A stretch of 64,000 nt of DNA. Source: Atopobium sp. oral taxon 199 str. F0494 (GTDB taxonomy: Bacteria; Actinomycetota; Coriobacteriia; Coriobacteriales; Atopobiaceae). A program made the translations under genes and the position numbers. The stretch spans positions 124,001 to 188,000 of the forward strand of contig NZ_KE150486.1 of assembly GCF_000411555.1 (NCBI RefSeq), given 5' to 3'. The notes beneath the pieces were generated by a model. It ran no database searches. It saw only the letters and a list, made by a program, of their open reading frames with translations, and had not been told where the DNA came from. Each line of letters opens with the position of its first letter. Within the stretch, counting starts at the first letter, position 1. This document shows, in pieces, positions 1 to 64,000 of this stretch.

Positions 1-2
1 TT

Positions 3-503
3 TGGGTGGCTATCGTGCTTCAGATTGTGTTCGCGCTGAATCTGAAATGGTTTCCGCTATCTGGCGTCAAGACGTCTGCCGCGTATGTACTGCCGATTAT
101 CGCGCTGGGTACCCGCTATGCTGCAAGCATTGCTCGCGTTACGCGCACGAGCATGTTGGACGTACTCAACCAAGATTACATACGAACCGCTGAGGCAAAA
201 GGTCTTTCCCGCTGGTCAATCATTATCAAGCACGGTTTGCGCAACGCCTTGATTCCCATCATTACCATCGCGGGAACGCAGCTGGGAGACATTCTTACGG
301 GATCAATTCTGATTGAGTCCATTTTTGCCATGCCCGGCATGGGTAAGCTTCTACTTGATGCAATTAACGCGCGTGACCTGCCGCTCATTGAAGGAAGCGT
401 CATGTACATCGCGGTCATCTGCGTGGCAATCTATCTTGTGGTGGATATCCTGTACGCAGTTGTCGACCCGCGTATTCGGCTCGGAGGGGAGGCGTCGGAG
501 TAA
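3..503 (+). CDS. Peptide-type ABC transporter permease, DppB/OppB family (5' end outside window)
   Basis: Inner-membrane permease subunit of a dipeptide/oligopeptide importer. Only the C-terminal ~166 residues are in the window; the frame is open to the left edge, so no start is assigned. The visible part contains the cytoplasmic EAA loop (TAEAKGLSRW followed by KHGLRNALIP), which docks on the ATPases, then the family hallmark FAMPGMGKLLLDAI and a final membrane helix ending in the usual VDPRIR tail. The stop codon overlaps the start of the next gene by one base (TAATG), so translation is probably coupled. No binding protein is visible; it may lie upstream of the window. Family assignment is firm; the substrate is not known. 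Confidence 0.93.
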   Translation, partial: WVAIVLQIVFALNLKWFPLSGVKTSAAYVLPIIALGTRYAASIARVTRTSMLDVLNQDYIRTAEAKGLSRWSIIIKHGLRNALIPIITIAGTQLGDILTGSILIESIFAMPGMGKLLLDAINARDLPLIEGSVMYIAVICVAIYLVVDILYAVVDPRIRLGGEASE

Positions 504-1459
504 TGGCGATATTTACCGGAGACAATAACAGCAAGAGCGTCCAAAAAGCGGAGCGCATTGCCGCCGACGCCATGCAGGCTCAGCAAGCCGAAACCGTCCG
601 CACCGGCAAGACTCGGGCAACCAGCTATTGGGCGGTAAGTTGGAACATTTTCAAGCGCAATCGTTTGGGCGTGTTCTGCCTCGGTATCGTGGGTATTTTG
701 GTGCTGGTGGCGCTTCTCGCGCCGGTGCTTGCGCCCTATGACTTCAAGACGCAGGAGCTCTCCAATATGCTGGCGGCTCCAGGTGCGGCGCACCCCTTTG
801 GCACCGATGAGTTTGGCCGTGACATTTTGTCGCGCGTCATTTACGGTTGCCAGATTTCGCTTTCCGTAGGCGTTGTTTCGCAGCTGATAGCCCTGTTGAT
901 TGGGTTTACCGCCGGTGTTGTGGCCGGCTATTACGGCGGCCGCGTTGATGCGGTTATCTCCTTTGTTATTCAGGTCTTCTCTAGCTTCCCGTTCTTGCTG
1001 TTTGCCATTCTCATCATGTTTGTGATGGGACCAGGTCTCATTAACCTTTATGTGGCGCTTGGCCTTTTGATGTGGACAACTACAGCGCGGCTGATTCGTG
1101 GCGATGTCATGCGGCTCAAAAATTCCGAGTACATTCAGTCATGCGTTTTATCCGGTGGCAACGACCTGCGCATTATTTTGCGCCACCTGCTTCCTAACTG
1201 CGTGTCGACGCTGATTGTGGTTTCGACGCTCGGCATCCCAAGCGCCATTCTGTCTGAGGCCTCCCTTTCGTTTTTGGGTCTTGGCGTGCAGCCGCCGACG
1301 GCAAGTTGGGGGCAGATGATTTCGGCCTCACAGCCCTACATCCAAAGCAACCCAACGTACAGTATTATCCCGGGTATTGCCATTATCATTACTGTTATGG
1401 CGTTCAACCTGCTCGGCGATGCCCTGCGCGACGCGCTTGACCCGAAGATGCGCTCGTAG
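503..1459 (+). CDS. Peptide-type ABC transporter permease, DppC/OppC family
   Basis: Second membrane subunit of the same importer, 318 aa, a usual length for the family. A charged N-terminal cytoplasmic segment (~50 aa) precedes the first membrane helix (FCLGIVGILVLVALLAPVLA). Then comes the signature HPFGTDEFGRDILSRVIYG at about residues 95-115, typical of the DppC branch, and an EAA loop (SGGNDLRIILRHLLPN) near residue 215. The ATG overlaps the preceding stop by one base, and the next gene starts 13 bases after its stop behind GGGAGGG. It should pair with the preceding permease to form the translocation pore. Confidence 0.94.
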   Translation: MAIFTGDNNSKSVQKAERIAADAMQAQQAETVRTGKTRATSYWAVSWNIFKRNRLGVFCLGIVGILVLVALLAPVLAPYDFKTQELSNMLAAPGAAHPFGTDEFGRDILSRVIYGCQISLSVGVVSQLIALLIGFTAGVVAGYYGGRVDAVISFVIQVFSSFPFLLFAILIMFVMGPGLINLYVALGLLMWTTTARLIRGDVMRLKNSEYIQSCVLSGGNDLRIILRHLLPNCVSTLIVVSTLGIPSAILSEASLSFLGLGVQPPTASWGQMISASQPYIQSNPTYSIIPGIAIIITVMAFNLLGDALRDALDPKMRS

Positions 1460-1471
1460 GGGAGGGACACC

Positions 1472-2557
1472 ATGGAAAACACTACCAAAATCGCTGACTT
1501 TTGCAGCCTTAAAGAGCGTGAACTTGCCAAAAAGACAGCGCGTGAGCAGCGAGAAGAACAGCGCAACAGAGACGTTCTTCTCGACGTCAGTCACTTGGAC
1601 GTTACGCTGTTTACCGAAGATGGAATGCTGCCCGCCGTTGACGACCTTTCGTTCAGTATGCGTCGCGGTGAAACGCTGGCTGTGGTGGGTGAGTCGGGCT
1701 GCGGCAAATCGATGACTGCGCTTTCGGTGATGGGACTTCTGCCTCAGCCGCCGGCAAAGATCACGGGCGGCAGTATCGTTTTTGAAGGCATTGACCTAGC
1801 TGGGCTTTCGCGTGACGGCATGCGACCTTTCCGCGGGAACCGCATTGGCATGATTTTTCAGGAGCCCATGACCTCGCTTAATCCTGTTATGAAAGCGGGA
1901 GATCAGATCCGCGAGGGTATCTTGGTACACAATCCCAAAATGGGAAAGAAGGAGGCGGGAGCCCGCGCGCTCGACATGATTAGGCTTGTGGGTATTCCCG
2001 CGCCCGAGAAGGTCTTTGGCAGCTATCCGCATGAGTTGTCCGGCGGTATGCGGCAGCGCGTCATGATTGCCATGGCTCTGGCGTGCCAGCCATCGCTTCT
2101 GATTTGCGATGAGCCTACGACTGCGCTCGACGTGACCGTACAAGCTCAAATCCTGCAGATTATTGACCGCATGAAATCTGAGATGGGTACGGCGATTATG
2201 CTCATCACGCATGACATGGGTGTCGTATCCGAGATGGCCGACTGGGTCCTTGTTATGTATGCGGGCCACCGTGTTGAATATGCGCAGGCGGCGGAGCTCT
2301 TTACGAATCCCTTACATCCCTACGCCCAGGGTCTTATCGCGTCCATTCCGTCGTTTGATGAGCGCTCTGAGGAACTGTACGCCATTCCCGGTAACGTGCC
2401 GATGCTTTCCGCGATGCCGACGGGTTGTCCGTTTCATCCGCGCTGTCCGTTTGCGAAAGATATCTGCCGCGAGAAGCGTCCGCAGTCGGAGCCGGTTGAG
2501 GGAAACGAGTGTCACACCGTCTCATGTTGGAAGTATCGTAAGGAGTGGGGTGAATAA
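1472..2557 (+). CDS. Peptide-type ABC transporter ATPase, DppD/OppD family
   Basis: Cytoplasmic nucleotide-binding subunit, 361 aa. It carries Walker A GESGCGKS around residues 73-80, the ABC signature LSGGMRQRV, Walker [13 protein letters not shown] and the switch histidine in ITHDMG. The C-terminal oligopeptide domain keeps the four-cysteine pattern (GCPFHPRC, then DIC and ECHTVSC) that binds an iron-sulfur cluster in characterised DppD proteins. An unusually long N-terminal extension of about 35 charged residues precedes the ABC domain. The ATG at 1472 follows a good GGGAGGG ribosome site. Its stop overlaps the next start (TAATG). Confidence 0.94.
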
Positions 2558-3591
2558 TGGCCGACAGCTTGCAAAAAAACAATGATTCAGCCGATGTGGT
2601 GCTGAGCGTTGCACATCTGGTCAAACACTATCCTATCAAGTCGGGTGTGTTCAGCCGTTCGAGCGCTGTTATTCACGCCGTTGAGGACGTTTCGTTTGAG
2701 CTGCACCGGGGCGAGACGCTTGCTATTGTCGGGGAGTCCGGCTGCGGCAAGTCTACAACCGGCAAGTGCGTGCTTCGTTTGACTGAGCCTACCTCAGGCA
2801 AAGTGATGCTTGATGGAGTGGACTTTACCAGCCTCAAGGGTTCCGCGCTGAAAGACGCCCGGCAGAAGATGAAACTCATTTTTCAGGACCCGTACAGCTC
2901 CTTGAACCCTCGCATGACGGTCATGGATATCATCGGCGAGCCGATAGATATTGCACAAGCATATCCGACCCGCGCCGAGCGTAACGCCCGCATTGAAGAG
3001 GTTATGCAGGAAGTGGGACTTGACCTTGCCTTCAAGTACCGCTATCCGCACGAGTTCTCCGGTGGCCAGCGTCAGCGTATTGGTATCGCCCGCGCTATTG
3101 TGCTTGAGCCTGAGATTGTCGTATGTGATGAGCCCGTATCAGCCTTAGACGTTTCTGTGCAGGCAAAAGTAATCAACTTGCTTGAGCAGCTTCAGTGCGA
3201 ACACGGGCTGTCGTATATCTTCATCAGCCACGACCTTTCCGTGGTTCGCCACATTGCCGATACCGTTATGGTGATGTATCTGGGCCATGAGATGGAGTTT
3301 GCGTCTAAGTCAGAGCTGTTCGAAGATCCGCTGCACCCGTATACCCAGGCTCTTCTCGACGTCATTCCGCGCATTCGTCATGAGCATATCCAGGACAAAA
3401 AGATTCTGCAAGGAGATGTTCCTAGTCCGGCCGATCCGCCCTCGGGATGCGTATTCCATACGCGCTGTCCCAAGGCTATGAAGGTCTGCTCAAAGCGGAG
3501 GCCCGAGCTGTTGGAACCAAAATCGGGCCATGTGTGTGCGTGCCATTTGTATGACGAGAGCCTGAGCGCTGAGGAGCGTAAGCCGCTATAG
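2557..3591 (+). CDS. Peptide-type ABC transporter ATPase, DppF/OppF family
   Basis: Second ATPase of the importer, 344 aa, expected to dimerise with the preceding one under the two permeases. It has Walker [10 protein letters not shown], signature FSGGQRQRI, Walker [13 protein letters not shown] and an ISHDLS switch. The C-terminal cysteine motif ([18 protein letters not shown]) is intact. It starts on the ATG overlapping the upstream stop and is the last gene of the operon; a strong hairpin terminator follows 68 bases later. Confidence 0.94.
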
Positions 3592-3659
3592 CGGAGGCGT
3601 TGTGTGTGATTCCCACATAATCTAAACACATTTCTAAAAAATAGTACATTTGTACTGGT

Positions 3660-3694
3660 AACCCTGCTTCTTGTATGGAGAAGCAGGGTTTTCT
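3660..3694 (+). terminator. Rho-independent terminator of the peptide transporter operon
   Basis: Perfect 12-bp stem AACCCTGCTTCT / AGAAGCAGGGTT (3660-3671 with 3679-3690), 7-base loop, then TTCT. It separates the transporter operon from the mraZ leader. Confidence 0.88.
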
Positions 3695-3749
3695 ACTAGA
3701 TATTGTGGTTACAGGACGAAATTTCATACAAGCGACATCCTCCCAGCTA

Positions 3750-3818
3750 AAAGTGGAGAAAATATTTTGTGGGGCAAAGTGTTTTCTAGTGTTTAAAAGT
3801 GTTGAATTGAGCTATATT
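3750..3818 (+). promoter_or_regulatory. MraZ-box array and probable dcw promoter
   Basis: Four in-register 10-base units at 3766, 3776, 3786 and 3796 each carry GTG at the same place; three read AGTGTT (3778, 3788, 3798). A fifth, off-register AAAGTGG lies at 3750. Direct repeats with 10-bp period around a GTG core are how MraZ sites look in Mollicutes (AAAGTG[T/G]N3) and, in TGGG form, in E. coli. A -10-like TATATT follows at 3813-3818; no good -35 is visible. The position, ending about 195 bases before mraZ, suggests autoregulation of the whole cluster. The remainder (3819-3987) is a leader without a clear gene or hairpin. Confidence 0.72.
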
Positions 3819-3999
3819 TATCTCACGTTCGAATGGCGAATGAGCGTTATGCCGACGACCGCCGCGCACATACACCCTAAACACACTACGCGCGGCACAC
3901 TCGGCAGACGCGACTACACGATCCGGCATCGGTCTTGCGGCCCAAAGGACCCAAGACGTTGAAGCTCAAGGCTTCGAGACGATACGAAAGGAGGAGGAC

Positions 4000-4437
4000 A
4001 TGCTCACTGGTCAGTATCAGCGCTCATTGGACTCCAAGATTCGTGTCACGCTTCCGGCAACTCAGCGCAAAGAGCTGGGCGATTCTGTCGTTCTCATTCG
4101 CCGCAAGGACGCGCTTCACGGCTACGCGCCTGAAGCCTACGAGGCGTTTGTTGCGTCCATTCCTATGGAAGGTAAGGATCCCCGTCAGGTGGATAAGGCT
4201 TTGCGGTCTCTCAATGCCCGTGCGACGACGGTCGATATCGACTCGGCCGGCCGCGTGGCTCTGGGCAAGATCGACGAATCCGATCCGACTGCCCGCGGGG
4301 ATCTTGATCTCAAGCGCGACGTCACTATCGTTGGCAACGGTGACCACATTGAGATTTGGGACACCGAGAAGTGGGACGACTACTTCAATGCCGATAGCGG
4401 TGTCGACGCTCTTGAGAATCTCATCTTCGGCTCGTAG
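4000..4437 (+). CDS. mraZ: Transcriptional regulator MraZ
   Basis: DNA-binding regulator of the division/cell-wall cluster, 145 aa, the normal length. Two SpoVT/AbrB-like swapped-hairpin halves are visible: the N-terminal half (GQYQRSLDSKIRVTLPATQRKELG) and a second half (STVDIDSAGRV-like segment, VDIDSAGRVALGKID) around residues 75-90. The family forms a ring that binds short direct repeats in its own promoter, and such repeats are present upstream (3766-3805). The ATG has a very strong ribosome site, AAAGGAGGAGG. It is the first gene of the dcw operon. Confidence 0.95.
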   Translation: MLTGQYQRSLDSKIRVTLPATQRKELGDSVVLIRRKDALHGYAPEAYEAFVASIPMEGKDPRQVDKALRSLNARATTVDIDSAGRVALGKIDESDPTARGDLDLKRDVTIVGNGDHIEIWDTEKWDDYFNADSGVDALENLIFGS

Positions 4438-4455
4438 GGCAAAGGCGAGAAGAAC

Positions 4456-5433
4456 GTGGAACGTAGCAACTTGACAGTTGAATATCGGCACCAACCTGTG
4501 ATGCTCGCCGAAGTGCTTCGAGAACTTAATCCCAAGCCGGGCGAAATCGTATGCGACTGCACGCTGGGCGGAGCTGGGCACACCATTGAACTTGCAAAGC
4601 GTATCGTGCCCGACGGCCTTTCCATTGGCATTGATCAGGATGCTATGGCGCACGAGGCCGCAGCCGCCCGCATGGCGCGCGAAGTTCCTGACGCGGAGTT
4701 TCTGCCGCTCAAGGGCAACTTCGGGGACCTTGACGAACTTCTCGTCAAGGCGGAAGTTCCCGGCGTGGACTGCTTCCTTTTTGACATCGGCGTGTCGTCA
4801 CCGCAGCTTGATATCCCAGAAAGGGGCTTTTCGTACCGCGAAGACGCCCCGTTGGATATGAGAATGGATCCGGGGAAACACACTCCAACCGCGCAAGAGG
4901 TCATCAACACCTATACCGAAGCCGACCTCACCCGTATCCTTCGCGTTTTTGGCGACGAGAAGTTTGCGCCGCGCATCGCGCGCAGCATTGTGGAAGCGCG
5001 CAAGAAGGCTCCTATCGAGACGACCTTGCAACTTGTGGAGGTTATCAAGGAAGGAATTCCCGCGGCGGCCCGTCGTCATGGCGGACATCCCGCCCGTAAG
5101 ACCTTTCAGGCGCTGCGTATCGAGGTCAATCATGAACTTGACGTGCTTGAGCGCGGTCTTCGTTCTGCGATTGCATGGGCAAATCCCAAGGGCAGAATCT
5201 GCGTGATTTCGTATCACTCGCTTGAAGATCGCATTGTCAAGCATGTTTTTTCCGAGCTCAGCCAGGGTTGTATCTGTCCGCCTGACCTTCCGGTCTGCGT
5301 GTGCGGACAAGTGTCGATAGTCGATGTGAAGACCAAAAAACCTCTGACGGCCACGCCGGAAGAGATTGCGAAAAACCCACGGGCGCGAAGCGCGCTCATG
5401 CGCGTAGCGGTAAAACGCGACGCGAACATATGA
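4456..5433 (+). CDS. rsmH: 16S rRNA m4C1402 methyltransferase RsmH (MraW)
   Basis: Methylates N4 of C1402 in 16S rRNA using S-adenosylmethionine, 325 aa. SAM-binding motifs CDCTLGGAGHT (about residues 35-45) and FDIGVSSPQLD are clear, as is the conserved RKTFQALRIEVNHEL and SYHSLEDRIVKH. The GTG start at 4456 lies 18 bases after mraZ; the gap carries GGCGAGAAG, which may serve as a weak ribosome site and is also a copy of the dispersed octamer described in the findings. Position after mraZ is universal for this gene. Confidence 0.95.
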   Translation: MERSNLTVEYRHQPVMLAEVLRELNPKPGEIVCDCTLGGAGHTIELAKRIVPDGLSIGIDQDAMAHEAAAARMAREVPDAEFLPLKGNFGDLDELLVKAEVPGVDCFLFDIGVSSPQLDIPERGFSYREDAPLDMRMDPGKHTPTAQEVINTYTEADLTRILRVFGDEKFAPRIARSIVEARKKAPIETTLQLVEVIKEGIPAAARRHGGHPARKTFQALRIEVNHELDVLERGLRSAIAWANPKGRICVISYHSLEDRIVKHVFSELSQGCICPPDLPVCVCGQVSIVDVKTKKPLTATPEEIAKNPRARSALMRVAVKRDANI

Positions 5434-5489
5434 AAGAAGAGCAGGGAAGCCTGCGCACCGGGTGAAAGCCCACGAGAGGATTGAACAAC

Positions 5490-5915
5490 ATGGCACGCTA
5501 TGCATCAGAGGCGATTGACATGACCGCAGAAGAGAGGGCCTACGAGCGCCGTCAGACATCTGCTCGTCCCTCATTTGAAGTGGTTACCGGCGGTGGCCTT
5601 GATGCCCATGCGCGCCGTGGCGTGTCCTCTCAATTTGTCTCTGCCGTTGTGATGGCGGTTCTCGCGTTTGCACTTGTTTTCGCTGTGGGCGTGGGACGTG
5701 TGGCAATCTCCACAATGACCGTCTCAAAACTCCAAGCGAACAATGAGACGCGTGTGACGATGCGTCAGATGACAACGGAAAACGACAACCTTCGCATCTC
5801 TCGCTCCCTTCTCTCCAGCAATACTCGAATCGAGAAAATCGCGACGCAGAACTATGGCATGAAACTTTCTGAGAACCGTGCGGTCCTGAACCTCAACGGC
5901 TCTCCGCAGGCGTAA
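5490..5915 (+). CDS. ftsL: FtsL-like divisome protein
   Basis: Small bitopic membrane protein, 141 aa: about 50 cytoplasmic residues, one membrane helix (VSAVVMAVLAFALVFAVGVGR, about 48-68), then an extracytoplasmic coiled coil with a regular hydrophobic pattern (ISTMTVSKLQANNETRV...). FtsL scaffolds FtsQ and the FtsW-FtsI pair. Sequence similarity within FtsL is always weak; the call rests on topology, size and position between rsmH and ftsI. ATG 5490 is chosen because GAGAGGA lies nine bases ahead; an in-frame TTG at 5481 is less likely. Confidence 0.85.
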   Translation: MARYASEAIDMTAEERAYERRQTSARPSFEVVTGGGLDAHARRGVSSQFVSAVVMAVLAFALVFAVGVGRVAISTMTVSKLQANNETRVTMRQMTTENDNLRISRSLLSSNTRIEKIATQNYGMKLSENRAVLNLNGSPQA

Positions 5916-5925
5916 ACTATATGCT

Positions 5926-7737
5926 GTGAGTACTACGACGAGAAATAACAACCGCCGCAGGCGGAGGAATGCTCCGGAGGCCTCGTATGACGAGGCCTCT
6001 CGTGTGCGTTATCGCACCCGCGCGGGCGTTGTCGGCAACGCGGCAAGCGACGATACTCTTTTTGGGCGCCGCTTTACCGTGCTTTTTGCCATCATGGGTT
6101 TTATCGCCGTCGTTATTTTGGGATTTCTCTTCTTCTACCAGGTCATCAATCAAAAAAGCCTTGCAAAAGGCGCTGAAGAAAATCGAACGAACGTTATAAC
6201 GCTTCACGCCAAGCGCGGCACCATCTATGACAGAAACGGCAACGTCCTTGCTATGAGCGTTGACTGCAAAGATATCTATTGCAATCCGAAGGAGATTAAA
6301 GACCCCTCCGGCGTAGCGCAGGTGCTTGCGGACAACCTCGGCGGAAAACCGGGCGACTATCTTGACGCTCTCAAGCAAGATACTACCTTCGCCTACGTTA
6401 AGCGTCAGGCGGACAAAGACGCGGCGGCGAAGGTCAAAGCCGCGCTTGAGGAAAAGAAGCTTGCCGGCGTGTACTACGTTGACAACACCAAGCGTGTGTA
6501 TCCGTATGGAAACGTTGGTGTCCAAATCCTGGGCTATGTCGGCAGCGAGGGCAAGGGGATATCTGGTCTCGAATACTATTACGACAAAGAGCTTTCCGGC
6601 AAAGATGGCGAGATGATTATGGAGGCGGGTCTTGGTGGCACGCCTATCGCCGGGGGATCTTCTCAGGTAACTGAAGCACAAAACGGCAAGGATATTGTAC
6701 TGTCGCTTGACATCGCCTTGCAGCAGGAAGCGGAAAAACAGCTCACGCAGGCAGTCAAGGACAATGAAGCCAAAGACGGCGGCTCTCTTCTCGCCATGAA
6801 CCCCAAAAACGGCGAAATTTACGCGGCATGTTCGTATCCGCTACCGGACTTCTCGGGCAAAACTGAGCTTGACCCTGATTCACTGACGTTTAAGCTGGTG
6901 TCCAATTCCTACGAGCCCGGTTCGGTCTTTAAGGTTGTAACCACGGCTATTGGCATGCAAAACAACCTCTTTGGGCCCAATTCCACCTTTACTGTTCCGC
7001 TTACCATCGACGTGGGTGGCCATACCGTTGAAGACGATGACTGGCGCGGCAGCGCCATGGACATGACGGTCACCGAAATGATGCGCCGTTCTTCCAATGT
7101 TGGCATGGCAACCCTTGAGACTCAAATCATCGGTGATGAACGCTTTGCTCAAGGCGTTGAGAACCTCGGCATCGGCCACGCGACCGGCATTGATTTTCCC
7201 GGAGAAGCGGACGGCATTGTGAAACCGATTGACAAATATGAGTCGTATACGGGCGGCAACATGTCGTTTGGGCAGGGGCTTGCCATCCCGCTCATTCAGG
7301 TCACGCGCGTCTACGCGGCCGTCGCCAACGGTGGAAATCTGGTAACGCCCCACTTTGCTACCTCCATGGGCGGCAAGGATATTGACTGGCCGGTCAAAGA
7401 AGGCGTCTTGAGTGAGGCGACGTGCGACGGCGAGAAGGACATGCTCCGCACAGTCATCCGGGAGGGAACCGGCGTCCGCGCGCAGGTGCAGGGGTATGAC
7501 GTCGCCGGTAAGACGGGAACCGGTCAGCAGGTGGACAAAAAGACGAGCGCCTATGACAACTCTGGCCACTACGTCTCTTCGCTTTGTGGCTTCGCCAATG
7601 CGCAAGATCCTGACGTCTTGGTATATGTTGGTCTTAACGATACGTCCCAGCTGGCGTCCCAGTCGGCTGCGGTAACGTTTTCAACATTCATGAAAGCGAC
7701 TGTCACGCAGCTGGGCATTCCGCCTGCGACACAGTAA
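5926..7737 (+). CDS. ftsI: Septal peptidoglycan transpeptidase FtsI (class B PBP)
   Basis: Cross-links septal peptidoglycan, 603 aa. A short arginine-rich cytoplasmic tail (NNNRRRRRN) precedes one membrane helix (about 48-70), then the dimerisation domain and the transpeptidase. Catalytic motifs: S333-VFK (SxxK), S389-SN (SxN) and K529-TG. No PASTA domains follow. The GTG at 5926 follows ftsL by 10 bases. In many Gram-positive clusters murE comes next; here murF does. Confidence 0.95.
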   Translation: MSTTTRNNNRRRRRNAPEASYDEASRVRYRTRAGVVGNAASDDTLFGRRFTVLFAIMGFIAVVILGFLFFYQVINQKSLAKGAEENRTNVITLHAKRGTIYDRNGNVLAMSVDCKDIYCNPKEIKDPSGVAQVLADNLGGKPGDYLDALKQDTTFAYVKRQADKDAAAKVKAALEEKKLAGVYYVDNTKRVYPYGNVGVQILGYVGSEGKGISGLEYYYDKELSGKDGEMIMEAGLGGTPIAGGSSQVTEAQNGKDIVLSLDIALQQEAEKQLTQAVKDNEAKDGGSLLAMNPKNGEIYAACSYPLPDFSGKTELDPDSLTFKLVSNSYEPGSVFKVVTTAIGMQNNLFGPNSTFTVPLTIDVGGHTVEDDDWRGSAMDMTVTEMMRRSSNVGMATLETQIIGDERFAQGVENLGIGHATGIDFPGEADGIVKPIDKYESYTGGNMSFGQGLAIPLIQVTRVYAAVANGGNLVTPHFATSMGGKDIDWPVKEGVLSEATCDGEKDMLRTVIREGTGVRAQVQGYDVAGKTGTGQQVDKKTSAYDNSGHYVSSLCGFANAQDPDVLVYVGLNDTSQLASQSAAVTFSTFMKATVTQLGIPPATQ

Positions 7738-7749
7738 GTGGGAGGTCAT

Positions 7750-9195
7750 ATGATTCGCATGTCTGCGCGGGACGTAGCCAAGGCTACACAAGCCGCGCTT
7801 CTTGTAGAGGGAACGCGCCCGCTTGCCGGCGAGGTGGAGATTGATTCCCGCCGCGTTGACAAGGACTCGCTTTTTGTCGCGTTTGCTGGCGAGAAGGTCG
7901 ACGGAAACTCCTATGTTGACGCGGCGCTTGACGCAGGAGCCGCAATCGTATGCGTCAGCGCTGAGCCCGCGGCGGCCACACTCGACCACGCCGGTGCGAT
8001 GGGAGCAAGTGTACTTCGCGCGGTTGACGATGATTGCGAAGAGTTTCTCTTGTGCCTTGCGGGGGAGTGGCGGCGCCTGCATCCGAGCTGGACGGTGGTT
8101 GCCGTGACCGGTTCTGTCGGCAAGACCACTACCAAAGACATGCTGAAAACAGGCATCGCGACGGCCAAGCGCGTGCATGCGACTTCAGGCAATCACAACA
8201 ACCTCATTGGCCTTCCGATGACCGTGCTTTCGGCTCCCGAGGACACGGAGGTGCTGGTCTGCGAATGCGGCATGAACCACAAAGGCGAGATTTCGCGCCT
8301 TACACGCTGCTGTCGTCCGGCTCTTGCCGTCATTACGAATGTTGGTACCAGCCACATCGGTTTTCTCGGCAGCCGCGAGAATATCGCGTGCGCCAAGGCT
8401 GAGATTGTGGAAGGCATGGAGGCTCACGGAAGCATTCAACCTACGCTCATTCTGGGAAGCGCGGGCGATTTTACCTCATTTATCAGCGAGCAGTTCGCGC
8501 GTCCTGCGGGTGTCTCCACGGTGTGCGTGGGAACGCGAGCTGAAGACGTTTTGAGAGCTGAAGACATATCCGTCAATGAGGAGAGTCTTCCTACCGCAAC
8601 CTTTGTAGCCTGTGATGGCTGGAAAAAGACGGTAACGCTTTCGGTGCCGGGTCGCGCCGTGGTGGACGATGCCTTAATGGCCCTGGAAACAATCACGCTC
8701 TTGGGGCTTGACCGCGATGCCGCTCTTGACGCCATTGCGTCTATGCCTGCCGTCAGCATGCGCCTTTCGGTGCTTACCGCCGCTAACGGTGCGCGCATTA
8801 TTGACGACTCGTACAACGCTAGTCCGAACTCTGTCGCGGCGGCGCTTGACGTGTTGTGTCACATGCCGGCCAAGGGACGGCGCATTGCTATTCTTGGCGA
8901 GATTGGAGAGCTTGGCGCTGACGAGAAGCGCCTCCACGCGTATGTGGGCGCTTATGTCGCCGCGAAACCCATCGATATGGCGGTTTTTGTCGGCACGGGT
9001 CCTGCGCGCGAGATGGCTGAGGCGGCGCGCGTGATGGGTCTTTCGGAAGACGCCATTGAGACATTTGATACTGTTGAAGATTTGTCTAAGATATTTGCAC
9101 CTGTAGTAGAGGCCGGAGATGTCGTGCTGGTTAAGGCGTCTCGTTCTGCCGGACTTGATGCGTTTGTCAAAGGAGTGGTTGCGAATGATCGGTAA
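7750..9195 (+). CDS. murF: UDP-MurNAc-tripeptide--D-Ala-D-Ala ligase MurF
   Basis: Adds D-Ala-D-Ala to the UDP-MurNAc peptide in the cytoplasm, 481 aa. The Mur-ligase ATP loop VTGSVGKTTTKDML lies near residue 120; the central domain shows SGNHNNLIGLP and ECGMNHKGEI, and the C-terminal ligase domain has IDDSYNASPNSV. ATG 7750 follows GGAGGT; the frame is open to a GTG at 7738 directly after the ftsI stop, but that start has no ribosome site. Its end overlaps mraY by 11 bases. D,D-ligase specificity (MurF rather than MurE) is judged from the NASPxS motif and its place before mraY. Confidence 0.94.
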   Translation: MIRMSARDVAKATQAALLVEGTRPLAGEVEIDSRRVDKDSLFVAFAGEKVDGNSYVDAALDAGAAIVCVSAEPAAATLDHAGAMGASVLRAVDDDCEEFLLCLAGEWRRLHPSWTVVAVTGSVGKTTTKDMLKTGIATAKRVHATSGNHNNLIGLPMTVLSAPEDTEVLVCECGMNHKGEISRLTRCCRPALAVITNVGTSHIGFLGSRENIACAKAEIVEGMEAHGSIQPTLILGSAGDFTSFISEQFARPAGVSTVCVGTRAEDVLRAEDISVNEESLPTATFVACDGWKKTVTLSVPGRAVVDDALMALETITLLGLDRDAALDAIASMPAVSMRLSVLTAANGARIIDDSYNASPNSVAAALDVLCHMPAKGRRIAILGEIGELGADEKRLHAYVGAYVAAKPIDMAVFVGTGPAREMAEAARVMGLSEDAIETFDTVEDLSKIFAPVVEAGDVVLVKASRSAGLDAFVKGVVANDR

Positions 9196-10216
9196 TCCGG
9201 CCTATCCAACCTATCAGGTATTTCTCGCCTTCGGTATTTCAGCGGCTATCACGCTTGTAGGGATGCCGCTCTTCATACGGATGATGCGCAAGGAGGGCGT
9301 AGGGCAGCAGATACGTGCGGACGGTCCGCAGCAGCATCTGAAAAAGCAGGGAACTCCTACGATGGGCGGCGTGGTCATGCTGCTTGCGACCGTAGCCACC
9401 TGCGTCCTGTGCTCTACCTGGAGTACCGATCTTATTCTCGCGATGGCTGCTATGCTGCTGACCGGCTCGCTGGGTCTTCTTGACGACATTGAATCGGTGG
9501 CGCATCGCCGCTCGCTGGGCCTGACACCTTCTCAGAAAATGCTGGGTCTGATTACCATTTCGGTAGTGTTTTGTCTGCTGTCCGTCAACGTCTTGGGCAT
9601 CGCGCCCGTAATTGCGTTTCCGGGCGGGTTCAGCATCAATTTAGGCGTCTTGACGTCAACGTTTGTGTTTGGAAACACGACAGTGAACGTGCCGTGGCTG
9701 TATCTCTTCTTTGTCTTTTTACTGATGGCCGGTTTGTCTAACGCCGTCAATCTGACTGATGGCCTTGATGGCCTCGCGGGCGGGTGCGTCATGGTGGTTA
9801 TGCTGGTCATGGCGGCCGTGGCCTTTCGGTACGGTGAGGTCAATCTAGCTGTCTTTGCCGCCGCTATCGCCGGCGCCTGCATCGGTTTTCTCTGGTTCAA
9901 CAGCTATCCCGCTTCAATTTTTATGGGCGACACCGGCTCTCTTGCCTGGGGAGCGGCTCTTGCGGCCTTGGCCGTGCTCACAAAGACCGAAGTGGTCTCT
10001 TTGGTGATGGGTGGGCTCTTCATCATTGAAGCGCTTTCAGTCATTATCCAGGTGGTCAGTTTCAAGCTCACAGGCAAGCGCGTGTTTTTGATGGCGCCCC
10101 TGCACCACCATTTTGAGAAGCTCGGCTGGAATGAGACGAAGGTAGTTATCCGCTTCTGGATCATTTCCGGAGCCTTCGCTGCGCTTGGCTTCGCCCTCTA
10201 TTTTCAACTCGGATAA
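9185..10216 (+). CDS. mraY: Phospho-MurNAc-pentapeptide transferase MraY
   Basis: Integral membrane enzyme transferring phospho-MurNAc-pentapeptide to undecaprenyl phosphate (lipid I synthesis), 343 aa, about ten membrane helices. Family motifs: KKQGTPTMGG (about 55-64), the aspartate-rich LLDDIES, NLTDGLDGLAGG, and FMGDTGSLAWG, followed by MAPLHHHFEKLGW. ATG 9185 overlaps murF by 11 bases and has AAAGGAG seven bases ahead; upstream in-frame starts would overlap murF more deeply without a ribosome site. Confidence 0.96.
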   Translation: MIGNPAYPTYQVFLAFGISAAITLVGMPLFIRMMRKEGVGQQIRADGPQQHLKKQGTPTMGGVVMLLATVATCVLCSTWSTDLILAMAAMLLTGSLGLLDDIESVAHRRSLGLTPSQKMLGLITISVVFCLLSVNVLGIAPVIAFPGGFSINLGVLTSTFVFGNTTVNVPWLYLFFVFLLMAGLSNAVNLTDGLDGLAGGCVMVVMLVMAAVAFRYGEVNLAVFAAAIAGACIGFLWFNSYPASIFMGDTGSLAWGAALAALAVLTKTEVVSLVMGGLFIIEALSVIIQVVSFKLTGKRVFLMAPLHHHFEKLGWNETKVVIRFWIISGAFAALGFALYFQLG

Positions 10217-10241
10217 GATGTCTGCCTAGGAGGCATACCTC

Positions 10242-11663
10242 ATGTCGGTGCACGTACCTGAAAAACTTGGTGACGTCTGCGTTCTTGGTCTGGGCAAGAC
10301 GGCGCTGTCCGTCTGTTCATATCTTGCTGGCCTCGACGCCTCTCGGGTGAAGTCTGTCACGCTTTTCGGCGGATCCGATGCTCACGCGGGCGAGAAGACC
10401 GCTGAACTTGAAGCGCTTGGCGTGCGTGTCATCACCGGTACCGACGATGTGGACGGCGCGTTTGATATCTGCATCGCCTCCCCGGGCATCCCTGATTCCT
10501 CAAAGCTGTTCTTGTCCGCCGCGTCGTGCTCAAAAGAGATTATCGGCGAGCCTGAGTTTGCGTATCGTGAAAGTCCCAACAAGTGGATTGCCATTACGGG
10601 AACGAACGGTAAGACAACTACGACCGCTCTTACCACGCGCATCCTGCAGACCGCTGACGAAGACGCCGTTGCTGTAGGAAATATCGGCTGCACTATTACC
10701 GATGAGCTTGCCGGCCGTCAAGACAGTGAGTGGTTTGTCGCTGAGCTTTCAAGTTTTCAGCTGGCGACCATCAAGCGCCTGCACCCCCGCGCAGCAGCGC
10801 TCTTAAATATCACTCCCGACCATCTTGAATGGCACGGTTCGCTTGAGGCTTATGCGGCGGCAAAAGAACGCATCTTTGAGAACCTTGATCCGTGCGATCT
10901 GGCGGTCATCTCCGACCTGGACGCGTATTGTCGCGCCTGCGGAAAGCGTCTGGATGAGCGCGGCATGCGCGTCTGTCACGTAAGCACCCAAGATCCAAAG
11001 ACTTCGTGCGCGGCGTTTGTGCGCGAAGGGGTTTTGGTGATACGCCGCAATGGGCGCGAAACGGAGTTGGTGCGAAAAGATGACCTGAAGATTCATGGAA
11101 TTCATAACGCGCTCAACGCGCTTGCGGCTTCCGCGCTGGCGCTGGAGGTTGGCGTTGATCCGGTTTCCATCCGTCATGCGCTGCTTGATTTTGCTCCGCT
11201 TGAACACCGTATTGAGCCGGTTAAAGAGGTTAGCGGCGTGCTCTATGTGAACGATTCGAAGGCTACCAATACCGACGCTGTTGAAAAATCGCTCACATCG
11301 TTTTCCGGACGGGGAGTGGTGCTTCTTTTAGGTGGCCATGATAAAGGTACGGATTTGACGCAGCTTGCCACCGCTGTCAACCGCGTCTGCAAAACAGCGC
11401 TTTGCTACGGAGCAGCGGGCAAGCGCCTTGCTGCGGCGCTTGCGACTGAAAAGGAAAAGAGCGCCTCGTGTCTTGATATCATTGAAGCGCCTCATATGAA
11501 AGACGCTTTTGACGCCGCCGTCAAAGCGGCCGCGCCAGGAGATGTTGTACTTCTCTCCCCGGCATGTTCTTCATTTGACGAGTTTTCCGGCATGGCCGAG
11601 AGAGGCCGTGTTTTCAAACAGTATGTATACGATCTTGCAGAACGAGAGGGTGTTCTCTCATGA
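10242..11663 (+). CDS. murD: UDP-MurNAc-L-alanine--D-glutamate ligase MurD
   Basis: Cytoplasmic Mur ligase adding D-glutamate, 473 aa. N-terminal Rossmann-like UDP-binding part (VCVLGLGKTALSVCSYL), ATP loop GTNGKTTTTAL near residue 125, LNITPDHLEWHGS, and the C-terminal VNDSKATNTDAVEKSL. Start ATG 10242 has TAGGAGG eight bases upstream. The stop overlaps the ftsW start (ATGA). Confidence 0.95.
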   Translation: MSVHVPEKLGDVCVLGLGKTALSVCSYLAGLDASRVKSVTLFGGSDAHAGEKTAELEALGVRVITGTDDVDGAFDICIASPGIPDSSKLFLSAASCSKEIIGEPEFAYRESPNKWIAITGTNGKTTTTALTTRILQTADEDAVAVGNIGCTITDELAGRQDSEWFVAELSSFQLATIKRLHPRAAALLNITPDHLEWHGSLEAYAAAKERIFENLDPCDLAVISDLDAYCRACGKRLDERGMRVCHVSTQDPKTSCAAFVREGVLVIRRNGRETELVRKDDLKIHGIHNALNALAASALALEVGVDPVSIRHALLDFAPLEHRIEPVKEVSGVLYVNDSKATNTDAVEKSLTSFSGRGVVLLLGGHDKGTDLTQLATAVNRVCKTALCYGAAGKRLAAALATEKEKSASCLDIIEAPHMKDAFDAAVKAAAPGDVVLLSPACSSFDEFSGMAERGRVFKQYVYDLAEREGVLS

Positions 11664-13102
11664 CGAAGAGCCGTCGCAAGGAGCGCACTCTGTTTGGCGT
11701 GCCTGAACGGTTTATGAAGCCGCGCATTATCTTAGTGGTTGCCACGGTACTTCTGGTGCTGTTTGGCATGCTTATAATTTATTCAGCATCGTCGGTAACG
11801 GCGATGACCAATCCTGATATGGGTAACAGTCCCTTTTATTACGTTAAGAAGCAGGCAATTATCGCGCTGGTTGGTACTGGTATCGCTGTGTTTATCGCAG
11901 TCGTTGATTATCGGCGTATCTGCATGGGGTGGCGTATTCTTTTTCTTATTACCCTGACCATGCTTGGTGTGGTGCTGCTGCCTTTTGCCGGCGCTGACGC
12001 TCTGGGCGCTACGCGCTGGATTTCCATAGGCGGCTTTACTATCCAGCCGTCCGAATTCGCAAAGATCACCATCATTATGATGGTTGCGTTTTTGATTCAG
12101 CAGTACCTGGTTGATGGCGTCCTTGACCAGCGGCGCTTTTTCATTACCTGCGCCGTTGTTGTCGGCATTCCGCTTCTGCTCATCTTGCTTCAGCCGGATA
12201 AGGGGACAACGCTCATCATCGTTTCCGCCATCATCATCATGGCTTTTCTCGCCGGTTTTGACATGCGCTTTGTGGTGCTCACCGCGATTGTGGGCGCGGC
12301 AATCCTGCTGTTTCTCGCCACGCGTGACGAATACTCACGCGCGCGGTTTTTGATTGGACTCAATCCGTGGGCCGACTACCACAATACGGGCTATCAGCTG
12401 GCTCAGGCACAATACGCCTTTGGAACCGGCGGCCTTTTTGGCGTGGGCATTGGCTTTTCCCGCCAGAAATATTCCTATCTTCCTATGGCTCATAACGACT
12501 TCATTTTCGCAGTTATCGGTGAGGAAACGGGATTTATCGGTATTCTCTGTCTGTTTGCCGTCTTCGCGCTCGTTGCTTGGGCGGGATATCAGATTGCTCG
12601 ATATGCTCCTGATCTGACCGGCCGCCTTGTTGCGGCGGGCTTCACGTCAATGTTTATTTTTCAGGCACTTTTGAATGTTGGCGGTGTTGTGGGCGCGCTG
12701 CCTCTTACCGGCAAGCCGCTTCCTTTCATCTCCTATGGCGGATCGACGCTTTTGTCTAGCTTAATGACGGTGGGCGTGCTTATGTCCATTTCGCTTCGGT
12801 CAAGTCTTCCCGAGACAGAGCATGATTCTCGCCGTCGCTCCTGGCAGATTGCAGGAGAGAGGATTGACGACTCTTTTGAAGAAGCCTACGGTGACGATTA
12901 CGGCGCAGGATATAGCGCCGGTATCGGAACGGTACGGCCGTCTTCTCCGTCCGCGTCATTCACGATGGTTGAGGGCGGCGCGAAAGAGTCACTGCGCACT
13001 TCTCGCCATCGCATCGATTTGGGACCAAGCGCTCGTGAGCGCCTGCGCTCCTCCTCGGATAAAAAGCGCAATCGAAACAACGGAAGGAATTCCCGTGACT
13101 GA
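11660..13102 (+). CDS. ftsW: Septal peptidoglycan polymerase FtsW (SEDS family)
   Basis: Lipid II glycosyltransferase working with FtsI at the septum, 480 aa. About ten membrane helices fill residues 20-380, with SEDS signatures IQPSEFAK, RARFLIGLNPW, QAQYAFGTGGLFGVGIG and PLPFISYGGSTLLSS. The last ~90 residues are a hydrophilic, basic cytoplasmic tail, longer than in E. coli but common in actinobacteria, where the tail can contact FtsZ or other partners. Starts inside the murD stop; its end overlaps murG by eight bases. Confidence 0.95.
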   Translation: MTKSRRKERTLFGVPERFMKPRIILVVATVLLVLFGMLIIYSASSVTAMTNPDMGNSPFYYVKKQAIIALVGTGIAVFIAVVDYRRICMGWRILFLITLTMLGVVLLPFAGADALGATRWISIGGFTIQPSEFAKITIIMMVAFLIQQYLVDGVLDQRRFFITCAVVVGIPLLLILLQPDKGTTLIIVSAIIIMAFLAGFDMRFVVLTAIVGAAILLFLATRDEYSRARFLIGLNPWADYHNTGYQLAQAQYAFGTGGLFGVGIGFSRQKYSYLPMAHNDFIFAVIGEETGFIGILCLFAVFALVAWAGYQIARYAPDLTGRLVAAGFTSMFIFQALLNVGGVVGALPLTGKPLPFISYGGSTLLSSLMTVGVLMSISLRSSLPETEHDSRRRSWQIAGERIDDSFEEAYGDDYGAGYSAGIGTVRPSSPSASFTMVEGGAKESLRTSRHRIDLGPSARERLRSSSDKKRNRNNGRNSRD

Positions 13103-14234
13103 CACGAAAAAGCTTCTTACCATAGCAATTGCTGCCGGCGGCACGGCAGGCCACATCAACCCGGCTCTCGCGTTGGCGGAAGAGCTGAGGGACCGCGGGC
13201 ACCAGGTACGTTTTTTTGGTCAGAGCGATAAGCTTGAGGGCAGACTTGTGCCTGAGAACGGCTTTGAGCTGGTGCCCATTCATGTTTCCGGTTTTAATCG
13301 CCGAAAGCCCTGGACGCTCGTATCGGCGGGCGTTCAAATGGAGCGCGCGAAACGGCGACTCAGCCGGCTTTTTGCCCAAGAGGGTGCCCCTGACGTAGCT
13401 GTGGGTTTCGGCGCCTATGTGGAACTGCCGCTCATGCGTTTTTGCGCCGCGCACAAGGTTCCTTATGTGCTGCATGAACAGAACTCTGTGACGGGTCTTG
13501 CCAATCGCGTATCAGCAAAAGACGCCTCCTGCGTATGCATTGCATTTCCGCAGGCAAGAGCCGCATTTGAAAACCATGTCGCAGATCCTGACTGCATCGT
13601 GGTAACCGGAAATCCCGTGAGGCGCTCGGTGCTTTTTGCCGACCGCTCGAAAGCGCGCCAGGCTCTTGGTATTGCTGAAGATGAGGTTTTCCTGCTTGTG
13701 TTTGGCGGCAGCCTGGGGGCGCGCAGCCTGAACAACGCGGTGGTCGCCCTCAAAGATCAGCTGTTAAGCCACCCTCATCTGCGCATATTGCAATCATGCG
13801 GAGCTGAGCTCTTTGATGAGGTGTCCGCGGCGCTGAAGCTTTCTGATGAGGAGGCGTGCCGGTGGGATGTAAGGCCCTATATTTCTAATATGGGAGAAGC
13901 GCTTGCTGCGGCTGACCTTGTCGTTTCTCGCTCAGGAGCGTCTTCTGTGGCGGAGATTGCAGCGCGAGCCGTTCCAAGTGTGCTTGTGCCGTTCCCCTTG
14001 GCTACGGCTGATCATCAAACTACCAACGCGCATTTGCTTTCGGATGCGGGAGCCGCCGTTTTGGTACCGGACGATCAGGTAGCAACGGCGTCCTTATCGT
14101 CACCTCTTTTAGAACTTGTGGAAGACGCGCAAAAACGCGAGCTGATGCATGAAGCGGCGCGCGGACTCAACCAAGGCCAAGCGGCGTGTCTTCTTGCGAA
14201 CCGCGTGGAACTTGCCGCACGAGCGTGCTCATGA
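13095..14234 (+). CDS. murG: UDP-GlcNAc transferase MurG
   Basis: Membrane-associated GT28 glycosyltransferase making lipid II from lipid I, 379 aa. Motifs: GGTAGHINPALALAEEL near the N terminus, YVLHEQNSVTGLANR, the GGSLGARSLN loop, and the UDP-GlcNAc site SRSGASSVAEIAARAVPSVLVP. GTG 13095 is preferred over farther in-frame starts because it sits just after GGAAGGA, matches the family N terminus (LLTIAIAAGGTAGH), and overlaps ftsW by only eight bases. Confidence 0.94.
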   Translation: MTDTKKLLTIAIAAGGTAGHINPALALAEELRDRGHQVRFFGQSDKLEGRLVPENGFELVPIHVSGFNRRKPWTLVSAGVQMERAKRRLSRLFAQEGAPDVAVGFGAYVELPLMRFCAAHKVPYVLHEQNSVTGLANRVSAKDASCVCIAFPQARAAFENHVADPDCIVVTGNPVRRSVLFADRSKARQALGIAEDEVFLLVFGGSLGARSLNNAVVALKDQLLSHPHLRILQSCGAELFDEVSAALKLSDEEACRWDVRPYISNMGEALAAADLVVSRSGASSVAEIAARAVPSVLVPFPLATADHQTTNAHLLSDAGAAVLVPDDQVATASLSSPLLELVEDAQKRELMHEAARGLNQGQAACLLANRVELAARACS

Positions 14235-14288
14235 CAGGATATTCGGCTAAAGTTATAAGCCTTATCGCTTTATCGGAGGAGCTTTACC

Positions 14289-15701
14289 ATGGCTAATCAG
14301 GATATACCAACGGTTACGCGCGCCCACTTCATCGGCATTGGTGGAGCTGGCATGAGCGGCATCGCGCTTGTGTTGCATGAGCGTGGCTGCATCGTTACAG
14401 GCTCTGATCTTAAGAGCTCCCGCTATGTGCGTGAGCTTGAAGAGGCGGGCGTGAGCGTCCATATTGGACACACCGCCGCTACTATCGATGAGGTCCGGCC
14501 AGACGTTGTAGTCACTTCAACCGCTGTTCCCGAGACTAACCCCGAGGTGATTCGCGCTCGTGAGCTGACTATTCCCATCTGGCCACGGGCGAAGATGCTG
14601 TCGTATCTTTCGCGCGGCTGCACGACCGTGGCCGTGGCGGGTACGCATGGCAAGACTACGACGTCATCGATGATTGCCACAATGCTCGACAAACTCGGCG
14701 CGGATCCGTCATTTTTGATTGGAGGGGTGGTCGAGGGGTACGACACAAACGGTCGCAACGGCTCGGGTCACTATTTCGTATGCGAGGCCGATGAGTCAGA
14801 CGGCTCGTTTATGTATCTCAATCCCAGTTTGATTGTGATTACCAACATCGAGGCTGACCATCTTGACCATTATGGCACCCTTGAAAATATCGAGAAGGCC
14901 TTCTGCGATTTCATGGGCCTTCTGGATGAGGATGAAACGGTCATCATCAACGGAGACAATCCTCATTGGGTCGATTTGGCGAAATCCACAGGGCGCAAGA
15001 CGGTCTCATATGGCTTTAGCGAGCAGTGCGACTATGTATGTCGTCCTCGTAAGCGCGAGAAGGGCATCGAAAATCCTCTGTCAGTGACCACTCCGTCAGG
15101 TGTAACGGTTGACCTGACGCTCCCGGCAAATCCCGGCAAGCACAATATTGCGAACGCCTGCGCGGCCATCGCTGCGGCTGACTGCTTGGGATACGATCCT
15201 GCAGACGCTGCCGCAGCGCTTTCTCAGTTCAAGGGCGCCCGCCGCCGCTTTACCCATGTTGGCGATTGCAACGGTATTACGGTAGTTGATGATTATGGAC
15301 ACCATCCCACGGAAATCAAGGCGACGCTTTCCGCCGCGCTTCCGCTGGGATTCAAGCGTGTCATCTGCGTGTTTCAACCGCATCGCTACAGTCGTACTCA
15401 AGACCTTGCGGACAGCTTCGCGCATGCCTTTGATGGGATAGACAAGTTGCTGGTGATGGATGTCTTTTCCGCAGGAGAGCTGCCCATTCCCGGCATTTCC
15501 GGCAAGACGATTGCCAGCCGCGTGGAAGCTGCGGGCAATGTGCCGGACGTTCGCTATATTCCTTCTCGTCATAAGCTCGTCGATACGCTTTGTGAGCTGT
15601 GTCAACCGGGTGATTTAGTCATCACGCAGGGAGCGGGAGACGTTACCCAGATTGGTCCGGCATATATCAAAGCGCTGTCCGAGCGCACAGGAGAACGGTA
15701 A
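14289..15701 (+). CDS. murC: UDP-MurNAc--L-alanine ligase MurC
   Basis: First Mur ligase of the stem-peptide pathway, 470 aa. IGIGGAGMSGIALVLHERG forms the N-terminal UDP-binding loop; AVAGTHGKTTTSSMIA is the ATP loop (about residues 115-130); DDYGHHPTEIKATL and FQPHRYSRTQDL are MurC-specific. ATG 14289 follows CGGAGGAGC, a strong ribosome site, 54 bases after murG. Confidence 0.96.
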   Translation: MANQDIPTVTRAHFIGIGGAGMSGIALVLHERGCIVTGSDLKSSRYVRELEEAGVSVHIGHTAATIDEVRPDVVVTSTAVPETNPEVIRARELTIPIWPRAKMLSYLSRGCTTVAVAGTHGKTTTSSMIATMLDKLGADPSFLIGGVVEGYDTNGRNGSGHYFVCEADESDGSFMYLNPSLIVITNIEADHLDHYGTLENIEKAFCDFMGLLDEDETVIINGDNPHWVDLAKSTGRKTVSYGFSEQCDYVCRPRKREKGIENPLSVTTPSGVTVDLTLPANPGKHNIANACAAIAAADCLGYDPADAAAALSQFKGARRRFTHVGDCNGITVVDDYGHHPTEIKATLSAALPLGFKRVICVFQPHRYSRTQDLADSFAHAFDGIDKLLVMDVFSAGELPIPGISGKTIASRVEAAGNVPDVRYIPSRHKLVDTLCELCQPGDLVITQGAGDVTQIGPAYIKALSERTGER

Positions 15702-15717
15702 GGCTCAGGTAGCACTT

Positions 15718-16848
15718 ATGGCACGCGATACCAGCCGTCGTGGTACGCCACGCAAGGCAAACACAAAAAAAGCGCCCAAATCTCAGGAGCAGAGAAGCGC
15801 CTCAACGCGAGCTTCCCGCACGAGTAAGCCGTCTCGCGCAACGAAGACGTCTCCTGCGAGCGTCTCCGCACGGATGCGAACGAAAAACGGCGCGGCACGC
15901 GTCACGCCGTCTGAGGCGCGCGCCGCCCGGCAGCGCAATGCGCGCCGGTGGAACGGAAAGACCGTACGAAACGTACTCATAGGTCTTGCGGCCTGCGCGA
16001 TCGTCGCGCTTATCGCCTTTTTTATCCTGCGGAGCGCTCCGGTATTTGCCATTACCAACATTACTGTTGAGCCGACTGCCCACGTGACCAATGAGGACAT
16101 TCAAAAATTAGTTGCGGTTCCAGAAGGCACAACCCTTCTTAACATGGATGAGCAGCAGATAACGGAGAACCTCAAAAAGGATCCCTGGGTCGCGTCGGTT
16201 ACCTATGAGCGTCAGTTTCCCAATACGCTGCACATCACCATACAGGAGCATAAAGTCTCCGCGCTTGTAGCCATGTCCACTGGTCCCACGGCGTGGTATC
16301 TCAGCGATGAGGGTACCTGGCTGCAGCAGATCAACCTGTCTGTAGGGGAGAACAACTCTGTGGGCGTCGCCGCGCTTGCGCAAGCCGAGAAGGACGGCGT
16401 GCTTTTGGTGAGCGACGTGCCCGCGACAGTCAGCCCCGTGGCAGGCGCGAAGGCGACAGATGAAGTGATTGAGGCCGTACTGGCGTATCAATCGACGTTT
16501 ACGTCAGAGCTTACCTCTCAGATTGTCAGCTATTCCGCGGCAAGTGCGGACAGCATTAACATAACGTTGTCCAACGGTATTCAGGTAGCCCTTGGTTCTC
16601 CCACGCAAATTGAAGATAAGGAAAAAGTCATCTTGAGTATGGTGCGCCAGTATGCCGGCGAGATGACCTACCTGAACGTGCGCGTACCTGCAAGCCCCAC
16701 CTACCGGAGGGTCACAAGCGGAAATACGCAAAACGGCACAGGCATCTCCAACGCTACGTCACAAGAGCAGGGGTCTTCTTCTGACTCATTGACTGATCTC
16801 AAGGATCATGACACGCAGGACACGTCGTCGTCCAGCGAGAAAAACTAA
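15718..16848 (+). CDS. ftsQ: Cell division protein FtsQ/DivIB
   Basis: Bitopic divisome protein, 376 aa. An unusually long basic cytoplasmic region of about 80 residues, rich in Ser, Arg, Lys and Ala, precedes one membrane helix (VLIGLAACAIVALIAFFIL). Then comes a POTRA domain (ITNITVEPTAHVTNEDIQ... DPWVASVTYERQFPNTLHI) and the FtsQ beta domain. The final 50 residues are Ser/Thr/Asn-rich and probably disordered. ATG 15718 lies 16 bases after murC; an in-frame start inside murC is less likely. No ftsA follows, as in other actinobacteria. Confidence 0.9.
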   Translation: MARDTSRRGTPRKANTKKAPKSQEQRSASTRASRTSKPSRATKTSPASVSARMRTKNGAARVTPSEARAARQRNARRWNGKTVRNVLIGLAACAIVALIAFFILRSAPVFAITNITVEPTAHVTNEDIQKLVAVPEGTTLLNMDEQQITENLKKDPWVASVTYERQFPNTLHITIQEHKVSALVAMSTGPTAWYLSDEGTWLQQINLSVGENNSVGVAALAQAEKDGVLLVSDVPATVSPVAGAKATDEVIEAVLAYQSTFTSELTSQIVSYSAASADSINITLSNGIQVALGSPTQIEDKEKVILSMVRQYAGEMTYLNVRVPASPTYRRVTSGNTQNGTGISNATSQEQGSSSDSLTDLKDHDTQDTSSSSEKN

Positions 16849-16885
16849 CCGTTTACCGGCTGTTTCCATTATTTTTACATAATTG

Positions 16886-16952
16886 TTGACGAAAACCCTC
16901 AAGTTATGCAATCATACCCCGCTTTGCATGAAGCGTAAGCCTTAACTTGAGG
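16886..16952 (+). promoter_or_regulatory. Probable ftsZ promoter with flanking inverted repeat
   Basis: TTGACG (16886-16891) with an 18-base spacer to AATCAT (16910-16915) is a plausible sigma-70-type promoter in the 193-base ftsQ-ftsZ gap. A perfect 10-bp inverted repeat, CCTCAAGTTA (16897-16906) and TAACTTGAGG (16943-16952), starts within the promoter spacer and ends downstream of the expected start point. It could be an operator, or a hairpin in readthrough transcripts from ftsQ. Confidence 0.5.
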
Positions 16953-17059
16953 TTCAGGGTTATTACCTGCGGTTCCTGCGAGCGCACGAAAATGTAGCAA
17001 GAAAGCGCACACGCGCTCACGACCGAAGGAATAGAGGTACTATGCCACGAGGAGGAAAG

Positions 17060-18211
17060 ATGGTTAAGGACACTGACACCCTTAATAACTACCTTGCTGT
17101 CATTAAAGTTGTAGGCGTTGGCGGCGGCGGTACGAACGCCGTGAACCGCATGATTGAGGAAGGCATCCGCGGCGTTGAGTTTGTTGCAATCAATACCGAC
17201 GCGCAGGCGCTTGCCATTTCCGACGCGGATATCAAGGTTCACATCGGAACTGATATCACCAAGGGTCTTGGCGCGGGCGCAAATCCTGAGGTTGGCAAAG
17301 AGTCAGCCGAGGACTCCCGTGATGAGATTAAGGCTGCGCTTGCTGGCGCGGATATGGTCTTTATCACCGCGGGCGAGGGCGGCGGCACCGGCACCGGCGC
17401 TGCTCCTGTTGTCGCGGATATCGCCAAAAATGATGTCGGCGCTCTTACGGTAGGCGTAGTCACCAAGCCCTTTACCTTTGAGGGTCGCCGCCGGTATCAG
17501 TCTGCTTCTGACGGCATCAAGAACCTTTCCGAGAACGTTGACACGCTCATCGTAATCCCTAACGACCGTCTGCTGGATCTTTCCGAAAAGAAGACCACCA
17601 TGCTTGAGGCGTTCCGCATGGCTGACGACGTGCTGTGCCAGGGAACCCAAGGCATTACCGATTTGATTACCGTTCCGGGCCTCATCAACCTCGACTTTGC
17701 CGACGTGTGCACCATTATGAAGGGCGCCGGCACTGCAATGATGGGCATCGGCATCGCCGCCGGCGACAATCGCGCTGCTGACGCGGCTACCGAGGCCATC
17801 TCCAGCCGCCTGCTTGAGAGCTCCATTGATGGCGCGACGCGCGTGCTGCTTTCGGTTGCCGGCAACAAGGATCTGGGTATTCAGGAGATTAACGATGCTG
17901 CCGACCTTGTCGCCAAAAACGTTGACCCTGAAGCGAATATCATCTTCGGTACGGTTGTGGACGAGTCCCTTGGCGATCAGGTGCGTGTGACGGTCATTGC
18001 CACTGGCTTCAACGACAACAATGTGCAGCAGGGGTCTTTGCCGACGGCTCGCAATGTGACGGCTTCCCGTCCCGGTACTCGCGCCGCGCGTCCTGCGGCT
18101 CGGCAGCAGCCGTCCCGTCCGGCTCCTGCGCCGGAACCCTCGCGTCCCGCCGCTTCTTCAAACGACAAGGAATTTGATATTCCTGATTTTCTGAAGCGTA
18201 GCAGAATCTAG
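17060..18211 (+). CDS. ftsZ: Cell division GTPase FtsZ
   Basis: Tubulin-like GTPase forming the division ring, 383 aa. N-terminal GTP-binding domain with [15 protein letters not shown], the tubulin signature [13 protein letters not shown] (about residues 100-112) and NTDAQAL; a linker rich in Pro, Ala, Ser and Arg precedes the conserved C-terminal peptide DIPDFLKR, which binds FtsW/SepF in related bacteria. Start: ATG 17060 lies four bases after AGGAGG; an ATG 18 bases upstream (17042) would add six residues and cannot be excluded. Confidence 0.96.
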
Positions 18212-18212
18212 C

Positions 18213-19022
18213 ATGATTGCGCTGGAGACACAGCGTAGGCAAGGCGTGGCTCTGATTACGGACGTGAGGCGTCCGTACGGGGTCACGCTCGCTTTTACCG
18301 AGCGGCAGCAAGGGGTGTCAAAGGGTGCTTTTACATCCCTTAACTTGGGTGGCGCCTGTGGAGACGCGCCTGAGGCGGTGCGTGAGAACAGGTCGCGCGT
18401 CCTTTCAGCGCTTGACGCGCACGCGTGCGCGGACAATCTAATCAATCCTCATCAGGTTCATGGTGATAAGATTCTTGTCGTCCGCACGTCAGCCGCCGAT
18501 GAGTTGGCGGCCGTACGAGTCGAATGCGTCCAGGGCGCTGACGCGATTGTCTGTTGTGCGGAAAACGTACCGGTTCTTTTGTGTTTTGCCGATTGCGTGC
18601 CTGTCATATTGGCGGCGCCCAAGGGGTTTGCAGTCGTTCATTCGGGCTGGCGAGGTACGCTCCTTCGCATTGCGTCAAAGGCGGTTCATGTTTTGACGGC
18701 GGAGACGGGTGCAAACGTTGAGGACCTTCTCGCCTATATCGGGCCTCATATAGGACCGCGTGAGTATGAGGTTTCTCAAGAAGTTATCGACCGCTTTACG
18801 CGTGAATTTGGATCGGGAATAGTGGCGCCTGACGCAGGTGGCCGTCACCTTGATTTGGGCGCCGCGGTTCGCATTTGCCTGACAGAGGCGGGTGTTCTCG
18901 CCGAAAACATCGCTGAAGTTACGGAATCTACGGCAGCCCATACGGATCGCTTCTTTTCCTATCGCGCCGAGCAGGGGCAGTGCGGCCGTCATGGAGCGGT
19001 TGCCGTGAAGTTGAGGAGCTAA
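18213..19022 (+). CDS. pgeF: Peptidoglycan editing factor PgeF / multicopper polyphenol oxidase family (YlmD, YfiH)
   Basis: DUF152/LACC1 family, 269 aa. Characterised members hydrolyse mis-incorporated residues from UDP-MurNAc peptides (PgeF) or act on purine nucleosides. Conserved metal-site segments: NLGGACGD, NPHQVHGDKI, CFADCVPVIL, VVHSGWRGTLLRI and AYIGPHIGPREYEVS. It starts one base after the ftsZ stop without an obvious ribosome site, so translation is probably coupled. Location between ftsZ and yggS is conserved in Gram-positive bacteria. Confidence 0.88.
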   Translation: MIALETQRRQGVALITDVRRPYGVTLAFTERQQGVSKGAFTSLNLGGACGDAPEAVRENRSRVLSALDAHACADNLINPHQVHGDKILVVRTSAADELAAVRVECVQGADAIVCCAENVPVLLCFADCVPVILAAPKGFAVVHSGWRGTLLRIASKAVHVLTAETGANVEDLLAYIGPHIGPREYEVSQEVIDRFTREFGSGIVAPDAGGRHLDLGAAVRICLTEAGVLAENIAEVTESTAAHTDRFFSYRAEQGQCGRHGAVAVKLRS

Positions 19023-19023
19023 G

Positions 19024-19749
19024 GTGGATTACGAGTCTTTTCTTGCCGAGCGCCGCTCAGAGATTCTTGAGGTTGTCGCCAACGCCGCAAAACGCTCCGG
19101 ACGCGATGCTTCAGAGATTGAACTGGTGGCAGTGACAAAGACCGTTCAGCCTGAGGCGGTCCGAGGCGCTTATCAGGTAGGGTATCGTATCTTTGGCGAG
19201 AATCGCCCTCAAGAGCTCGGAAGAAAGATTGAGGCGCTCAAGGCCTGGCCCGACATGAGTGACGCCCGCTTTGACATGATTGGCAATCTTCAGACGAATA
19301 AAATCAATCACGTCATCGGCAGGGTGGGACTTATTCATTCTGTTTCTTCAGCCCACCTGGCTCATGCGATATCCGTGCGTTCTCAAGCGCGGAGTCTGAC
19401 GTGTAAGGTTTTGCTTGAGGTCAATGTCTCCGGTGAGGAGTCAAAATCGGGATTTTCTCCCCAGGATATACGAGCTGCGGCAGATGAGCTCTTTGGCCTT
19501 CCCGGCCTTGAGATATGCGGCCTGATGACGATGGCTCCAAAAGATGACGCTTCCGCGGCGCGCAGAACGTTTTCCGGATTGCGTGAGCTTAGAGATGAGC
19601 TTACGCAAAAAACAGGACACACGCTTCCCGCGCTTTCCTGCGGTATGAGTGATGATTTTCCGTTGGCTATTGAGGAAGGTTCGACCATGATTCGGCTGGG
19701 TCGCTTGGTATTTAGCCCCGAACATACTATGGCAAGCGTTCTACAATAG
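19024..19749 (+). CDS. PLP homeostasis protein YggS/PLPBP
   Basis: Single-domain PLP-binding barrel protein, 241 aa, which buffers pyridoxal phosphate and affects amino-acid metabolism in other bacteria. The PLP lysine is in ELVAVTKTVQPEAVR (about residue 39), followed by FGENRPQEL, HMIGNLQTNK-like FDMIGNLQTNKI and the phosphate-binding LSCGMSDDFPLAIEEGSTMIRLG. The GTG start lies one base after the preceding stop. Lies in the ylm-type cluster (pgeF-yggS-sepF-yggT-divIVA). Confidence 0.93.
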   Translation: MDYESFLAERRSEILEVVANAAKRSGRDASEIELVAVTKTVQPEAVRGAYQVGYRIFGENRPQELGRKIEALKAWPDMSDARFDMIGNLQTNKINHVIGRVGLIHSVSSAHLAHAISVRSQARSLTCKVLLEVNVSGEESKSGFSPQDIRAAADELFGLPGLEICGLMTMAPKDDASAARRTFSGLRELRDELTQKTGHTLPALSCGMSDDFPLAIEEGSTMIRLGRLVFSPEHTMASVLQ

Positions 19750-19797
19750 AAATGATTTGATTGCAGTGTTGCTCTATGACAAGCGAAAGGTGTAGAG

Positions 19798-20418
19798 ATG
19801 AGCATTCTTGATACATTACGGGATCGGTTCAGAGGTCCGCAGGATGACGATTACTATGACGATGAGTACTATGAGGACGATGAGTTTGACGAGGAGGGCG
19901 CGGGTCAGCCACATACCCGTGAGGCAGCTTCGTCCAACAGGCTTTTAGGCAATCCTTCTCGCCCTGAGGCGGAGAGCGTTTCTGTGTATACCCGTTCCGG
20001 CCGTCCGGTGTCTCCAGCTCCTGCGTCCGCGGCGGCTCATGAATATCAGCGCCCGCAGCCAACTACTCAGTTTGCCTCCGGAACCACGGTGCAGACGCCG
20101 GGCGATGCCGGCCTCAGACCGGTTTCCCGCATGAGATCCGGGCAGCTGCCGCCCTACGTGCTGCGTCCCGTTGCCTATGAAGACGTTCAGTCTGTAGTGC
20201 GCCGTGTACGCACAGGACAGCCGGTAGTTCTTGTCTTTAAGAACACCAATACCGAGATCGCTAAAAGAATCCTTGACTTCAGTTTTGGTCTTTCATATGG
20301 ACTTGAAGGCGCGGTTGAGGCAATAGGAGAGCGCGTTTTCGTAGTCCTTCCGCAGGGAATGGAACTTTCTCAGGCCGATCTGGATAAACTTGCCGCCGAT
20401 GGGGATATTACAAGATAA
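19798..20418 (+). CDS. sepF: Cell division protein SepF
   Basis: FtsZ-membrane linker, 206 aa. The N-terminal MSILDTLRDRF is an amphipathic membrane-anchoring helix. A very acidic stretch (DDDYYDDEYYEDDEFDEE, about 18-35) and a Pro/Ser-rich linker follow, then the SepF domain (PYVLRPVAYEDVQSVVRRVRTGQPV to VFVVLPQG, about 115-195), which forms rings and binds the FtsZ tail. SepF probably substitutes for the missing FtsA. Start ATG 19798 with AAAGG upstream. Confidence 0.93.
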   Translation: MSILDTLRDRFRGPQDDDYYDDEYYEDDEFDEEGAGQPHTREAASSNRLLGNPSRPEAESVSVYTRSGRPVSPAPASAAAHEYQRPQPTTQFASGTTVQTPGDAGLRPVSRMRSGQLPPYVLRPVAYEDVQSVVRRVRTGQPVVLVFKNTNTEIAKRILDFSFGLSYGLEGAVEAIGERVFVVLPQGMELSQADLDKLAADGDITR

Positions 20419-20451
20419 TTTTGTTTACGAAGGATTCGACGGAGGTTTTAC

Positions 20452-20718
20452 GTGTTTGGTCTACGGCTGGCGTCACTTATCGTGCGTCTGATAGAAGTAT
20501 ATGAACTGCTGGTTTTTATCTGGTGTGTGCTGTCTTGGATTCCGTCAAACAGCCGTCAAATCAGATCGTTCCATGATGCTCTTGGCGTTCTTGTCGGGCC
20601 GTACCTCTCGATTTTCAGGCGCATCATTCCAACGTTTTCAGGTATGGATTTTTCGCCGATTGTGGCATTACTCGTGCTTCAGGTGGCTGAACGCCTTATT
20701 TGGAATATACTTGTCTAG
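20452..20718 (+). CDS. YggT family membrane protein
   Basis: Short protein of 88 aa with two membrane helices separated by a loop containing the family motif SWIPSN and PYLSIFRRIIPTFSGMDFSPIVALLVLQ. YggT proteins sit beside sepF/divIVA in many Gram-positive bacteria; their function is not established, though osmotic and division roles have been suggested. GTG start at 20452, seven bases after GGAGG. Confidence 0.9.
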   Translation: MFGLRLASLIVRLIEVYELLVFIWCVLSWIPSNSRQIRSFHDALGVLVGPYLSIFRRIIPTFSGMDFSPIVALLVLQVAERLIWNILV

Positions 20719-20798
20719 GCAGCTTCTTTGCGTGCCTCGATAGGGGTTTTACTAACTGCAGGTATTTGCGATACTACGCACAACGAAAGGGAACAAGA

Positions 20799-21431
20799 AT
20801 GGCAATCACACCGGCAGACATCGAAAAACAGTCTTTCTCTCCCTCTGAGCTTGGCTACAATCCTGAAGAAGTGGATTCCTTCTTGGAGCAAGTTTCTTCT
20901 GAGATTGACGCAATGCTCCAGAAAATCGCCGATCTCAAGGGTCGTCTGACCAACTCCGAGCAGCAACTTGCTGCGGCTCAGGCTCAGGTGGCAAGTCTTG
21001 AGGAGAATTCAGAGAAGGCTGCGGCAGACAAAACAAACGCTCAGGCCGTGGCTGCCTCCGAGCACCAGATTTCCCAGGTGCTTATTGTGGCGCAGGCTTC
21101 TGCTGACAAGCTCGTAGCTGACGCTCGCGACAATGCCGAGCGCATTCGCAACGAGGCCGACCAGAAGGCTCGTGAGGTCATTCGTCAGGCGCTTGCCGAG
21201 AAGCAAACCGAGCTTGATGAGATTGATCGTCTCAAACAGTCCCGCGAGGATTTCCGCGCCGAGTACCGCAAGCTTCTCCAGCACTTCATGGACGATGCCG
21301 ATTCCGTTTTCCCGCAGGGCGTGCTCAACAATGCGCATACGCCTGAGGTTCCTGCTGCAACAACACCTGCCGGAGCTCCTGCGCAAAACGCTCCTGCGCC
21401 TTCGGCAACTGATTTCAGCGATCTTGACTAG
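20799..21431 (+). CDS. divIVA: DivIVA/Wag31-type polar and septal scaffold
   Basis: Coiled-coil protein that marks curved membrane at poles and septum, 210 aa. The N-terminal lipid-binding domain ITPADIEKQSFSPSELGYNPEEVDSFLEQV is typical. A long coiled coil spans about residues 30-165 (ADLKGRLTNSEQQLAAAQAQVASLEE...), followed by a Pro/Ala-rich tail ending ATDFSDLD. ATG 20799 is chosen over upstream starts in the frame because it matches the family N terminus and follows GAAAGG. Last gene of the division cluster; a terminator follows. Confidence 0.93.
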   Translation: MAITPADIEKQSFSPSELGYNPEEVDSFLEQVSSEIDAMLQKIADLKGRLTNSEQQLAAAQAQVASLEENSEKAAADKTNAQAVAASEHQISQVLIVAQASADKLVADARDNAERIRNEADQKAREVIRQALAEKQTELDEIDRLKQSREDFRAEYRKLLQHFMDDADSVFPQGVLNNAHTPEVPAATTPAGAPAQNAPAPSATDFSDLD

Positions 21432-21484
21432 TACGACCGTGGCGATATGAACGCCGACGTGAGCGGTGGCATGTAGCAACAGTT

Positions 21485-22465
21485 CTACGAAGTAATACGA
21501 CGGCATCGGGTTACGCCTGGTGCCGTTTTTTCGTGGACGTTCACAGCAAGCTCGGTAAGCTCGCTCCAAAACCGCTGAGGCATCCAGTGTGTCCGCAAGT
21601 CGTATCCACGCTGTGAGGCGTCTCTGCCGGGGAGCCCAACTCTCTCGTAAAAGCACTGCCACAGGGCCTGGATAGAGGCTTCGTTGTCAGCAAGGTCGCT
21701 GCGCGCCACAAGCTTATCAATGCCGCTCTGATCAAGTTTTACAGTGCCAAAGCGTTTCTGCTTGGGAGTGTAGAACGTGGCGATGTGGTGCAGCGGGTCA
21801 ACGATGAGAAAGCGCTCGTTGCCAAGGCGTTGGACAAAGTAGCCGGTTGTCAGAGGTAGCACGTTTGCGTTAGGCCGAAATACCGACATGAACGAACCGT
21901 CTGCCATGCGCGAGAAACGTACGAATTGCCGCATATGCTCGCGCTCATTGTCAACCTGTCGAGCCAACGCGTTAAGCGCGTGGCAGACTTCGTCCGCAGG
22001 ATCTTCAACGAGGAGCGTTGACCGTGAAAAGCCCGCTCTCATAAAGCGATGGACCGTTTCAGGCATACGAGGATCATCTGACGCGCAGGCCAGTACCAGA
22101 CGCCTGACGGCTTCGCGATTTTGTTTCTGTTCAAACCCCACAAGGACCCGGCGCGCCAAGACGACCGTTTCATCCCAAGATGGATTAAGACCTTGCACGA
22201 TGACTTCACCAAGGCGCGCCTGGCACCCGGTTTCTCTCACAAGACGAACGCGAGAAGGCGGCAGGCGTGCCAAATAAGTAAGGCCGACCGAGGAAACGAC
22301 GCCTTCAACGGAGGGCTCGCAGGTCAGCGCCACGTTGGAGGAGGAGTCGAGTTCGCGAAGCTGACGTATGGCGTGCGCAAGAAGGGGAGAGCCGTCATCA
22401 AAAGAGCGTTGGCTGTGAGTATTCAATTGCTCTTCTCGTCTTGTTATAGGAGCTTTTTCTGGCAT
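21485..22465 (-). CDS. Putative DNA repair protein, DUF4130/TIGR03915 family
   Basis: 326 aa. The C-terminal two-thirds matches the DUF4130 family that accompanies a radical SAM protein: FVRFSRMADGSFMSVFRPNANVLPLTTGYFVQRL, FLIVDPLHHIATFYTPK and the terminal R-x-HWMPQRFWSELTEL. The family is predicted to act in DNA metabolism, with remote resemblance to uracil-DNA glycosylases; no activity is proven to my knowledge. It overlaps the upstream radical SAM gene by 68 bases and should be co-transcribed and SOS-controlled with it. ATG 22465 is the farthest start; the true one may be slightly downstream. Its last codons run through the divIVA terminator. Confidence 0.8.
   Translation of the reverse strand: MPEKAPITRREEQLNTHSQRSFDDGSPLLAHAIRQLRELDSSSNVALTCEPSVEGVVSSVGLTYLARLPPSRVRLVRETGCQARLGEVIVQGLNPSWDETVVLARRVLVGFEQKQNREAVRRLVLACASDDPRMPETVHRFMRAGFSRSTLLVEDPADEVCHALNALARQVDNEREHMRQFVRFSRMADGSFMSVFRPNANVLPLTTGYFVQRLGNERFLIVDPLHHIATFYTPKQKRFGTVKLDQSGIDKLVARSDLADNEASIQALWQCFYERVGLPGRDASQRGYDLRTHWMPQRFWSELTELAVNVHEKTAPGVTRCRRITS
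21500..21531 (+). terminator. Terminator of the division cluster (after divIVA)
   Basis: Eleven-base stem ACGGCATCGGG / CCTGGTGCCGT with two G-T pairs, loop TTACG, then six T. It lies inside the 3' end of the opposite-strand gene (21485-22465). Confidence 0.85.
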
Positions 22466-23783
22466 CTTCTATCACCAGCTTTCTGATGAGCTCGGCGTCG
22501 AGCGGGAAGTTGCGGTCGCGCCTGCCTTGGCAGCACATGAAATGCCGCGCCCGCTTTAAGGTAATGTTGAGTCTCGCGAGATCCTCAAAACTCAACGGGC
22601 GCTTCCTGCGGGCGGCGATAATCCTTCTTGCGCCTACAGGACCTACCCCGGGAATGCGAAGGAGCAGCTCAAGTGGGGCGTCTATAATCTCGACAGGGAA
22701 TTGGTCAATATGGGCAAGCGCCCACGCGAGTTTGGGGTCAACGTCTAAATCAAGCCAGGGAGCTTCTGGAGAAACAAGCTCGTCAGGAGTGAACGCGTAG
22801 TAGCGCATCAGCCAGTCTGCCTGATATAGCCTGTGCTCCCGTCTGAGTGGCACGGGCGTATCGGGCGCGGGCAGACGCTTATCGTCCAGCATGGGCATAT
22901 AGGCCGAGAAAAAGACGCGCTTCATGTCGTAGCGTTCGTAGAGCGCCTGCGAAAGGCGAAGTATCTGGTTGTCACTTTCCGGAGTGGCGCCGATGATAAT
23001 TTGTGTTGATTGTCCTGCTGGTGAGAAGGACCTCTTTGCGGAAGAAACGCGGGGTCGAGGGCGGAGCGTATAGGCTGCCGCGTTGCCATAAAGCTTGCGG
23101 CCTTCCGAAAGCGCGCGTTGGCGCGGCGCATATTTTGCGAGCGTTGATGTTTTGTTCTGCGTAGCCTCCAAGAGAGACGTTTCTTCTTCTACGCGGGTGC
23201 GGTGTATGAGTTTCATGGGCTCCGTAACCGCTTTGCCGTCTTTATCCGGACAAAGCAGCTGCAGCGATTTGGAGCTTGGAAGCTCCAGATTAACGCTGAG
23301 CCTGTCGGCCAGAAGGCCGATGGTGCCGATAAGCTCCGGCGCGGTTCCCGGAATGATTTTGGCGTGAATGTAGCCGCGAAAACGGTGCTGTACGCGCAAA
23401 ATGCGCAGGCAGGCAATCATGAGTTCCGTTGTGTGGTCAGGCGTTCCTACAACGCCGGACGAAAGAAAGAGCCCTTCTATGTAGTTGCGTTTATAAAAGT
23501 CGACCGTAAGATCGGCAAGTTCTTGCGGTGTAAACGACGCGCGCTCGCACGAGGCTGAACGCCTGTTGACACAGTATGCGCAGTCGTATGAGCAGGCATT
23601 TGAGAAGAGTACTTTCAGCAAGGTGATGCAGCGTCCGTCAGGCGCGAAAGAGTGACAGCAGCCGGCGGCCGAAGCCATGCCAAGGCTGCCTTTTTGTGGC
23701 GCGCGGTTGACGCCGGAGGAAGTGCAGGCGGCATCATATTTCGCAGCGTCGGCAAGGATGGAAAGCTTGTCTAAGGTATCCAC
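22398..23783 (-). CDS. Radical SAM protein, putative DNA modification/repair family (TIGR03916)
   Basis: 461 aa. The radical SAM cluster site is C64-x3-C68-x2-C71 (CSYDCAYC). Other conserved parts are the N-terminal LSILADAAKYDAACTSSG and a C-terminal helix-hairpin-helix-like region (LLLRIPGVGPVGARRIIAARR, LARLNITLKRARHFMCCQGR) suited to DNA binding. The family is almost always adjacent to a DUF4130 gene, as here. The GTG start at 23783 follows AGAAGGGC. A near-perfect LexA-type palindrome sits about 28 bases upstream, which supports a DNA-damage role. Confidence 0.87.
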   Translation of the reverse strand: MDTLDKLSILADAAKYDAACTSSGVNRAPQKGSLGMASAAGCCHSFAPDGRCITLLKVLFSNACSYDCAYCVNRRSASCERASFTPQELADLTVDFYKRNYIEGLFLSSGVVGTPDHTTELMIACLRILRVQHRFRGYIHAKIIPGTAPELIGTIGLLADRLSVNLELPSSKSLQLLCPDKDGKAVTEPMKLIHRTRVEEETSLLEATQNKTSTLAKYAPRQRALSEGRKLYGNAAAYTLRPRPRVSSAKRSFSPAGQSTQIIIGATPESDNQILRLSQALYERYDMKRVFFSAYMPMLDDKRLPAPDTPVPLRREHRLYQADWLMRYYAFTPDELVSPEAPWLDLDVDPKLAWALAHIDQFPVEIIDAPLELLLRIPGVGPVGARRIIAARRKRPLSFEDLARLNITLKRARHFMCCQGRRDRNFPLDAELIRKLVIEDARKSSYNKTRRAIEYSQPTLF

Positions 23784-23800
23784 GCGAGGCCCTTCTCGTC

Positions 23801-23822
23801 AGATAGAACATAAGTTCTATCT
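23801..23822 (-). promoter_or_regulatory. LexA-like (SOS) box upstream of the radical SAM repair pair
   Basis: Perfect palindrome AGATAGAAC-ATAA-GTTCTATCT. Its core GAAC-N4-GTTC equals the Gram-positive/actinobacterial SOS box (CGAAC-N4-GTTCG in B. subtilis) except for the outermost base. It lies 18-39 bases upstream of the GTG at 23783, where a bound repressor would block initiation; a -10-like TATAGA (- strand) abuts it. Confidence 0.72.
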
Positions 23823-23861
23823 ATACTGTACCGCATTTTCGGCGCGGACAGGGAGAAAAAC

Positions 23862-23875
23862 AGAACAAATTTTCT
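23862..23875. promoter_or_regulatory. Imperfect second SOS-box-like palindrome
   Basis: AGAACAAATTTTCT matches GAAC-N4-GTTC with one change (TTTC). It lies 57 bases from the perfect box, centre to centre, and 78 bases before the divergent nucleotidyltransferase. It may be a weak second LexA site or chance in an AT-rich promoter region. Confidence 0.3.
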
Positions 23876-23952
23876 ATTTTGCAGTTCCACAGCGTTTTCT
23901 GTATGCTCGTACTGTCAACGTATTTGGACGATGAGAAAACGGGAGAGTCGTG

Positions 23953-25386
23953 ATGGATGCGCCGCTCCACGCACAAACCACAGCAGATACACTTGCTCTT
24001 TCCCTGTCCGAGGTGTTGCCACGGTATGCGAAGCACGCTCTTGCCGTGCTGGAAGGCGCTGGATATGAGGCCTGGGTTGTGGGAGGTTGGATTCGCGATG
24101 CGCTTTTAGGATCCGCGGCTCATGACGTTGACATCGCTACGGACGCTTATTGGAAACAGGCGGCTGAGGTGCTCAGGCGTGCCGGATACGCGGTGTATGA
24201 AACGGGCAGCGCTTATGGCACCGTTACGGTTGTCATTGAGAATCATCCTCTTGAAGTTACAACCTATCGTATAGAAAGTTCGTATTCCGACAGTCGCCAT
24301 CCCGACGATGTCCGGTTTTCCGACAGCATACGTTTGGATCTCGCGCGTCGCGACTTTACCGTAAACGCCATGGCGTTTAATCCATCGCGTGGATTGCTCG
24401 ATCCGTATCTGGGCCAGCGTGACCTTCGCCTGCGTCTGATACGCGCGGTCGGAGACGCGCGGGAGCGCTTTGAAGAAGACGCGCTTCGGGTGCTGAGGGC
24501 CGTGCGCTTCGCCTGCCGACTGGATTTTTCTATCGAGGCTGCAACGGATCATGCGCTCGCGGTTTGCGCGCCTCGTCTTGCATCCATTGCGCGTGAGCGC
24601 ATCGGCGCGGAGACGCGCGCTATCGTAGAGACGGGGCGTACCGCTCGCGCGCTTCGTATTGGTTTTCCCGCCCTCGCGGCAGCCATTCCCGAGCTCGCAC
24701 CCATGGACGATTTTGATCAGCAAAGTCCCTTTCATGCTTATGACGTGCGCGAACATACGGCTCGCGTGTGCGCGGGAGTTGAGGCTTTTACCGCCGGCAC
24801 CGCACAGAGCGCGTTGCGCTGGGCGGCGCTGCTCCACGACATTGCTAAGCCTATGACCTTTTCCGAAGACGAGGGCGGCCGCGGTCATTTCTTCGGGCAT
24901 CCTGAAGAGAGCGCCCGGATGGCTCACGAGATTCTTGAGCCTATGGGCGTGCCGCAGTCTTTGGTAGCTCAAGCCGCGCAGCTTATCCGCTGGCATGATT
25001 TGGAGGTCAGCGCAAGCGCTTCGTCCATTCGACGCTTCATCGCGACGCTTGATGAGGGTTGCGCGGGGAGGGGTGCCTGCCTGGCTACGCAGATCATTGA
25101 ACTCAAGCGAGCCGACGCGCTGGCAAAGACGCCGTATTGTCGAACTTATGCCGTCAAGCTTGACGTCATTGCACGCATGCTGCATGACGAGATTCGCGTT
25201 GGCGCCGTGCAAAGCCCTCGCGACCTGGCCGTTTCAGGCGATGATGTCATGCGGACGCTCGACCTTGCCCCTGGACCTGCCGTAGGCATGTATCTCAGGC
25301 AGCTTTTTGAAGCCTACCTTGCCAGTGAGGTTGCCAATGAGCGAGAAGCACTTCTCGCCCTCTTGACGCCCGCGATGTCTACATGA
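23953..25386 (+). CDS. CCA tRNA nucleotidyltransferase / poly(A) polymerase family with HD domain
   Basis: Nucleotidyltransferase of class II, 477 aa, expected to add or repair the tRNA 3' CCA. The active site is WVVGGWIRDALLGSAAHDVDIATDA: GG-x-RD plus the DxD metal pair, about residues 40-65. A flexible arginine loop (LARRDFTVNAMAFNP) and RNA-binding neck follow. An HD phosphohydrolase domain (LRWAALLHDIAKPMTF... HPEESARM) lies near 290-340. ATG 23953 is taken, with GGGAG seven bases ahead; GTG 23950 is equally possible. It converges with the next gene on an 8-base overlap. Several tRNAs here encode CCA, so repair may be part of its job. Confidence 0.9.
   Translation: MDAPLHAQTTADTLALSLSEVLPRYAKHALAVLEGAGYEAWVVGGWIRDALLGSAAHDVDIATDAYWKQAAEVLRRAGYAVYETGSAYGTVTVVIENHPLEVTTYRIESSYSDSRHPDDVRFSDSIRLDLARRDFTVNAMAFNPSRGLLDPYLGQRDLRLRLIRAVGDARERFEEDALRVLRAVRFACRLDFSIEAATDHALAVCAPRLASIARERIGAETRAIVETGRTARALRIGFPALAAAIPELAPMDDFDQQSPFHAYDVREHTARVCAGVEAFTAGTAQSALRWAALLHDIAKPMTFSEDEGGRGHFFGHPEESARMAHEILEPMGVPQSLVAQAAQLIRWHDLEVSASASSIRRFIATLDEGCAGRGACLATQIIELKRADALAKTPYCRTYAVKLDVIARMLHDEIRVGAVQSPRDLAVSGDDVMRTLDLAPGPAVGMYLRQLFEAYLASEVANEREALLALLTPAMST
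25341..25358. repeat. Inverted pair of the dispersed octamer at a convergent gene junction
   Basis: GCGAGAAG-CA-CTTCTCGC, 8-bp arms with a 2-base centre, within the last codons of the + strand nucleotidyltransferase and 21 bases beyond the end of the convergent - strand gene. It could act as a bidirectional transcript end, though there is no T-tract. Confidence 0.6.
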
Positions 25387-27562
25387 TTTTGGTCGATTCC
25401 AGCTTTTCGATAATCCACGCGTTGGCTCGCGCCACGGGTTTGCGGAGCACCAGTCCCAAGAGCAGGGCACAGGCGAGATAGACGCAGAGGATGCCTAGTT
25501 CCTGCAGCCAAATAGTACCGTAATAGCCGGCAATCGTTTCGTGCATGGCGTTGATGGCGTGCACAAAGGGCAGCAGAATGTTGATGTTTTGGAAGCTCTG
25601 CGGAAGCATTTGCACTGGGAACGTGCCGCCGGCGCCCGCAACTTGAATGACGAGAAGAAACACCGCGATTGCCTTGCCTACGTCGCCAAAAGAATAGGTA
25701 AGCGCGTACATGATATTGACGAAGACAAACGACGATATCCAAAGCGTCAGCATGAAACGCACGGGATCAACGCATTGAATTCCCAGGTAATAGAGGTCGC
25801 CGAGACCAACCAGCGTAGCTTGCAGGAATCCGAACACGCTGAAGGTAAGAAGGCGAGCCATATAGGCATGACGAGGCTGGGCGCCGATTGAGTCGAGAAG
25901 TGCCTGGTCAGATCCTGTGAGAAGCATGGCTACGAGGATAATGGCGCCTACCCAAAGAGAAAGCGTAGTGTAGAAACCGGCCATAGCCGAGCCGTTGTTT
26001 TCAACCGGATAGACAGCCGTACGATCAAGCGTTGTCGGCGCCGCCACAAACGACGCGAGGTCTTCGCTGTTGGCGCTGAGAATGCGGCGAACGGTGACAA
26101 GATCGTTGCTTGCAAGCGCCTCGGAGAGAGAGGTGTGTATAGCGTCAAGCTTATCGGCAAGCAGATTGATACGATTTTGGGCGCGCGCGAAGTCGTTTTT
26201 CAGAGCGTCGAGACTCGTATTAGTGGAAGCCGACACGTCCTTGAGCTGCGATACGGTAGCTTGCAGAGAACCGGCGATGGCGGATGTGTCGCCGCTGACA
26301 CTGTCAAGTGACACGGAGAGGGAATCGAGCTGTGCGTCAAGGGTGCCTTTGAGCTCCGTGCGCGCGGAAGAGACGTCTGTTTGAGCCTGCGTAACCAAAG
26401 ACGTTATAGCGGCGCGGTCGTCTTGGGAAAGGGTAACTCCGCTGTCAATGGCGTCTGCCGCGGCATCAAGGTGCTTCTGCAAAGCCCGCTGCGTATCAAC
26501 GACGTTCTGTATGCGTGCGATGGGGGAATCGAGAAGGGACTGCGCTCCTGACGGAAGCGCCGCCTGCACAGCCTTCATGTCGCTCAAAAGCGATTCATAC
26601 CCCGAAGCGACCGAGCTGACTTTTCCCGAAAGGTCGCGCATATCAGATGAGGTGTGTTGAGCGGTTGTGGTGGCGCTGTCGAGTGAGGTGGAAATCGCGT
26701 TACCAAGCGTGTCAAAGCTTGACTGGGTTGAGGCAAGCGCGCTGTCAACGGTATCTCCGGCGCTTTGCACGCTGCCGCTCAACTTATGGACGCCACTTGA
26801 GGCGGCATTGAGTGCATCGCCCGCGTCTTGCGTCGCGCTGTTGTCTGAGTTCATAAGATCGGAGGTACTCGAAACGATGGACTGAGCGGAAGTGATGAGA
26901 TCTCCGTAGAGTTTCATATGGCGCGAAACGCCCCTCAGGTCGGTGCTGCCCCGCGTCAGCGCACTGTCTAAGGACGCCGCGGCGTTCATGAGATGAGGAT
27001 CGTCAAGAGACGTTGACATTTCGTCAAGCACGCCGGCTCCGACTTCGGTTAGGGCGTCGGTAAAGCCGGATTCAATTTCCGTGCGTGCGGATTCCGCCGC
27101 TTTATCGGTAACGATAGGTGCGATAGCGCCGATTTTCTCGTTACTTATGTAGGTGATTGTCGCGGGTTCGCTGTGAGCGTTGCCAAGGCCGCCAAGGAGT
27201 TTTTGGGAGAAATCCGGCGGAATGATGAGCGCCGCATAATAGCGGCCGCTGCGCACTCCCTCCACGGCGTCGTCGTGGGTGGTGTACACGTAGCTGATGG
27301 AAGTGCTTTCACGAAGTTTTGACGCGGCTCGCTCACCGATGTTGACGCTGACGGGAACGAGCTTGCTCTTATAGCCGTCGTCGTCATTTGCAACGGCGAT
27401 TTTAAGCTCGTTGGTGTGTCCGTAGGGGTCCCAGCTGCCCTCTATATTGAGCCAGGCGTACAGGGAGGGAAGAACGATAAGACCCACGCATACAACAAGG
27501 GCGATGACATTGCGTGAAACGGCGCGGAAGTCATGCAGGAAGAGCGTTTTGATTTTCTCCAT
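25379..27562 (-). CDS. YhgE/Pip-family membrane protein (ABC-2-type permease fold), downstream copy
   Basis: 727 aa. An N-terminal membrane helix (VIALVVCVGLIVLPSLYAWLNI) is followed by the hallmark WDPYG and a long extracytoplasmic region of about 450 residues rich in Ser, Ala, Thr and Asp with coiled-coil heptads. Five C-terminal helices follow (about 520-720). The family includes phage-infection protein Pip, B. subtilis YhgE and type VII secretion protein EsaA; substrates are unknown. ATG 27562 is chosen because it starts one base after the upstream stop (TAACATG) with GGTGAG ahead and matches the family N terminus. Co-transcribed with the paralogue upstream. Confidence 0.85.
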   Translation of the reverse strand: MEKIKTLFLHDFRAVSRNVIALVVCVGLIVLPSLYAWLNIEGSWDPYGHTNELKIAVANDDDGYKSKLVPVSVNIGERAASKLRESTSISYVYTTHDDAVEGVRSGRYYAALIIPPDFSQKLLGGLGNAHSEPATITYISNEKIGAIAPIVTDKAAESARTEIESGFTDALTEVGAGVLDEMSTSLDDPHLMNAAASLDSALTRGSTDLRGVSRHMKLYGDLITSAQSIVSSTSDLMNSDNSATQDAGDALNAASSGVHKLSGSVQSAGDTVDSALASTQSSFDTLGNAISTSLDSATTTAQHTSSDMRDLSGKVSSVASGYESLLSDMKAVQAALPSGAQSLLDSPIARIQNVVDTQRALQKHLDAAADAIDSGVTLSQDDRAAITSLVTQAQTDVSSARTELKGTLDAQLDSLSVSLDSVSGDTSAIAGSLQATVSQLKDVSASTNTSLDALKNDFARAQNRINLLADKLDAIHTSLSEALASNDLVTVRRILSANSEDLASFVAAPTTLDRTAVYPVENNGSAMAGFYTTLSLWVGAIILVAMLLTGSDQALLDSIGAQPRHAYMARLLTFSVFGFLQATLVGLGDLYYLGIQCVDPVRFMLTLWISSFVFVNIMYALTYSFGDVGKAIAVFLLVIQVAGAGGTFPVQMLPQSFQNINILLPFVHAINAMHETIAGYYGTIWLQELGILCVYLACALLLGLVLRKPVARANAWIIEKLESTKIM

Positions 27563-27563
27563 G

Positions 27564-30110
27564 TTACTCACCCTGTTCTTCTCGCTCAAGTTGAGAGCTG
27601 ATCATCTCGGTCATCTGCTGTTTGCCAAGACCTACCATTGATTTTCTTCTCCTCATGGTTTCGTGTAGGTATTCAAGGACGATAAGGTAAGCGCAGATAA
27701 GTACCAGAACAACGACCCATGTGATGAGCCACGGCAGCTTGTTGTGAGCGATGAACATAACAAGGAGCAGGCCAATCGGAAGGGCGAGAAGCGCTATAAG
27801 CCCCAGGCGCACGCAGGTGGGATAGCGTTTCTCAAACTGCTGAGCGCGCTTCTCGACATCCTGCGCGTAGTCATCGCTGTTCTGAAGGGCGCGGACAAGG
27901 GAGGAAAGGCGATAGTGCTCAACGCTGATGCCGTCACGCTCGTGCGCCATGAAGCCTGTCGCGGCGAGGCGGCGGTCAAAGAGGAAGTTGATGTTGAGAA
28001 GATGACGGCGAAGCGCGATACCGATAACCAGGGAGGGAAGAATGAACAGCGAGAGCATGAAGAGGTTCCAGCCGTAGAACGTTCCATAGAACCCGCCGAT
28101 AGACTCGCGCATGGCAGCGATGCCGTAGGTGAAGGGCAGCCAAGGATGGATGGCCTGGAAAAAGCCGGGCATCATTTCGATAGGATAGAGACCCGCGGCT
28201 CCCGGGATTTGCAGAATGACCAGAAGAACGCAGAGAGCTTTGCCGATGTGCTTAAAGGCGACGGAAAACGCGTAGATGATGTTGACGTACACCACGGATT
28301 CAACGACACCCGCGAAAAGAAAGGCGAGGGGATTGACGCACTGAATGCCCATAAACAAATCGCCTACGCAGCAGATGAGCGCCTGGAGCACCGCGAGGAC
28401 CATCAAGAGGAGCCAGCGGCCAAAATAGCCCTGCCAAGGCGCGAATCGGCCGATACCTTCGTTGTCTACCTCAAGCTTATAGATGGCTATCAGCACAAAG
28501 CCGCCTACCCAAAGCGCGAGGTTCGTATAGAACGGCGTGACGCTTGAACCGTAATTGGCTATGGGATAGACCGCGTCATCGGCGATTTTAACGGGAGATG
28601 CCATGAATGCGGCGATGTTTTTCGAGTCAAGATTGGTGACGTCCCTGAGTTGTCCCATGAGTTGCGAGTTTTGAATAACCTCCACGTCAGAGGCGAGATT
28701 TCCTACAGTTGACGCGGTAGAAGAGAGTGATTCTTGCGTCAGGGCGGTTGCTTTTCTCGCTTCAGAGAGCGTGTTGTCAAGTTGAGTCAGGATGCCTTTG
28801 AGATGGACGAGCGTCGGCTTGATTGCATGCACGGCGGAAGCGAGGCTCCCGGTGGCGTCGCTGAACGAATCAAGCGAATCGTTGAGCTCAGGAATGGACG
28901 TGGCGGAAAGCGTTGAAGTTGTTGTATTGAGAGCGTCAACGCTTGTCGTGACCGTTGAGTTCAGCGCGCTCGATACGCCGGCCAGCGCGTCATTGTTCGC
29001 ATGCGCGTCGTTTGAAGCCGTCTGCAGGCGGGCGAGAAGAGTCTCTTCTTGAGAAATGGAGCTCTTGAGCTCATCGATCAGATTATTGAGATGTTTCTGA
29101 GCAGTTGTGGGTAGCGTGTCTCGTATAGCCTCAAGGTCAGCGACGAGCTGCCGATTGGTGGCAATCAGGCTTCTTACGGAGGCAAGCGTGCTGTCAACGG
29201 TACCGAGCGCGCCACCAACCGATCCGGTAATCTGGCCGATAGCGGAGTTAGCGTGGCTTGCGACGTTGCTCATTGAGACGCCGCCTTGCGTCAGTGACGA
29301 GAAGAGTTTTGCTGAAAGCGTATTGGTATCTTTTTTTACCTGAGGAAGCTGCGAGGTTGCTTGAGCGAGGGTTTCTGAGGAGGCGTCAACGCTTGTTATA
29401 AGCGCGTCAACGGTGTTTTGTGCGCTGGCAACGGCGTTGCGCGCGCTGTCGATAGTGGCCTGAGAAGACTCAATGCTCTTTGCAATGCCGTCGAGATCTT
29501 GTTTGGTACCGCCGAGCTCAGAGGAGATTGTCTCAACGGCGCCGTCTGCCTTGGATGTTACGGTTTCGGCGACACCGACGAACTTCTCGGAAACGACTTC
29601 GCTGGCTTTTGATATGAAGGTTTCGTTGATCTGTGTGGTAATTGTCTTTGCGCCGGAATCAGTGACCTTGGGAGCTACGGGATTAAGCTTTTCGTTGACG
29701 TAGTATTGGATATGGGCCTTTTCCAGATTCCCTGAAAGAACGGATGCCAGCTCAGCGGTGAAATTCTTTGGAATAATGATGGCGGCGTAGTAGGTGCCGG
29801 AAGAAACGCCTTGGAGCGCCTCCTCTTTGGATACGAACGTCCACTGGAGCTGGTTGTTTTCCTTAAGCTTATCGATGACCATGGCGCCCGCATTGAGATG
29901 ACCCTGATCGCCCACCTCAGCGCCTTTGTCTTCCGTTACGACAGCCACGGGCATCGTTTGAGTATTTTTGTATGGATCCCAGTTAGCGGCGATATTGAAC
30001 CATGCGTAGAGCGAGGGGATAATGCAGACGCCAATTGTAACGATGACTGCGATGGGATTTTTGAGGATCCTGCTAAGGTCTCGTATAAAAATGCGAGCTA
30101 TGTTTTTCAC
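27564..30110 (-). CDS. YhgE/Pip-family membrane protein, upstream copy
   Basis: 848 aa, same architecture as its neighbour: N-terminal helix (VIVTIGVCIIPSLYAWFNIAA) and WDPYKN, a long Ser/Thr/Ala-rich coiled-coil ectodomain with many TVDS/SLAS-like repeats, and a C-terminal set of helices. It carries an extra C-terminal region (about 740-848) with two more helices (LIALLALPIGLLLVMFIAH, WVVVLVLICAYLIVLEYL) that the partner lacks. GTG 30110 follows AGGGGC and gives the family-like MKNIARIFIRD start; farther in-frame ATGs at 30170 are unlikely. Probably forms a heteromeric export complex with the neighbour, controlled by the divergent TetR gene. Confidence 0.85.
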   Translation of the reverse strand: MKNIARIFIRDLSRILKNPIAVIVTIGVCIIPSLYAWFNIAANWDPYKNTQTMPVAVVTEDKGAEVGDQGHLNAGAMVIDKLKENNQLQWTFVSKEEALQGVSSGTYYAAIIIPKNFTAELASVLSGNLEKAHIQYYVNEKLNPVAPKVTDSGAKTITTQINETFISKASEVVSEKFVGVAETVTSKADGAVETISSELGGTKQDLDGIAKSIESSQATIDSARNAVASAQNTVDALITSVDASSETLAQATSQLPQVKKDTNTLSAKLFSSLTQGGVSMSNVASHANSAIGQITGSVGGALGTVDSTLASVRSLIATNRQLVADLEAIRDTLPTTAQKHLNNLIDELKSSISQEETLLARLQTASNDAHANNDALAGVSSALNSTVTTSVDALNTTTSTLSATSIPELNDSLDSFSDATGSLASAVHAIKPTLVHLKGILTQLDNTLSEARKATALTQESLSSTASTVGNLASDVEVIQNSQLMGQLRDVTNLDSKNIAAFMASPVKIADDAVYPIANYGSSVTPFYTNLALWVGGFVLIAIYKLEVDNEGIGRFAPWQGYFGRWLLLMVLAVLQALICCVGDLFMGIQCVNPLAFLFAGVVESVVYVNIIYAFSVAFKHIGKALCVLLVILQIPGAAGLYPIEMMPGFFQAIHPWLPFTYGIAAMRESIGGFYGTFYGWNLFMLSLFILPSLVIGIALRRHLLNINFLFDRRLAATGFMAHERDGISVEHYRLSSLVRALQNSDDYAQDVEKRAQQFEKRYPTCVRLGLIALLALPIGLLLVMFIAHNKLPWLITWVVVLVLICAYLIVLEYLHETMRRRKSMVGLGKQQMTEMISSQLEREEQGE

Positions 30111-30180
30111 AGATGCCCCTTTGGTACCGTTTGGCTGACTGTTGAACTTTACCCTACCTACCGTCATCATAATAGAAGAA

Positions 30181-30222
30181 TTGACTGTTTTTTAAATAAT
30201 GTTCAAAATTTCTATTTTGAAC
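30181..30222. promoter_or_regulatory. Divergent promoter region with TetR-type operator
   Basis: A perfect inverted repeat GTTCAAAA-N6-TTTTGAAC (30201-30222) lies between the divergent YhgE operon and the TetR gene. A + strand promoter candidate is TTGACT (30181) with a 17-base spacer to CAAAAT (30204), so the palindrome would cover its -10. On the - strand it lies just upstream of a TTTAAA/TATTAT pair. This is the likely binding site of the adjacent regulator. Confidence 0.68.
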
Positions 30223-30259
30223 CGTTGCGACCGACCGATAGACACTGGGGGATTTTGCC

Positions 30260-30988
30260 ATGATTGAAAGAGACGCTCATCCTTTGGAAGAGGCAGGCGC
30301 GCATATTGTTGCCGCTCACGCCCAGGCGCATGAGCTTGTCCACGACGCCGTAGTTGCCGTAACGCATAAGCGTGCGGAGAACCGTACAAAAAAGAGTATC
30401 GAGACGCGGCGGCGCATTATGTCCGAGGCAACCAAGATTATGACGGAGCGGGGAAATACCGATTTTAAGATGAGCGAAGTGTCTTCTCGCGCGCAGCTTA
30501 GCAAAGGCGCCCTGTATTATTACTTTGCTGATCGCGATGCGCTTGTCCAAGCGATTTTTGACAGCTCGGTTGATGATTTGACTGAAGCGGTGGCCCAGGT
30601 ATCGGTAGGAGTTTCCGCTTCCGTTGATTCGCTTCGTGCAATCATGTGTGAGCTTGCGTCTCATATTATGCCTGGCTCTCCGTTGGTGCTTGCCCTCATC
30701 AATAAGTTCGCAGGCTCTGAGCGAGACTTGATTCCCACGATGGATTCCCATTTGTCCCGTGTCATCGTGTTGCTTGCGGCTCAGCTTGAGCGAGGAAAAA
30801 GCGAGAAGTTCATCAGGGAAGACGCGGATACGAGGCTTGCTGCCTGCGCGATAACGGGTTCGCTTGTGCTTTCCGCCATCGGGTTGATGGGTCATCATGG
30901 CCACGAGATGACCGTTGATGAGCTTGTCGATCATCTGCTGGCAATGATTTTGAACGGAATAGGAATTGATTCAAAATTATCAGCCTAG
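30260..30988 (+). CDS. TetR/AcrR-family transcriptional regulator
   Basis: 242 aa. The helix-turn-helix domain is clear at about residues 48-95 ([51 protein letters not shown]), including the family's LYYYF recognition end. The C-terminal ligand domain is not assignable. The N-terminal extension of about 45 residues before the DNA-binding domain is longer than usual; the ATG at 30260 has TGGGGGA eight bases upstream, which supports it. Divergent from the two YhgE/Pip genes and sharing a palindrome with them, so it is most likely their repressor and its own. Confidence 0.88.
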
Positions 30989-30992
30989 TTGG

Positions 30993-31060
30993 GGTATACA
31001 TACCTCGTGTCAGGTGTTATACCACAGGGAATTGTGAGTTCTTCTCGCAATTCCCTTTTC
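30993..31060 (+). promoter_or_regulatory. Two-hairpin leader / terminator ahead of metK
   Basis: Hairpin 1 (30993-31023): GGTATA-ACCT paired with AGGT-TATACC, small internal loop. Hairpin 2 (31026-31056): 13-bp stem AGGGAATTGTGAG / CTCGCAATTCCCT with one G-T pair, loop TTCTT, then TTTTC. Hairpin 2 is a convincing intrinsic terminator, but metK starts 30 bases later. It either ends the TetR transcript or attenuates metK. It is not a recognisable S-box or other known SAM riboswitch. Confidence 0.6.
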
Positions 31061-31089
31061 GAATACTACCGCGTAAGAAAGGAACGGTC

Positions 31090-32346
31090 ATGGCTCGCAA
31101 TAGGTATTACTTTACTTCTGAAGCGGTTACGGAAGGTCACCCCGATAAGGTGTGCGATCAAATCTCCGACGCCGTGCTCGACGCTATTTTGGCAAAGGAG
31201 ATAGCGCTGCAGGAGCGCGGTTACATTTCGCCGACCGGAGAGCCAGCTAATGTGGATCATGTTCGCTGCGCGTGCGAGACTTTCGCGACGACCGGCACCA
31301 TCATCATTGCCGGTGAGATTCGCACGCAAGCTTACATCGACGTGCAGGATATCGCTCGCAAGACGCTGAAGCGTATCGGCTACGACCGCGCCAAGTACGG
31401 GTTTGACTGCGAGACGTGCGGTGTGCTGAACCTCATCCATGAGCAGAGTCCCGATATCGCCAAGGGCGTTGATGAATCCTATGACGTGCAGGCAGGACAC
31501 ACGACCGACCCTCTTGATCGTATCGGTGCTGGCGACCAGGGCATGATGTTCGGCTATGCCACCGATGAGACTGACGTATTGATGCCGATGCCCGCGTATT
31601 TGTCGCAGCGGCTGGCCGAACGTCTGGCGGAAGTGCGTAAAACCGGCGAGCTTGACTACCTGCGGCCTGACGGAAAGACACAGGTGACAGTTGGTTATGA
31701 GGGAGGCCGGCCCGTTGAGGTAACGGAGATTGTTATTTCAACGCAGCACGCGCCTGAGATTGAAGACATGAGCGTTATCAAGAAGGATATGATTTCTCAT
31801 GTCATCGAGCCTGTATTCGCCAAAGTCGGCATTGCGTGGGATAAAGCCGACATCTACGTTAATCCGACGGGTCGCTTTGTCGTTGGAGGTCCGATGGGTG
31901 ACACCGGTCTTACAGGTCGTAAGATTATCGTGGACACCTACGGCGGCATGGGTCGTCATGGCGGCGGAGCCTTTTCGGGCAAAGATTGCACCAAGGTTGA
32001 CCGTTCGGCGGCCTACGCTGCTCGCTGGGTAGCCAAAAACGTGGTTGCGGCGGGTCTTGCGCATACCTGTGAAATTGAGCTTGCCTACGCCATTGGCGTT
32101 TCGCGTCCGCTTTCGGTCATGGTGGACACCTTCGGCACCGGCACGGTTTCTGACGAGGTCATTGAAGCCGCCGTTCAAAGGGTTTTTGACCTGCGTCCGG
32201 GTGCCATCATTCGTGACCTCAAGTTGCGTCGCCCCATCTTTGAGAAGACTGCCGCCTACGGGCACTTTGGCCGGAATGATGATGACTTCACGTGGGAGCA
32301 GACCAATCGAGTCGACGATTTGCTCGACGCCGTTCGCAGAGAATAG
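31090..32346 (+). CDS. metK: S-adenosylmethionine synthetase MetK
   Basis: Makes SAM from methionine and ATP, 418 aa. Conserved parts: [24 protein letters not shown] at the N terminus (ATP/methionine site), [37 protein letters not shown] and [24 protein letters not shown] short lysine-poor insertion between about 75 and 115 is longer than in E. coli. Start ATG 31090 with AGAAAGGA ahead. SAM from this enzyme also feeds RsmH and the radical SAM protein. A GC hairpin follows the stop. Confidence 0.96.
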
Positions 32347-32362
32347 ATACGCGATTTTTAAG

Positions 32363-32387
32363 GCCCTTCTCGCGTGGCGAGAAGGGC
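32363..32387. terminator. Hairpin after metK built from an inverted pair of the dispersed octamer
   Basis: Perfect 11-bp stem GCCCTTCTCGC / GCGAGAAGGGC with loop GTG. Each arm contains one copy of CTTCTCGC/GCGAGAAG. The T-tract after it is weak (CACTTCTTGTTTT), so termination is likely but not certain. Confidence 0.65.
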
Positions 32388-32455
32388 TCACTTCTTGTTT
32401 TACGGTGCTCTGCCGCAATCCTAAATGTTGCAATCTGGTATGTTTATTCAAAACC

Positions 32456-32555
32456 ACCTGGTATTAAATTTGAAACCAGGTAACCCGATATATGGCGGTA
32501 AACGGTATAGTTCCTTCGGTAAGCGGTAGGACTGGTATTACTATTCTGTAAACGG
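32456..32555 (+). promoter_or_regulatory. Regulatory region of the sialic acid-type operon
   Basis: In the 483-base gap between metK and the binding protein: an inverted repeat ACCTGGT-N12-ACCAGGT (32456-32481), then three direct repeats GTAA[A/G]CGG at 32498, 32519 and 32548. The first and third are extended (GTAAACGGTATAGTT and GTAAACGGCTTAGTT). TGTAAACGGCTTA partly resembles a catabolite-response (cre) half-site. AT-rich sequence with TTGATATATAGC follows at about 32568. Operator identity is unproven. Confidence 0.45.
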
Positions 32556-32768
32556 CTTAGTTAACTTATTGATATATAGCTTGGTAGCAAATGCATAAAC
32601 CCGCTGTACAGCGACTTATTTGATCGGCAAGTTTTCTGGTAATCTTACTATTATAGCGTAGGCGCCGGCGTCTGTGATAGTGCTTCTCTTGAGTGCATTT
32701 CAAAAGCATCCGTTCGGCCGAATGATCATTTCTTTCCCGTTCACCTGTGCGTATGATAAAAAAGGTAA

Positions 32769-32805
32769 AAGCCACGGTTGTGGCGCGGTGCCACGTCTGT
32801 GGCTT
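32769..32805 (+). promoter_or_regulatory. Nested hairpin in the leader of the binding-protein gene
   Basis: Outer stem AAGCCAC (32769-32775) / GTGGCTT (32799-32805), inner stem TGGC / GCCA with loop GCGGT. It ends 24 bases before the ATG, close to the ribosome site AAAGAGG. It may stabilise the mRNA or affect initiation; nothing more can be said. Confidence 0.4.
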
Positions 32806-32829
32806 GATAGCACTAAGAAAGAGGCAGAA

Positions 32830-34437
32830 ATGAGCAAACTTTTCGGTCGTCAGCTTTCACGTCGAACCTTCCTCGGTGGAGCTGCTGCTGCTGGATTGGG
32901 CCTGACGGCGTGTGGTGGCAACAACAACGCTAACAATACTTCAGGTACCGAGCAAAAGGGCGAGGCCGGCGGCGGTACTATCAGCGCCGGAGCGGCGTAC
33001 TCGACGCAGAACTACGATCCATCCTCCACGTCATCTGCTCTTGCACTTGGTGTCAACTGGCAGGTCTCAGAGGGCCTGTATGGCATGAATTACCATGACT
33101 ACCACACCTTTAACGAGCTTGCTACCGCAGATCCTCAGCAGGTCGACGATACTACCTTTGAAGTGAGCATCAGAAAAGAGGCAAAGTTCTCTGACGGCGC
33201 GGCAGTTACCGCCGATGACGTTGTGGAATCTTTCAAGCGCGCAACAGCCGAAAAGAACATTTACGTTTCTATGCTGACCCCCATTGCGTCCATTGAGAAG
33301 AAAGATGACGCTACGGTTACCATCAAGACTAACGTGCCTAATTTCTCGCTTTTGAAAGAGCGTCTGTCCATCGTTCGTGTTGTTCCTGCGTCATCGAATC
33401 AGGAAGACATGAAGAAGATGCCGGTCGGCTCCGGTCCGTGGATGTATAAGACGATTTCGGATAACACACTTGATCTTGAGCCCAACCCCAATTACAACGG
33501 CGCTACTCCCGCCAAGGATAAGGCGCTTCACTATGACATTTTGAAGGACCCGACGGCTCGTCTGACCGCTCAGACCGACGGCACCACGCTTGCTATGGAG
33601 ATGGTTCCCGCTGACGCTATCGACCAGCTTAAAAACGCCGGCTGCACCGTTGATACCGTGCAGGGCTTCGGTGTTCGCTTCCTGATGTATAACGTGACCA
33701 AGGCTCCCTGGGATAACGTCAAGGTTCGCCAGGCGGTGCTCTACGCTCTGGATACCGACAAGATGATTTCCAACGCCCTGTCCGGTCAGGCTGAAGCCGC
33801 TACCTGCTATCTGCCGTCTTCGTTCTCCAATTACCACAAGGCCGCCACGGTCTATACGCATGACACTGATAAGGCGAAGAGCCTTATCAAAGATTCAGGC
33901 ATCACGCCGGGCGAGGTTGTCCTGCGCACGACCGACAACGAGCAGGTTAAGAATATGGCCACGCAGGTCAAGAACGATCTTGACGCGCTCGGCTTTACGG
34001 TCACCATTCAGACCGATACTTCGCCTGCTACCTATTCCGCCATTGACGCCGCTGACGGATCCTGGGACATGCTCTTGGCGCCGGGAGATCCTTCCTGCTT
34101 CGGCGGCGATACCGACCTGCTTCTCAACTGGTGGTACGGCGATAATATCTGGATGAAGACGCGCTGCCCGTGGGGTGCTTCCGATGAGTGGAAGAAGCTC
34201 CATGAGCTCATGGACAAGGCTCTGACTCAGTCCGGCGCCGATCAGCAGTCTACCTGGAACGAGTGCTTCGATATTATCGCGGAGAACGTGCCTCTCTATC
34301 CGGTACTCTTTGCGAAGACTTCTACGGCTTCCTGGAGCGAGAAGCCCAACGGAAACGGCGTGGCGCTTCAGGGCTTCAAGGGCATTGGCACCACAGGCAT
34401 GTCCTTCATTGACGTCAATACGGTAACCCAGAAATAA
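32830..34437 (+). CDS. Tat-type lipoprotein, ABC transporter substrate-binding protein (SBP_bac_5 family), probably for sialic acid
   Basis: 535 aa. N-terminal export signal with twin arginine (LSRRTFLGGAAAAG) and lipobox LTAC, cleaving before Cys29, so it should be Tat-exported and lipid-anchored. A short Asn/Gly linker follows, then a full-length family-5 periplasmic fold (KEAKFSDGAAVTADDVVESFKRA, NVKVRQAVLYALDTDKM). The family was named for peptides but includes sialic acid-binding members. It heads an operon with permeases and sialic acid catabolic genes, which is the basis for the substrate guess. ATG 32830 follows AAAGAGG. Confidence 0.85.
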   Translation: MSKLFGRQLSRRTFLGGAAAAGLGLTACGGNNNANNTSGTEQKGEAGGGTISAGAAYSTQNYDPSSTSSALALGVNWQVSEGLYGMNYHDYHTFNELATADPQQVDDTTFEVSIRKEAKFSDGAAVTADDVVESFKRATAEKNIYVSMLTPIASIEKKDDATVTIKTNVPNFSLLKERLSIVRVVPASSNQEDMKKMPVGSGPWMYKTISDNTLDLEPNPNYNGATPAKDKALHYDILKDPTARLTAQTDGTTLAMEMVPADAIDQLKNAGCTVDTVQGFGVRFLMYNVTKAPWDNVKVRQAVLYALDTDKMISNALSGQAEAATCYLPSSFSNYHKAATVYTHDTDKAKSLIKDSGITPGEVVLRTTDNEQVKNMATQVKNDLDALGFTVTIQTDTSPATYSAIDAADGSWDMLLAPGDPSCFGGDTDLLLNWWYGDNIWMKTRCPWGASDEWKKLHELMDKALTQSGADQQSTWNECFDIIAENVPLYPVLFAKTSTASWSEKPNGNGVALQGFKGIGTTGMSFIDVNTVTQK

Positions 34438-34466
34438 CTGCGGGAACCAGCTGCGGGTGATTTGTG

Positions 34467-34502
34467 GGGCTCGGGCGGACGCAGCTTCGCTCGAGCCCTT
34501 TT
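34467..34502 (+). terminator. Intra-operon terminator after the binding protein
   Basis: Eleven-base stem GGGCTCGGGCG / CGCTCGAGCCC (one G-T pair), 10-base loop, then TTTTG. Placed between binding protein and permeases, it would allow more binding protein than membrane components. Confidence 0.82.
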
Positions 34503-34536
34503 GTTCGGTTTCATTTCGTTCAAGAGAGGGGAGACT

Positions 34537-35493
34537 GTGAATAACCTGCTTCGACTTATCGGTCGTCGTCTTATCGCGTTGCCGATTATGGCTTTGGGAG
34601 TCACGTTTCTCGTATTCTTCCTGATGTCGTTTTCACATGTAGATCCCGCGTACAACGCGCTGGGAGAAAGCGCTACTCCGGAGGCCATTGCGCAGTATCA
34701 CACCGAGCACGGCTTAGACGATCCGTGGCCAGTCCGGTATGTGCGCTACATGGGCAACCTGCTCCATGGTGACCTGGGCTCCTATGGAGCCGCCAGCTAT
34801 TCGGTGGCGGATCGCATCGCGCGGGCGCTTCCGGTAACCATGCAGCTCACCTTTATCGGCCTCATCATCGGCGCCGTTGTTTCATTTTTATTCGGCGTCC
34901 TTGCGGCGCTCTATCGAGACAGATGGCCCGACCAAATCATTCGAGTGTTTTCCATCGCGGGACTCGCGACGCCTTCGTTCTGGCTTGCGGTTCTTCTCAT
35001 CCTGCTCTTTGCAACTACCCTCGGAGTACTTCCCGCGTCAGGCATGCTGCCCGACCCCTCCAAAAACTTCGGTGGCTACATGGCGCGCATGATTATGCCG
35101 GCTGTCGCTCTAGCCGTTCCGCTGACTGGTCAAATGACGCGTATTGTCCGTACGGCGATGGTAGAAGAGCTGGACCGCGATTACGTTCGCACTGCTCGCG
35201 GCGCGGGTATCCCAGAACCCATCGTCATCGCGCGTAACGTCTTGCGCAATGCCCTCATTACTCCGGTCACTACGCTCGGACTCAAGATTGGCTATCTTAT
35301 GGGCGGCGCCGTAGTTATTGAGGTTATTTTCAACCTACCGGGTATGGGCATGGCCATCCTCGAGGGCATTCAGGGCAACGAAACCATGCTTGTACAGGGT
35401 GTTGTTATCGTTGTCGCGCTGTCCTTCATCATTATCAATATCGTGGTTGACATGCTCTACATCCTCATCAATCCGCGTATCAGGACGGTGTAG
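34537..35493 (+). CDS. ABC transporter permease, DppB/OppB family (sialic acid-type operon)
   Basis: 318 aa, six predicted membrane helices. N-terminal RLIALPIMALGVTFLVFFLMSF, then the long first external loop (DPWPVRYVRYMGNLLHGDLGSY) typical of the family, the EAA loop (TARGAGIPEPIVIARNVLRNALITP) and NLPGMGMAILEGIQGNE. GTG 34537 is chosen because AGAGGGGAG precedes it and the upstream frame runs into the terminator hairpin. Pairs with the permease half of the next gene. Confidence 0.92.
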   Translation: MNNLLRLIGRRLIALPIMALGVTFLVFFLMSFSHVDPAYNALGESATPEAIAQYHTEHGLDDPWPVRYVRYMGNLLHGDLGSYGAASYSVADRIARALPVTMQLTFIGLIIGAVVSFLFGVLAALYRDRWPDQIIRVFSIAGLATPSFWLAVLLILLFATTLGVLPASGMLPDPSKNFGGYMARMIMPAVALAVPLTGQMTRIVRTAMVEELDRDYVRTARGAGIPEPIVIARNVLRNALITPVTTLGLKIGYLMGGAVVIEVIFNLPGMGMAILEGIQGNETMLVQGVVIVVALSFIIINIVVDMLYILINPRIRTV

Positions 35494-35495
35494 CC

Positions 35496-37538
35496 ATGAT
35501 TGAGATACGAAAAAAACAGACTGAAAAGCTTGAGGAGGCCGCGGCAAAAGGACTCAAGTTCGGCGGCTTCAAAAACATGAGGACCACCTCGAAAATCGCT
35601 CTGGCCATTCTGGTACTTGTAGTGCTCGCTTCAGTGCTTGCCGCACTGCTCGCGCCTCATAATCCGCTTGACATCTTTAATGCTCGACAGGCTCCCGGCA
35701 ACGGATTTCTCTTCGGCACTGACGATAAGGGTCGCGATATCCTGTCCCGCATGTTGTACGGCGGACGGTATTCGTTGGTCATCGGCTTTGGCGCTACCGG
35801 TATGGCGCTGGTGCTCGGATCTATTATCGGCGCCGTTGCGGCGGTGTCGAGAAAAGCGGTTTCCGAAGTTATTATGCGCCTGCTCGATATCATCATGTCC
35901 TTTCCGGGCATCGCGCTTGCCGCGGTGTTCGTCTCCATTCTCGGCAACAGCATTCCGTCCATTATTTTCGCGATTGGGTTTATGTACACGCCTCAGATTG
36001 CCCGCATCGTGCGCGCTAATATCGTGAGCGAATATGGCGAGGATTACGTGCGCGCCACCATCGTTTCCGGCGCCCGTGCGCCCTGGATTTTGTGGAAGCA
36101 TGTGCTTCGGAACTGCATCGCACCCATTATGGTCTTTACGGTTACGCTGGTAGCAGATGCCATCATCTTTGAGGCGTCGCTTACCTTTATCGGAGCCGGC
36201 ATTCAAGAGCCCACTCCCACATGGGGCAATATCCTGGCTGATGCTCGCGGCGGCGTTCTGGCCGGCCGCTGGTGGCAGGCGTTTTTCCCCGGCCTTGCCA
36301 TCATGCTGACCTGCCTGGCGCTCAACATCCTCTCCGAGGGTCTGACCGATGCCATGGCCGCGGCACCGGGAGCTCCTGTTGACGCGGATACCTCGGAGTC
36401 TCGGCGAGCTGACGATATTCTCGCTTCAGACCCCGTGCGCGCCTATGCTGAACAGGAGAAATCCCTAAATCGGCGTCTGTCTGATCTCAAGGTGGTCGAG
36501 CTAGCGAGAACAGACAGGCATAAGCCCAACTTCACGGTTGACCCGATTCTGCAAGTTAAGGATCTTTCCATCAGCTTTGAGTCACACGGCGAGGTAAAGG
36601 TTGTTGACGGCGTGAGCTTTGACGTCCGCCCCGGTCAGTGTATGGCGCTGGTGGGTGAGTCGGGCTGCGGCAAGTCAATTACCACAAAAGTAATTATGGG
36701 TCTTACGGATCCGAAAGAAACTATTACTGGCGAGGTGCTCTATAAAGGCCAGGATCTTGTAGCGATATCCAAAGATGAACACCGCAGGCTGCTTGGCCAT
36801 GAGCTTGCCATGGTGTATCAGGACGCTCTGTCCTCGCTCAACCCCTCGATGCTTATCGCTTCTCAGATGAAACAGCTGACAAGCCGAGGCGGTACACGCT
36901 CGGCCGAAGAGCTTCTTGAGCTGGTAGGTCTTGACCCTAAGCGCACCTTGGAATCCTATCCCCATGAGCTTTCTGGCGGTCAGCGTCAGCGTGTGCTTAT
37001 CGCTATGGCTCTGACGCGTGATCCATCGCTGGTCATCTGCGATGAACCTACAACCGCGCTTGACGTGACCGTTCAAAAGCAGGTCATCAAGCTCCTCAAT
37101 GATTTGCAGGACCGTCTTGGTTTTGCCATGATCTTTGTAAGTCATGACCTTGCGCTTGTGGCGGAGGTAGCTTCTGAGATTACCGTTATGTACGCCGGGC
37201 AGGTAATTGAGCAGGCGCCGACAACGGAGCTTTTGACCAATCCGGTGCACGAATATACCCGCGGCCTTTTAGGCTCCGTCCTTTCCATCGAGGAAGGCGC
37301 TCAGGATGGAACGCGTCTTCATCAGGTTCCGGGCTCGGTGCCCTCTCCCGAGGATTTTCCAAGAGGAGACCGCTTCGCGCCTCGCTCAAGCCATCCGGAA
37401 CTTGGTCTTGAGGTTCATCCGCTGCTCAAGCAGATTCCCGGGCGCCACCATAGCTTCTCGGAGTTGCCCGACGAGTATCTGAAAGAGCATGGACTTGTGC
37501 CGTATCTTGAGCGTGTACAGAAAAAGGAGGTGGAGTAA
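35496..37538 (+). CDS. Fused ABC permease (DppC-like) and ATPase (DppD-like)
   Basis: 680 aa, two subunits in one chain. Residues ~1-295 form a DppC-type permease: FGTDDKGRDILSRMLYGGRYSL and an EAA loop SGARAPWILWKHVLRNCIAP. A hydrophilic linker (~295-345) follows, then a complete ATPase: Walker A GESGCGKS at about 388-395, signature LSGGQRQRV, Walker [13 protein letters not shown]. The C-terminal oligopeptide domain is present, but the cysteines that normally bind an iron-sulfur cluster are lost: the usual GCxFxPRC reads GDRFAPRS. No frameshift is involved; the reading frame is continuous. The gene starts two bases after the preceding stop. Confidence 0.92.
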   Translation: MIEIRKKQTEKLEEAAAKGLKFGGFKNMRTTSKIALAILVLVVLASVLAALLAPHNPLDIFNARQAPGNGFLFGTDDKGRDILSRMLYGGRYSLVIGFGATGMALVLGSIIGAVAAVSRKAVSEVIMRLLDIIMSFPGIALAAVFVSILGNSIPSIIFAIGFMYTPQIARIVRANIVSEYGEDYVRATIVSGARAPWILWKHVLRNCIAPIMVFTVTLVADAIIFEASLTFIGAGIQEPTPTWGNILADARGGVLAGRWWQAFFPGLAIMLTCLALNILSEGLTDAMAAAPGAPVDADTSESRRADDILASDPVRAYAEQEKSLNRRLSDLKVVELARTDRHKPNFTVDPILQVKDLSISFESHGEVKVVDGVSFDVRPGQCMALVGESGCGKSITTKVIMGLTDPKETITGEVLYKGQDLVAISKDEHRRLLGHELAMVYQDALSSLNPSMLIASQMKQLTSRGGTRSAEELLELVGLDPKRTLESYPHELSGGQRQRVLIAMALTRDPSLVICDEPTTALDVTVQKQVIKLLNDLQDRLGFAMIFVSHDLALVAEVASEITVMYAGQVIEQAPTTELLTNPVHEYTRGLLGSVLSIEEGAQDGTRLHQVPGSVPSPEDFPRGDRFAPRSSHPELGLEVHPLLKQIPGRHHSFSELPDEYLKEHGLVPYLERVQKKEVE

Positions 37539-38351
37539 GTGAGCGAACAGCAGCCCATCATCTTCCTCGATGATATTTCCGTGACGTTTAAGACGCGTAC
37601 CGGCTCCGTTTTTCATCCTCATAAGGTCCACGCGGTTCAGCACGTGACAATTAAACTGATGCCCGGCGAAACCATCGGCATTGTCGGCGAGTCGGGATGC
37701 GGCAAGTCCACTACGGCTAACGTGATGTGCGGACTTCAGTCGCCAACGTCAGGTAAAGTCTTTTTCAAGGGGCACGATGTTACCAAGCGCACGCCTGAGC
37801 TGCGCAAACAGATTGGGCGTGTAGTTTCGGTGGTCTTTCAAGATCCCGCTACAGCCTTAAATCCTCGGATGATCGTGCGCGACCAGCTCCTCGATCCGCT
37901 TTTGGTGCACAAGGTGGGAACGCCTGACGAGCGGGAAAAACGCATTAACGAACTTGTGGGTCTTGTCGGGCTTCCAAAATCGGCGCTTCGTGCGCTTCCC
38001 GGACAGCTTTCGGGCGGTCAGCGCCAGCGCGTAGCCATCGCGCGCGCCATGTCGCTCAATCCGTCCGCCATCATTGCTGATGAGCCTACATCGGCGCTTG
38101 ACGTTTCTGTGCGAGCGCAAATCCTGAACCTGCTTACCGATCTCAAGCGAGACCTAGGGCTTTCTATGATTTTCATCTCGCATGATATTCAGACCGTACG
38201 CTACGTGTCCGACCGTATTATCGTTATGAATCACGGGCAGATCATGGAGGACGGTTCTGCGAAGCAGGTGTTTGAACACCCTCAAGACCCCTATACCAAG
38301 ACGCTCCTTGGAGCCGCGCCCTCGCTGCTTCATCCGAAGCTTGGCGAATAA
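37539..38351 (+). CDS. ABC transporter ATPase, DppF-like, short form
   Basis: 270 aa. Walker [11 protein letters not shown], signature LSGGQRQRV, Walker B IIADEPTSALD, switch ISHDIQ. It ends soon after HPQDPYTKTLLGAAPSL and so lacks the C-terminal cysteine domain found in the OppF at 2557. It should dimerise with the ATPase half of the fused protein. GTG 37539 directly follows the preceding stop, with AAAGGAGG ten bases ahead. Confidence 0.92.
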   Translation: MSEQQPIIFLDDISVTFKTRTGSVFHPHKVHAVQHVTIKLMPGETIGIVGESGCGKSTTANVMCGLQSPTSGKVFFKGHDVTKRTPELRKQIGRVVSVVFQDPATALNPRMIVRDQLLDPLLVHKVGTPDEREKRINELVGLVGLPKSALRALPGQLSGGQRQRVAIARAMSLNPSAIIADEPTSALDVSVRAQILNLLTDLKRDLGLSMIFISHDIQTVRYVSDRIIVMNHGQIMEDGSAKQVFEHPQDPYTKTLLGAAPSLLHPKLGE

Positions 38352-38360
38352 TCACATGTC

Positions 38361-38388
38361 GAGGGCGTATCCGAAAGGATGCGCCCTC
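38361..38388 (+). terminator. GAAA-tetraloop hairpin after the transporter genes
   Basis: Twelve-base stem GAGGGCGTATCC / GGATGCGCCCTC (one T-G pair) with a GAAA loop, followed by CTTGTATCTC, a poor T-tract. Likely a partial terminator or 3' end stabiliser between transport and catabolic genes. Confidence 0.6.
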
Positions 38389-38419
38389 CTTGTATCTCAA
38401 ACGATTGATAAGGACCCGG

Positions 38420-39421
38420 ATGTCTCTTTCAAAGCTTGATTATAGGGAGCTGCGCGCCGCCCGTGCGCTGACGCCGATGCCGGCTGACTTCAGCGAATTC
38501 TGGGAAGCTCGTATGGCTGAGGCTGACGCTGTGCCGCTGAGCTGGCGGCTTGAGCCTTCTGATGAGGTAGCGCAGGCAAAAACGTGCGCCTTTTGCGATC
38601 TTTGGTTTGACGGCATGAAAGGTGCGAAGCTCTACGCCAAATTTCTCTATCCGCATGGCGAGAAGAACGTACCCTTGGTACTGCAGTTCCACGGGTATCC
38701 AGGTGCTTCTCGCTCCTGGTTTGAGCAGGCGTCTTTTGTAGGCGCAGGCTGCGCGCTTCTCGCGCTTGATAATCCCGGACAGGGCGGGCGGAGCTATGAC
38801 GGAGACGGGTATGCAGGAACAACCGTAGCGGGTCATCTTGTTGCAGGACTTGACGGTCCTGCGAAGGATCTCTACTACGTGCGCCTCTATCAAAACGTTC
38901 GGATTCTCTGCCGTATTGTGTGTGCTATGGATGGTATCGATCTGAAGCGCGTTTTTGTCAACGGGCAGTCACAGGGAGGCGGCATGGGTATCGCGTGCTG
39001 TGCTCTCAACCAAGAGCTCGTCAACCGTGCAGCCATTCTTTTCCCGTTTCTTTCGGACTTCAGAGCCGTTTGGGAGCTGGGCGCCGACAAGCAGGCCTAC
39101 GAGGGTATTCGCTACTACACACATTGGTTTGATCCGCGCGGGGAGCGCGTAGATGAAATCTTTGGCAAGCTTGCGTATGTAGACAGCGCAAACTTCGCGC
39201 GTTTTGTGCGCTGTCCGGTGCTTTTTGGATCCGGTCTTGATGACGAGGTATGCCCTTTGCCTACGCAGTTTGCGGTGTATAACGCGCTGGAATGTCCCAA
39301 GCGGCATCTGTTGTTTGAAGGCTATGGGCATGAGGAAATTCAAGCCTTTGACGACAGGATCATCGGCTTTTTTGACGCGCAGGACGCGCGCTCCTGGCTT
39401 GCAGAGGAGGCGCGCTCATGA
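38420..39421 (+). CDS. Acetyl esterase, CE7/AXE1 family (acetylxylan esterase / cephalosporin-C deacetylase-like)
   Basis: 333 aa, the usual length. Alpha/beta hydrolase with nucleophile elbow GQS184QGG, acid D275 (LDDEVCPLPT) and H304 (GYGHEE), matching the CE7 triad, plus LQFHGYPGASRSW (oxyanion side) and the family N-terminal PADFSEFWEARM. CE7 enzymes remove acetyl groups from small sugars and antibiotics and act intracellularly; no signal peptide is seen. Its place between a probable sialic acid importer and NanA-like genes suggests de-O-acetylation of imported sialic acid. ATG 38420 follows AAGGAC. Confidence 0.85.
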   Translation: MSLSKLDYRELRAARALTPMPADFSEFWEARMAEADAVPLSWRLEPSDEVAQAKTCAFCDLWFDGMKGAKLYAKFLYPHGEKNVPLVLQFHGYPGASRSWFEQASFVGAGCALLALDNPGQGGRSYDGDGYAGTTVAGHLVAGLDGPAKDLYYVRLYQNVRILCRIVCAMDGIDLKRVFVNGQSQGGGMGIACCALNQELVNRAAILFPFLSDFRAVWELGADKQAYEGIRYYTHWFDPRGERVDEIFGKLAYVDSANFARFVRCPVLFGSGLDDEVCPLPTQFAVYNALECPKRHLLFEGYGHEEIQAFDDRIIGFFDAQDARSWLAEEARS

Positions 39422-40458
39422 GGACCGTTTCGTCATATAGGGAAATGCTTCAAAACTATCGCGGGCGCGCTTCACGGCCAGATGTGTTTGATGCGTTTTG
39501 GGCGCAGACCTGCTCGCTCAATGAGCCGGAGGTGACAGAGGTGCAGAAGGCCCCTGTGAGCTCTGCGAGCCTCGTATGCGAAGAGTTCACCTGCCGCGCT
39601 TCTGACGGCGTTTTTCTCAAAGTGCATACGCTGCGTCCTGCTGGAGCGACTCCTAGGCCAACCGTTGTGCTCTATACCGATCTTGGCCGAAAAGCGCGCG
39701 GCTGGTTACACCTGGCGCGCTTCGCTTCTCTGGGCTTTGCCGTTGTGGCCCCCGAAACTCGAGAACTTCCCGCAAAGGCGCACGCGCTTTTCGAAAAAGC
39801 ATGGAAAGGCGAGGTTAGTGCCCCTGAATTGGCGGCATATGGCTTCAGTACAAGCGCAACGCGCGTGGCGGGCGCGGAGGACGCGCCAGCCGCGATGGAC
39901 ATGGCAGGCGCGATGAGCGCGGCAGCCGCAACGGACGCCGCCATCACTGAGCTCGCGCGTGCGACCCCACTCTTTCAGCTGATATCTGACGCGTATGCAG
40001 TGGCTCGTGCGGCGCAATCGCTTCCATATGTTGCTGCCGACTGTCTTATGACCTGGGGAGAAGGACTTGGTGGCACGCTTGCTTTGGACATCGCGGCTCT
40101 GCTCGGCCCCGAATGTGCGGGAATGATGGCGCAAAATCCCTTCTTTGCCGACAGCGTGGACATCGCGGCGGAGAAGCTCTTTGGCGCTGAGGCAGCGCTG
40201 AAGAACGCGCAGGTTATCTCCGCTTTCAGTCTTCTCGACACGACTAGTTTCGCGGAAAAAGTCACCTGCCCGACGCTTATGGCGTGCTCGCTGGAAGATC
40301 AGGCGTCTCCACCTGAAGGAACGTTTGCGGCATACAATCGCATTCCTGCGACGTGCAAGCGGATAGCGGTGTATCCCAAACATGCGCATGAGCGCATCAA
40401 CGATTTTGAAAACTTGCAAATTGACTTTTTGCTGACGCGCTCAGGCGGTAGACTTTAA
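39418..40458 (+). CDS. CE7/AXE1-like paralogue without the catalytic serine (probable pseudo-esterase)
   Basis: 346 aa, overlapping the preceding esterase by four bases. Same fold: N-terminal RPDVFDAFWAQTC, PTVVLYTDLGRKARGW, Asp in LEDQASPPEGTFAAYN and His in PKHAHERI are in place. The nucleophile elbow reads G214-E-G216-L-G-G, so the serine of GxSxGG is glycine. An alanine-rich insertion (about 145-178) is built partly from three 6-residue units encoded by 18-bp repeats (39883-39936). It is probably inactive as an esterase and may be a binding or regulatory partner. The frame is intact and uses normal codons, so it does not look like decay. Confidence 0.75.
   Translation: MRTVSSYREMLQNYRGRASRPDVFDAFWAQTCSLNEPEVTEVQKAPVSSASLVCEEFTCRASDGVFLKVHTLRPAGATPRPTVVLYTDLGRKARGWLHLARFASLGFAVVAPETRELPAKAHALFEKAWKGEVSAPELAAYGFSTSATRVAGAEDAPAAMDMAGAMSAAAATDAAITELARATPLFQLISDAYAVARAAQSLPYVAADCLMTWGEGLGGTLALDIAALLGPECAGMMAQNPFFADSVDIAAEKLFGAEAALKNAQVISAFSLLDTTSFAEKVTCPTLMACSLEDQASPPEGTFAAYNRIPATCKRIAVYPKHAHERINDFENLQIDFLLTRSGGRL
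39883..39936 (+). repeat. Three degenerate 18-bp tandem units inside the pseudo-esterase gene
   Basis: Units start at 39883, 39901 and 39919 and encode APAAMD, MAGAMS and AAAATD in frame. They account for much of the insertion relative to the active esterase upstream. Confidence 0.6.
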
Positions 40459-40499
40459 CTGTCTGGGTAAGCAGCGTTCAACAGGAAAGGATACGGTGC

Positions 40500-41423
40500 A
40501 TGTCCACAGATTTTGTATTCAGAGGAGTCATTCCCCCCGTTGTTACTCCGGATACCGAAGACCGTCAGCTTGACGTAGCTTCACTGGAGCGCTCCATTGA
40601 GCGCATGATTGACGCCGGCGTTGATGGTTTGTTTTTCCTCGGTTCGTCAGGGGAAGTTGTTTTTGCCACCGATGATCGCCGCGATCAGATTGTCCGCGAG
40701 GCGGTCCGTATTGTCGCAGGCCGCGTTCCGGTATTGGTGGGCATTATCGATACGCAAACTGAGCGCGTGCTTGAGCACGGTTATCGTGCACTTGAGCTGG
40801 GAGCCGATGCGCTTGTGGCAACAGCGCCATTCTATGCCCTGGAAGGAGAGGTCGAGACGGAAGAACACTTCCGCATCATCCACGCCGAGCTGGGTGCGCC
40901 CCTGTTTGCCTACGACATTCCCGTGTGCGTGCATACGAAGCTTCCCTGGAAGCTGCTTGCGCGCTTGGGCGCGGAAGGGGTTCTCGCGGGCGTAAAAGAT
41001 TCGTCCGGTGACGACATATCGTTCCGTTATCTGGTGCAGGAAAACGAAAAGAACGGCCATCCTATGGCGCTTCTGACCGGTCACGAAATTGTGGTCGATG
41101 GCGCGCTTTTGTCTGGCGCAGACGGCTCCGTTCCGGGTCTTGCCAACATTGAGCCCGAAGGCTACGTCCGTATGTGGAAGGCTGCGCAGAGGGAGGATTG
41201 GACCTCGGTCAAGCGCGAACAGGATCGGCTGAACGAAATATCCCACATTTTTGACGTTACTTCGGGCGTACAGGGATACGGCGCCGGCGTTGGCGCCTTC
41301 AAGTGCGCTCTTCACCTTATGGGAATTTTTGACACGCCGCAGATGCCTCGCCCCGTGAAGCCACTTTCTGCTGAGAACGTCGAGGCGATCCGCGCGGTTC
41401 TTGTTAAAAATGAGCTGCTGTAA
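40500..41423 (+). CDS. nanA: DapA/NanA-superfamily aldolase, probable N-acetylneuraminate lyase
   Basis: 307 aa class I aldolase barrel. The Schiff-base lysine lies in LAGVKDSSGD, the catalytic tyrosine in LFAYDIPV, and the carboxylate-binding loop is FFLGSSGEVVF. These differ somewhat from both classical NanA (GSTGE, YNIP) and DapA (GTTGE, YNVP). The neighbouring ROK kinase and NanE make sialic acid cleavage to ManNAc and pyruvate the best guess; a related keto-acid aldolase is the alternative. ATG 40500 has AGGAAAGGA eight bases upstream. Confidence 0.75.
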   Translation: MSTDFVFRGVIPPVVTPDTEDRQLDVASLERSIERMIDAGVDGLFFLGSSGEVVFATDDRRDQIVREAVRIVAGRVPVLVGIIDTQTERVLEHGYRALELGADALVATAPFYALEGEVETEEHFRIIHAELGAPLFAYDIPVCVHTKLPWKLLARLGAEGVLAGVKDSSGDDISFRYLVQENEKNGHPMALLTGHEIVVDGALLSGADGSVPGLANIEPEGYVRMWKAAQREDWTSVKREQDRLNEISHIFDVTSGVQGYGAGVGAFKCALHLMGIFDTPQMPRPVKPLSAENVEAIRAVLVKNELL

Positions 41424-41452
41424 CCTTTTTGACCTTTCAGGGAGGGATAGCT

Positions 41453-42451
41453 GTGTCTTACGAATGCGATGCTCGAAAAATTGCTGTGGCCGTTGATATC
41501 GGTGGCACAAAGATTGCCTGCGGTCTTGTTGATCTGAGTGCGAAAGAGGTCCCGCGGGTGCACGATGTCACAAAGATTTCCACGGAGGCGGATCAAGGTG
41601 GCGCCCATGTGCTTGAGCTGGTGATTGAGTCGGTTAAAAGCGCTCTTTCCCGTGCGGCAGAGCGCGGCGAGAAGCCCGTGGGGGTCGGCATTTCTTCGGC
41701 AGGTGTCGTGGATCCGCGCAGCGGCGATATTACCTTCGCCAATAATTTGATGCCCGGTTGGGGCGGTACTCCTCTTGCCCGCGCCGTCACCGAAGCGTGC
41801 GGTCTTCCGTGCACGGTGCTCAATGACGTGCATGCCCATGCGCTTGGCGAAGCGCGCCATGGTGCCGGCAAAGACGTATCTTCCGTATTGGTGGTCGCCG
41901 TGGGAACGGGTATCGGCGGCGCATTCGTAGACCACGGCACCATCATGCTCGGCGCTCATGACGAAGCCGGTCATATAGGACACGTCGCCGCTTTGGCAGC
42001 CGCGGGCGTGGCTTGTTCTTGCGGAGCTACAGGACACCTTGAACCTGTCGCCGCAGGCCCCGGCATCATCCGCGAATATGTACGGCTGGGAGGTATTGAC
42101 AGCCGCGATGACGGTTCTCCTATAGACGGCGCGGAAATTGATTTTCGCGCAAACAATGGAGACATACGCGCCCAAGCGGCGGAGGAGCTCTCCGGACGGG
42201 CGCTGGGGGAGGTTTTGGGCAGTATGTGCAATATGCTTGACCCTTCAGCCATCATTCTTTCAGGCTCTGTGGCGGAGTGCGGACCGTATTGGCACAACGC
42301 TTTGCATGCGGCGTTTGAGAGCCAGGCGATGCCTCCGGTCAAGACGACGCCCATCATACAAGGAGCGCTGGGTGCCGAAGCCCCGCTTATAGGCGCTGTC
42401 GAAAATCTCTTTGATCCCGCGTATTTTGAAACGAGAAACACATGTCATTAA
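41453..42451 (+). CDS. nanK: ROK-family sugar kinase, probable N-acetylmannosamine kinase NanK
   Basis: 332 aa. ATP motif AVDIGGTKIACGL near the N terminus, catalytic region GGTPLARAVTEACGLPCTVLNDVHAHALGEARHGAG, and the ROK zinc motif GHIGHVAALAAAGVACSCGATGHLE. The third cysteine of the usual CxCGxxGC is histidine, which can still be a zinc ligand. Expected to phosphorylate ManNAc to ManNAc-6-P for NanE, whose start overlaps its end by 10 bases. GTG 41453 follows GGAGGG; farther in-frame TTG starts lack a site. Confidence 0.82.
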   Translation: MSYECDARKIAVAVDIGGTKIACGLVDLSAKEVPRVHDVTKISTEADQGGAHVLELVIESVKSALSRAAERGEKPVGVGISSAGVVDPRSGDITFANNLMPGWGGTPLARAVTEACGLPCTVLNDVHAHALGEARHGAGKDVSSVLVVAVGTGIGGAFVDHGTIMLGAHDEAGHIGHVAALAAAGVACSCGATGHLEPVAAGPGIIREYVRLGGIDSRDDGSPIDGAEIDFRANNGDIRAQAAEELSGRALGEVLGSMCNMLDPSAIILSGSVAECGPYWHNALHAAFESQAMPPVKTTPIIQGALGAEAPLIGAVENLFDPAYFETRNTCH

Positions 42452-43131
42452 ATCCGCTTGTACAGTCTCTCAAAGGCAAACTCATAGTCAGTGTGCAGGC
42501 TTATCCTGGAGAGCCGCTTCGCCACCCCGAGACCATGGCGCAAATGGCGCGCGCTTGTGAGCTGGGAGGAGCCGCTGCCATCAGGTGCCAGGGGCTTTCT
42601 GATATCGCCGCCATTAAAGGGCGGGTGGAAATCCCCGTCATTGGTCTTTGGAAGGAGGGACACGAAGGCGTTTACATCACGCCCACCCTGCGCCACGCCC
42701 TCGCGGTTGTCAATGCCGGAGCAGATGTGGTGGCGCTGGACGCGACCGATCGCGCGCGTCCTGACGGTAGGACGTTTGCAGAGACAATTCGCTCGCTCCG
42801 TGAGGCAACCGATGCGCTCGTCATGGCTGATTGCATGACTATGGACGATATACATCGCGCCGTAGCGTGCGGTTGCGACTTGGTCTCAACCACGCTTTCG
42901 CATAACAAGGCGGCAATCGATACCACCCTCGATGACGGTCCCGATTTGCCGCTGCTCCGCCAGGCAACAACCGAATTCCCCGGCATTGCCATCATTTGTG
43001 AGGGGCATGTGCATACACCCGTGGATGCGAAGGCTGCCATTGACGCCGGCGCGTGGGCGGTCGTTTCCGGTACAGGCATCACACATCCAACCTCAATTAC
43101 TTCGTGGTTCAAGGCGGCGATTGAAGCGTAG
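42442..43131 (+). CDS. nanE: N-acetylmannosamine-6-phosphate 2-epimerase NanE
   Basis: 229 aa TIM barrel converting ManNAc-6-P to GlcNAc-6-P. Typical segments: LKGKLIVSVQAYPGEPL, GGAAAIRCQG, IPVIGLWKEG, ADVVALDATDRARPDG, MADCMTMDDIHRAVACGCDLVSTTL and the phosphate-binding GAWAVVSGTGITHP. This is the most specific marker that the operon handles sialic acid or ManNAc. nagA and nagB, needed to finish the pathway, are not in the window. Confidence 0.92.
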   Translation: MSLNPLVQSLKGKLIVSVQAYPGEPLRHPETMAQMARACELGGAAAIRCQGLSDIAAIKGRVEIPVIGLWKEGHEGVYITPTLRHALAVVNAGADVVALDATDRARPDGRTFAETIRSLREATDALVMADCMTMDDIHRAVACGCDLVSTTLSHNKAAIDTTLDDGPDLPLLRQATTEFPGIAIICEGHVHTPVDAKAAIDAGAWAVVSGTGITHPTSITSWFKAAIEA

Positions 43132-43136
43132 GCGTT

Positions 43137-43156
43137 GGCGAGAAGTACTTCTCGCC
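43137..43156. repeat. Perfect 20-bp palindrome of the dispersed nonamer after nanE
   Basis: GGCGAGAAGTACTTCTCGCC, two inverted copies of GGCGAGAAG around TA, starting five bases after the nanE stop and followed by GTCAACCTTTT. Likely the operon's transcript end and the cleanest paired copy of the word. Confidence 0.75.
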
Positions 43157-43184
43157 GTCAACCTTTTCAAAGAGGGAGTGACTC

Positions 43185-44105
43185 ATGAGCCAAGACAAGC
43201 CTGTCTCAGCGGGGAAGGTTTCCGTGCCCGACATCGTGATTATTACCGGCATGTCGGGGTCCGGGCGTACGCAGGCGCTGCATGTCTTTGAAGACATGGG
43301 CTATTACTGCATCGATAACCTGCCGCCGGCGCTCATCCTGCAGCTTGCTCATGTGGTGGGAATCAATTCAAGCATCGGGCGACATCTGGCCGTTACCTGT
43401 GATTTACGCTCACAGGGTCTCTTTGACGACATGCTTGAGGTCCTGCATTCGCTTGCTGATCATGAGCTGACCTACAGCATGGTCTTTCTCGACTCGACCG
43501 ACGAGGTCATCATGCGCCGCTATGACGAGAACCGTCGCCGGCATCCGGTGGCGCACCGGGGAGAAACACTGGAAAAAGCCATCAGGCGTGAGCGCAAGCA
43601 GCTTGCAGCGGTGCGTGAAGCGGCCGATGTGGTGATTGATACGTCTACCATGCGCACGACAACGCTTCGTAATCGTCTGCGCCGTATCTTTTCGAAACTT
43701 TCCGACCAGCAGCTTCTTGAAGTAAGCGTTTTCTCGTTCGGCTTTAAGCATGGCATGCCCGTTGAAGCGGATCTTATGATTGACGTGCGCTTCTTACCCA
43801 ATCCGTTTTACGATCCGGAAATGCGTGTGATGACGGGGCTTGACAAGCGCGTTGCCGCCTATGTGCTCGATAATCCGACGGCCAAGAAATTCTTGAAATC
43901 GTGGTTTGAACTTTTAGACGTAATTATGCCGGGCTATGTCGCTGAAGGGAAGTCGCACCTCTCTATCGCCGTTGGTTGCACGGGAGGTCAGCACCGGAGT
44001 GTGGCTATCGCAAAGGCGACCGCCGAGCATCTTCTGCAGGCGGGGTACCGTGCTACACTTTCACATCGTGATCTTGCACGCGCCAATACGCGAACAGATG
44101 GATAG
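43185..44105 (+). CDS. rapZ: RNase adapter / nucleotide-binding protein RapZ (YvcJ family)
   Basis: 306 aa. Walker A GMSGSGRT at residues 22-29, ENRRRHPVAHRGETLEKAIRRER in the middle, and the C-terminal sugar-phosphate-sensing domain SFGFKHGMPVEADLMIDVRFLPNPFYDPEMR and AVGCTGGQHRSVAIAKATAEHL. In E. coli it links GlcN-6-P to RNase E; in Gram-positives its role is less clear. Usually followed by yvcK and whiA; here yvcK is absent and whiA comes next. ATG 43185 with AGAGGGAG ahead. Confidence 0.94.
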   Translation: MSQDKPVSAGKVSVPDIVIITGMSGSGRTQALHVFEDMGYYCIDNLPPALILQLAHVVGINSSIGRHLAVTCDLRSQGLFDDMLEVLHSLADHELTYSMVFLDSTDEVIMRRYDENRRRHPVAHRGETLEKAIRRERKQLAAVREAADVVIDTSTMRTTTLRNRLRRIFSKLSDQQLLEVSVFSFGFKHGMPVEADLMIDVRFLPNPFYDPEMRVMTGLDKRVAAYVLDNPTAKKFLKSWFELLDVIMPGYVAEGKSHLSIAVGCTGGQHRSVAIAKATAEHLLQAGYRATLSHRDLARANTRTDG

Positions 44106-44129
44106 CGGATAGCGCGCGTGCGGCAGCGA

Positions 44130-44159
44130 CAACGTGTGCGCGATTGCGCTCGCACGTTG
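44130..44159. other. Hairpin between rapZ and whiA
   Basis: CAACGTG (44130-44136) pairs with CACGTTG (44153-44159), with an inner GCGC/GCGC pair. No T-tract follows. Possible mRNA processing or attenuation structure; function unknown. Confidence 0.35.
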
Positions 44160-44194
44160 GTAAAGCAGCAAAAGGGGAGCGATAAAGAGGGTCT

Positions 44195-45172
44195 ATGTCA
44201 TTTACCGCTGAGGTGAAAAACGAACTTTCGCGTGTGCCTTCCTCGTCACAGGAAGCTGATCTCGCGCAGCTTTCAGCGCTCATGCGCGTTACGGGCACGC
44301 TGTCCTTTCATGGAGCTCGCAACTATACCGTGCGCATCGTAACTGAGACAGGTACTGTTGCCCGCACTGTGGTAGCGCTTGCGCGTCAGCTCTTTGGTTT
44401 GGGCACGTCGATTGAGTATCGACGCTCTATCATGCATAAAAAACGCAACTATCTATTGGAGATTTCCAATCAGCAGGCGCTCGGAGACGCTCTGGTGGCT
44501 CTTGGCATTTTGACGCCCGAAACAGGTATTCAACAGGGAATTCCGCGCCAGCTTTTGTATACCAAGCAGGCTCGGGCAGCATTTGTACGGGGCGCTTTTA
44601 TGGCGGGAGGTTTCGTTGCCGACCCGCGCAAAGATTTTCATTTAGAGATTGCGGTGACAGGCGAGCGTTTTGCTCGCGACCTTGTGGCACTTATCGCTAC
44701 CGCAGGCATTACCGCACGACTCAATCACCGCAACCGCCATGTACAGCGACTGGATCGGACGAAAGAACTGTATGCGGTGTACCTGAAGAGTTCCGACGAC
44801 ATTATCGCTTTTTTACGCCTCATCGGCGCCGAAAACATGGCAAAGGTGGTGTTCGCGGCGCGTCAGATGAAGCTCGTGCGCAACAATGTTAATCGCGGCG
44901 TCAACGCTGAAGTGGCAAATCAAAAGCGCTCCTCCGACGCGGCCGCCTCTCAGCTTCGTCTGATTGAGCGTGTCGAGAAAATCGTGGGTATCGAGAACCT
45001 TCCCCCTGCGCTTCAGGAGTTTTGCCGCGCTCGCCGTGAAAGCCCCGAACTGTCTCTTGCAGCGTTAGGTGACTCTTTTGTGCCACCTGTCTCAAAATCA
45101 GCCATGTACCACCGGCTGCTGCGCTTGGAAAAAATTGTTGAAGACGCAGAAAATTTCAATAACTCCGTTTAA
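44195..45172 (+). CDS. whiA: Sporulation/division regulator WhiA
   Basis: 325 aa. N-terminal LAGLIDADG-like homing-endonuclease fold without nuclease activity (SFTAEVKNELSRVPSS..., KKRNYLLEI, FVRGAFMAGGFVADPRKDFHLEIA) and a C-terminal helix-turn-helix (ESPELSLAALGDSFVPPVSKSAMYHRLLRLEKI). WhiA is nearly universal in Gram-positives and controls division genes, with ftsZ a target in streptomycetes. The gap promoter overlaps its stop codon. Confidence 0.94.
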   Translation: MSFTAEVKNELSRVPSSSQEADLAQLSALMRVTGTLSFHGARNYTVRIVTETGTVARTVVALARQLFGLGTSIEYRRSIMHKKRNYLLEISNQQALGDALVALGILTPETGIQQGIPRQLLYTKQARAAFVRGAFMAGGFVADPRKDFHLEIAVTGERFARDLVALIATAGITARLNHRNRHVQRLDRTKELYAVYLKSSDDIIAFLRLIGAENMAKVVFAARQMKLVRNNVNRGVNAEVANQKRSSDAAASQLRLIERVEKIVGIENLPPALQEFCRARRESPELSLAALGDSFVPPVSKSAMYHRLLRLEKIVEDAENFNNSV

Positions 45173-45198
45173 CTTTTCGGCGAGTGCGGTAATATAAA
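45169..45198 (+). promoter_or_regulatory. Probable gap promoter
   Basis: TTAACT (45169-45174), 18-base spacer, TATAAA (45193-45198), about 70 bases before the gap start. The -35 overlaps the whiA stop codon. Confidence 0.6.
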
Positions 45199-45267
45199 CG
45201 GTGTATGGTGTAAATGTTGTATGGTCGTTGGGGAGAAGCCCTGACGTCATCGAAAGGAGCATTACAT

Positions 45268-46293
45268 ATGGCAGTAAAGGTTGCTATTAACGGCTTTGGC
45301 CGCATTGGTCGTCTTGCTTTCAGGCAGATGTTCGGCCATGAGGGTTCCGAGATTGTTGCTATCAACGATCTTACATCCCCTGAGATGCTTGCCTACCTTC
45401 TGAAGTATGACTCCACTCAGGGCAATTACGCTCGCGACCACAAGGTTGAGTCCACCGACCACTCCATTGTTGTTGACGGCCATGAGATTATCATCTACAA
45501 GGAGGCGGACGCAAACAATCTTCCTTGGGGCAATCTCAACGTTGACGTCGTACTTGAGTGCACCGGCTTCTACACTTCCAAAGAGAAGGCACAGGCCCAC
45601 ATCAACGCTGGCGCCAAGAAGGTCGTCATCTCCGCTCCTGCGGGCAATGATTTGCCAACCATCGTATACAACGTCAACCATGAGACCCTGACCGCAGATG
45701 ACAACATCATCTCCGCGGCTTCCTGCACCACCAACTGCCTTGCTCCTATGGCAAAGGGCCTCAATGATTTTGCCCACATCGTTTCCGGCATCATGACTAC
45801 CATCCACGCGTACACGGGCGATCAGATGATTTTGGACGGTCCGCAGCGCAAGGGCAATTTCCGCCGCTCTCGTGCGGGCGCTGAGAACATCGTTCCCAAC
45901 TCCACCGGTGCCGCCAAGGCAATCGGCCTTGTTCTTCCTGAGCTCAACGGCAAGCTTATTGGCGCCGCTCAGCGCGTTCCTACGCCTACCGGCTCCCTTA
46001 CCAACCTCTATGCCGTTGTTGACAAGAAGGTCACCGCTGATGAGGTCAACGCTGCTATGAAGGCGTATGCCCAGACCATTCCTGAGACGTTCGGCTACAA
46101 CGAGGACCAGATCGTTTCTCGCGATATCGTCGGCGAGACCCATGGTTCCATCTTTGACGCTACGCAGACCATGTGCAACGATCTTGGCAACGGCCAGACT
46201 CTCGTTCAGGTTACCTCTTGGTACGACAACGAGAACTCCTACACTTCTCAGATGGTCCGTACCATCAAGTACTTCGAGAAGTTCGTTGCGTAA
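45268..46293 (+). CDS. gap: Glyceraldehyde-3-phosphate dehydrogenase, class I
   Basis: Glycolytic enzyme, 341 aa. NAD-binding [15 protein letters not shown] at the N terminus; catalytic C153 in [65 protein letters not shown] is canonical. ATG 45268 follows GAAAGGAGC and fits the family N terminus. Codon choice is strongly biased, as expected for a highly expressed gene. A long open frame on the opposite strand is a by-product of that bias. Confidence 0.97.
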
Positions 46294-46315
46294 GCGCACG
46301 CATATGTGACGCCTT

Positions 46316-46352
46316 GGCGCGGTCGCAGCATCTGCCGCGACTGCGCCTTTTT
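46316..46352 (+). terminator. Terminator after gap
   Basis: Eleven-base stem GGCGCGGTCGC / GCGACTGCGCC (one G-T pair), 10-base loop, then TTTTT. Confidence 0.85.
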
Positions 46353-46354
46353 AT

Positions 46355-46374
46355 TAGAACTGTTTAGAACTGTT
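46355..46374 (+). repeat. Tandem 10-bp repeat ahead of pgk
   Basis: TTAGAACTGT twice in direct tandem, followed by TTG. It lies in the 165-base gap-pgk space and could be a regulator site; 10-bp spacing would place both copies on the same helix face. Confidence 0.4.
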
Positions 46375-46458
46375 TGTCTGTGAATAATGGACCGCGGGCG
46401 CTTCTCGCGAGATAAGACGTGCCGGAGTCCAAAAAGTTTTGAGAGAAAGAGGATTGAC

Positions 46459-47649
46459 ATGGCTTTCACAAAGAAGACCGTTCGTGACGCCGATGTCGAC
46501 GGTAAGCGTGTCCTGATGCGCGTTGATTTCAACGTGCCTTTGAAGGACGGCGTCGTGACCGATGACACCCGTGTCCGTGCAGCCCTGCCTACTATTCAGT
46601 ATCTGCTTGATCACAACGCCAAGGTTATTTTGATGAGCCACCTCGGACGCCCTGACGGTACCGGCTTCCAGCCCGAGCTTTCACTGCGTCCTGCCGCCGA
46701 GAAGCTCTCCGAGCTTTTGGGCAAGCCCGTTCTGTTTGTGGAAGATACCTATGGCGAGAAGGCCAAAGAAGCCGTTGATTCCCTTGAGAATGGCCAGGTT
46801 CTCGTTCTTGAGAACGTCCGCTTTGACAAGCGCGAGAAGAAAAATGACCCGGAGATCGCAAAGATTCTTGCCTCCTATGGCGACATCTTTGTCCTCGACG
46901 CCTTCGGTACCGCTCACCGCGCGCAGGGCTCTGTGGTTGGACCTGCCGCGTACCTGCCTGCTTACGCCGGCTTCCTGCTTGAAAAAGAGGTAGATACACT
47001 GACCTCTATCTTCGCGGATCCCGCCCGTCCTTTCGTCGCCATTGTCGGCGGCTCTAAGGTTTCTTCCAAGATTGGCGTTCTCGATCACCTGATTGACTCT
47101 GCCGATACGCTCATTATCGGCGGCGGCATGGCGTACACTTTCTTCCTCGCTAAGGGCTATACCGTGGGAACTTCTCTTCAGGAGCCCGACTGGGTTGAGC
47201 CGGCAAAGAAGATGCTTGAAAAAGCAGAGGCTAAGGGCTGTAAGATTTTGCTCCCCGTTGACAACATTGTGGCTGACCACTTTGGCGAGGACGCGCAAGG
47301 GGAGGCTGTCAATTCTGACAACATTCCCGCTGACCGCATGGGTATGGACATCGGTCCTAAGACCGTGCAGCTGTATACCGATGCCATCGAGGGCGCGAAA
47401 ACCGTTTTCTGGAACGGTCCGATGGGCGTTTTCGAGTTTGATCAGTTTGCAAAAGGAACTGAAGCGGTTGCTCGTGCTATCGCGGATTCTGATTGTACGT
47501 CCATCATCGGCGGTGGCGATTCTGTTGCCGCTATCAATAAGTTTGGTCTTGCCGATAAGATGAGCTGGATTTCCACGGGCGGTGGCGCCTCTATGGAGCT
47601 CGTTGAAGGCAAGGCTCTTCCTGGAGTGGAGGCGCTTCTCGATGCGTAA
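46459..47649 (+). CDS. pgk: Phosphoglycerate kinase
   Basis: 396 aa, ATP-generating step of glycolysis. Motifs: RVLMRVDFNVPLKDG, VILMSHLGRPDGTG, ENVRFDKREKKNDPE, VGGSKVSSKIGVLDHL, GGGMAYTFFLAKGY, WNGPMGVFEF and the ATP-site IIGGGDSVAAINKFG. ATG 46459 follows AAAGAGG. It ends overlapping tpiA by eight bases. Confidence 0.97.
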   Translation: MAFTKKTVRDADVDGKRVLMRVDFNVPLKDGVVTDDTRVRAALPTIQYLLDHNAKVILMSHLGRPDGTGFQPELSLRPAAEKLSELLGKPVLFVEDTYGEKAKEAVDSLENGQVLVLENVRFDKREKKNDPEIAKILASYGDIFVLDAFGTAHRAQGSVVGPAAYLPAYAGFLLEKEVDTLTSIFADPARPFVAIVGGSKVSSKIGVLDHLIDSADTLIIGGGMAYTFFLAKGYTVGTSLQEPDWVEPAKKMLEKAEAKGCKILLPVDNIVADHFGEDAQGEAVNSDNIPADRMGMDIGPKTVQLYTDAIEGAKTVFWNGPMGVFEFDQFAKGTEAVARAIADSDCTSIIGGGDSVAAINKFGLADKMSWISTGGGASMELVEGKALPGVEALLDA

Positions 47650-48409
47650 CCGTATGATTGCCGGCAATTGGAAGATGAACAAGACGTTCTCCGAGGGCGT
47701 TGTCCTTGCTCAGGGCATTGTCGACGAGCTTGCAGGAGGGACCGGCGCCGTTGACGTTGTCATTGCTCCTCCCGCGGTCGACCTCAAGGGCGTTTCGGAG
47801 GTGCTCAATCAGGCCGGTTCTTCTGTGGCTCTTTCCGCGCAGAACGTGTATTGGGAAGAGTCGGGCGCGTATACCGGCGAGCTTGCTCCGGCGATGCTCG
47901 AATCTGTTGGCGCAACCTACTGCATCATTGGTCACTCTGAGCGTCGCGGCTACTTTGGTGAGACCGACGAGGACGTCAATCGCAAGGCCAAGGCGTTGAT
48001 GGCTCACGGCATTACGCCCATTTCCTGCTGTGGCGAGCCTTTGGAGGTTCGTGAAGCCGGTGGTCACGTTGCGTTTGTCGTCGAGCAGATCAAGGCTGAT
48101 ACCGCAGGTCTTACAATTACTGACCCGTCCAAGTATGTTATCGCATATGAGCCTATTTGGGCTATCGGCACCGGCAAGACCGCTACGGCTGATGACGCGC
48201 AGGAAGTCTGCGGTGCTATCCGCAAGACGCTCGTCGAGATCTTTGGCGCTGAGACGGCACAGAGCATCCGTATTCTGTACGGCGGCTCGGCAAAGCCCGA
48301 GAACATCAACGGCTTCCTTGAGAAGGAGGACGTCGACGGCGCTTTGGTGGGCGGCGCGTCGCTCAAGACCGATTCCTTTGCCGCTATGGTAAAGAGCGCC
48401 ATGAACTAA
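47642..48409 (+). CDS. tpiA: Triosephosphate isomerase
   Basis: 255 aa TIM barrel. Substrate-binding NWKMNKTF, catalytic His in IIGHSERR, catalytic Glu in IAYEPIWAIGTGKTAT, and phosphate loop LYGGSAKPENINGFL, GALVGGASLK. ATG 47642 overlaps the pgk stop by eight bases and gives the family start RNRMIAGNWKMN. Confidence 0.97.
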   Translation: MRNRMIAGNWKMNKTFSEGVVLAQGIVDELAGGTGAVDVVIAPPAVDLKGVSEVLNQAGSSVALSAQNVYWEESGAYTGELAPAMLESVGATYCIIGHSERRGYFGETDEDVNRKAKALMAHGITPISCCGEPLEVREAGGHVAFVVEQIKADTAGLTITDPSKYVIAYEPIWAIGTGKTATADDAQEVCGAIRKTLVEIFGAETAQSIRILYGGSAKPENINGFLEKEDVDGALVGGASLKTDSFAAMVKSAMN

Positions 48410-48433
48410 GGACGGGACGGCGTAGGCACTGGG

Positions 48434-48542
48434 CTTAAGGCGCTATGCGCTGAAGGTTGTTATGCGCTGCGAGTCTGAGGCCGTTATGCGCCACGAGCTT
48501 AAGGCGCTATGCGCTGCGAGCCTAAGGTGCTACGCACTGAAG
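48434..48542 (+). repeat. Degenerate tandem array of five 18-24-bp units after tpiA
   Basis: Units at 48434, 48456, 48474, 48498 and 48521 share a core like TAAGGCGCTATGCGCTG and end in CGAG or GAAG. Each core can fold as GCGC-TAT-GCGC. The array lies in a 289-base gap between tpiA and secG with no ORF or T-tract. It may have arisen by repeated slippage; a transcript-stability role is possible. Confidence 0.65.
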
Positions 48543-48698
48543 CGTGGACATACGCATTTTGCGTAAATACACACATGTCGTGTCTCAAAAGGGCACGGCA
48601 TGTGTTATTCTATTACGTCAGTTTGCGCTTGCCGATGTACGAGCTTCTCGCCGACCGGCCTGCGCGGCAAAAATGTAAGCATCAAAAGGAGACTTTTC

Positions 48699-48956
48699 GT
48701 GGGCGTACTGAATACTATTTTGCTTGTGCTGCTTTTCATTTCCGGCATTCTGACCGTTTTTCTGGTGCTGGCGCACTCAGGCAAGGGAACGGGCATCTCG
48801 GACATGATTGCCGCGTCCATGTACAATTCCAATGCGGGCACCGGCATTCTTGAAAAAAATCTTGACCGTCTGACTGTTATCACCACTGCAATTTTTATTA
48901 TTTGCATCGTTATCATGGCGCTTACCTTCCCCTTGGGGACTATGGGTATTAATTAG
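48699..48956 (+). CDS. secG: Preprotein translocase subunit SecG
   Basis: 85 aa with two membrane helices (ILLVLLFISGILTVFLVLA and LTVITTAIFIICIVIMALTF) joined by the family loop HSGKGTGISDMIAASMY. Accessory subunit of the SecYEG channel. GTG 48699 follows AAAAGGAG; the longer frame upstream has no ribosome site. Location after tpiA is common in actinobacteria and clostridia. Confidence 0.9.
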   Translation: MGVLNTILLVLLFISGILTVFLVLAHSGKGTGISDMIAASMYNSNAGTGILEKNLDRLTVITTAIFIICIVIMALTFPLGTMGIN

Positions 48957-48991
48957 CGTATTTGTCCTGCGTATTGTTATGGATTGGCGAG

Positions 48992-49023
48992 CCGGCGCTT
49001 GTGTTTTGAGCGCCGGTTTTTTA
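48992..49023 (+). terminator. Terminator after secG
   Basis: Eight-base stem CCGGCGCT / AGCGCCGG, 9-base loop, then six T. Confidence 0.88.
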
Positions 49024-49144
49024 TGCCTGTTAATGCATTTCCGAGAAACGAGAACAACTGGAAAAGCGAGAAGCGAGAAGCAAGAAGGGTCATCGAGAAA
49101 TCCAGGCAGTTTTTCCTACGGTTTCAAACTTCCGGGGCTCCCAG

Positions 49145-49269
49145 TTTCCAAAAAAGTGCATGAGTTGTGATATGAAAACTCCTAAAAAAGGCATCAGTTG
49201 TGATAAATCCCCTAAAAATGTCATGAGTTGTGAAATCTTTTTATCACAACTGTGGCACTTTTTTGGAAA
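49145..49269. repeat. Foldback repeat element with alternative pairing
   Basis: AGTTGTGA occurs three times directly (49163, 49196, 49226) and once inverted (49243-49251). Left arm 49145-49171 and right arm 49243-49269 are 27 bases each and complementary except for three central bases. The middle copy can also pair over 12 bases with the same right arm, and the third over 8. It sits in a 563-base intergenic stretch (48957-49519) with no credible ORF. Looks like a small mobile or structured RNA element. Confidence 0.65.
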
Positions 49270-49447
49270 TGGTAGGGAAGCGGCGCAGGAGCGGCGCGGA
49301 AGCGGCATAGAAGCGGCAGGGAATTCGAAGGGCATCAAGCAAAACGGCGAGAAGTGACTTTCCAAGCGATGCCAAAAGCCGCGCGCTGTCACAGTGCCTT
49401 GTTACGTTGTGTTTATTATGTTGCGGTTGTTACGTAATTGTTTCTTC

Positions 49448-49487
49448 TTGCACAAGTAATTAAAAAGGGCGTATATTCATATGAATA
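49448..49487 (+). promoter_or_regulatory. Promoter of the first orphan binding protein
   Basis: TTGCAC (49448-49453), 18-base spacer, TATATT (49472-49477). A 14-bp palindrome TATTCATATGAATA (49474-49487) overlaps the -10 and the expected start point and may be an operator. TTGTTACGT occurs twice upstream (49399 and 49427). Confidence 0.62.
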
Positions 49488-49519
49488 TTTGTAGGCCAAT
49501 AAACGGAATAGGTGATTTT

Positions 49520-51289
49520 ATGGCTAACAGTCTGACCCGTCGATCTTTCTTTGAGGTTTCTGGTCTTGCTGCAGCAGGTCTTGGACTTACCGCCTGCGGT
49601 GGTGGCAACGGAACTCAGGGAGGCTCCGGCGATACGGGAGTTGAGCCACAGGACGGCTCTCCGGCAACGACCGCTCTCGACAAGCTTCCGCTTCCTGAGA
49701 AGGGTAAGACCTACAACAACCCTAAGAAGCGCGACGAAGTCAAAGACGACGGTACGGTAACGCTTGCTATCAACGAAGTCGGCCCTAACTGGAACTATTC
49801 AAGTCTTGAAGGTAATACAACCTACATGAACTGGATGTGGTCTTTGTATATGCCTATTAATCTGGTTAGTGCCGATGCGACTGGCTCTACGTACACTCCT
49901 AAAGCCGACTACATCAAATCACTTTCTTCCGATGAGTCTTCAGGTAAGCAGATTATTACCGTTGTGTATGCCGATCAGGCTAAGTTCAACGACGGCACTG
50001 ATATCGACTGGAAAGCGTTTGAGACTGTATGGAAGTGTCTCTCTGGTCAGAGTGAGGACTATCAGGTTGCCGCTACTGACGGCTGGGATAAGATTGAAAC
50101 GGTTGCTCAGGGTGATACCGCCAAGACCGCAGTCGTTACTATGAGAGAGCCGGTTTATCCGTATGAAGCTATCGTAAGCATGGTACTTCACCCGGATATC
50201 GTTGACGTTGATACGTTTAACAGCGGATTCTTGAATAATCCGCATGTTGAATATGGCGCTGGTCCTTACATCGTTGATTCGTTTGATGACACTCACGCCA
50301 CATTCAAGCCCAATCCTAAGTGGTGGGGAGATGCTCCTAAATCCACGACGGTAACATATAAGCAGATGGAAGCTCAGGCTACCTTCAATGCGTTCAAAAA
50401 CGGCGAGATTGACTCTGTTGGTACGGGCCTTTCCGGTACCGCTGAGATGCTTTCCAACTTTAACAGCATGGATGACGCTCAGATTCGCCGTGGTCTTTCT
50501 ACTTCTATTGCGGTTATTGAGATCAATTCTACGCGTGGAGCGCTTCAGGATCTTGCGGTCCGTAAGGCGTTCTGCCAGGCAGTTGACCCTGCGACTATTG
50601 TTTCTATCGTCTTCCAGGGTGTCAACTGGTCCGAGGATGCTCCGGGCTCTATGCTTATCCCTTATTGGGCAGACGGCTATGAGGACAATCGTCCCGATGA
50701 TCTGAAGAATCTTAAAGACGCTTCCGCTCGTACCGCAGCTGCAAAGAAGACGCTTGAAGATGCAGGCTATACTGCGGGCTCTGATGGTATCTATGCAAAG
50801 GGCGATACCAAGGCAAGCTTCTCCTTTACCACCTTTGGTGACTCCACAACCGTTAAGAACCGTTCCGCTGCTATTCAGAAGATGGCAAAAGACGCCGGTA
50901 TCCAGGTTGACATTGACAACCACGCCTCTTCTGAGTTCTCTAAGATTTTGAGCTCTGGCGCATGGGACACCTGTCTCTTTGGCTGGAACGGCACCACAAC
51001 CTCCATTTGGAATGGTGTCCAGCTCTATGGTTCTGAGTCCTCTTCCAACTTTGGTAAGCAGGGTACCGCTGAGACCGATGCCGAGTTTGCGAAGGTTCCT
51101 TCTATCAAAGACAAGGCCGAGCAATTCAAGCAGTGCAACGCTACCGAGAAGAAGCTGATGGAGACGTACGCCTATCTGCCTCTGTTCACCGGTCCTGACT
51201 GCTCTGTTGTCAAGAAGGGTCTGGCAAACTACGGTCCTGCGCTCTTTGAGGATCCGGCTGTTACCAACCTTGGTTGGCAAAAGGACTAA
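49520..51289 (+). CDS. Tat-type lipoprotein, oligopeptide-type ABC substrate-binding protein (orphan, copy 1)
   Basis: 589 aa. Signal region SLTRRSFFEVSGLAAAG with twin arginine and lipobox LTAC, then a Gly/Asn linker and a full SBP_bac_5 domain (AKFNDGTDIDWKAFETVWKCL, NPKWWGDAPKSTTVTYKQM, DLAVRKAFCQAVDPATIVSIVFQGV). No permease or ATPase is adjacent, so it must use a transporter elsewhere, possibly the operon at the window start. Same length as copy 2 (51747) and clearly a paralogue. ATG 49520 has ATAGGTGA upstream, mirrored in copy 2. The surrounding codons favour T-ending forms, perhaps reflecting high expression. Confidence 0.88.
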   Translation: MANSLTRRSFFEVSGLAAAGLGLTACGGGNGTQGGSGDTGVEPQDGSPATTALDKLPLPEKGKTYNNPKKRDEVKDDGTVTLAINEVGPNWNYSSLEGNTTYMNWMWSLYMPINLVSADATGSTYTPKADYIKSLSSDESSGKQIITVVYADQAKFNDGTDIDWKAFETVWKCLSGQSEDYQVAATDGWDKIETVAQGDTAKTAVVTMREPVYPYEAIVSMVLHPDIVDVDTFNSGFLNNPHVEYGAGPYIVDSFDDTHATFKPNPKWWGDAPKSTTVTYKQMEAQATFNAFKNGEIDSVGTGLSGTAEMLSNFNSMDDAQIRRGLSTSIAVIEINSTRGALQDLAVRKAFCQAVDPATIVSIVFQGVNWSEDAPGSMLIPYWADGYEDNRPDDLKNLKDASARTAAAKKTLEDAGYTAGSDGIYAKGDTKASFSFTTFGDSTTVKNRSAAIQKMAKDAGIQVDIDNHASSEFSKILSSGAWDTCLFGWNGTTTSIWNGVQLYGSESSSNFGKQGTAETDAEFAKVPSIKDKAEQFKQCNATEKKLMETYAYLPLFTGPDCSVVKKGLANYGPALFEDPAVTNLGWQKD

Positions 51290-51397
51290 CTGCTATTGCG
51301 CTGGAATTTCGTGAAGGGTTTTGCTGAGAAAAACTTTCTTGATTTTCTCGCGTGCAGCGCAGTGGAATGTGTTAGTATATCCCTCGCTGCAAGGCAT

Positions 51398-51488
51398 GTC
51401 GGAGTGGCGGAATTGGCAGACGCGCTAGCTTGAGGTGCTAGTGACTTACTAAACGGTCGTGCGGGTTCAAGTCCCGCCTCCGACACCA
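51398..51488 (+). tRNA. tRNA-Leu(GAG)
   Basis: Acceptor arms GTCGGAG and CTCCGAC, discriminator A, encoded CCA. Anticodon stem CTAGC/GCTAG with loop TTGAGGT, anticodon GAG at 51432-51434. A class II tRNA with a long variable arm; T arm GCGGG-TTCAAGT-CCCGC. Confidence 0.95.
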
Positions 51489-51498
51489 TGGAAATGCG

Positions 51499-51525
51499 GC
51501 GGACCTCTTCGGAGGTCCGCTTTTT
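51499..51525 (+). terminator. Terminator after tRNA-Leu
   Basis: Perfect 9-bp stem GCGGACCTC / GAGGTCCGC with TTCG tetraloop, then TTTTT. Confidence 0.92.
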
Positions 51526-51613
51526 GTCTGAATGTGACGTAATCATCTAAGCGGGCGTGTATCCTGCAGTGCCCCGCAGCGCCCTTCAATATTCTGCAGC
51601 GTCTTTCCTTTGT

Positions 51614-51704
51614 AAACAGCTCGTTTCCAAATGTTAAACAATCTGTTTCCACATATTAAACAACATGTTTCCGGCTAAAGACCCATTTTTTGATTTGTTA
51701 CAGT
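51614..51704 (+). promoter_or_regulatory. 22-bp-periodic operator array and promoter of the second orphan binding protein
   Basis: Three 13-bp dyads AAAC-N5-GTTT begin at exactly 51614, 51636 and 51658, each followed by CC. Two have five-base half-sites (AAACA...TGTTT). The even 22-bp period puts all sites on one helix face. An extended -10 TGTTACAGT (TACAGT at 51699-51704) lies 28 bases after the last site. Strong candidate for cooperative repressor or activator binding. Confidence 0.65.
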
Positions 51705-51746
51705 GAGCAAATCAACTGTTCGTCTCGTAATGGAATGGGTGATCTT

Positions 51747-53516
51747 ATGGCTTACAGTAATCTTTCCCGCCGTTCGTTTTTGACGCTTTCCGGTGCTGCG
51801 GCTGCAGGGCTTGGCCTTGCTGGGTGCAACAACGGCGCGGCCAACGATGGCAATAAAGCGTCCGGCGATGTTGAGCCACCGGAAGGAAGTCCGGCTACCA
51901 CAGCCCTTGATAAGCTTCCTATCCCCGAGAAAGGCAAGGTCTACATCAACGCCAAGACGCGCGATGAGATTAAGGATGGCGGCACGCTCACCCTTCCCAT
52001 TATCGAGATTGGACCGGACTGGAATTACCTCAATGTAGCTGGCAATACGCTCTACATGCACGAGCTCTGGAATTACTACATGCCTGCTCTTTGCGTTTTG
52101 GGTGACGCTACGGGCTCTAAGATTGAGCCCAATCCCGACTTCATTAAGTCCATCAAGGTGGATGAGAGTAGCGGTAAACAGGTCATTACGGTTGAGTATG
52201 CCGAGAAGGCCGTCTTTAATGACGGCACTCCAATAGACTGGCAGGCGTTTAACGCCGTTTATACCGTTATGAGTGGTAAAGACGAAGCGTACACTCCCTC
52301 TGCGACCGATGGTTACGACAAGATTGAAAGCGTTGCCAAGGGCGCGACTGACAAAATCGCCGTTGTTACCATGACGGAACCGGTCTATCCCGCCGAGGCG
52401 CTTTTTGGCACTGCACTGCACCCATCGGCAGCCGATCCCGACACCTTCAATAATGGCTGGGCTAATGAGCCGCATGTGGATTGGGGTGCTGGCCCGTTTA
52501 CCATCGACTCCTTCAGCGACACTCAGGTGACCCTCAAGCCCAATCCTAACTGGTGGGGAGACGCTCCTAAGCTCGATACCATCGTCTTCAAGCAGATGGA
52601 GTCGCAGGCGCTCTTCAACGCCTTCAAGAACGGCGAGATTGATACGACCGGTGTGACTCAGTCTGGCTCTGCCGAGATGCTCTCCAACTTCAACAGCATG
52701 GAAGACGCGCAGATACGCCGTGCTTACGGCAAGTCGGTCTACAACATTGAGATTAACGCCACGCGCGGTGCCCTTACCGACATCAATGTTCGTAAGGCTT
52801 TCTGCCAGTCCATCGACCCCGCGGTCATTGTCTCCATTATCTTCCAGGGTGTTAACTGGCAAGAAGAGGCTCCGGGCTCGTTGCTCCTTCAGACGTGGTC
52901 CGATGGTTATGAAAACAACCTGCCCTCCGATGTCAAAGACCTTACTGACAGCGCCGCCCATGTCGCCGCTGCCAAGAAGACCCTTGAAGCTGCAGGCTAT
53001 GCGCTTGGCTCTGACGGCATCTATGCTAAGGACGACACCAAGGTCACCTTCGCTTTCACGACGTTCGGAGATTCGGCTACCACCAAGAACCGCGCAGCCG
53101 CAGTTCAGAAGATGGCTAAGGACGCGGGTATTGAGGTCACCATTGACAATCACCCGTCTTCCGAGTTTTCTAAAGTGTTGGTTTCCGGTGACTGGGACAC
53201 CTGCATGTTCGGGTGGAGCGGTACTGCGACTTCTATCTGGAATGGCGGACAGCTCTACGGGTCTACGTCTGAGTCCAACTTTGCCAAGTGCGGAAGCGCG
53301 GAGATTGACGCCGATTTCGCCAAGGTTCCCTCTATCGCTGACCACGCCGAGCAGGTCAAGGCGAGTAATGATGCCGAGAAGAAGAGCATGGCCTCTTACG
53401 GTTACCTACCCGTCTACTCCGGACCTGAGGTCATTGTTGTCAAGAAGGGCATTGCGAATATCGGACCTAACCTGTATCTTGACATCCGCACCGAAGATAT
53501 CGGCTGGGAGAAATAG
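51747..53516 (+). CDS. Tat-type lipoprotein, oligopeptide-type ABC substrate-binding protein (orphan, copy 2)
   Basis: 589 aa, paralogue of the gene at 49520 over its full length. Signal NLSRRSFLTLSGAAAAG with lipobox LAGC; then EGSPATTALDKLPIPEKGK and the SBP_bac_5 fold (FNDGTPIDWQAFNAVYTVM, NPNWWGDAPKLDTIVFKQM, DINVRKAFCQSIDPAVIVSIIFQGV). No transport partners are adjacent. ATG 51747 is preferred by analogy with copy 1 (both GGTGAT-N3-ATGGC). The different upstream region suggests separate regulation of the two copies. A terminator lies about 135 bases downstream. Confidence 0.88.
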   Translation: MAYSNLSRRSFLTLSGAAAAGLGLAGCNNGAANDGNKASGDVEPPEGSPATTALDKLPIPEKGKVYINAKTRDEIKDGGTLTLPIIEIGPDWNYLNVAGNTLYMHELWNYYMPALCVLGDATGSKIEPNPDFIKSIKVDESSGKQVITVEYAEKAVFNDGTPIDWQAFNAVYTVMSGKDEAYTPSATDGYDKIESVAKGATDKIAVVTMTEPVYPAEALFGTALHPSAADPDTFNNGWANEPHVDWGAGPFTIDSFSDTQVTLKPNPNWWGDAPKLDTIVFKQMESQALFNAFKNGEIDTTGVTQSGSAEMLSNFNSMEDAQIRRAYGKSVYNIEINATRGALTDINVRKAFCQSIDPAVIVSIIFQGVNWQEEAPGSLLLQTWSDGYENNLPSDVKDLTDSAAHVAAAKKTLEAAGYALGSDGIYAKDDTKVTFAFTTFGDSATTKNRAAAVQKMAKDAGIEVTIDNHPSSEFSKVLVSGDWDTCMFGWSGTATSIWNGGQLYGSTSESNFAKCGSAEIDADFAKVPSIADHAEQVKASNDAEKKSMASYGYLPVYSGPEVIVVKKGIANIGPNLYLDIRTEDIGWEK

Positions 53517-53652
53517 ACGGCGAGAAGTGGCTTCGGTGGTCCTCCACCGGGCTCGGTTGGCTTCAGTCGACTTCGCCGACCGCTAGCTGTAAACGCCCTC
53601 AACCGTCTTCAGCAGGCTTCAGTACCTAGCCTCCTTGTTTTACAGCACGCTA

Positions 53653-53679
53653 AAGCGGACTCTTCGGGGTCCGCTTTTT
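53653..53679 (+). terminator. Terminator downstream of the second orphan binding protein
   Basis: Ten-base stem AAGCGGACTC / GGGTCCGCTT with one T-G pair and a TTCG tetraloop, followed by T-rich sequence. The 136 bases before it (53517-53652) hold one copy of GGCGAGAAG and no other feature I can name. Confidence 0.85.
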
Positions 53680-53763
53680 CATGCCTTATGAGCCCTCCAT
53701 GCCCTATAAGCTCCTCATGTCAGCCCAGTTTGCGGCCATTCCATTTTCATGTCAGCTCAGTTT
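53680..53763 (+). repeat. 18-bp-periodic intergenic repeats
   Basis: Units begin CATGCC at 53680 and 53698, and CATGTCAGC at 53716 and 53748. The first three are spaced exactly 18 bases. Non-coding; part of the 469-base gap before the PP2C phosphatase gene. Confidence 0.5.
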
Positions 53764-53789
53764 TTCTTACTATTTCAGCTTTTCTATGA

Positions 53790-53809
53790 TGTCCCATAAT
53801 TATGGGACA
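53790..53809. promoter_or_regulatory. Perfect 20-bp palindrome upstream of the phosphatase gene
   Basis: TGTCCCATAATTATGGGACA has twofold symmetry without a spacer, as expected for a dimeric repressor site. It lies about 175 bases before the ATG at 53986. No convincing promoter hexamers were found between. Confidence 0.5.
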
Positions 53810-53985
53810 GTCGCTCATTTGCCGATTTTACATAGTGACCGCGCGTGTTTAGCTGTTCACATCGGCTGTCCGCGCCCATCGGCCGCACCCGCGCGTACCC
53901 GCCACGCTCCAGCGCGCGCTAGACGGAATGCCTGTCGCCATGTGATTCGTGGCACAATAACATCTGAAAAAGAAAGGCGGCGTCT

Positions 53986-56202
53986 ATGGCAGAACAAGAA
54001 CTGAGCGTACGATCCATTGACGGTATCGTTGAAGGCAGTGTTACCGCGACGCTTGCGCGTATTTTGCAGCTCGTGGGAGACGCCGTTATTGTTTTTGACC
54101 AAGAGGGACGGGTACTTCTCGCCAATGACGAAGCTGTCAGACTGTTTGAATACCACGAAAGAAACCTTATAGGATCTGATATCCGCACCTTCTTTACGCC
54201 TGGCGACGCGGAAGATCGGTCGACGGCATTTGACGCGGAGGCGCTCCCATTCCCAGTTGACGGAAGCACAGCGCTTGTAACGGTCGCGGACGCCGCCGGT
54301 GAACCATTGACGCTGCGCGTGCGTTCTGAGCGGGCAGGGGCGCCCACAGAGGCTTTTGTGCTTGTTGTTGTACCGGTGAGTGACGAGGCGACGTCTGAGC
54401 GAGAAGAACAGCGCACCATAGAGGAGCTCCGCCGGGCAAACAAGCGGCTTTCCGGAGCACTTAATATCGTGTTGGATACGCTTGATTCCGAAAATATGGG
54501 GCAGTTGCTTGAGCGTGTCATCGCTGAGATTGCTGACACTATGGAGGCCGACGGTTCCCTCATCTATCTTGCGGAACATGATGGCTTTCACCTACATGGG
54601 ACAACCGAGTCTATCGCGCGCTCATCGGCGCCGCGGTTTGTGGGGTACGGGCATCTGATAGAAAATCTCTGCGCGGATACGGGCCATGCGCTCAGGCTGC
54701 GCGTGGCGCCGCCGAATCCTCAGGATTTGCGTGCCGGACGCCTGACCTCTCGTGATGTAGTCAACGACGATACGCGTGAGGTGTATGAGGTTGCGGTTCG
54801 TCATTTGCCGCCGTTCGTCAGTTTTATCGCGGTACCTGTGTGGTTTGGTGGTCAGATTATAGCGCTGATTGAAGTGGGCTGGAAAACCGTGCATCCCCTG
54901 AATTCTGACGACACGCGCCTGCTTGATTCCATCTCAAATTACCTTTCAGTGCAGTTGGTGGGTGCGCTTTCTACGATGCGGACGCAACGGCGCAATGAGT
55001 TGCGTGAGCTTGCGCTTGATGTTCGCAACCGTTTGACGGCCGCTGCCGGCGCTCAAGAGGGTGGAGCCAGCAGAGTTCTGCCCGAGGTCATGCAAGAGGT
55101 GGCAGAGGCTCTCGATGCCGTGGTATATCCTGTCGTGTGCTGCGAAGTGTCCGGCAGGCCTGTAGTTCACCCCGCGGACGCTCCGGTATTTGAGCTGCCC
55201 GCTGGTTTAGGGGAGATTTCCGAGAAGGACGAGGAAGCTCAGGTCATAGCCATTGCTCCCGACTCTGTCATAAGTGAGGAACTCCGCGCTTTGCAGCAAC
55301 CGTGCATAGGCGCGGCTCTTCTCGCTGGGAAAATAGAAGACAAGCGCCGGACCTGGCTTTTCTTGCGGCCGTATGATTCGGAGCCTATGAGCGACATCGA
55401 CCTTGAATTGCTGCAGCGCGTGGCTCTCAATGTGAGGGCTATTGTGGCGGGCGCGGAAGAAAGCAAGCAAAACAAGCGTATCTCGCAGGCGCTGATGACA
55501 GGCATGAAGAATGAACTGCAGCATATTGATGGTATCGAGGCGCAAGGAATCTATTCGTCCGCGACCGCGGCAGCCTTTGTCGGCGGCGATTTCTACAGCC
55601 TTGTGAGACTTTCGGGACGTCGAGCCTGCGTTATTATGGGCGATGTTTCCGGTAAGGGCATTGAAGCCGCCTCCGTGTCATCGGCCGTGAAGACGGCGCT
55701 TTCCGCATACGCGTGGGAGGGGATTGGTCCTGCTCGCATGGTGGCGAATCTAAACGAGTTTCTTTTGGGCTTCTCGCGCATCGAAACGTTTGCGACGTTG
55801 TTTGTCGGCGTGGTCGATTTGGCGAAGGGCGTGTTGACATACTGTTCAGCGGGACATCCACCCGCGGCGCTTGTGCGCGCCGCTACGGGCGAGGCGCAGC
55901 TTTTGGATGTGCAGTCCGGTGTCGTGGGAGCGTTTCAGGATATGACATACAAAAACGGCTACGTTGAGCTGCGTAAAGATGACGTTTTATTTCTGTACAC
56001 CGACGGTACGACTGAGGCGAGAAGCCCCGAGGGTGCATTTTTTGGCGAGACGGGCTTGCGTGACATGGTCATGAGTGAAGTTCCTCATGGCTTTGAAGGA
56101 CTGCTTGACCGCTTTTTGGCGACGCTGGATGCCTATACAGGACGCAGCCTTGAAGATGACGTTGCTATGGTCGCCTTGCGGTTTTCCGGGCTGCCGGCGT
56201 AG
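53986..56202 (+). CDS. PAS/GAF sensor with PP2C-type (RsbU/SpoIIE) serine phosphatase
   Basis: 738 aa, no membrane helices. PAS domain at about 20-130 (ILQLVGDAVIVFDQEGRVLLANDEAVRLF), a short coiled coil, a GAF domain at about 165-330 (LLERVIAEIADTMEADGSLIYL), a second GAF-like region at about 350-480, and a C-terminal PPM phosphatase at about 510-735 with GGDFYSL, MGDVSGKGIEAA, CSAGHPPA, LFLYTDGTTEA and DDVAM metal-site motifs. Such proteins dephosphorylate anti-anti-sigma factors in response to signals; the next gene encodes such a domain. ATG 53986 follows GAAAGGCGG. Confidence 0.9.
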   Translation: MAEQELSVRSIDGIVEGSVTATLARILQLVGDAVIVFDQEGRVLLANDEAVRLFEYHERNLIGSDIRTFFTPGDAEDRSTAFDAEALPFPVDGSTALVTVADAAGEPLTLRVRSERAGAPTEAFVLVVVPVSDEATSEREEQRTIEELRRANKRLSGALNIVLDTLDSENMGQLLERVIAEIADTMEADGSLIYLAEHDGFHLHGTTESIARSSAPRFVGYGHLIENLCADTGHALRLRVAPPNPQDLRAGRLTSRDVVNDDTREVYEVAVRHLPPFVSFIAVPVWFGGQIIALIEVGWKTVHPLNSDDTRLLDSISNYLSVQLVGALSTMRTQRRNELRELALDVRNRLTAAAGAQEGGASRVLPEVMQEVAEALDAVVYPVVCCEVSGRPVVHPADAPVFELPAGLGEISEKDEEAQVIAIAPDSVISEELRALQQPCIGAALLAGKIEDKRRTWLFLRPYDSEPMSDIDLELLQRVALNVRAIVAGAEESKQNKRISQALMTGMKNELQHIDGIEAQGIYSSATAAAFVGGDFYSLVRLSGRRACVIMGDVSGKGIEAASVSSAVKTALSAYAWEGIGPARMVANLNEFLLGFSRIETFATLFVGVVDLAKGVLTYCSAGHPPAALVRAATGEAQLLDVQSGVVGAFQDMTYKNGYVELRKDDVLFLYTDGTTEARSPEGAFFGETGLRDMVMSEVPHGFEGLLDRFLATLDAYTGRSLEDDVAMVALRFSGLPA

Positions 56203-56312
56203 CGCGTCGCGCGGTAGCGTAACGCTTGCGTTGGCGATGTGCCAGCGACGTGGAGCGTGGTTCCTGCATTGGTGATGCGGAGCGTGGCGCGCTGTGCTCT
56301 GCGCTGAAATAA

Positions 56313-57074
56313 ATGCACGTATGTGGGAACAAAGCCTGTATGCGCACAAAACCAAACATAGCCTTGCTTTCTGTAAACTCTGATCTTGATGTCACCGCAG
56401 TTCCTGCAGTGCGACGCGAGGTCGAAGAGCTTTTAAATCAAGGCTGTCAGCGTATCGTGTTGAACATGGCCGATGTATCCTACATTGATTCGGCCGGCAT
56501 GAGCTTTATCATGTGCGCCTTGCGCCGTGTTCGTTCAACCGGTGGACTTATGAGCCTTACCAATGTGTCGCAGCCGGTGTTTCGCTGTCTTTCGCGTATG
56601 CGTCTGGTTGATTTTATGCCAGTGACACGCGTTGGCGCGCATGCGCACGTTGCTCCTTTGGATCCTAGGGTGCGTCCGCTTTGGCAGACGACGTTTCGGG
56701 TGGACCCTTCCGCGCTGTACGCTGCCCGCGCTCGTGTGGATGAACTTCTCGCCAGCGTACCGTTTTCAAGCGACGCGATGTTTGACCTCAAGCTCGCGGT
56801 GGGCGAGGCTCTTGGCAATGCCGCGGATCATACGTGTGAGGGTGGCATCTTAACAACCGTTGCAATGTATCCCGATCGTGTAACGGTGGACGTCGCTGAT
56901 TGCGGCAGGGGATATGCGCTGGCAGACGATGAGGAACCTCCCGACGTTGATTGCTGTGCTGAGAGGGGTCGCGGTATCAAGCTGATGCGCTTGCTGACTG
57001 ATGCTGTGTCGATTTCGGTCAAGCCGTCGGGCAAGGGGACTGTGGTGCATCTTGTGAAACTGGTGCGTTCGTGA
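56313..57074 (+). CDS. Fused anti-anti-sigma (STAS) and anti-sigma kinase (RsbW-like HATPase) protein
   Basis: 253 aa. Residues ~15-110 form a STAS domain with the phosphorylatable DSAG loop (SYIDSAGMSFIMCAL). Residues ~130-250 form a GHKL kinase: N box LAVGEALGNAADHT, G1 DVADCGRGY, G2 RGRGIKLM. In partner switching these are normally separate proteins; here antagonist and kinase share a chain. The PP2C phosphatase directly upstream is the expected partner; no sigma factor gene is in the window. Start uncertain: ATG 56313 has no clear ribosome site, and ATG 56340 (nine residues shorter) is an alternative. Confidence 0.85.
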   Translation: MHVCGNKACMRTKPNIALLSVNSDLDVTAVPAVRREVEELLNQGCQRIVLNMADVSYIDSAGMSFIMCALRRVRSTGGLMSLTNVSQPVFRCLSRMRLVDFMPVTRVGAHAHVAPLDPRVRPLWQTTFRVDPSALYAARARVDELLASVPFSSDAMFDLKLAVGEALGNAADHTCEGGILTTVAMYPDRVTVDVADCGRGYALADDEEPPDVDCCAERGRGIKLMRLLTDAVSISVKPSGKGTVVHLVKLVRS

Positions 57075-57087
57075 TTCTTTACAACGC

Positions 57088-57127
57088 TTGATATAGATTT
57101 TCACAACTTGGTATAGATCTTCACAAA
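57088..57127 (+). repeat. 20-bp direct tandem repeat
   Basis: TTG[A/G]TATAGAT[T/C]TTCACAA repeats at 57088 and 57108 with two or three differences. It lies between the end of the sigma-regulator gene and the tRNA terminator. Confidence 0.55.
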
Positions 57128-57146
57128 ACGTCCGGTAGTAACTTTC

Positions 57147-57183
57147 AAAAAAACACCTGACACCAATCGGTACCAGGTGTTTT
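57147..57183 (-). terminator. Terminator after tRNA-Cys
   Basis: Ten-base stem AAAACACCTG / CAGGTGTTTT (57150-57159 with 57174-57183); read on the - strand it ends in a run of seven T. It could also serve the + strand gene at 57074. Confidence 0.8.
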
Positions 57184-57193
57184 GAACGTTCGC

Positions 57194-57267
57194 TGGAGGC
57201 GAGACCCGGATTCGAACCGGGGATAAAGGCTTTGCAGGCCTCTGCCTTACCACTTGGCCATCTCGCC
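57194..57267 (-). tRNA. tRNA-Cys(GCA)
   Basis: On the - strand: acceptor GGCGAGA/TCTCGCC, D arm with AAGTGGTAAGGC, anticodon loop CTGCAAA (GCA), T loop TTCGAAT, encoded CCA. Discriminator is T, as usual for tRNA-Cys. Confidence 0.95.
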
Positions 57268-57280
57268 GAAGATGCCGTAT

Positions 57281-57304
57281 AAAAAAGGCCGATCGAAACC
57301 GGCC
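57281..57304 (-). terminator. Terminator between tRNA-Gly and tRNA-Cys
   Basis: On the - strand GGCCG-N8-CGGCC followed by six T. Short stem; partial readthrough into tRNA-Cys is probable since no promoter is seen between the two tRNAs. Confidence 0.6.
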
Positions 57305-57313
57305 GAAAATTCA

Positions 57314-57389
57314 TGGAGCGGGCTACGGGGTTCGAACCCGCGACCTCAACCTTGGCAAGGTTGCGCGCTACCAACTGCGCTAAGCCCGC
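57314..57389 (-). tRNA. tRNA-Gly(GCC)
   Basis: On the - strand: acceptor GCGGGCT/AGCCCGC, D arm AGCGCAGTTGGTAGCGC, anticodon loop TTGCCAA (GCC), T arm CGGGTTCGAACCCCG, discriminator T, encoded CCA. Conventional 73-base body. Confidence 0.96.
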
Positions 57390-57403
57390 GAAGCGCGAGG
57401 AAT

Positions 57404-57432
57404 AATATACGCAAACCGCGCGGCCAATGCAA
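57404..57432 (-). promoter_or_regulatory. Promoter of the tRNA-Gly/tRNA-Cys unit
   Basis: On the - strand TTGCAT (57427-57432), 17-base spacer, TATATT (57404-57409), about 15 bases before the tRNA-Gly 5' end. Confidence 0.8.
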
Positions 57433-57583
57433 GCGAAAATCACAAATTCACCCAAACTTTTTGTCAATCGTATGGTCGATTTCGTAGAAAGCCAGCTCTT
57501 ATGCAGGGCAATAAACATGAACGCTCATCAAAGCGCAGAAATATCGTATCCTAGAGAAGCTGGCGGCTGATTGGATTTGCTTC

Positions 57584-58423
57584 ATGCTCTTTATTCTTGC
57601 GTCACTTATCGCGCTTATATTTGTCGCGTGGCTCGTAGTGCGCGGCTTTGCGAATGCGTTTTATTTCTTCGCGCGTTGGCTTTCCGGCGGTGAAAAACTG
57701 GACGCTGAAACAACGTTGAGCGTATCAGGTAAGTTGCATTCCACTAAAAAAGAGAGAGAACAGTATCTTGACGTCCTGCATATAGGCTGGTATCAGGTGG
57801 TTATTCTCTTTGTAGGCGGCAGTATGGCAGGCCTTCTGTTGGAGGAGATATGGATGCTTGTGACCGCCGGCCTGACCGAGTCGCGCGTAGGCCTTGTATG
57901 GGGACCGTTTTCCCCGCTGTATGGTACGGGCACTGTGCTTCTGACGGTTATCTGTTATTGGCTTCGCAGGCGTCATGTCTCCAACCTCGTGGTTTTTCTC
58001 GTTTCAGCCTGCATCGGCGGCATCCTTGAGCAGGTTACCGGGTGGGGTATGCTGACGTTTTTCCATACGCAATCGTGGAGCTACGCGCATTTGCCCGATC
58101 ACATCACCGAATTTGTCGCCTGGCGGTTTTTGTTTTTCTGGGGACTTCTCGGGCTTGCCTGGTGTCGCTTTGTCATGCCGCGTGCGCTCTATCATATTGG
58201 CGAGCCAACTTCCAGGCGTCAGGCAATTTTCATCACGCTTATTTCGGTATACGTTGTCGCTGACGTGTGCATGACTGTTGCGTGTTTTACGCGCGCCACC
58301 GCGCGCGATGCGGGAGTTTCTCCGCATAACGCTTTCGAGGAGTGGGTGGACACGCATTATTCAAACGAGTTCATTTCCGCGCGGTTCCAGAATATGTCCG
58401 TTCACGTTGAGGGGACCAAGTAG
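57584..58423 (+). CDS. CmpB-type membrane protein (putative ABC transporter permease family)
   Basis: 279 aa with about six membrane helices: an N-terminal one (LFILASLIALIFVAWLVV), then four or five from residue 70. The family hallmark VGLVWGPFSPLYGTGTVLLTV and GGILEQVTGWGMLTFFHTQSWSY to HITEFVAWRFLFFWGLLGL are clear. Pfam calls this ABC_trans_CmpB, but its function is not known. The protein ends in a soluble segment with no assignable motif. It precedes the cysteine desulfurase by one base. Confidence 0.8.
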   Translation: MLFILASLIALIFVAWLVVRGFANAFYFFARWLSGGEKLDAETTLSVSGKLHSTKKEREQYLDVLHIGWYQVVILFVGGSMAGLLLEEIWMLVTAGLTESRVGLVWGPFSPLYGTGTVLLTVICYWLRRRHVSNLVVFLVSACIGGILEQVTGWGMLTFFHTQSWSYAHLPDHITEFVAWRFLFFWGLLGLAWCRFVMPRALYHIGEPTSRRQAIFITLISVYVVADVCMTVACFTRATARDAGVSPHNAFEEWVDTHYSNEFISARFQNMSVHVEGTK

Positions 58424-58424
58424 T

Positions 58425-59744
58425 ATGGCTGACGAGAAGAACCTCCACTCCCCGCAAAATTCCCGCTCCTCGCAAGACCTCAACCCTCCGCGAGACCTCA
58501 GTTCTCTGCAAAACCCTTACTCTCCGCAGGGGGAGAAAAAGGAACGTGAGGTATACCTCGATTTTGCTGCGGCAACGCCTATGGCTCCCGAGGTCGTTGA
58601 AGCGATGCTGCCTTATTTTACGGATCGCTTTTTTAACCCCTCCGCTCCATATGCTGCAGCCCGAGCGGTTCGAGATGAAGTTGAGCGAGCCCGCGCAAAA
58701 CTGGCTCATACCATCGGCGCCCGTCCTGACAATATCGTTTTGACTGCCGGCGCCACGGAAGCAAACAACCTGGCTTTTGCTACGGTGTCCGATGATGGAC
58801 ACGTCATCGTAGACGCTATCGAACATGAAAGCGTGCTTGCCTGCGCAAATACTTTCAGCCATACAACCCTGCGTGTCGGAGCGGACGGCCGTGTGGATCC
58901 AGATCGTGTTGCAGCGGCCATCCGACCTCAGACTGAGCTCATTTCAATCGAGCTCGCAAACGGCGAGATTGGTACCATCCAGCCGATTCGCGAGATAGCC
59001 GCCGTAGCGGCGCGCGAGCGCAGCCGCCGCCTCAAAGCAGGGGAGACCCGTCCGCTTCATGTGCATGCCGATGCATCGCAGGCAGCTGCTACGCTTTCAG
59101 TGAATATTTCTTCACTTGATGTTGATATGCTTACGCTCTCCGCTGCAAAAGTCTATGGTCCCAAGCAGGTGGGGTTGTTGTGGGCTTCCGACAGCGTAAG
59201 GCTTCGGCCGCTGGTGCTGGGAGGCGGACAGGAGGGAGGCGTGCGCTCAGGAACGGAAAACGTAGCCGGCGTCATTGGCTTTGCCTGTGCGCTTGAACGC
59301 GCGCAAGCACATCAAAAGGAAGAAGCGCGCCGCCTTGCTCATCTGCGCGACCTCCTGCAAGCACAACTTGCGCATGAGTTTCTCGACATGGTAGTTTCAG
59401 GTCCAAAAAACGCGAAACTTCGTCTTCCGAGCCTGCTACATGTGGCGTTTCCGGGAGTTGAGGCGCGCCGCCTCGTAATTTTGCTTGAGCGCGAAGGCGT
59501 CTCGGTGGGAACAGGTTCGGCCTGCGCGGCATCAAAAATGCAAATATCTCATGTCCTTGAGGCAATCGGAGCATCGCATGAGGCGGCGGCGGGAAGCCTT
59601 CGCCTTACCCTCGGACGCACGACCACGCAAGACGATATCGTCTATGCCGCCTCCGCACTAATGCGCGCTGTTCATGCGGAGCAGGCTCGCGGCGCCGCAT
59701 TCACGAACACGCTTCGCATGGCAAAGAGGAGCGCCAATGACTAA
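58425..59744 (+). CDS. Cysteine desulfurase (NifS/IscS family) with N-terminal hexapeptide repeats
   Basis: PLP enzyme mobilising sulfur from cysteine, 439 aa. Residues 7-36 are five 6-residue repeats (LHSPQN, SRSSQD, LNPPRD, LSSLQN, PYSPQG), absent from the family, encoded by 18-bp tandem DNA repeats. The catalytic domain starts at VYLDFAAATPMAPEVVEAM: GATEANNLAF, VHADASQAA, PLP lysine in LSAAKVYGPK, and active-site Cys in GTGSACAAS. The His that usually precedes the PLP lysine (SxHK) is Ala. ATG 58425 follows GAGGGG; a start nearer the catalytic domain is not obvious. It overlaps mnmA by eight bases, so it probably supplies sulfur for tRNA thiolation. Confidence 0.88.
   Translation: MADEKNLHSPQNSRSSQDLNPPRDLSSLQNPYSPQGEKKEREVYLDFAAATPMAPEVVEAMLPYFTDRFFNPSAPYAAARAVRDEVERARAKLAHTIGARPDNIVLTAGATEANNLAFATVSDDGHVIVDAIEHESVLACANTFSHTTLRVGADGRVDPDRVAAAIRPQTELISIELANGEIGTIQPIREIAAVAARERSRRLKAGETRPLHVHADASQAAATLSVNISSLDVDMLTLSAAKVYGPKQVGLLWASDSVRLRPLVLGGGQEGGVRSGTENVAGVIGFACALERAQAHQKEEARRLAHLRDLLQAQLAHEFLDMVVSGPKNAKLRLPSLLHVAFPGVEARRLVILLEREGVSVGTGSACAASKMQISHVLEAIGASHEAAAGSLRLTLGRTTTQDDIVYAASALMRAVHAEQARGAAFTNTLRMAKRSAND
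58443..58532 (+). repeat. Five 18-bp tandem units in the 5' part of the cysteine desulfurase gene
   Basis: Units start at 58443, 58461, 58479, 58497 and 58515, all in frame. They share a TCC/CTCCGCAA-like core. Confidence 0.75.
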
Positions 59745-60885
59745 GACGGTATACCTGGGTATGAGCGGCGGCGTTGATTCGGCGCTTTCGGCTGCCCTTC
59801 TGTTGGAGCAGGGCTATGACGTCAGGGCTGTTTATATGCGCAACTGGTCGCAAGACCTGCCGGGATTTCGTTGTCCGTGGGCCGACGATTTGGCTGACGC
59901 GGAACGCGTGGCCGTCTCTCTCGGCATCGACTTGGCCGTTTGGGATTGCGAGAAGGAATACCGGGAAACAGTCGTTGACTACCTGCTTGACTCCTACGCC
60001 CACGGCTATACGCCCAATCCCGATGTCATGTGCAATCAAACGGTCAAGTTTGGCACCTTTGCCGAGCGCGCCTTTGCTGAAGGGGCCGATTATGTGGCAA
60101 CAGGTCATTATGCTCGCGTGGCGTATGGCGAGAAGAACGTCCAAGGCGTGCACCATGCAAGGGTAGACGGTACTTCTCGCGAAGCAAGTATTTCTTGTCT
60201 CATGCGCGCCGCTGATGAGTACAAAGACCAGACGTACTTCCTCTGGCGTGTGCCGGGGCGTCTTTTTGAGAAGACAATCTTTCCGATTGGTGATATTCCC
60301 ACAAAAGCCGAGGTACGCGCCATGTGCGCCGAGCGTGGCCTGGGTATTGAGAACAAGCCTGATTCCGACGGTATCTGTTTTATCGGACCGGTAGGACTCC
60401 GTACGTTTTTGCTGAATGCGCTTGAGCAAAAAGAAGGCGATATCATTGAATGGGAGAGCGGCAAAAAGCTCGGCGAGCATGACGGCGCGTTTTTGTTTAC
60501 CGTCGGACAGCGCAAGGGGTTGTCGATTGGCGGCGGACCTGCTCGCTACGTCGTAGCAACGGATACCGATACAAACATCGTGTATGTGACGGCGGACAAC
60601 AAAAGCCCGGCGCTTTGGACGCAAATGATGGATATCGCTGATACGCATTGGATTTCAGGAAGCGCTCCTGCAGATGGAAGGTATACGGTGCGCACGCGTC
60701 ACACCGGAGAGCTGCGTTCTTGTCTGCTGACAAAGACAGGAGACGCAACCGCGCGCATTACCTATGAATCGCCGGTTCGCACGGTGGCTCCCGGTCAGTC
60801 AGCCGTTTTGTATGATGGGCTGGTGTGTGTAGGCGGAGGAATCATTGAGCGAGACGATGGACTTCTCGCCCAGTTCAAAGAATAA
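59737..60885 (+). CDS. mnmA: tRNA-specific 2-thiouridylase MnmA
   Basis: Forms s2U34 in tRNAs for Lys, Glu and Gln, 382 aa. PP-loop GMSGGVDSALSAALL near the N terminus; catalytic cysteines C99 (NPDVMCN) and C214 (SDGICFIG); ATGHYAR, KDQTYFLWRV, and VGQRKGLSIGGGPARYVV. The segment between GHYAR and KDQTYFL is about 20 residues longer than usual. Start ATG 59737 overlaps the desulfurase stop and follows GAGGAG, so sulfur donor and user are co-expressed. Confidence 0.95.
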   Translation: MTKTVYLGMSGGVDSALSAALLLEQGYDVRAVYMRNWSQDLPGFRCPWADDLADAERVAVSLGIDLAVWDCEKEYRETVVDYLLDSYAHGYTPNPDVMCNQTVKFGTFAERAFAEGADYVATGHYARVAYGEKNVQGVHHARVDGTSREASISCLMRAADEYKDQTYFLWRVPGRLFEKTIFPIGDIPTKAEVRAMCAERGLGIENKPDSDGICFIGPVGLRTFLLNALEQKEGDIIEWESGKKLGEHDGAFLFTVGQRKGLSIGGGPARYVVATDTDTNIVYVTADNKSPALWTQMMDIADTHWISGSAPADGRYTVRTRHTGELRSCLLTKTGDATARITYESPVRTVAPGQSAVLYDGLVCVGGGIIERDDGLLAQFKE

Positions 60886-60906
60886 ACGGTTACTAGAAAG
60901 CAGTCA

Positions 60907-60977
60907 GTCGCCAGGAAGTAAACGGCCGCCAGGGGATAAACAGCACCAGGGGACAGGCAATCGCCAAAGAGGAAACA
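60907..60977 (+). repeat. 18-bp-periodic intergenic repeats after mnmA
   Basis: Units start at 60907, 60925, 60943 (17 bases) and 60960, each with a CGCCAGG or ACCAGGGG-like core and ending in AAAC or similar. A weaker unit may precede at 60889. The rest of the 190-base gap shows TATACT at 61013 as a possible -10. Confidence 0.5.
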
Positions 60978-61075
60978 GTCGTGTTGTCTCGGTGAGGATT
61001 GCCCGTCACGGGTATACTTAACAGGTCAGAAAAGAAATTCCGGGGATAGACGTCAAAGAGTCCGAGGAGGTGTTC

Positions 61076-62491
61076 ATGGGTCGTTTGGAAGATTCTGCCG
61101 CATCAAAGCCTCTTGCTACAGCAAAAGCCAAAGCCACAGCTAAAGCCAAAGCAAAGGCAAAGCGCTCAGAGTCCCAAAAAGAGCCTCAAGACACTGCGTC
61201 CGTGGACGCTGGCGTTGCGACTTCTGCGCCTAAGACCTCCCAATCCGCAGCTGCCGAATCCGGACACACAAACCGCCCAAAGGTTAAGGTGGCAACTAAG
61301 GTATCGGTCGCGCCAAGCCCTGCCACCGAGTCGGTTGAGGACGCCCGCAAAAGCTACGGACAGGTTCGCAAAAGCGTTCTGTTTCTTGTACTTGTTACCG
61401 TTTTGTACGGCATCTACATTGTGTTTTCCGGTCAGTTTGACGAGTTTGTCGGCGCTCTTGCTGGTGTTGATACCGGTTGGCTCATTGCCGGAGCATTCGC
61501 TTACTTCACCTATTATTTTTTAGGCATTCTCGCTTATATCATTTCGGTTATTACGGATCCTAACTGTCCCGTTGGCATACGCGACCTCATGAGCGTTGAA
61601 GCGGCGGGCATCTTCTTCATGAACCTGACCCCCAACGGTGCGGGAGCCGCGCCTGCGCAGATTTTTCGTCTTACTCGCGCGGGTATTTCCGTGGGACAGG
61701 CAGGAGCGCTTCAGTTTACGCGCTTTGTGATGTATGAAGCGGGCGAGGGGATATTTGCTGCTCTTATCCTGCTCTTTAGGTTCAATTACTTCTTTGAGCA
61801 GTTCGGTGACGTTACCATTGTCGGCGTGGTATTGTTTGGCGCAAAGATCCTCATGGTGGGAGGCATGCTTGCTATCTGCTTGCTTCCGCGCATGGTCATT
61901 GCCGTAGGTAACTGGGGGCTCCGGGTTCTCTCACGCTTCAATATCGTGAAGCGCTACGACCATTGGTATGAGATCATCAACACGCAGGTACATGAGTTTT
62001 CATCAGGATTCAAAAACGCCGCCAAGAATGTTCCCGAGATGCTTGCAGTGCTTGTTATCACTCTGTTTCAGCTTGGCTGTCTGTACTCGCTGCCGTATTT
62101 TGTACTGCATGCCTTGGGACAGCCCGCAGACCTTTTGACCTGTCTGGCGTCCGGCTCTATGCTTGAACTTCTCACCTCGGCAATTCCGCTTCCCGGTGGC
62201 ACCGGTGGCGCTGAAGGTGGCTTTGCCTTTCTTTTTGGACATATGTTTGGCGAGAAAATCGCGGCGGGTTTTGTGCTTTGGCGTGCCATCGAGTATTTCC
62301 TCCCCACGCTCTTTGCCTCCATGCTTTTGGGTCTGCGTTCCCATGGCGGTCCAACAGTGTATCGGCGCTGGACGCAAGCTGTGTCTTCACTTTCCGCTTT
62401 CATTTCTGGCGAGAAGCGCCTGGGGCAGAAAAAGCCCGCTTCGGCCGGTGGTATCCGTGTCAAGATGGGAGCCAAGGCCAAAAAGAAGTAG
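61076..62491 (+). CDS. Integral membrane protein, lysylphosphatidylglycerol synthase TM-region (YbhN/AglD) family
   Basis: 471 aa. An N-terminal cytoplasmic tail of about 95 residues is rich in Ala and Lys, containing TAKAKA twice, encoded by an 18-bp duplication (61118-61153). It is followed by six to eight membrane helices. Family motifs: LTPNGAGAAPAQIFRLTRAGISVGQAGALQF and IPLPGGTGGAEGGFAFLF. The MprF catalytic GNAT-like domain is missing, so a flippase or other lipid role is more likely than aminoacyl transfer. ATG 61076 lies five bases after GAGGAGG; GTG 61070 overlaps that site. A basic tail (KMGAKAKKK) ends the protein. Confidence 0.85.
   Translation: MGRLEDSAASKPLATAKAKATAKAKAKAKRSESQKEPQDTASVDAGVATSAPKTSQSAAAESGHTNRPKVKVATKVSVAPSPATESVEDARKSYGQVRKSVLFLVLVTVLYGIYIVFSGQFDEFVGALAGVDTGWLIAGAFAYFTYYFLGILAYIISVITDPNCPVGIRDLMSVEAAGIFFMNLTPNGAGAAPAQIFRLTRAGISVGQAGALQFTRFVMYEAGEGIFAALILLFRFNYFFEQFGDVTIVGVVLFGAKILMVGGMLAICLLPRMVIAVGNWGLRVLSRFNIVKRYDHWYEIINTQVHEFSSGFKNAAKNVPEMLAVLVITLFQLGCLYSLPYFVLHALGQPADLLTCLASGSMLELLTSAIPLPGGTGGAEGGFAFLFGHMFGEKIAAGFVLWRAIEYFLPTLFASMLLGLRSHGGPTVYRRWTQAVSSLSAFISGEKRLGQKKPASAGGIRVKMGAKAKKK
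61118..61153 (+). repeat. 18-bp tandem duplication in the LPG-synthase-type gene
   Basis: Two units (61118-61135, 61136-61153) differ at two positions and each encode TAKAKA. Confidence 0.65.
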
Positions 62492-62619
62492 GTCGTACGA
62501 AGAAAGTTGCAAATGGCACTTGCATGTGCTGTGGGTTTTGTCGTACCATATCCCTCGCTGCAGGTGCGGTATCGCGGCTTGCTTGTGCTTGCCGAGCATA
62601 CGGTATGCAGCTCATATAA

Positions 62620-62695
62620 GGGCGTTTAGCTCAGGGGGACGAGCGCTTCCCTGACACGGAAGAGGTCACAAGTTCAAATCTTGTAACGCCCACCA
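62620..62695 (+). tRNA. tRNA-Val(GAC)
   Basis: Acceptor GGGCGTT/AACGCCC, D arm AGCTCAGGGGGACGAGC, anticodon stem CTTCC/GGAAG with loop CTGACAC (GAC), T loop TTCAAAT, discriminator A, encoded CCA. Phage-like genes follow directly, so its 3' end is a likely integration site. Confidence 0.95.
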
Positions 62696-62703
62696 ACTGT
62701 TCA

Positions 62704-62740
62704 CAGGTCAGAGGCTTAAAGCTTCTGGCCTGTTTTGTTT
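62704..62740 (+). terminator. Terminator after tRNA-Val
   Basis: Thirteen-base stem CAGGTCAGAGGCT / AGCTTCTGGCCTG with two G-T pairs, loop TAA, then TTTTGTTTTG. Confidence 0.85.
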
Positions 62741-62741
62741 T

Positions 62742-62772
62742 GCCGCAAATCCCGCCGCAAAATTGCCGCAAA
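62742..62772. repeat. Three GCCGCAAA direct repeats next to tRNA-Val
   Basis: Copies at 62742, 62754 and 62765, spaced 12 and 11 bases. Repeats at one helical turn beside a tRNA and phage-like genes resemble arm-type integrase sites, but no integrase is visible here. Confidence 0.4.
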
Positions 62773-62870
62773 AGCTCAGAGTTTCCCTCTAAGACAAGGA
62801 AAGGAGACCCGCTTTCGCGAGCCTCCTCATAGCTCAAACGCGCTTCCTTTGTAGCCGTGGAATTGCGCTC

Positions 62871-63509
62871 CTAACCTTCTACAGGCAACCCCTCAGAGGT
62901 AACCCCTGCGCTGCCCATGTAGGCGTCCGACGCCTCGGATACGTCTTGGACTGCGCTGGCAACCACCTGCCCGAAAGACTTTGCGTAAGCCCCGCTCTCG
63001 TCATCGAGCATCGAGTTGCACGTATCGGTGAGTGAGGAGAGGGCGTCCTCGCAGCGCTCGATGTACGAGGCGGCATCGTCGTGCAAGTCGATGCCCTGTC
63101 TGTTGACGTTGGCATAAATCATGCGGGCTAGCGTGTAGTTGCCGTCCTTCTGCTTGGCCTCCCTGACAAGCTGGGCGGCCTCGGCCTGTGTGAGGTCGAT
63201 GAGGGAGAGGAACTGCATCGTCTCTAGGCTAACGTCACGGGGACGGGGCGCGAATGATGCACTACGCTGCTTGGTGTACTCGTCCATAGCCTTTTGTGCG
63301 GTCGCCTTGAAGGCCGCCTTAGCGTCCGAAATCTGCTTGTCATAGGCGGCGTTGTTCTGCTTGTAACCCTCCTCGCCCACGATACGGTCACGCAGGTTCT
63401 GACGGTTGCCCTCCTTGAAGCGGCGCGCTTCATCTATCTTTGTCTGCGCTTGGGCAGCGGCGGTGCTGATGGTAGTGATGGTCTTTTTGACTGAATCTCT
63501 GTAGCTCAT
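62871..63509 (-). CDS. Hypothetical protein, phage-like context
   Basis: 212 aa, not recognised. Predicted mostly helical; residues ~10-100 are rich in Ala, Lys, Gln and Glu with coiled-coil character (STAAAQAQTKIDEARRFKEGNRQNLRDRI). A middle segment (FAPRPRDVSLETMQFLSLIDLTQAEAAQLVREA) and an acidic C-terminal half (SYIERCEDALSSLTDTCNSMLDDESGAY) follow. No membrane helix or signal. Size and composition would suit a phage structural or scaffold component, but that is only context. ATG 63509 follows GGAGAAC; a TTG four codons upstream is less likely. Confidence 0.6.
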   Translation of the reverse strand: MSYRDSVKKTITTISTAAAQAQTKIDEARRFKEGNRQNLRDRIVGEEGYKQNNAAYDKQISDAKAAFKATAQKAMDEYTKQRSASFAPRPRDVSLETMQFLSLIDLTQAEAAQLVREAKQKDGNYTLARMIYANVNRQGIDLHDDAASYIERCEDALSSLTDTCNSMLDDESGAYAKSFGQVVASAVQDVSEASDAYMGSAGVTSEGLPVEG

Positions 63510-63535
63510 GGTGTTCTCCAATCTTGTTGTTTGGT

Positions 63536-63934
63536 CTATTTGTCGGCGGGGAAGATGTCGCTGAGGTCACCGAAAAACTTGCGGTTCAACCTGCGGTCTG
63601 TCGCGGCGCGCTCCATGCTCTCGGTCTGGTCGGTGAGACGAACAACGTTCTGAATAATCGAGTTTGCAGCAGAGAGGCGCACACTGGGAGATGCTTCCTT
63701 GTCGGTCATAATTTCGCAGATGACATCTACGGCGTCCGAAAACTTGGACTGCAGAGCCTTAACGCCTGTATCGAGAAGCTCGTGCCTCGCTGTCGTGTAC
63801 AGCTCCACGAACTCGGGGTCGGACTTGTAGGCGCGCAAGGTGGACTCTCCCATACCCGCGACCCTTGCCGCCTCTTTTGTGGTGTTACAGGCTACCAGAG
63901 CCGCTACAGCGCGCTCGTAGTTATTCTTTGACAT
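63536..63934 (-). CDS. Phage-type helix-turn-helix protein, possible terminase small subunit
   Basis: 132 aa. The N-terminal half is a helix-turn-helix (NYERAVAALVACNTTKEAARVAGMGESTLRAYKSDPEFVELYTTARHELL) of the sort found in small phage proteins encoded near terminase genes. The second half is helical (QSKFSDAVDVICEIMTDKEASPSVRLSAANSIIQNVVRL). It lies upstream of the 212-aa protein on the same strand. GGAAAGG precedes the ATG. The element seems to continue past the right edge of the window. Confidence 0.65.
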   Translation of the reverse strand: MSKNNYERAVAALVACNTTKEAARVAGMGESTLRAYKSDPEFVELYTTARHELLDTGVKALQSKFSDAVDVICEIMTDKEASPSVRLSAANSIIQNVVRLTDQTESMERAATDRRLNRKFFGDLSDIFPADK

Positions 63935-64000
63935 TGTGTGTACTTACCTTTCCTAGTAACAAGGCGCTTAAAATCGCTTAGAAGCGCTAATAAACTGATA

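Follow-up and report, generated by a model that had tools for sequence, protein, structure and literature searches.

The octamer GCGAGAAG lies at the core of a larger word, gapped and non-palindromic, GGCGAGAAG-NN-C, which is a putative genome-wide DNA-uptake sequence and probably serves as the 'self' label of kin DNA in some Coriobacteriia. The word is a selected motif of which codon bias is not the cause, and it is a lineage trait.

Occurrence and form of the word

The window, that is, the whole stretch of DNA that was analysed, comprises 64,000 nt of Atopobium sp. oral taxon 199 str. F0494 (NZ_KE150486.1, positions 124,001–188,000, forward strand). A recount of GCGAGAAG returned 49 copies (28 on the + strand and 21 on the − strand), in agreement with the original prediction in number and at every coordinate. 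When words with at least 6 copies are ranked by order-3 z-score, GCGAGAAG is the top 8-mer of the window and GGCGAGAAG the top 9-mer. The expected number of octamers is 4.2 from dinucleotide shuffles (maximum of 9 among 100 shuffles) and 5.9 from an order-3 Markov model. The 25-fold enrichment claimed earlier holds against a flat expectation of 2 copies, but local models reduce it to about 8–12 fold. Other estimates were close: 26 copies extend to GGCGAGAAG, as predicted, the first-base neighbours put at about 30 number 32 (81 CGAGAAG minus 49), and 12 copies rather than about 11 lie outside gene calls, those at 4445, 46401 and 48644 depending on the start or frame called. The length and gap of the motif were overlooked, the full word being GGCGAGAAGNNC.

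The full motif GGCGAGAAGNNC is located on the + strand at positions 4444–4455 (outside gene calls, contingent on the frame called), 7429–7440, 7888–7899, 10389–10400, 27783–27794, 38657–38668, 41666–41677, 46753–46764, 56016–56027, 60127–60138 and 62408–62419, and on the − strand at 12996–13007, 18723–18734, 48641–48652 (outside gene calls, contingent on the start choice), 54112–54123, 56742–56753 and 60859–60870. Further copies of GCGAGAAG occupy + strand positions 1549–1556, 2469–2476, 15055–15062, 22250–22257, 29032–29039, 30801–30808, 34337–34344, 46832–46839, 54399–54406 and 59948–59955, and − strand positions 713–720, 6787–6794, 19955–19962, 27578–27585, 30483–30490, 38706–38713, 38756–38763, 46401–46408 (outside gene calls, again contingent on the start choice), 55318–55325, 55770–55777 and 60173–60180. 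Intergenic copies are found at 31041–31048 on the − strand and, on the + strand, at 49347–49354, 53520–53527 and the pair 49066–49073 and 49073–49080, which overlap by one base. The copies that form inverted pairs are described below.

The C two bases past the 9-mer is present in 123 of 140 GGCGAGAAG sites, and C occupies the same place after CGAGAAG in 79–80% of cases, in coding (443 sites) and intergenic (76 sites) DNA alike. Beyond about −3 to +11 the flanks carry almost no information. The gapped motif includes a symmetric centre, GNNC. The predicted near-equal use of the strands extends to the whole genome, which contains 909 copies of GCGAGAAG (454 + and 455 −) compared with 166 of the reversed control (77 and 89). 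There is no replichore polarity, with 132 leading and 139 lagging copies (95% CI for leading 0.43–0.55), nor a bias between sense (101) and antisense (116) orientations, and intergenic copies occur in tandem, convergent and divergent gaps. All sampled stretches contain the octamer, at densities of 2 to 17 copies per 20 kb. Spacing is no more regular than random (CV of 1.17, or 1.11 leaving out gaps of ≤ 60 bp); short gaps between copies are scarcer than random (3.4% vs 9.5%).

Excess over codon bias

Codon and intergenic tests were carried out on a 484-kb sample of the genome. In coding DNA, 217 octamers compare with 46.9 after synonymous-codon shuffling and 97 full motifs with 6.0 (maximum of 11 in 20 shuffles), so that the excess amounts to 4.6-fold for the octamer and 16-fold for GGCGAGAAG-NN-C. 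Between genes the excess rises from 13-fold for the octamer (54 vs 4.05 expected) to 100-fold for the full motif (25 vs 0.25 expected, maximum of 1 in 20 simulations). Five of the six coding registers carry 21–78 copies each and the sixth carries 2, consistent with the earlier argument that copies in different frames are beyond codon bias alone. In favor of ordinary codon and amino-acid bias, the leading coding contexts are Leu-Leu-Ala (61) and Gly-Glu-Lys (41), and relatives that are not word-rich also exceed the reversed control for the full motif, mostly by 1–5 fold; in genus g40, whose genomes have about 40 copies each, the excess is often 5–20 fold. In 60 kb of g40, synonymous shuffling already yields as many full motifs as are seen (1.3 predicted, 1 observed). 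Because the excess in F0494 is large after synonymous shuffling and between genes, and the word stays a strong outlier in both compartments after codon correction, such bias is ruled out as the sole cause and has next to no chance of explaining the word.

Inverted pairs

A search for GCGAGAAG-N(0–24)-CTTCTCGC identified 24 inverted pairs in the genome, compared with 3.1 for random placement and none in the reversed control. The centre is exactly 2 bp long in 9 of the 24, where 0.12 are expected. Of the window pairs, that at 25341–25358 consists of an octamer within a gene call (25341–25348, +) and a full motif (25348–25359, −) separated by a 2-bp centre. A perfect intergenic pair with a 2-bp centre is formed by the full motifs at 43137–43148 (+) and 43145–43156 (−), which have the central GNNC in common. 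The third, also intergenic, joins the octamer at 32366–32373 (−) to the full motif at 32376–32387 (+) in a 12-bp terminator-like hairpin at 32362–32388. Upon folding of the three window pairs, one clearly beats its shuffles (z of −3.8) and was also picked up by the terminator scan, one does so modestly (z of −2.2) and one does not (z of −0.7). Pairing into hairpins, one of them clearly terminator-like, is what might be expected if the copies had spread as terminators or as a mobile repeat family. Nonetheless, 48 of the 909 octamers sit in pairs of the searched form, and the nearly information-free flanks indicate that the copies are not descended from a spreading element; we regard this origin as extremely improbable.

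Conservation and distribution

Conservation of the window words was examined as the original prediction had suggested. All 49 are identical in a genome of the same species (background 94%). In coding DNA they are also kept in a congener of 80% identity (G024), where 13 of 18 aligned words are identical compared with 71 of 274 composition-matched 8-mers from coding DNA. The signal is weaker in G023 (5 of 12 vs 27 of 249) and G026 (4 of 14 vs 30 of 252), and the few aligned intergenic words (2 of 4, 0 of 2 and 0 of 2 identical) are not above background.

Annotation of the two word-poorest 10-kb stretches identified one prophage and one type I restriction-modification island. The prophage (L177 and L178, 24.0 kb), chosen as it was for being word-poor, contains no full motif and 3 octamers; its L177 part (21.5 kb), subject to the same choice, contains 2 octamers compared with 12.0 expected at host density. 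No octamer occurs in the first 10 kb of the stretch with the island.

Among 329 Coriobacteriia genomes, 52 contain at least 200 copies of the word; these belong to 10 genera of two families. Strong enrichment is confined to some genera and is not seen in others whose GC content is similar or higher, so that the word does not reflect a coding bias common to all relatives. Intergenic enrichment of the main word was also detected in four more genomes (G084, G056, G055 and G195). Other lineages carry a dialect, TGCCGAGAARNNC, with counts of 623 vs 4 in one of them; intergenic enrichment extends to the dialect-bearing G027, and in other orders the dialect was assigned solely from counts. No alternative dialect was found in 100 kb each of G051, G030 and G058.

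Competence genes

In the F0494 genome the ComEA gene adjoins that of ComEC, and a DprA gene and a Tad/Flp-type pilus locus are present as well. Within the class, ComEC was matched in 323 of 329 genomes and ComEA in 323 of 329, 311 of these above the curated cut-off. A TadA-like ATPase occurs in all 104 genomes of the family, none of the 104 TadA matches passing the curated cut-off, and DprA in all 21 chosen genomes. In 14 well-known genomes searched as controls, ComEC matched 10, ComEA 9, DprA 11 and the TadA model 13; the competence-gene matches are thus weak evidence of competence. Word-poor genera (for example g25, g17 and g20) also keep ComEC, ComEA and the TadA-like ATPase, which means that the presence of the machinery does not follow that of the word. 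Accordingly, the proposed check of comEA, comEC and pilus genes found comEA, comEC and a Tad locus, but their presence does not tell a word-rich genus from a word-poor one. A crude scan of 13 word-rich and 9 word-poor Tad loci, which missed some pilins, revealed neither a difference between the loci nor a distinguishing pilin that would be a candidate for a dedicated receptor like ComP.

Discussion

The word remained an outlier after codon correction and its strong enrichment is restricted to some genera, which supports the original prediction that the word is uptake-like or otherwise selected across the genome. An uptake sequence is the probable reading because strand balance, inverted pairs, conservation, the dialect, scarcity in the one prophage (selected as word-poor) and the competence and Tad genes all fit it. 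The competence machinery would recognize the word on extracellular DNA, such that kin DNA is preferentially imported. The word may be bound by a subunit of the Tad pilus or by a surface protein associated with the pilus, and the DNA may enter via ComEA/ComEC; recombination with kin DNA would then enrich and maintain the word by molecular drive.

Several intracellular roles were weighed against uptake. A nucleoid, segregation or regulatory protein, or another intracellular self-recognition system, might read the word, and the GNNC-centred gapped motif together with the 2-bp-spaced dyads of the genus does suggest recognition by a protein, perhaps a dimer. This is nevertheless unlikely given that copies occur in every sampled stretch without strand polarity, and within genes in five registers as well as in all three kinds of intergenic gap; chromosome packing alone does not demand scarcity in a prophage, although this prophage was chosen as word-poor. 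A Chi-like recombination hotspot, recognized by a helicase-nuclease akin to AddAB, RecBCD or AdnAB and enriched for chromosome protection and repair, would also be a short, non-palindromic, lineage-dependent word scarce in prophage. Known Chi words are strand-polar and favor the leading strand, whereas the present word is balanced between leading and lagging strands, and Chi would not be expected to show a gapped footprint or inverted pairs that share their centre, so this reading is very unlikely. A methylated and favored restriction-modification or epigenetic mark could be related to the type I island, yet the first 10 kb of the island's stretch lack the octamer. Genomes usually avoid restriction sites instead of accumulating them, and type I sites are usually two-part in form, a form that the word does not have; a mark of this kind is highly improbable.

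Returning to the uptake sequence, we lean, at little better than even confidence, towards an independently evolved uptake code in monoderm Coriobacteriia, with at least two dialects on the core GSCGAGAARNNC, that would be read by Tad/Flp-pilus machinery. Such a code, perhaps ancient enough to reach across orders of the class, would represent a further origin of uptake specificity, outside both Proteobacteria and type IVa pili. No report of uptake sequences in actinobacteria was found in the literature searched. If the uptake reading is true, an uptake word in a Gram-positive class would be a further, probably independent origin; it would suggest natural transformation in such actinobacteria and offer a way into their genetics. 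Word-rich genera stand next to word-poor ones that have the same visible competence genes, so that the gain and loss of uptake codes becomes open to direct test.

The Pasteurellaceae USS is AAGTGCGGT, and its hosts are diderm proteobacteria with type IV pilus machinery. By-eye comparison of either strand of GGCGAGAAGNNC with AAGTGCGGT and with the Neisseriaceae DUS, GCCGTCTGAA, showed that it differs from both, and identity with DUS or USS by sequence was rejected. According to PMC12616744, USS likewise has a short extended motif and two dialects, and its receptor was long unknown. The Neisseriaceae DUS, as outlined in PMC3630211, is similarly a 10–12 bp word with hundreds to thousands of coding and intergenic copies; inverted pairs stand at terminators, some of the dyads overlap, and dialects go with lineage. 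It differs in its unrelated sequence (as quoted in PMC6370729) and in the phylum of its hosts; moreover, the locus here is of the Tad type, type IVa pili having been looked for by ATPase search only. Like Chi, the word is short, enriched and varies among lineages but, unlike Chi, it is without strand polarity. Micrococcus luteus belongs to another class, and to our knowledge no uptake word has been described for it. Nonetheless, M. luteus is an actinobacterium with the same kinds of genes, including comEA and comEC, and its Flp/Tad pili are needed for transformation, as PMC6370729 describes.

Form and abundance of the repeated word

All 49 octamer coordinates listed for the window in the original prediction are correct. 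The excess is real, but the predicted 25-fold figure holds only against a flat expectation; with dinucleotide shuffles of the window as the null, it is ~12-fold. Ranked by order-3 Markov z-score among words with at least six copies, the octamer is first among the window 8-mers and its extension, GGCGAGAAG, is first among the 9-mers. The source genome (1,665,560 bases in two contigs, the window being positions 124001–188000 of contig C1) contains 909 octamers, 454 on the forward and 455 on the reverse strand, compared with 166 copies of a reversed control, corresponding to a 5.5-fold excess.

A 484-kb genome sample combined the window with 21 further 20-kb stretches, and a home-made coding model called 389 genes in it (85% coding). 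The flanks of the core CGAGAAG favor G-G upstream and exhibit a strong C two bases downstream, with similar preferences at 76 intergenic and 443 coding sites of the sample. These flanking preferences define the word as GGCGAGAAG-NN-C, termed here the full motif. It occurs 427 times genome-wide (reversed control, 16) and 21 times in the window, where 0.2 copies are expected; the sample contains 123 copies of the consensus versus 1.8 expected. Single substitutions at motif positions 3 to 8 are represented in the sample by 0 to 12 copies apiece, those at positions 1 and 2 by 13 to 47, and those at position 9 by 2 to 21. Of 140 sites, 123 have C at position 12.

Selection and conservation

The word is selected. 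Permuting synonymous codons inside genes of the 484-kb sample predicts 6.0 coding full motifs and 46.9 coding octamers (42.3 in an earlier run), and the observed numbers are 97 and 217, respectively. Between genes, where an order-2 model served as the null, 25 full motifs are observed versus 0.25 predicted, and 54 octamers versus 4.05 (53 versus 3.5 in the earlier run). Intergenic DNA of the sample carries 0.75 octamers per kb and genes carry 0.53.

The 49 words of the window are all intact in G025, a genome of the same species with 98.8% identity over the aligned window, compared with 94% of all coding 8-mers. The more distant G024 (80% identity) matches the window exactly at 13 of 18 aligned coding words, versus 71 of 274 composition-matched coding 8-mers. 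The corresponding values at 73% identity are 5/12 versus 27/249 in the congener G023 and 4/14 versus 30/252 in G026. The few aligned intergenic words are identical in 2/4, 0/2 and 0/2 cases in G024, G023 and G026, not above the noncoding background identities of 0.32, 0.42 and 0.45, which are skewed to what still aligns.

Distribution across Coriobacteriia and a dialect

Of the 329 Coriobacteriia genomes surveyed, all at least 90% complete, 52 contain at least 200 full motifs. In the window's family, these include every genome of genera g1 (5/5), g5 (1/1), g19 (1/1), g23 (2/2), g26 (3/3), g27 (2/2), g33 (25/25) and g34 (8/8), and one of the two genomes of g24; in a second family they comprise all four of g39. 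The highest count among the 329 genomes is 1393, versus 27 for the reversed control, in G084. Many genomes with fewer than 200 carry 1–5 times the reversed control, and intermediate cases occur (for example, 169 versus 18 in G020, 179 versus 45 in G352, 97 versus 15 in G058); genus g40 has ~40 full motifs per genome, with a reversed control of a few. Intergenic tests, covering 80–120 kb per genome and 60 kb for G199 plus G201, yielded 21 full motifs versus 0.15 expected in G084, 14 versus 0.05 in G056, 11 versus 0.10 in G055 and 5 versus 0.05 in G195, all word-rich; in non-rich genomes they yielded 0 versus 0.10 in G051, 0 versus 0.05 in G199 plus G201, and 1 versus 0.15 in G058.

Genus g15 is poor in the main word and has a different top word, TGCCGAGAA, in 100 kb. 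A dialect pattern, TGCCGAGAARNNC, occurs 623 times in G027 (reversed control, 4) and 626 times in G028 (reversed control, 5). In 100 kb of G027, 15 copies lie between genes, where simulations gave none, and 18 lie in genes versus 1.1 expected. The dialect is also high in G141, from another family of the same order (543 versus 7), and some genomes from other orders of Coriobacteriia show elevated numbers, as judged by counts against the reversed control and by sibling genomes (for example, 142 versus 2 in G182, 131 versus 1 in G146, 107 versus 1 in G158). Where the main word is abundant, the dialect is present as a minor form, with 130 copies versus 6 in the source genome; in G023 and G026, A is about as frequent as G after CGAGAA. 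Other highly repeated words, such as CTCACGGAAA (20 copies) and ATTTGTGTAC (11 copies), were seen in 100 kb of the g20 genome G040 (stretches L099 and L119–L122), and are perhaps interspersed repeats.

Strand balance, inverted pairs and alternative explanations

Leading and lagging strands were assigned from the sign of the GC skew of each stretch. In the sample, 132 octamers are leading and 139 lagging, 101 are sense and 116 antisense, and no overall spacing regularity was found. Intergenic copies number 41 in tandem, 2 in convergent and 5 in divergent gaps, or 0.93, 0.47 and 0.81 per kb, respectively. The inverted-pair pattern GCGAGAAG-N(0-24)-CTTCTCGC occurs 24 times genome-wide versus 3.1 expected; nine of the 24 have a center of exactly 2 bp, such that a central GNNC is common to both copies. 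The same search identified 21 pairs in G024 (10 with the 2-bp center), 31 in G084 and 21 in G055, and none in G051 or G199.

Codon bias as the sole cause of the excess is ruled out by the synonymous shuffles together with the intergenic counts. Chi and other polar words are disfavored by the strand balance. An origin in terminators or mobile repeats was set aside: 48 of the 909 octamers lie in pairs of the searched form, and the flanks differ between copies. One octamer pair, at 32362–32388 of the window, forms a terminator-like hairpin, with its arms in the opposite order.

Word-poor regions and other elements

The longest octamer-free gap in the sample, 17 kb, lies in stretch L022 (C1:1190001–1210000 of the source genome). 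This region is a prophage: its genes match phage terminase, VG15 and tail tube families, and it matches at 100% a 29.3-kb contig classed as viral in IMG/VR. Two overlapping stretches covering 24.0 kb of the viral contig contain 3 octamers and no full motif, and one of 21.5 kb (L177) contains 2 octamers, where the host density would give 12.0. Second in word poverty among 10-kb stretches is L019 1–9736, a restriction island encoding type I HsdR and HsdM and a GmrSD-type enzyme. Both regions were picked for their word poverty, and annotation covered these two poorest stretches only.

Other elements were noted in the window. A MITE-like element of ~125 bp at 49145–49269, with 28-nt terminal inverted repeats that are 89% complementary, recurs at 16 other places in G025, 13 at 94–98% identity and three at 80–89%. 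At 48433–48539, just 3' of a called gene, 20-nt direct repeats recur at a spacing of mostly 23–24 nt. Positions 49502–51219 have a second match in G025 (C1:453179–454899, 67% identity) that adjoins the orthologous stretch, which suggests a local gene duplication.

Competence genes and the Tad locus

In the source genome comEA adjoins comEC, and dprA is also present. Its Tad locus encodes an RcpC/SAF-domain protein, TadZ-like and TadA-like ATPases, two T2SSF proteins, a Flp-like pilin and TadE/TadG-like proteins, with several of these assignments falling under curated cut-offs. ComEC and ComEA were each found in 323 of the 329 class genomes. Among the 104 family genomes that are at least 90% complete, every one has a TadA-like ATPase; the best E-values span 6e-101 to 3e-79, and no match exceeds the curated cut-off. 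The competence-gene models also match 9 to 13 of 14 control genomes (13 for TadA), and thus the searches show that the parts are present, not that the cells are competent. ComEC, ComEA, the TadA-like ATPase and DprA occur in word-poor and word-rich genomes alike, and were rejected as correlates of the word. A crude scan of the Tad pseudopilins of 22 loci found no distinguishing receptor; the scan was weak, as no pilin at all is listed in L158 and L175. Several family genomes, from g30, g13, g23 and other genera, exhibit extra, weaker TadA-model matches, in pairs of ~570–600 and 350–370 residues, sizes that would fit PilB- and PilT-type ATPases.

Comparison with known uptake sequences

Within the literature collection searched, no prior report of an uptake sequence was found for Atopobium, Coriobacteriia or Olsenella, and the titles listed by broader searches showed none. 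As a text string the octamer occurs in 1,927 papers, and the 20 titles listed among them concern unrelated work. The features of the word match those that define DUS and USS, the uptake words of Neisseriaceae and Pasteurellaceae, the functional test apart; by this likeness, it probably works as an uptake sequence. Uptake would most plausibly proceed through Tad-pilus competence, and Flp/Tad pili are described as required for transformation in the actinobacterium Micrococcus luteus (PMC6370729). We lean slightly towards a self-DNA uptake code that evolved independently in Coriobacteriia and is read by Tad/Flp-pilus competence machinery, a leaning kept slight because the TadA model matches 13 of the 14 controls and because we infer the Tad link. 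By sequence, the word belongs to neither the DUS nor the USS family, and Neisseriaceae and Pasteurellaceae are called the only families known with the trait in a 2025 paper (PMC12616744). Like the inverted pairs with a shared center described here, the DUS of some Neisseriaceae form overlapping dyads (PMC3630211).

Follow-up and report, generated by a model that had tools for sequence, protein, structure and literature searches.

A STAS-kinase fusion and a neighbouring PP2C phosphatase as probable parts of a dispersed SigB/F-type partner switch in a Lancefieldella genome

In a 64-kb stretch of this Lancefieldella genome (C1:124001-188000, hereafter the window), we have identified a gene for a PAS-GAF-PP2C phosphatase followed by a gene that joins a STAS domain and an RsbW-like kinase in a single polypeptide. 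This locus is probably the covalent-modification half of a five-protein partner switch of the SigB/F type, the other half of which lies about 470 kb away. The five parts would be the phosphatase (P), the STAS-kinase fusion (K), which appears to be the only RsbW-like protein of the genome with an intact ATP site, a stand-alone RsbV (V), an RsbW-fold protein (W) and a sigma factor (S). The proposal offers a testable wiring diagram for the sole alternative sigma factor of SigB/F type found in this genome, and the wiring is probably valid for much of the Coriobacteriia, among them gut and oral bacteria. Moreover, the two tasks of RsbW, phosphorylation and the holding of sigma, are apparently divided here and the kinase is fused to its putative substrate, so that phosphorylation in cis and in trans could be tested in one small protein. 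In limited full-text searches of the literature, we came across no description of such a system in Coriobacteriia.

The phosphatase gene (53986-56202, plus strand, 738 aa) was recognised from its open reading frame, profile matches, motifs and nearest solved structure. Profile matches place, on the same strand, a PAS domain at residues 23-112 (54052-54321; E 1.4e-6), a GAF domain at residues 172-324 (54499-54957; E 2.3e-10) and a SpoIIE-type PP2C domain, as delimited by Pfam, at residues 544-733 (55615-56184; E 1.7e-45), the SpoIIE family domain scoring 155.8 bits against a cut-off of 25. The metal-binding Asp motifs of PP2C enzymes are GGDFY at 533, just N-terminal of the Pfam match, GDVSGKG at 552, TDG at 672 and EDDVA at 723, and the closest solved structure is that of Rv1364c (3ke6, E 3.5e-14). 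A second, weak SpoIIE match of the genome is a PP2C phosphatase with a C-terminal BofC_C-like domain, encoded beside an FHA-like protein (L047:1853-3124).

Phosphatase and fusion are two distinct open reading frames, 110 nt apart, rather than one chain of the Rv1364c type. The fusion frame (56313-57074, plus strand) codes for 253 aa matching STAS (E 1.6e-16) and HATPase_c_2 (E 1.2e-18), and the first-pass annotation was right to place a PAS/GAF/PP2C gene before a fusion of STAS and RsbW-like kinase. Since the position of Met10 is kept in relatives, the ATG at 56340 is probably the true start, which gives a gene at 56340-57074. The RsbV/SpoIIAA-like STAS domain (residues 10-104; 56340-56624) carries in its D-S-x-G motif Ser60 (codon 56490-56492), the equivalent of the SpoIIAA phosphoacceptor Ser58, and the fusion scores 64.8 bits with TIGR00377 (ant_ant_sig), above the cut-off of 53.45 for RsbV/SpoIIAA antagonists. 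It is followed by an RsbW/SpoIIAB-like GHKL kinase domain (residues 122-252; 56676-57068) with R139, E165, N169, D196-x-G-x-G and G219-R-G. The HATPase_c_2 score is 67.8 bits against a curated cut-off of 27.4, and the predicted kinase domain has the RsbW fold, with a VIA-align Z of about 16 to UsfX/SpoIIAB (pTM of the AlphaFold model of the fusion 0.74). Scores with the two NCBIfam RsbW/SpoIIAB equivalogs are below both cut-offs (37.0 vs 145 and 35.0 vs 135 bits); judged by sequence, the domain is a relative of RsbW/SpoIIAB and not an equivalog. No other HATPase_c_2 match of the genome has RsbW character.

A survey of STAS-HATPase fusions, which had been called for earlier, found one in 27 of the 40 relatives examined, the closest named locus being that of L. 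rimae (84% identical), and a PP2C gene lies within about 3 kb of the fusion in 27/27. In an alignment of 55 fusions, Asp59, Arg139, Glu165, Asn169, Asp196, Gly198, Gly200, Gly219 and Gly221 are identical in every member, the N, G1 and G2 ATP motifs are intact in all 55, and 54 have Ser at position 60, where the remaining one has Thr. Its recurrence, the constant proximity of a PP2C gene and the invariance of the key residues argue that the fusion is real and under selection, and no sequencing accident. The phosphatase is on the opposite strand to the fusion in some genomes, and in several relatives a cation efflux (CDF) gene, which the window does not have, lies between the two (L147:6002-6937; L148, L149, L150 and L146). 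At eight loci checked from other classes or families, what matches the fusion best is a pair of neighbouring genes on the same strand, STAS first and kinase second, with a stop codon between them. The fusion therefore seems to take the place of an operon pair. As the kinase motifs are intact and the fused STAS has a Ser that could accept phosphate, the fusion may plausibly phosphorylate this domain in cis, and the phosphatase encoded next to it could remove the phosphate again. To this extent the switch drawn in the first-pass annotation stands; its further step, sigma release within one molecule, is not favoured.

The reason lies outside the window. A Sigma70_r2 search of the genome found no sigma gene inside the window; two matches exist genome-wide, RpoD at C1:514490 and a second at C1:653789, within a SigB/F/G-family sigma factor of 276 aa (C1:653315-654145; 288.3 bits with TIGR02980, cut-off 234.35), the sole one of its kind in the genome. 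The earlier remark that no sigma gene is nearby is hence correct for the window and misses one about 470 kb off; at that distance, the adjacency of fusion and sigma genes that canonical anti-sigma placement implies is absent. Directly upstream of the sigma gene, and overlapping it by 11 nt, is the gene of W, an RsbW-fold protein of 129 aa (C1:654135-654524; L045:5136-5525). W matches RsbW models weakly (Pfam E 0.006) and is likely annotated as hypothetical. Its predicted structure (pLDDT 88) matches B. subtilis RsbW (6m36, E 2.7e-9) as well as the complexes of mycobacterial UsfX with RsfB and with SigF. In a sequence comparison of 18 relatives, the N-box Asn, the DxGxG motif and the GxG loop of W are all missing; 17 columns are invariant, and among the features kept are a Glu pair and an invariant helix of the A-R type. 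We read W as a conserved pseudo-kinase with a putative anti-sigma role. Because this conserved protein without ATP motifs overlaps the sigma gene, the last step of the switch is more probably intermolecular than contained in the fusion.

Alternatively, the fusion itself could be the anti-sigma factor, its HATPase domain binding sigma and its own dephosphorylated STAS displacing sigma in cis. R139, which is kept in 55/55 fusions, aligns with Arg20 of SpoIIAB, a residue that serves both sigma and antagonist binding. Yet W also keeps the residue aligned with Arg20, so this argument does not discriminate between the two proteins. PMC10950880 reports that Rv1364c, in which kinase and STAS are likewise fused, binds SigF in vitro. 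Against this, the canonical anti-sigma position, overlapping the sigma gene, is held by a dedicated and conserved W, and in M. smegmatis, the nearest system studied by experiment, sigma is not bound by the RsbW that acts as kinase (PMC7693655). We therefore regard an anti-sigma fusion as unlikely, and keep W as the candidate partner of sigma.

The stand-alone RsbV (C1:772741-773067) has the Ser of a DSTG motif, within an invariant YIDSTGIGVL. It accompanies the fusion in all fusion genomes of families f1 and f10, which we read as Atopobiaceae-like and Coriobacteriaceae-like, respectively, and is absent from family f2. Mean column identity is 61% for the stand-alone RsbV vs 43% for the fused STAS, so the former may be the main antagonist. 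One could go further and take the fused STAS for a docking or self-inhibiting regulatory domain of the kinase, with the stand-alone RsbV as sole substrate and antagonist. The presence and stronger conservation of RsbV in these genomes would suit that reading, and so would the linker of the fusion, where a recurring LDP...P-W stretch and P122 (54/55) suggest a fixed arrangement of the domains. Nonetheless, a phosphorylatable residue is kept in the fused STAS of 55/55 members, and the gene adjoining the kinase in other classes codes for a similar STAS protein, an arrangement also seen in the rsfB-rsbW2 operon, whose STAS protein is the antagonist. A purely regulatory STAS thus appears unlikely to us, and we retain the fused STAS as a probable substrate beside RsbV.

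The genes of the two distant halves tend to occur together. Among 196 Coriobacteriia genomes with a completeness of at least 90%, fusion, W and sigma are all present in 141 and all missing in 51, and four genomes are discordant. In G049 the kinase match reaches a contig end and in G109 there is a weak partial match only. In G144, W and sigma are missing along with the flanking rarA, for which reason an assembly gap is likely. The fourth, G088, is an exception to the co-distribution that may be real: fusion and phosphatase are kept elsewhere, and rarA, the AI-2E permease gene and alaS stand side by side on contig C25 (L144), DUF948, W and sigma being missing from the interval. The numbers of joint absences should be read on the phylogeny; a tree of RpoD from 36 genomes explains co-absence by two changes, one of them owed to a distant outgroup, and since it maps to essentially one clade it counts statistically as about one joint loss.

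A second link to the sigma factor is a promoter-like motif before the fusion gene. In the window, a -10-like element of SigB/F type, GGGAAC (56325-56330, plus strand), begins exactly 15 nt 5' of the ATG at 56340, and a weak -35-like element, GAAATA (56306-56311, plus strand), is N13 away from it. The motif, GNNT-N13-16-GGGAAY, recurs at the fixed 15 nt before the fusion ATG in the two families f1 and f10. GGG-H-A-Y was found at exactly this distance in 28 of 42 fusion loci, which are not independent of each other, vs 0.7% in mononucleotide shuffles. The -35-like block is usually A/T-rich, with versions GAATAG, GTTTAG and GATTAA at a spacing of N13-14 in f10. For comparison, PMC8346170 gives GTTTAA-N12-14-GGG(A/T)A(A/T) as the published SigB consensus; a -35 of the form GNNT is accepted, and one SigB/SigF promoter of S. 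coelicolor has GGGAAC. Where a lineage does not have the motif, a ribosome-binding site tends to stand before the fusion instead, which fits near-leaderless transcripts where the motif is present; from the spacing we infer that the fusion transcript may start almost at its ATG if this promoter is used. No SigB-type motif was found within 300 nt of the starts of the phosphatase, W or DUF948 genes in the genome, and a genome-wide search for a regulon by the leaderless-spacing motif gave 11 matches vs 8 for a reversed-pattern control, not above control. A GGGAAC 7 nt before the ATG of the stand-alone RsbV was rejected as a second promoter, relatives showing AGGAGG-type ribosome sites there.

The gene pairs of other classes and this promoter motif are two independent lines in favour of a link between the fusion and the sigma module. 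It had been suggested earlier that the output was unknown and might not be a sigma factor. After genome-wide sigma and RsbW searches we reject an unknown output, and a module that is co-distributed with one SigB/F/G sigma factor and carries a SigB-type promoter motif speaks against the suggestion. Non-sigma partner switches do exist, and a metabolic or secretion target, for example, would agree with the distance between module and sigma gene, with G088, which keeps the module without sigma at its usual place, and with the cation efflux gene next to the fusion in several relatives. Set against the joint presence and absence of fusion, W and sigma and the motif in two families, such an output is highly improbable.

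We can thus propose how a sigma-directed switch would be wired. In the unstressed cell, the kinase domain of K would phosphorylate Ser60 of its own STAS and probably V also; neither phosphorylated protein would be able to bind W, and S would stay held by W. A signal perceived via PAS/GAF would activate P, which would remove the phosphates. Free STAS of K, V or both could then bind W and release S. S would in turn transcribe the K gene from the promoter just 5' of its ATG, and active sigma would therefore raise the amount of the resetting kinase. Whether the whole class shares a switch in which the antagonist has its own kinase, a dead-kinase anti-sigma only binds, and sigma drives the fusion near-leaderlessly as a built-in shut-off loop, we put more tentatively, at slightly less than an even chance.

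The nearest experimental parallel is the SigF switch of M. smegmatis. There, the RsbW1 encoded beside sigF binds SigF and does not phosphorylate RsfB, whereas RsbW2, in which the N, G1 and G2 motifs are intact, phosphorylates RsfB at Ser63 and does not bind SigF; rsbW2 lies behind rsfB in one operon, phosphomimetic RsfB is unable to bind RsbW1, and RsfR, a PP2C encoded nearby, reverses the phosphorylation of RsfB (PMC7693655, PMC10950880). By sequence and predicted fold, our system has in common with it a kinase-competent RsbW apart from a non-kinase RsbW-fold protein beside sigma, a STAS directly before the kinase and a PP2C gene nearby. It differs in that STAS and kinase are one polypeptide, in the PAS-GAF part of a phosphatase that carries a receiver domain in the RsfR type, and in an extra phosphorylatable stand-alone RsbV. 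As every feature examined that is visible in the sequence is present, we propose the M. smegmatis layout with RsfB and RsbW2 fused.

Fusion of kinase and STAS as such is already known from Rv1364c of M. tuberculosis (PAS-PP2C-kinase-STAS; 3ke6), whose STAS is reported to be autophosphorylated at Ser600 and dephosphorylated by the protein itself, as cited in PMC10950880. Kinase and STAS in one protein and a PAS-linked PP2C are common to both; in Rv1364c all four domains form one chain with the kinase before the STAS, whereas here the phosphatase has its own gene and the STAS comes first. The predicted split from a dead-kinase anti-sigma (W) and the class-wide conservation also set the present fusion apart. 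With the RsbU-RsbV-RsbW-SigB switch of B. subtilis it shares a PP2C, a STAS antagonist, a GHKL kinase and a SigB-type sigma with its promoter consensus. Unlike here, where the roles are apparently split and the genes dispersed, the single RsbW of Bacillus is both kinase and anti-sigma and is encoded in the sigB operon.

Finally, upstream of the module the window holds two similar SBP_bac_5 solute-binding proteins in tandem (49481-51289 and 51690-53516) with a tRNA-Leu gene between them; the second protein has a weak match to a TAT signal.
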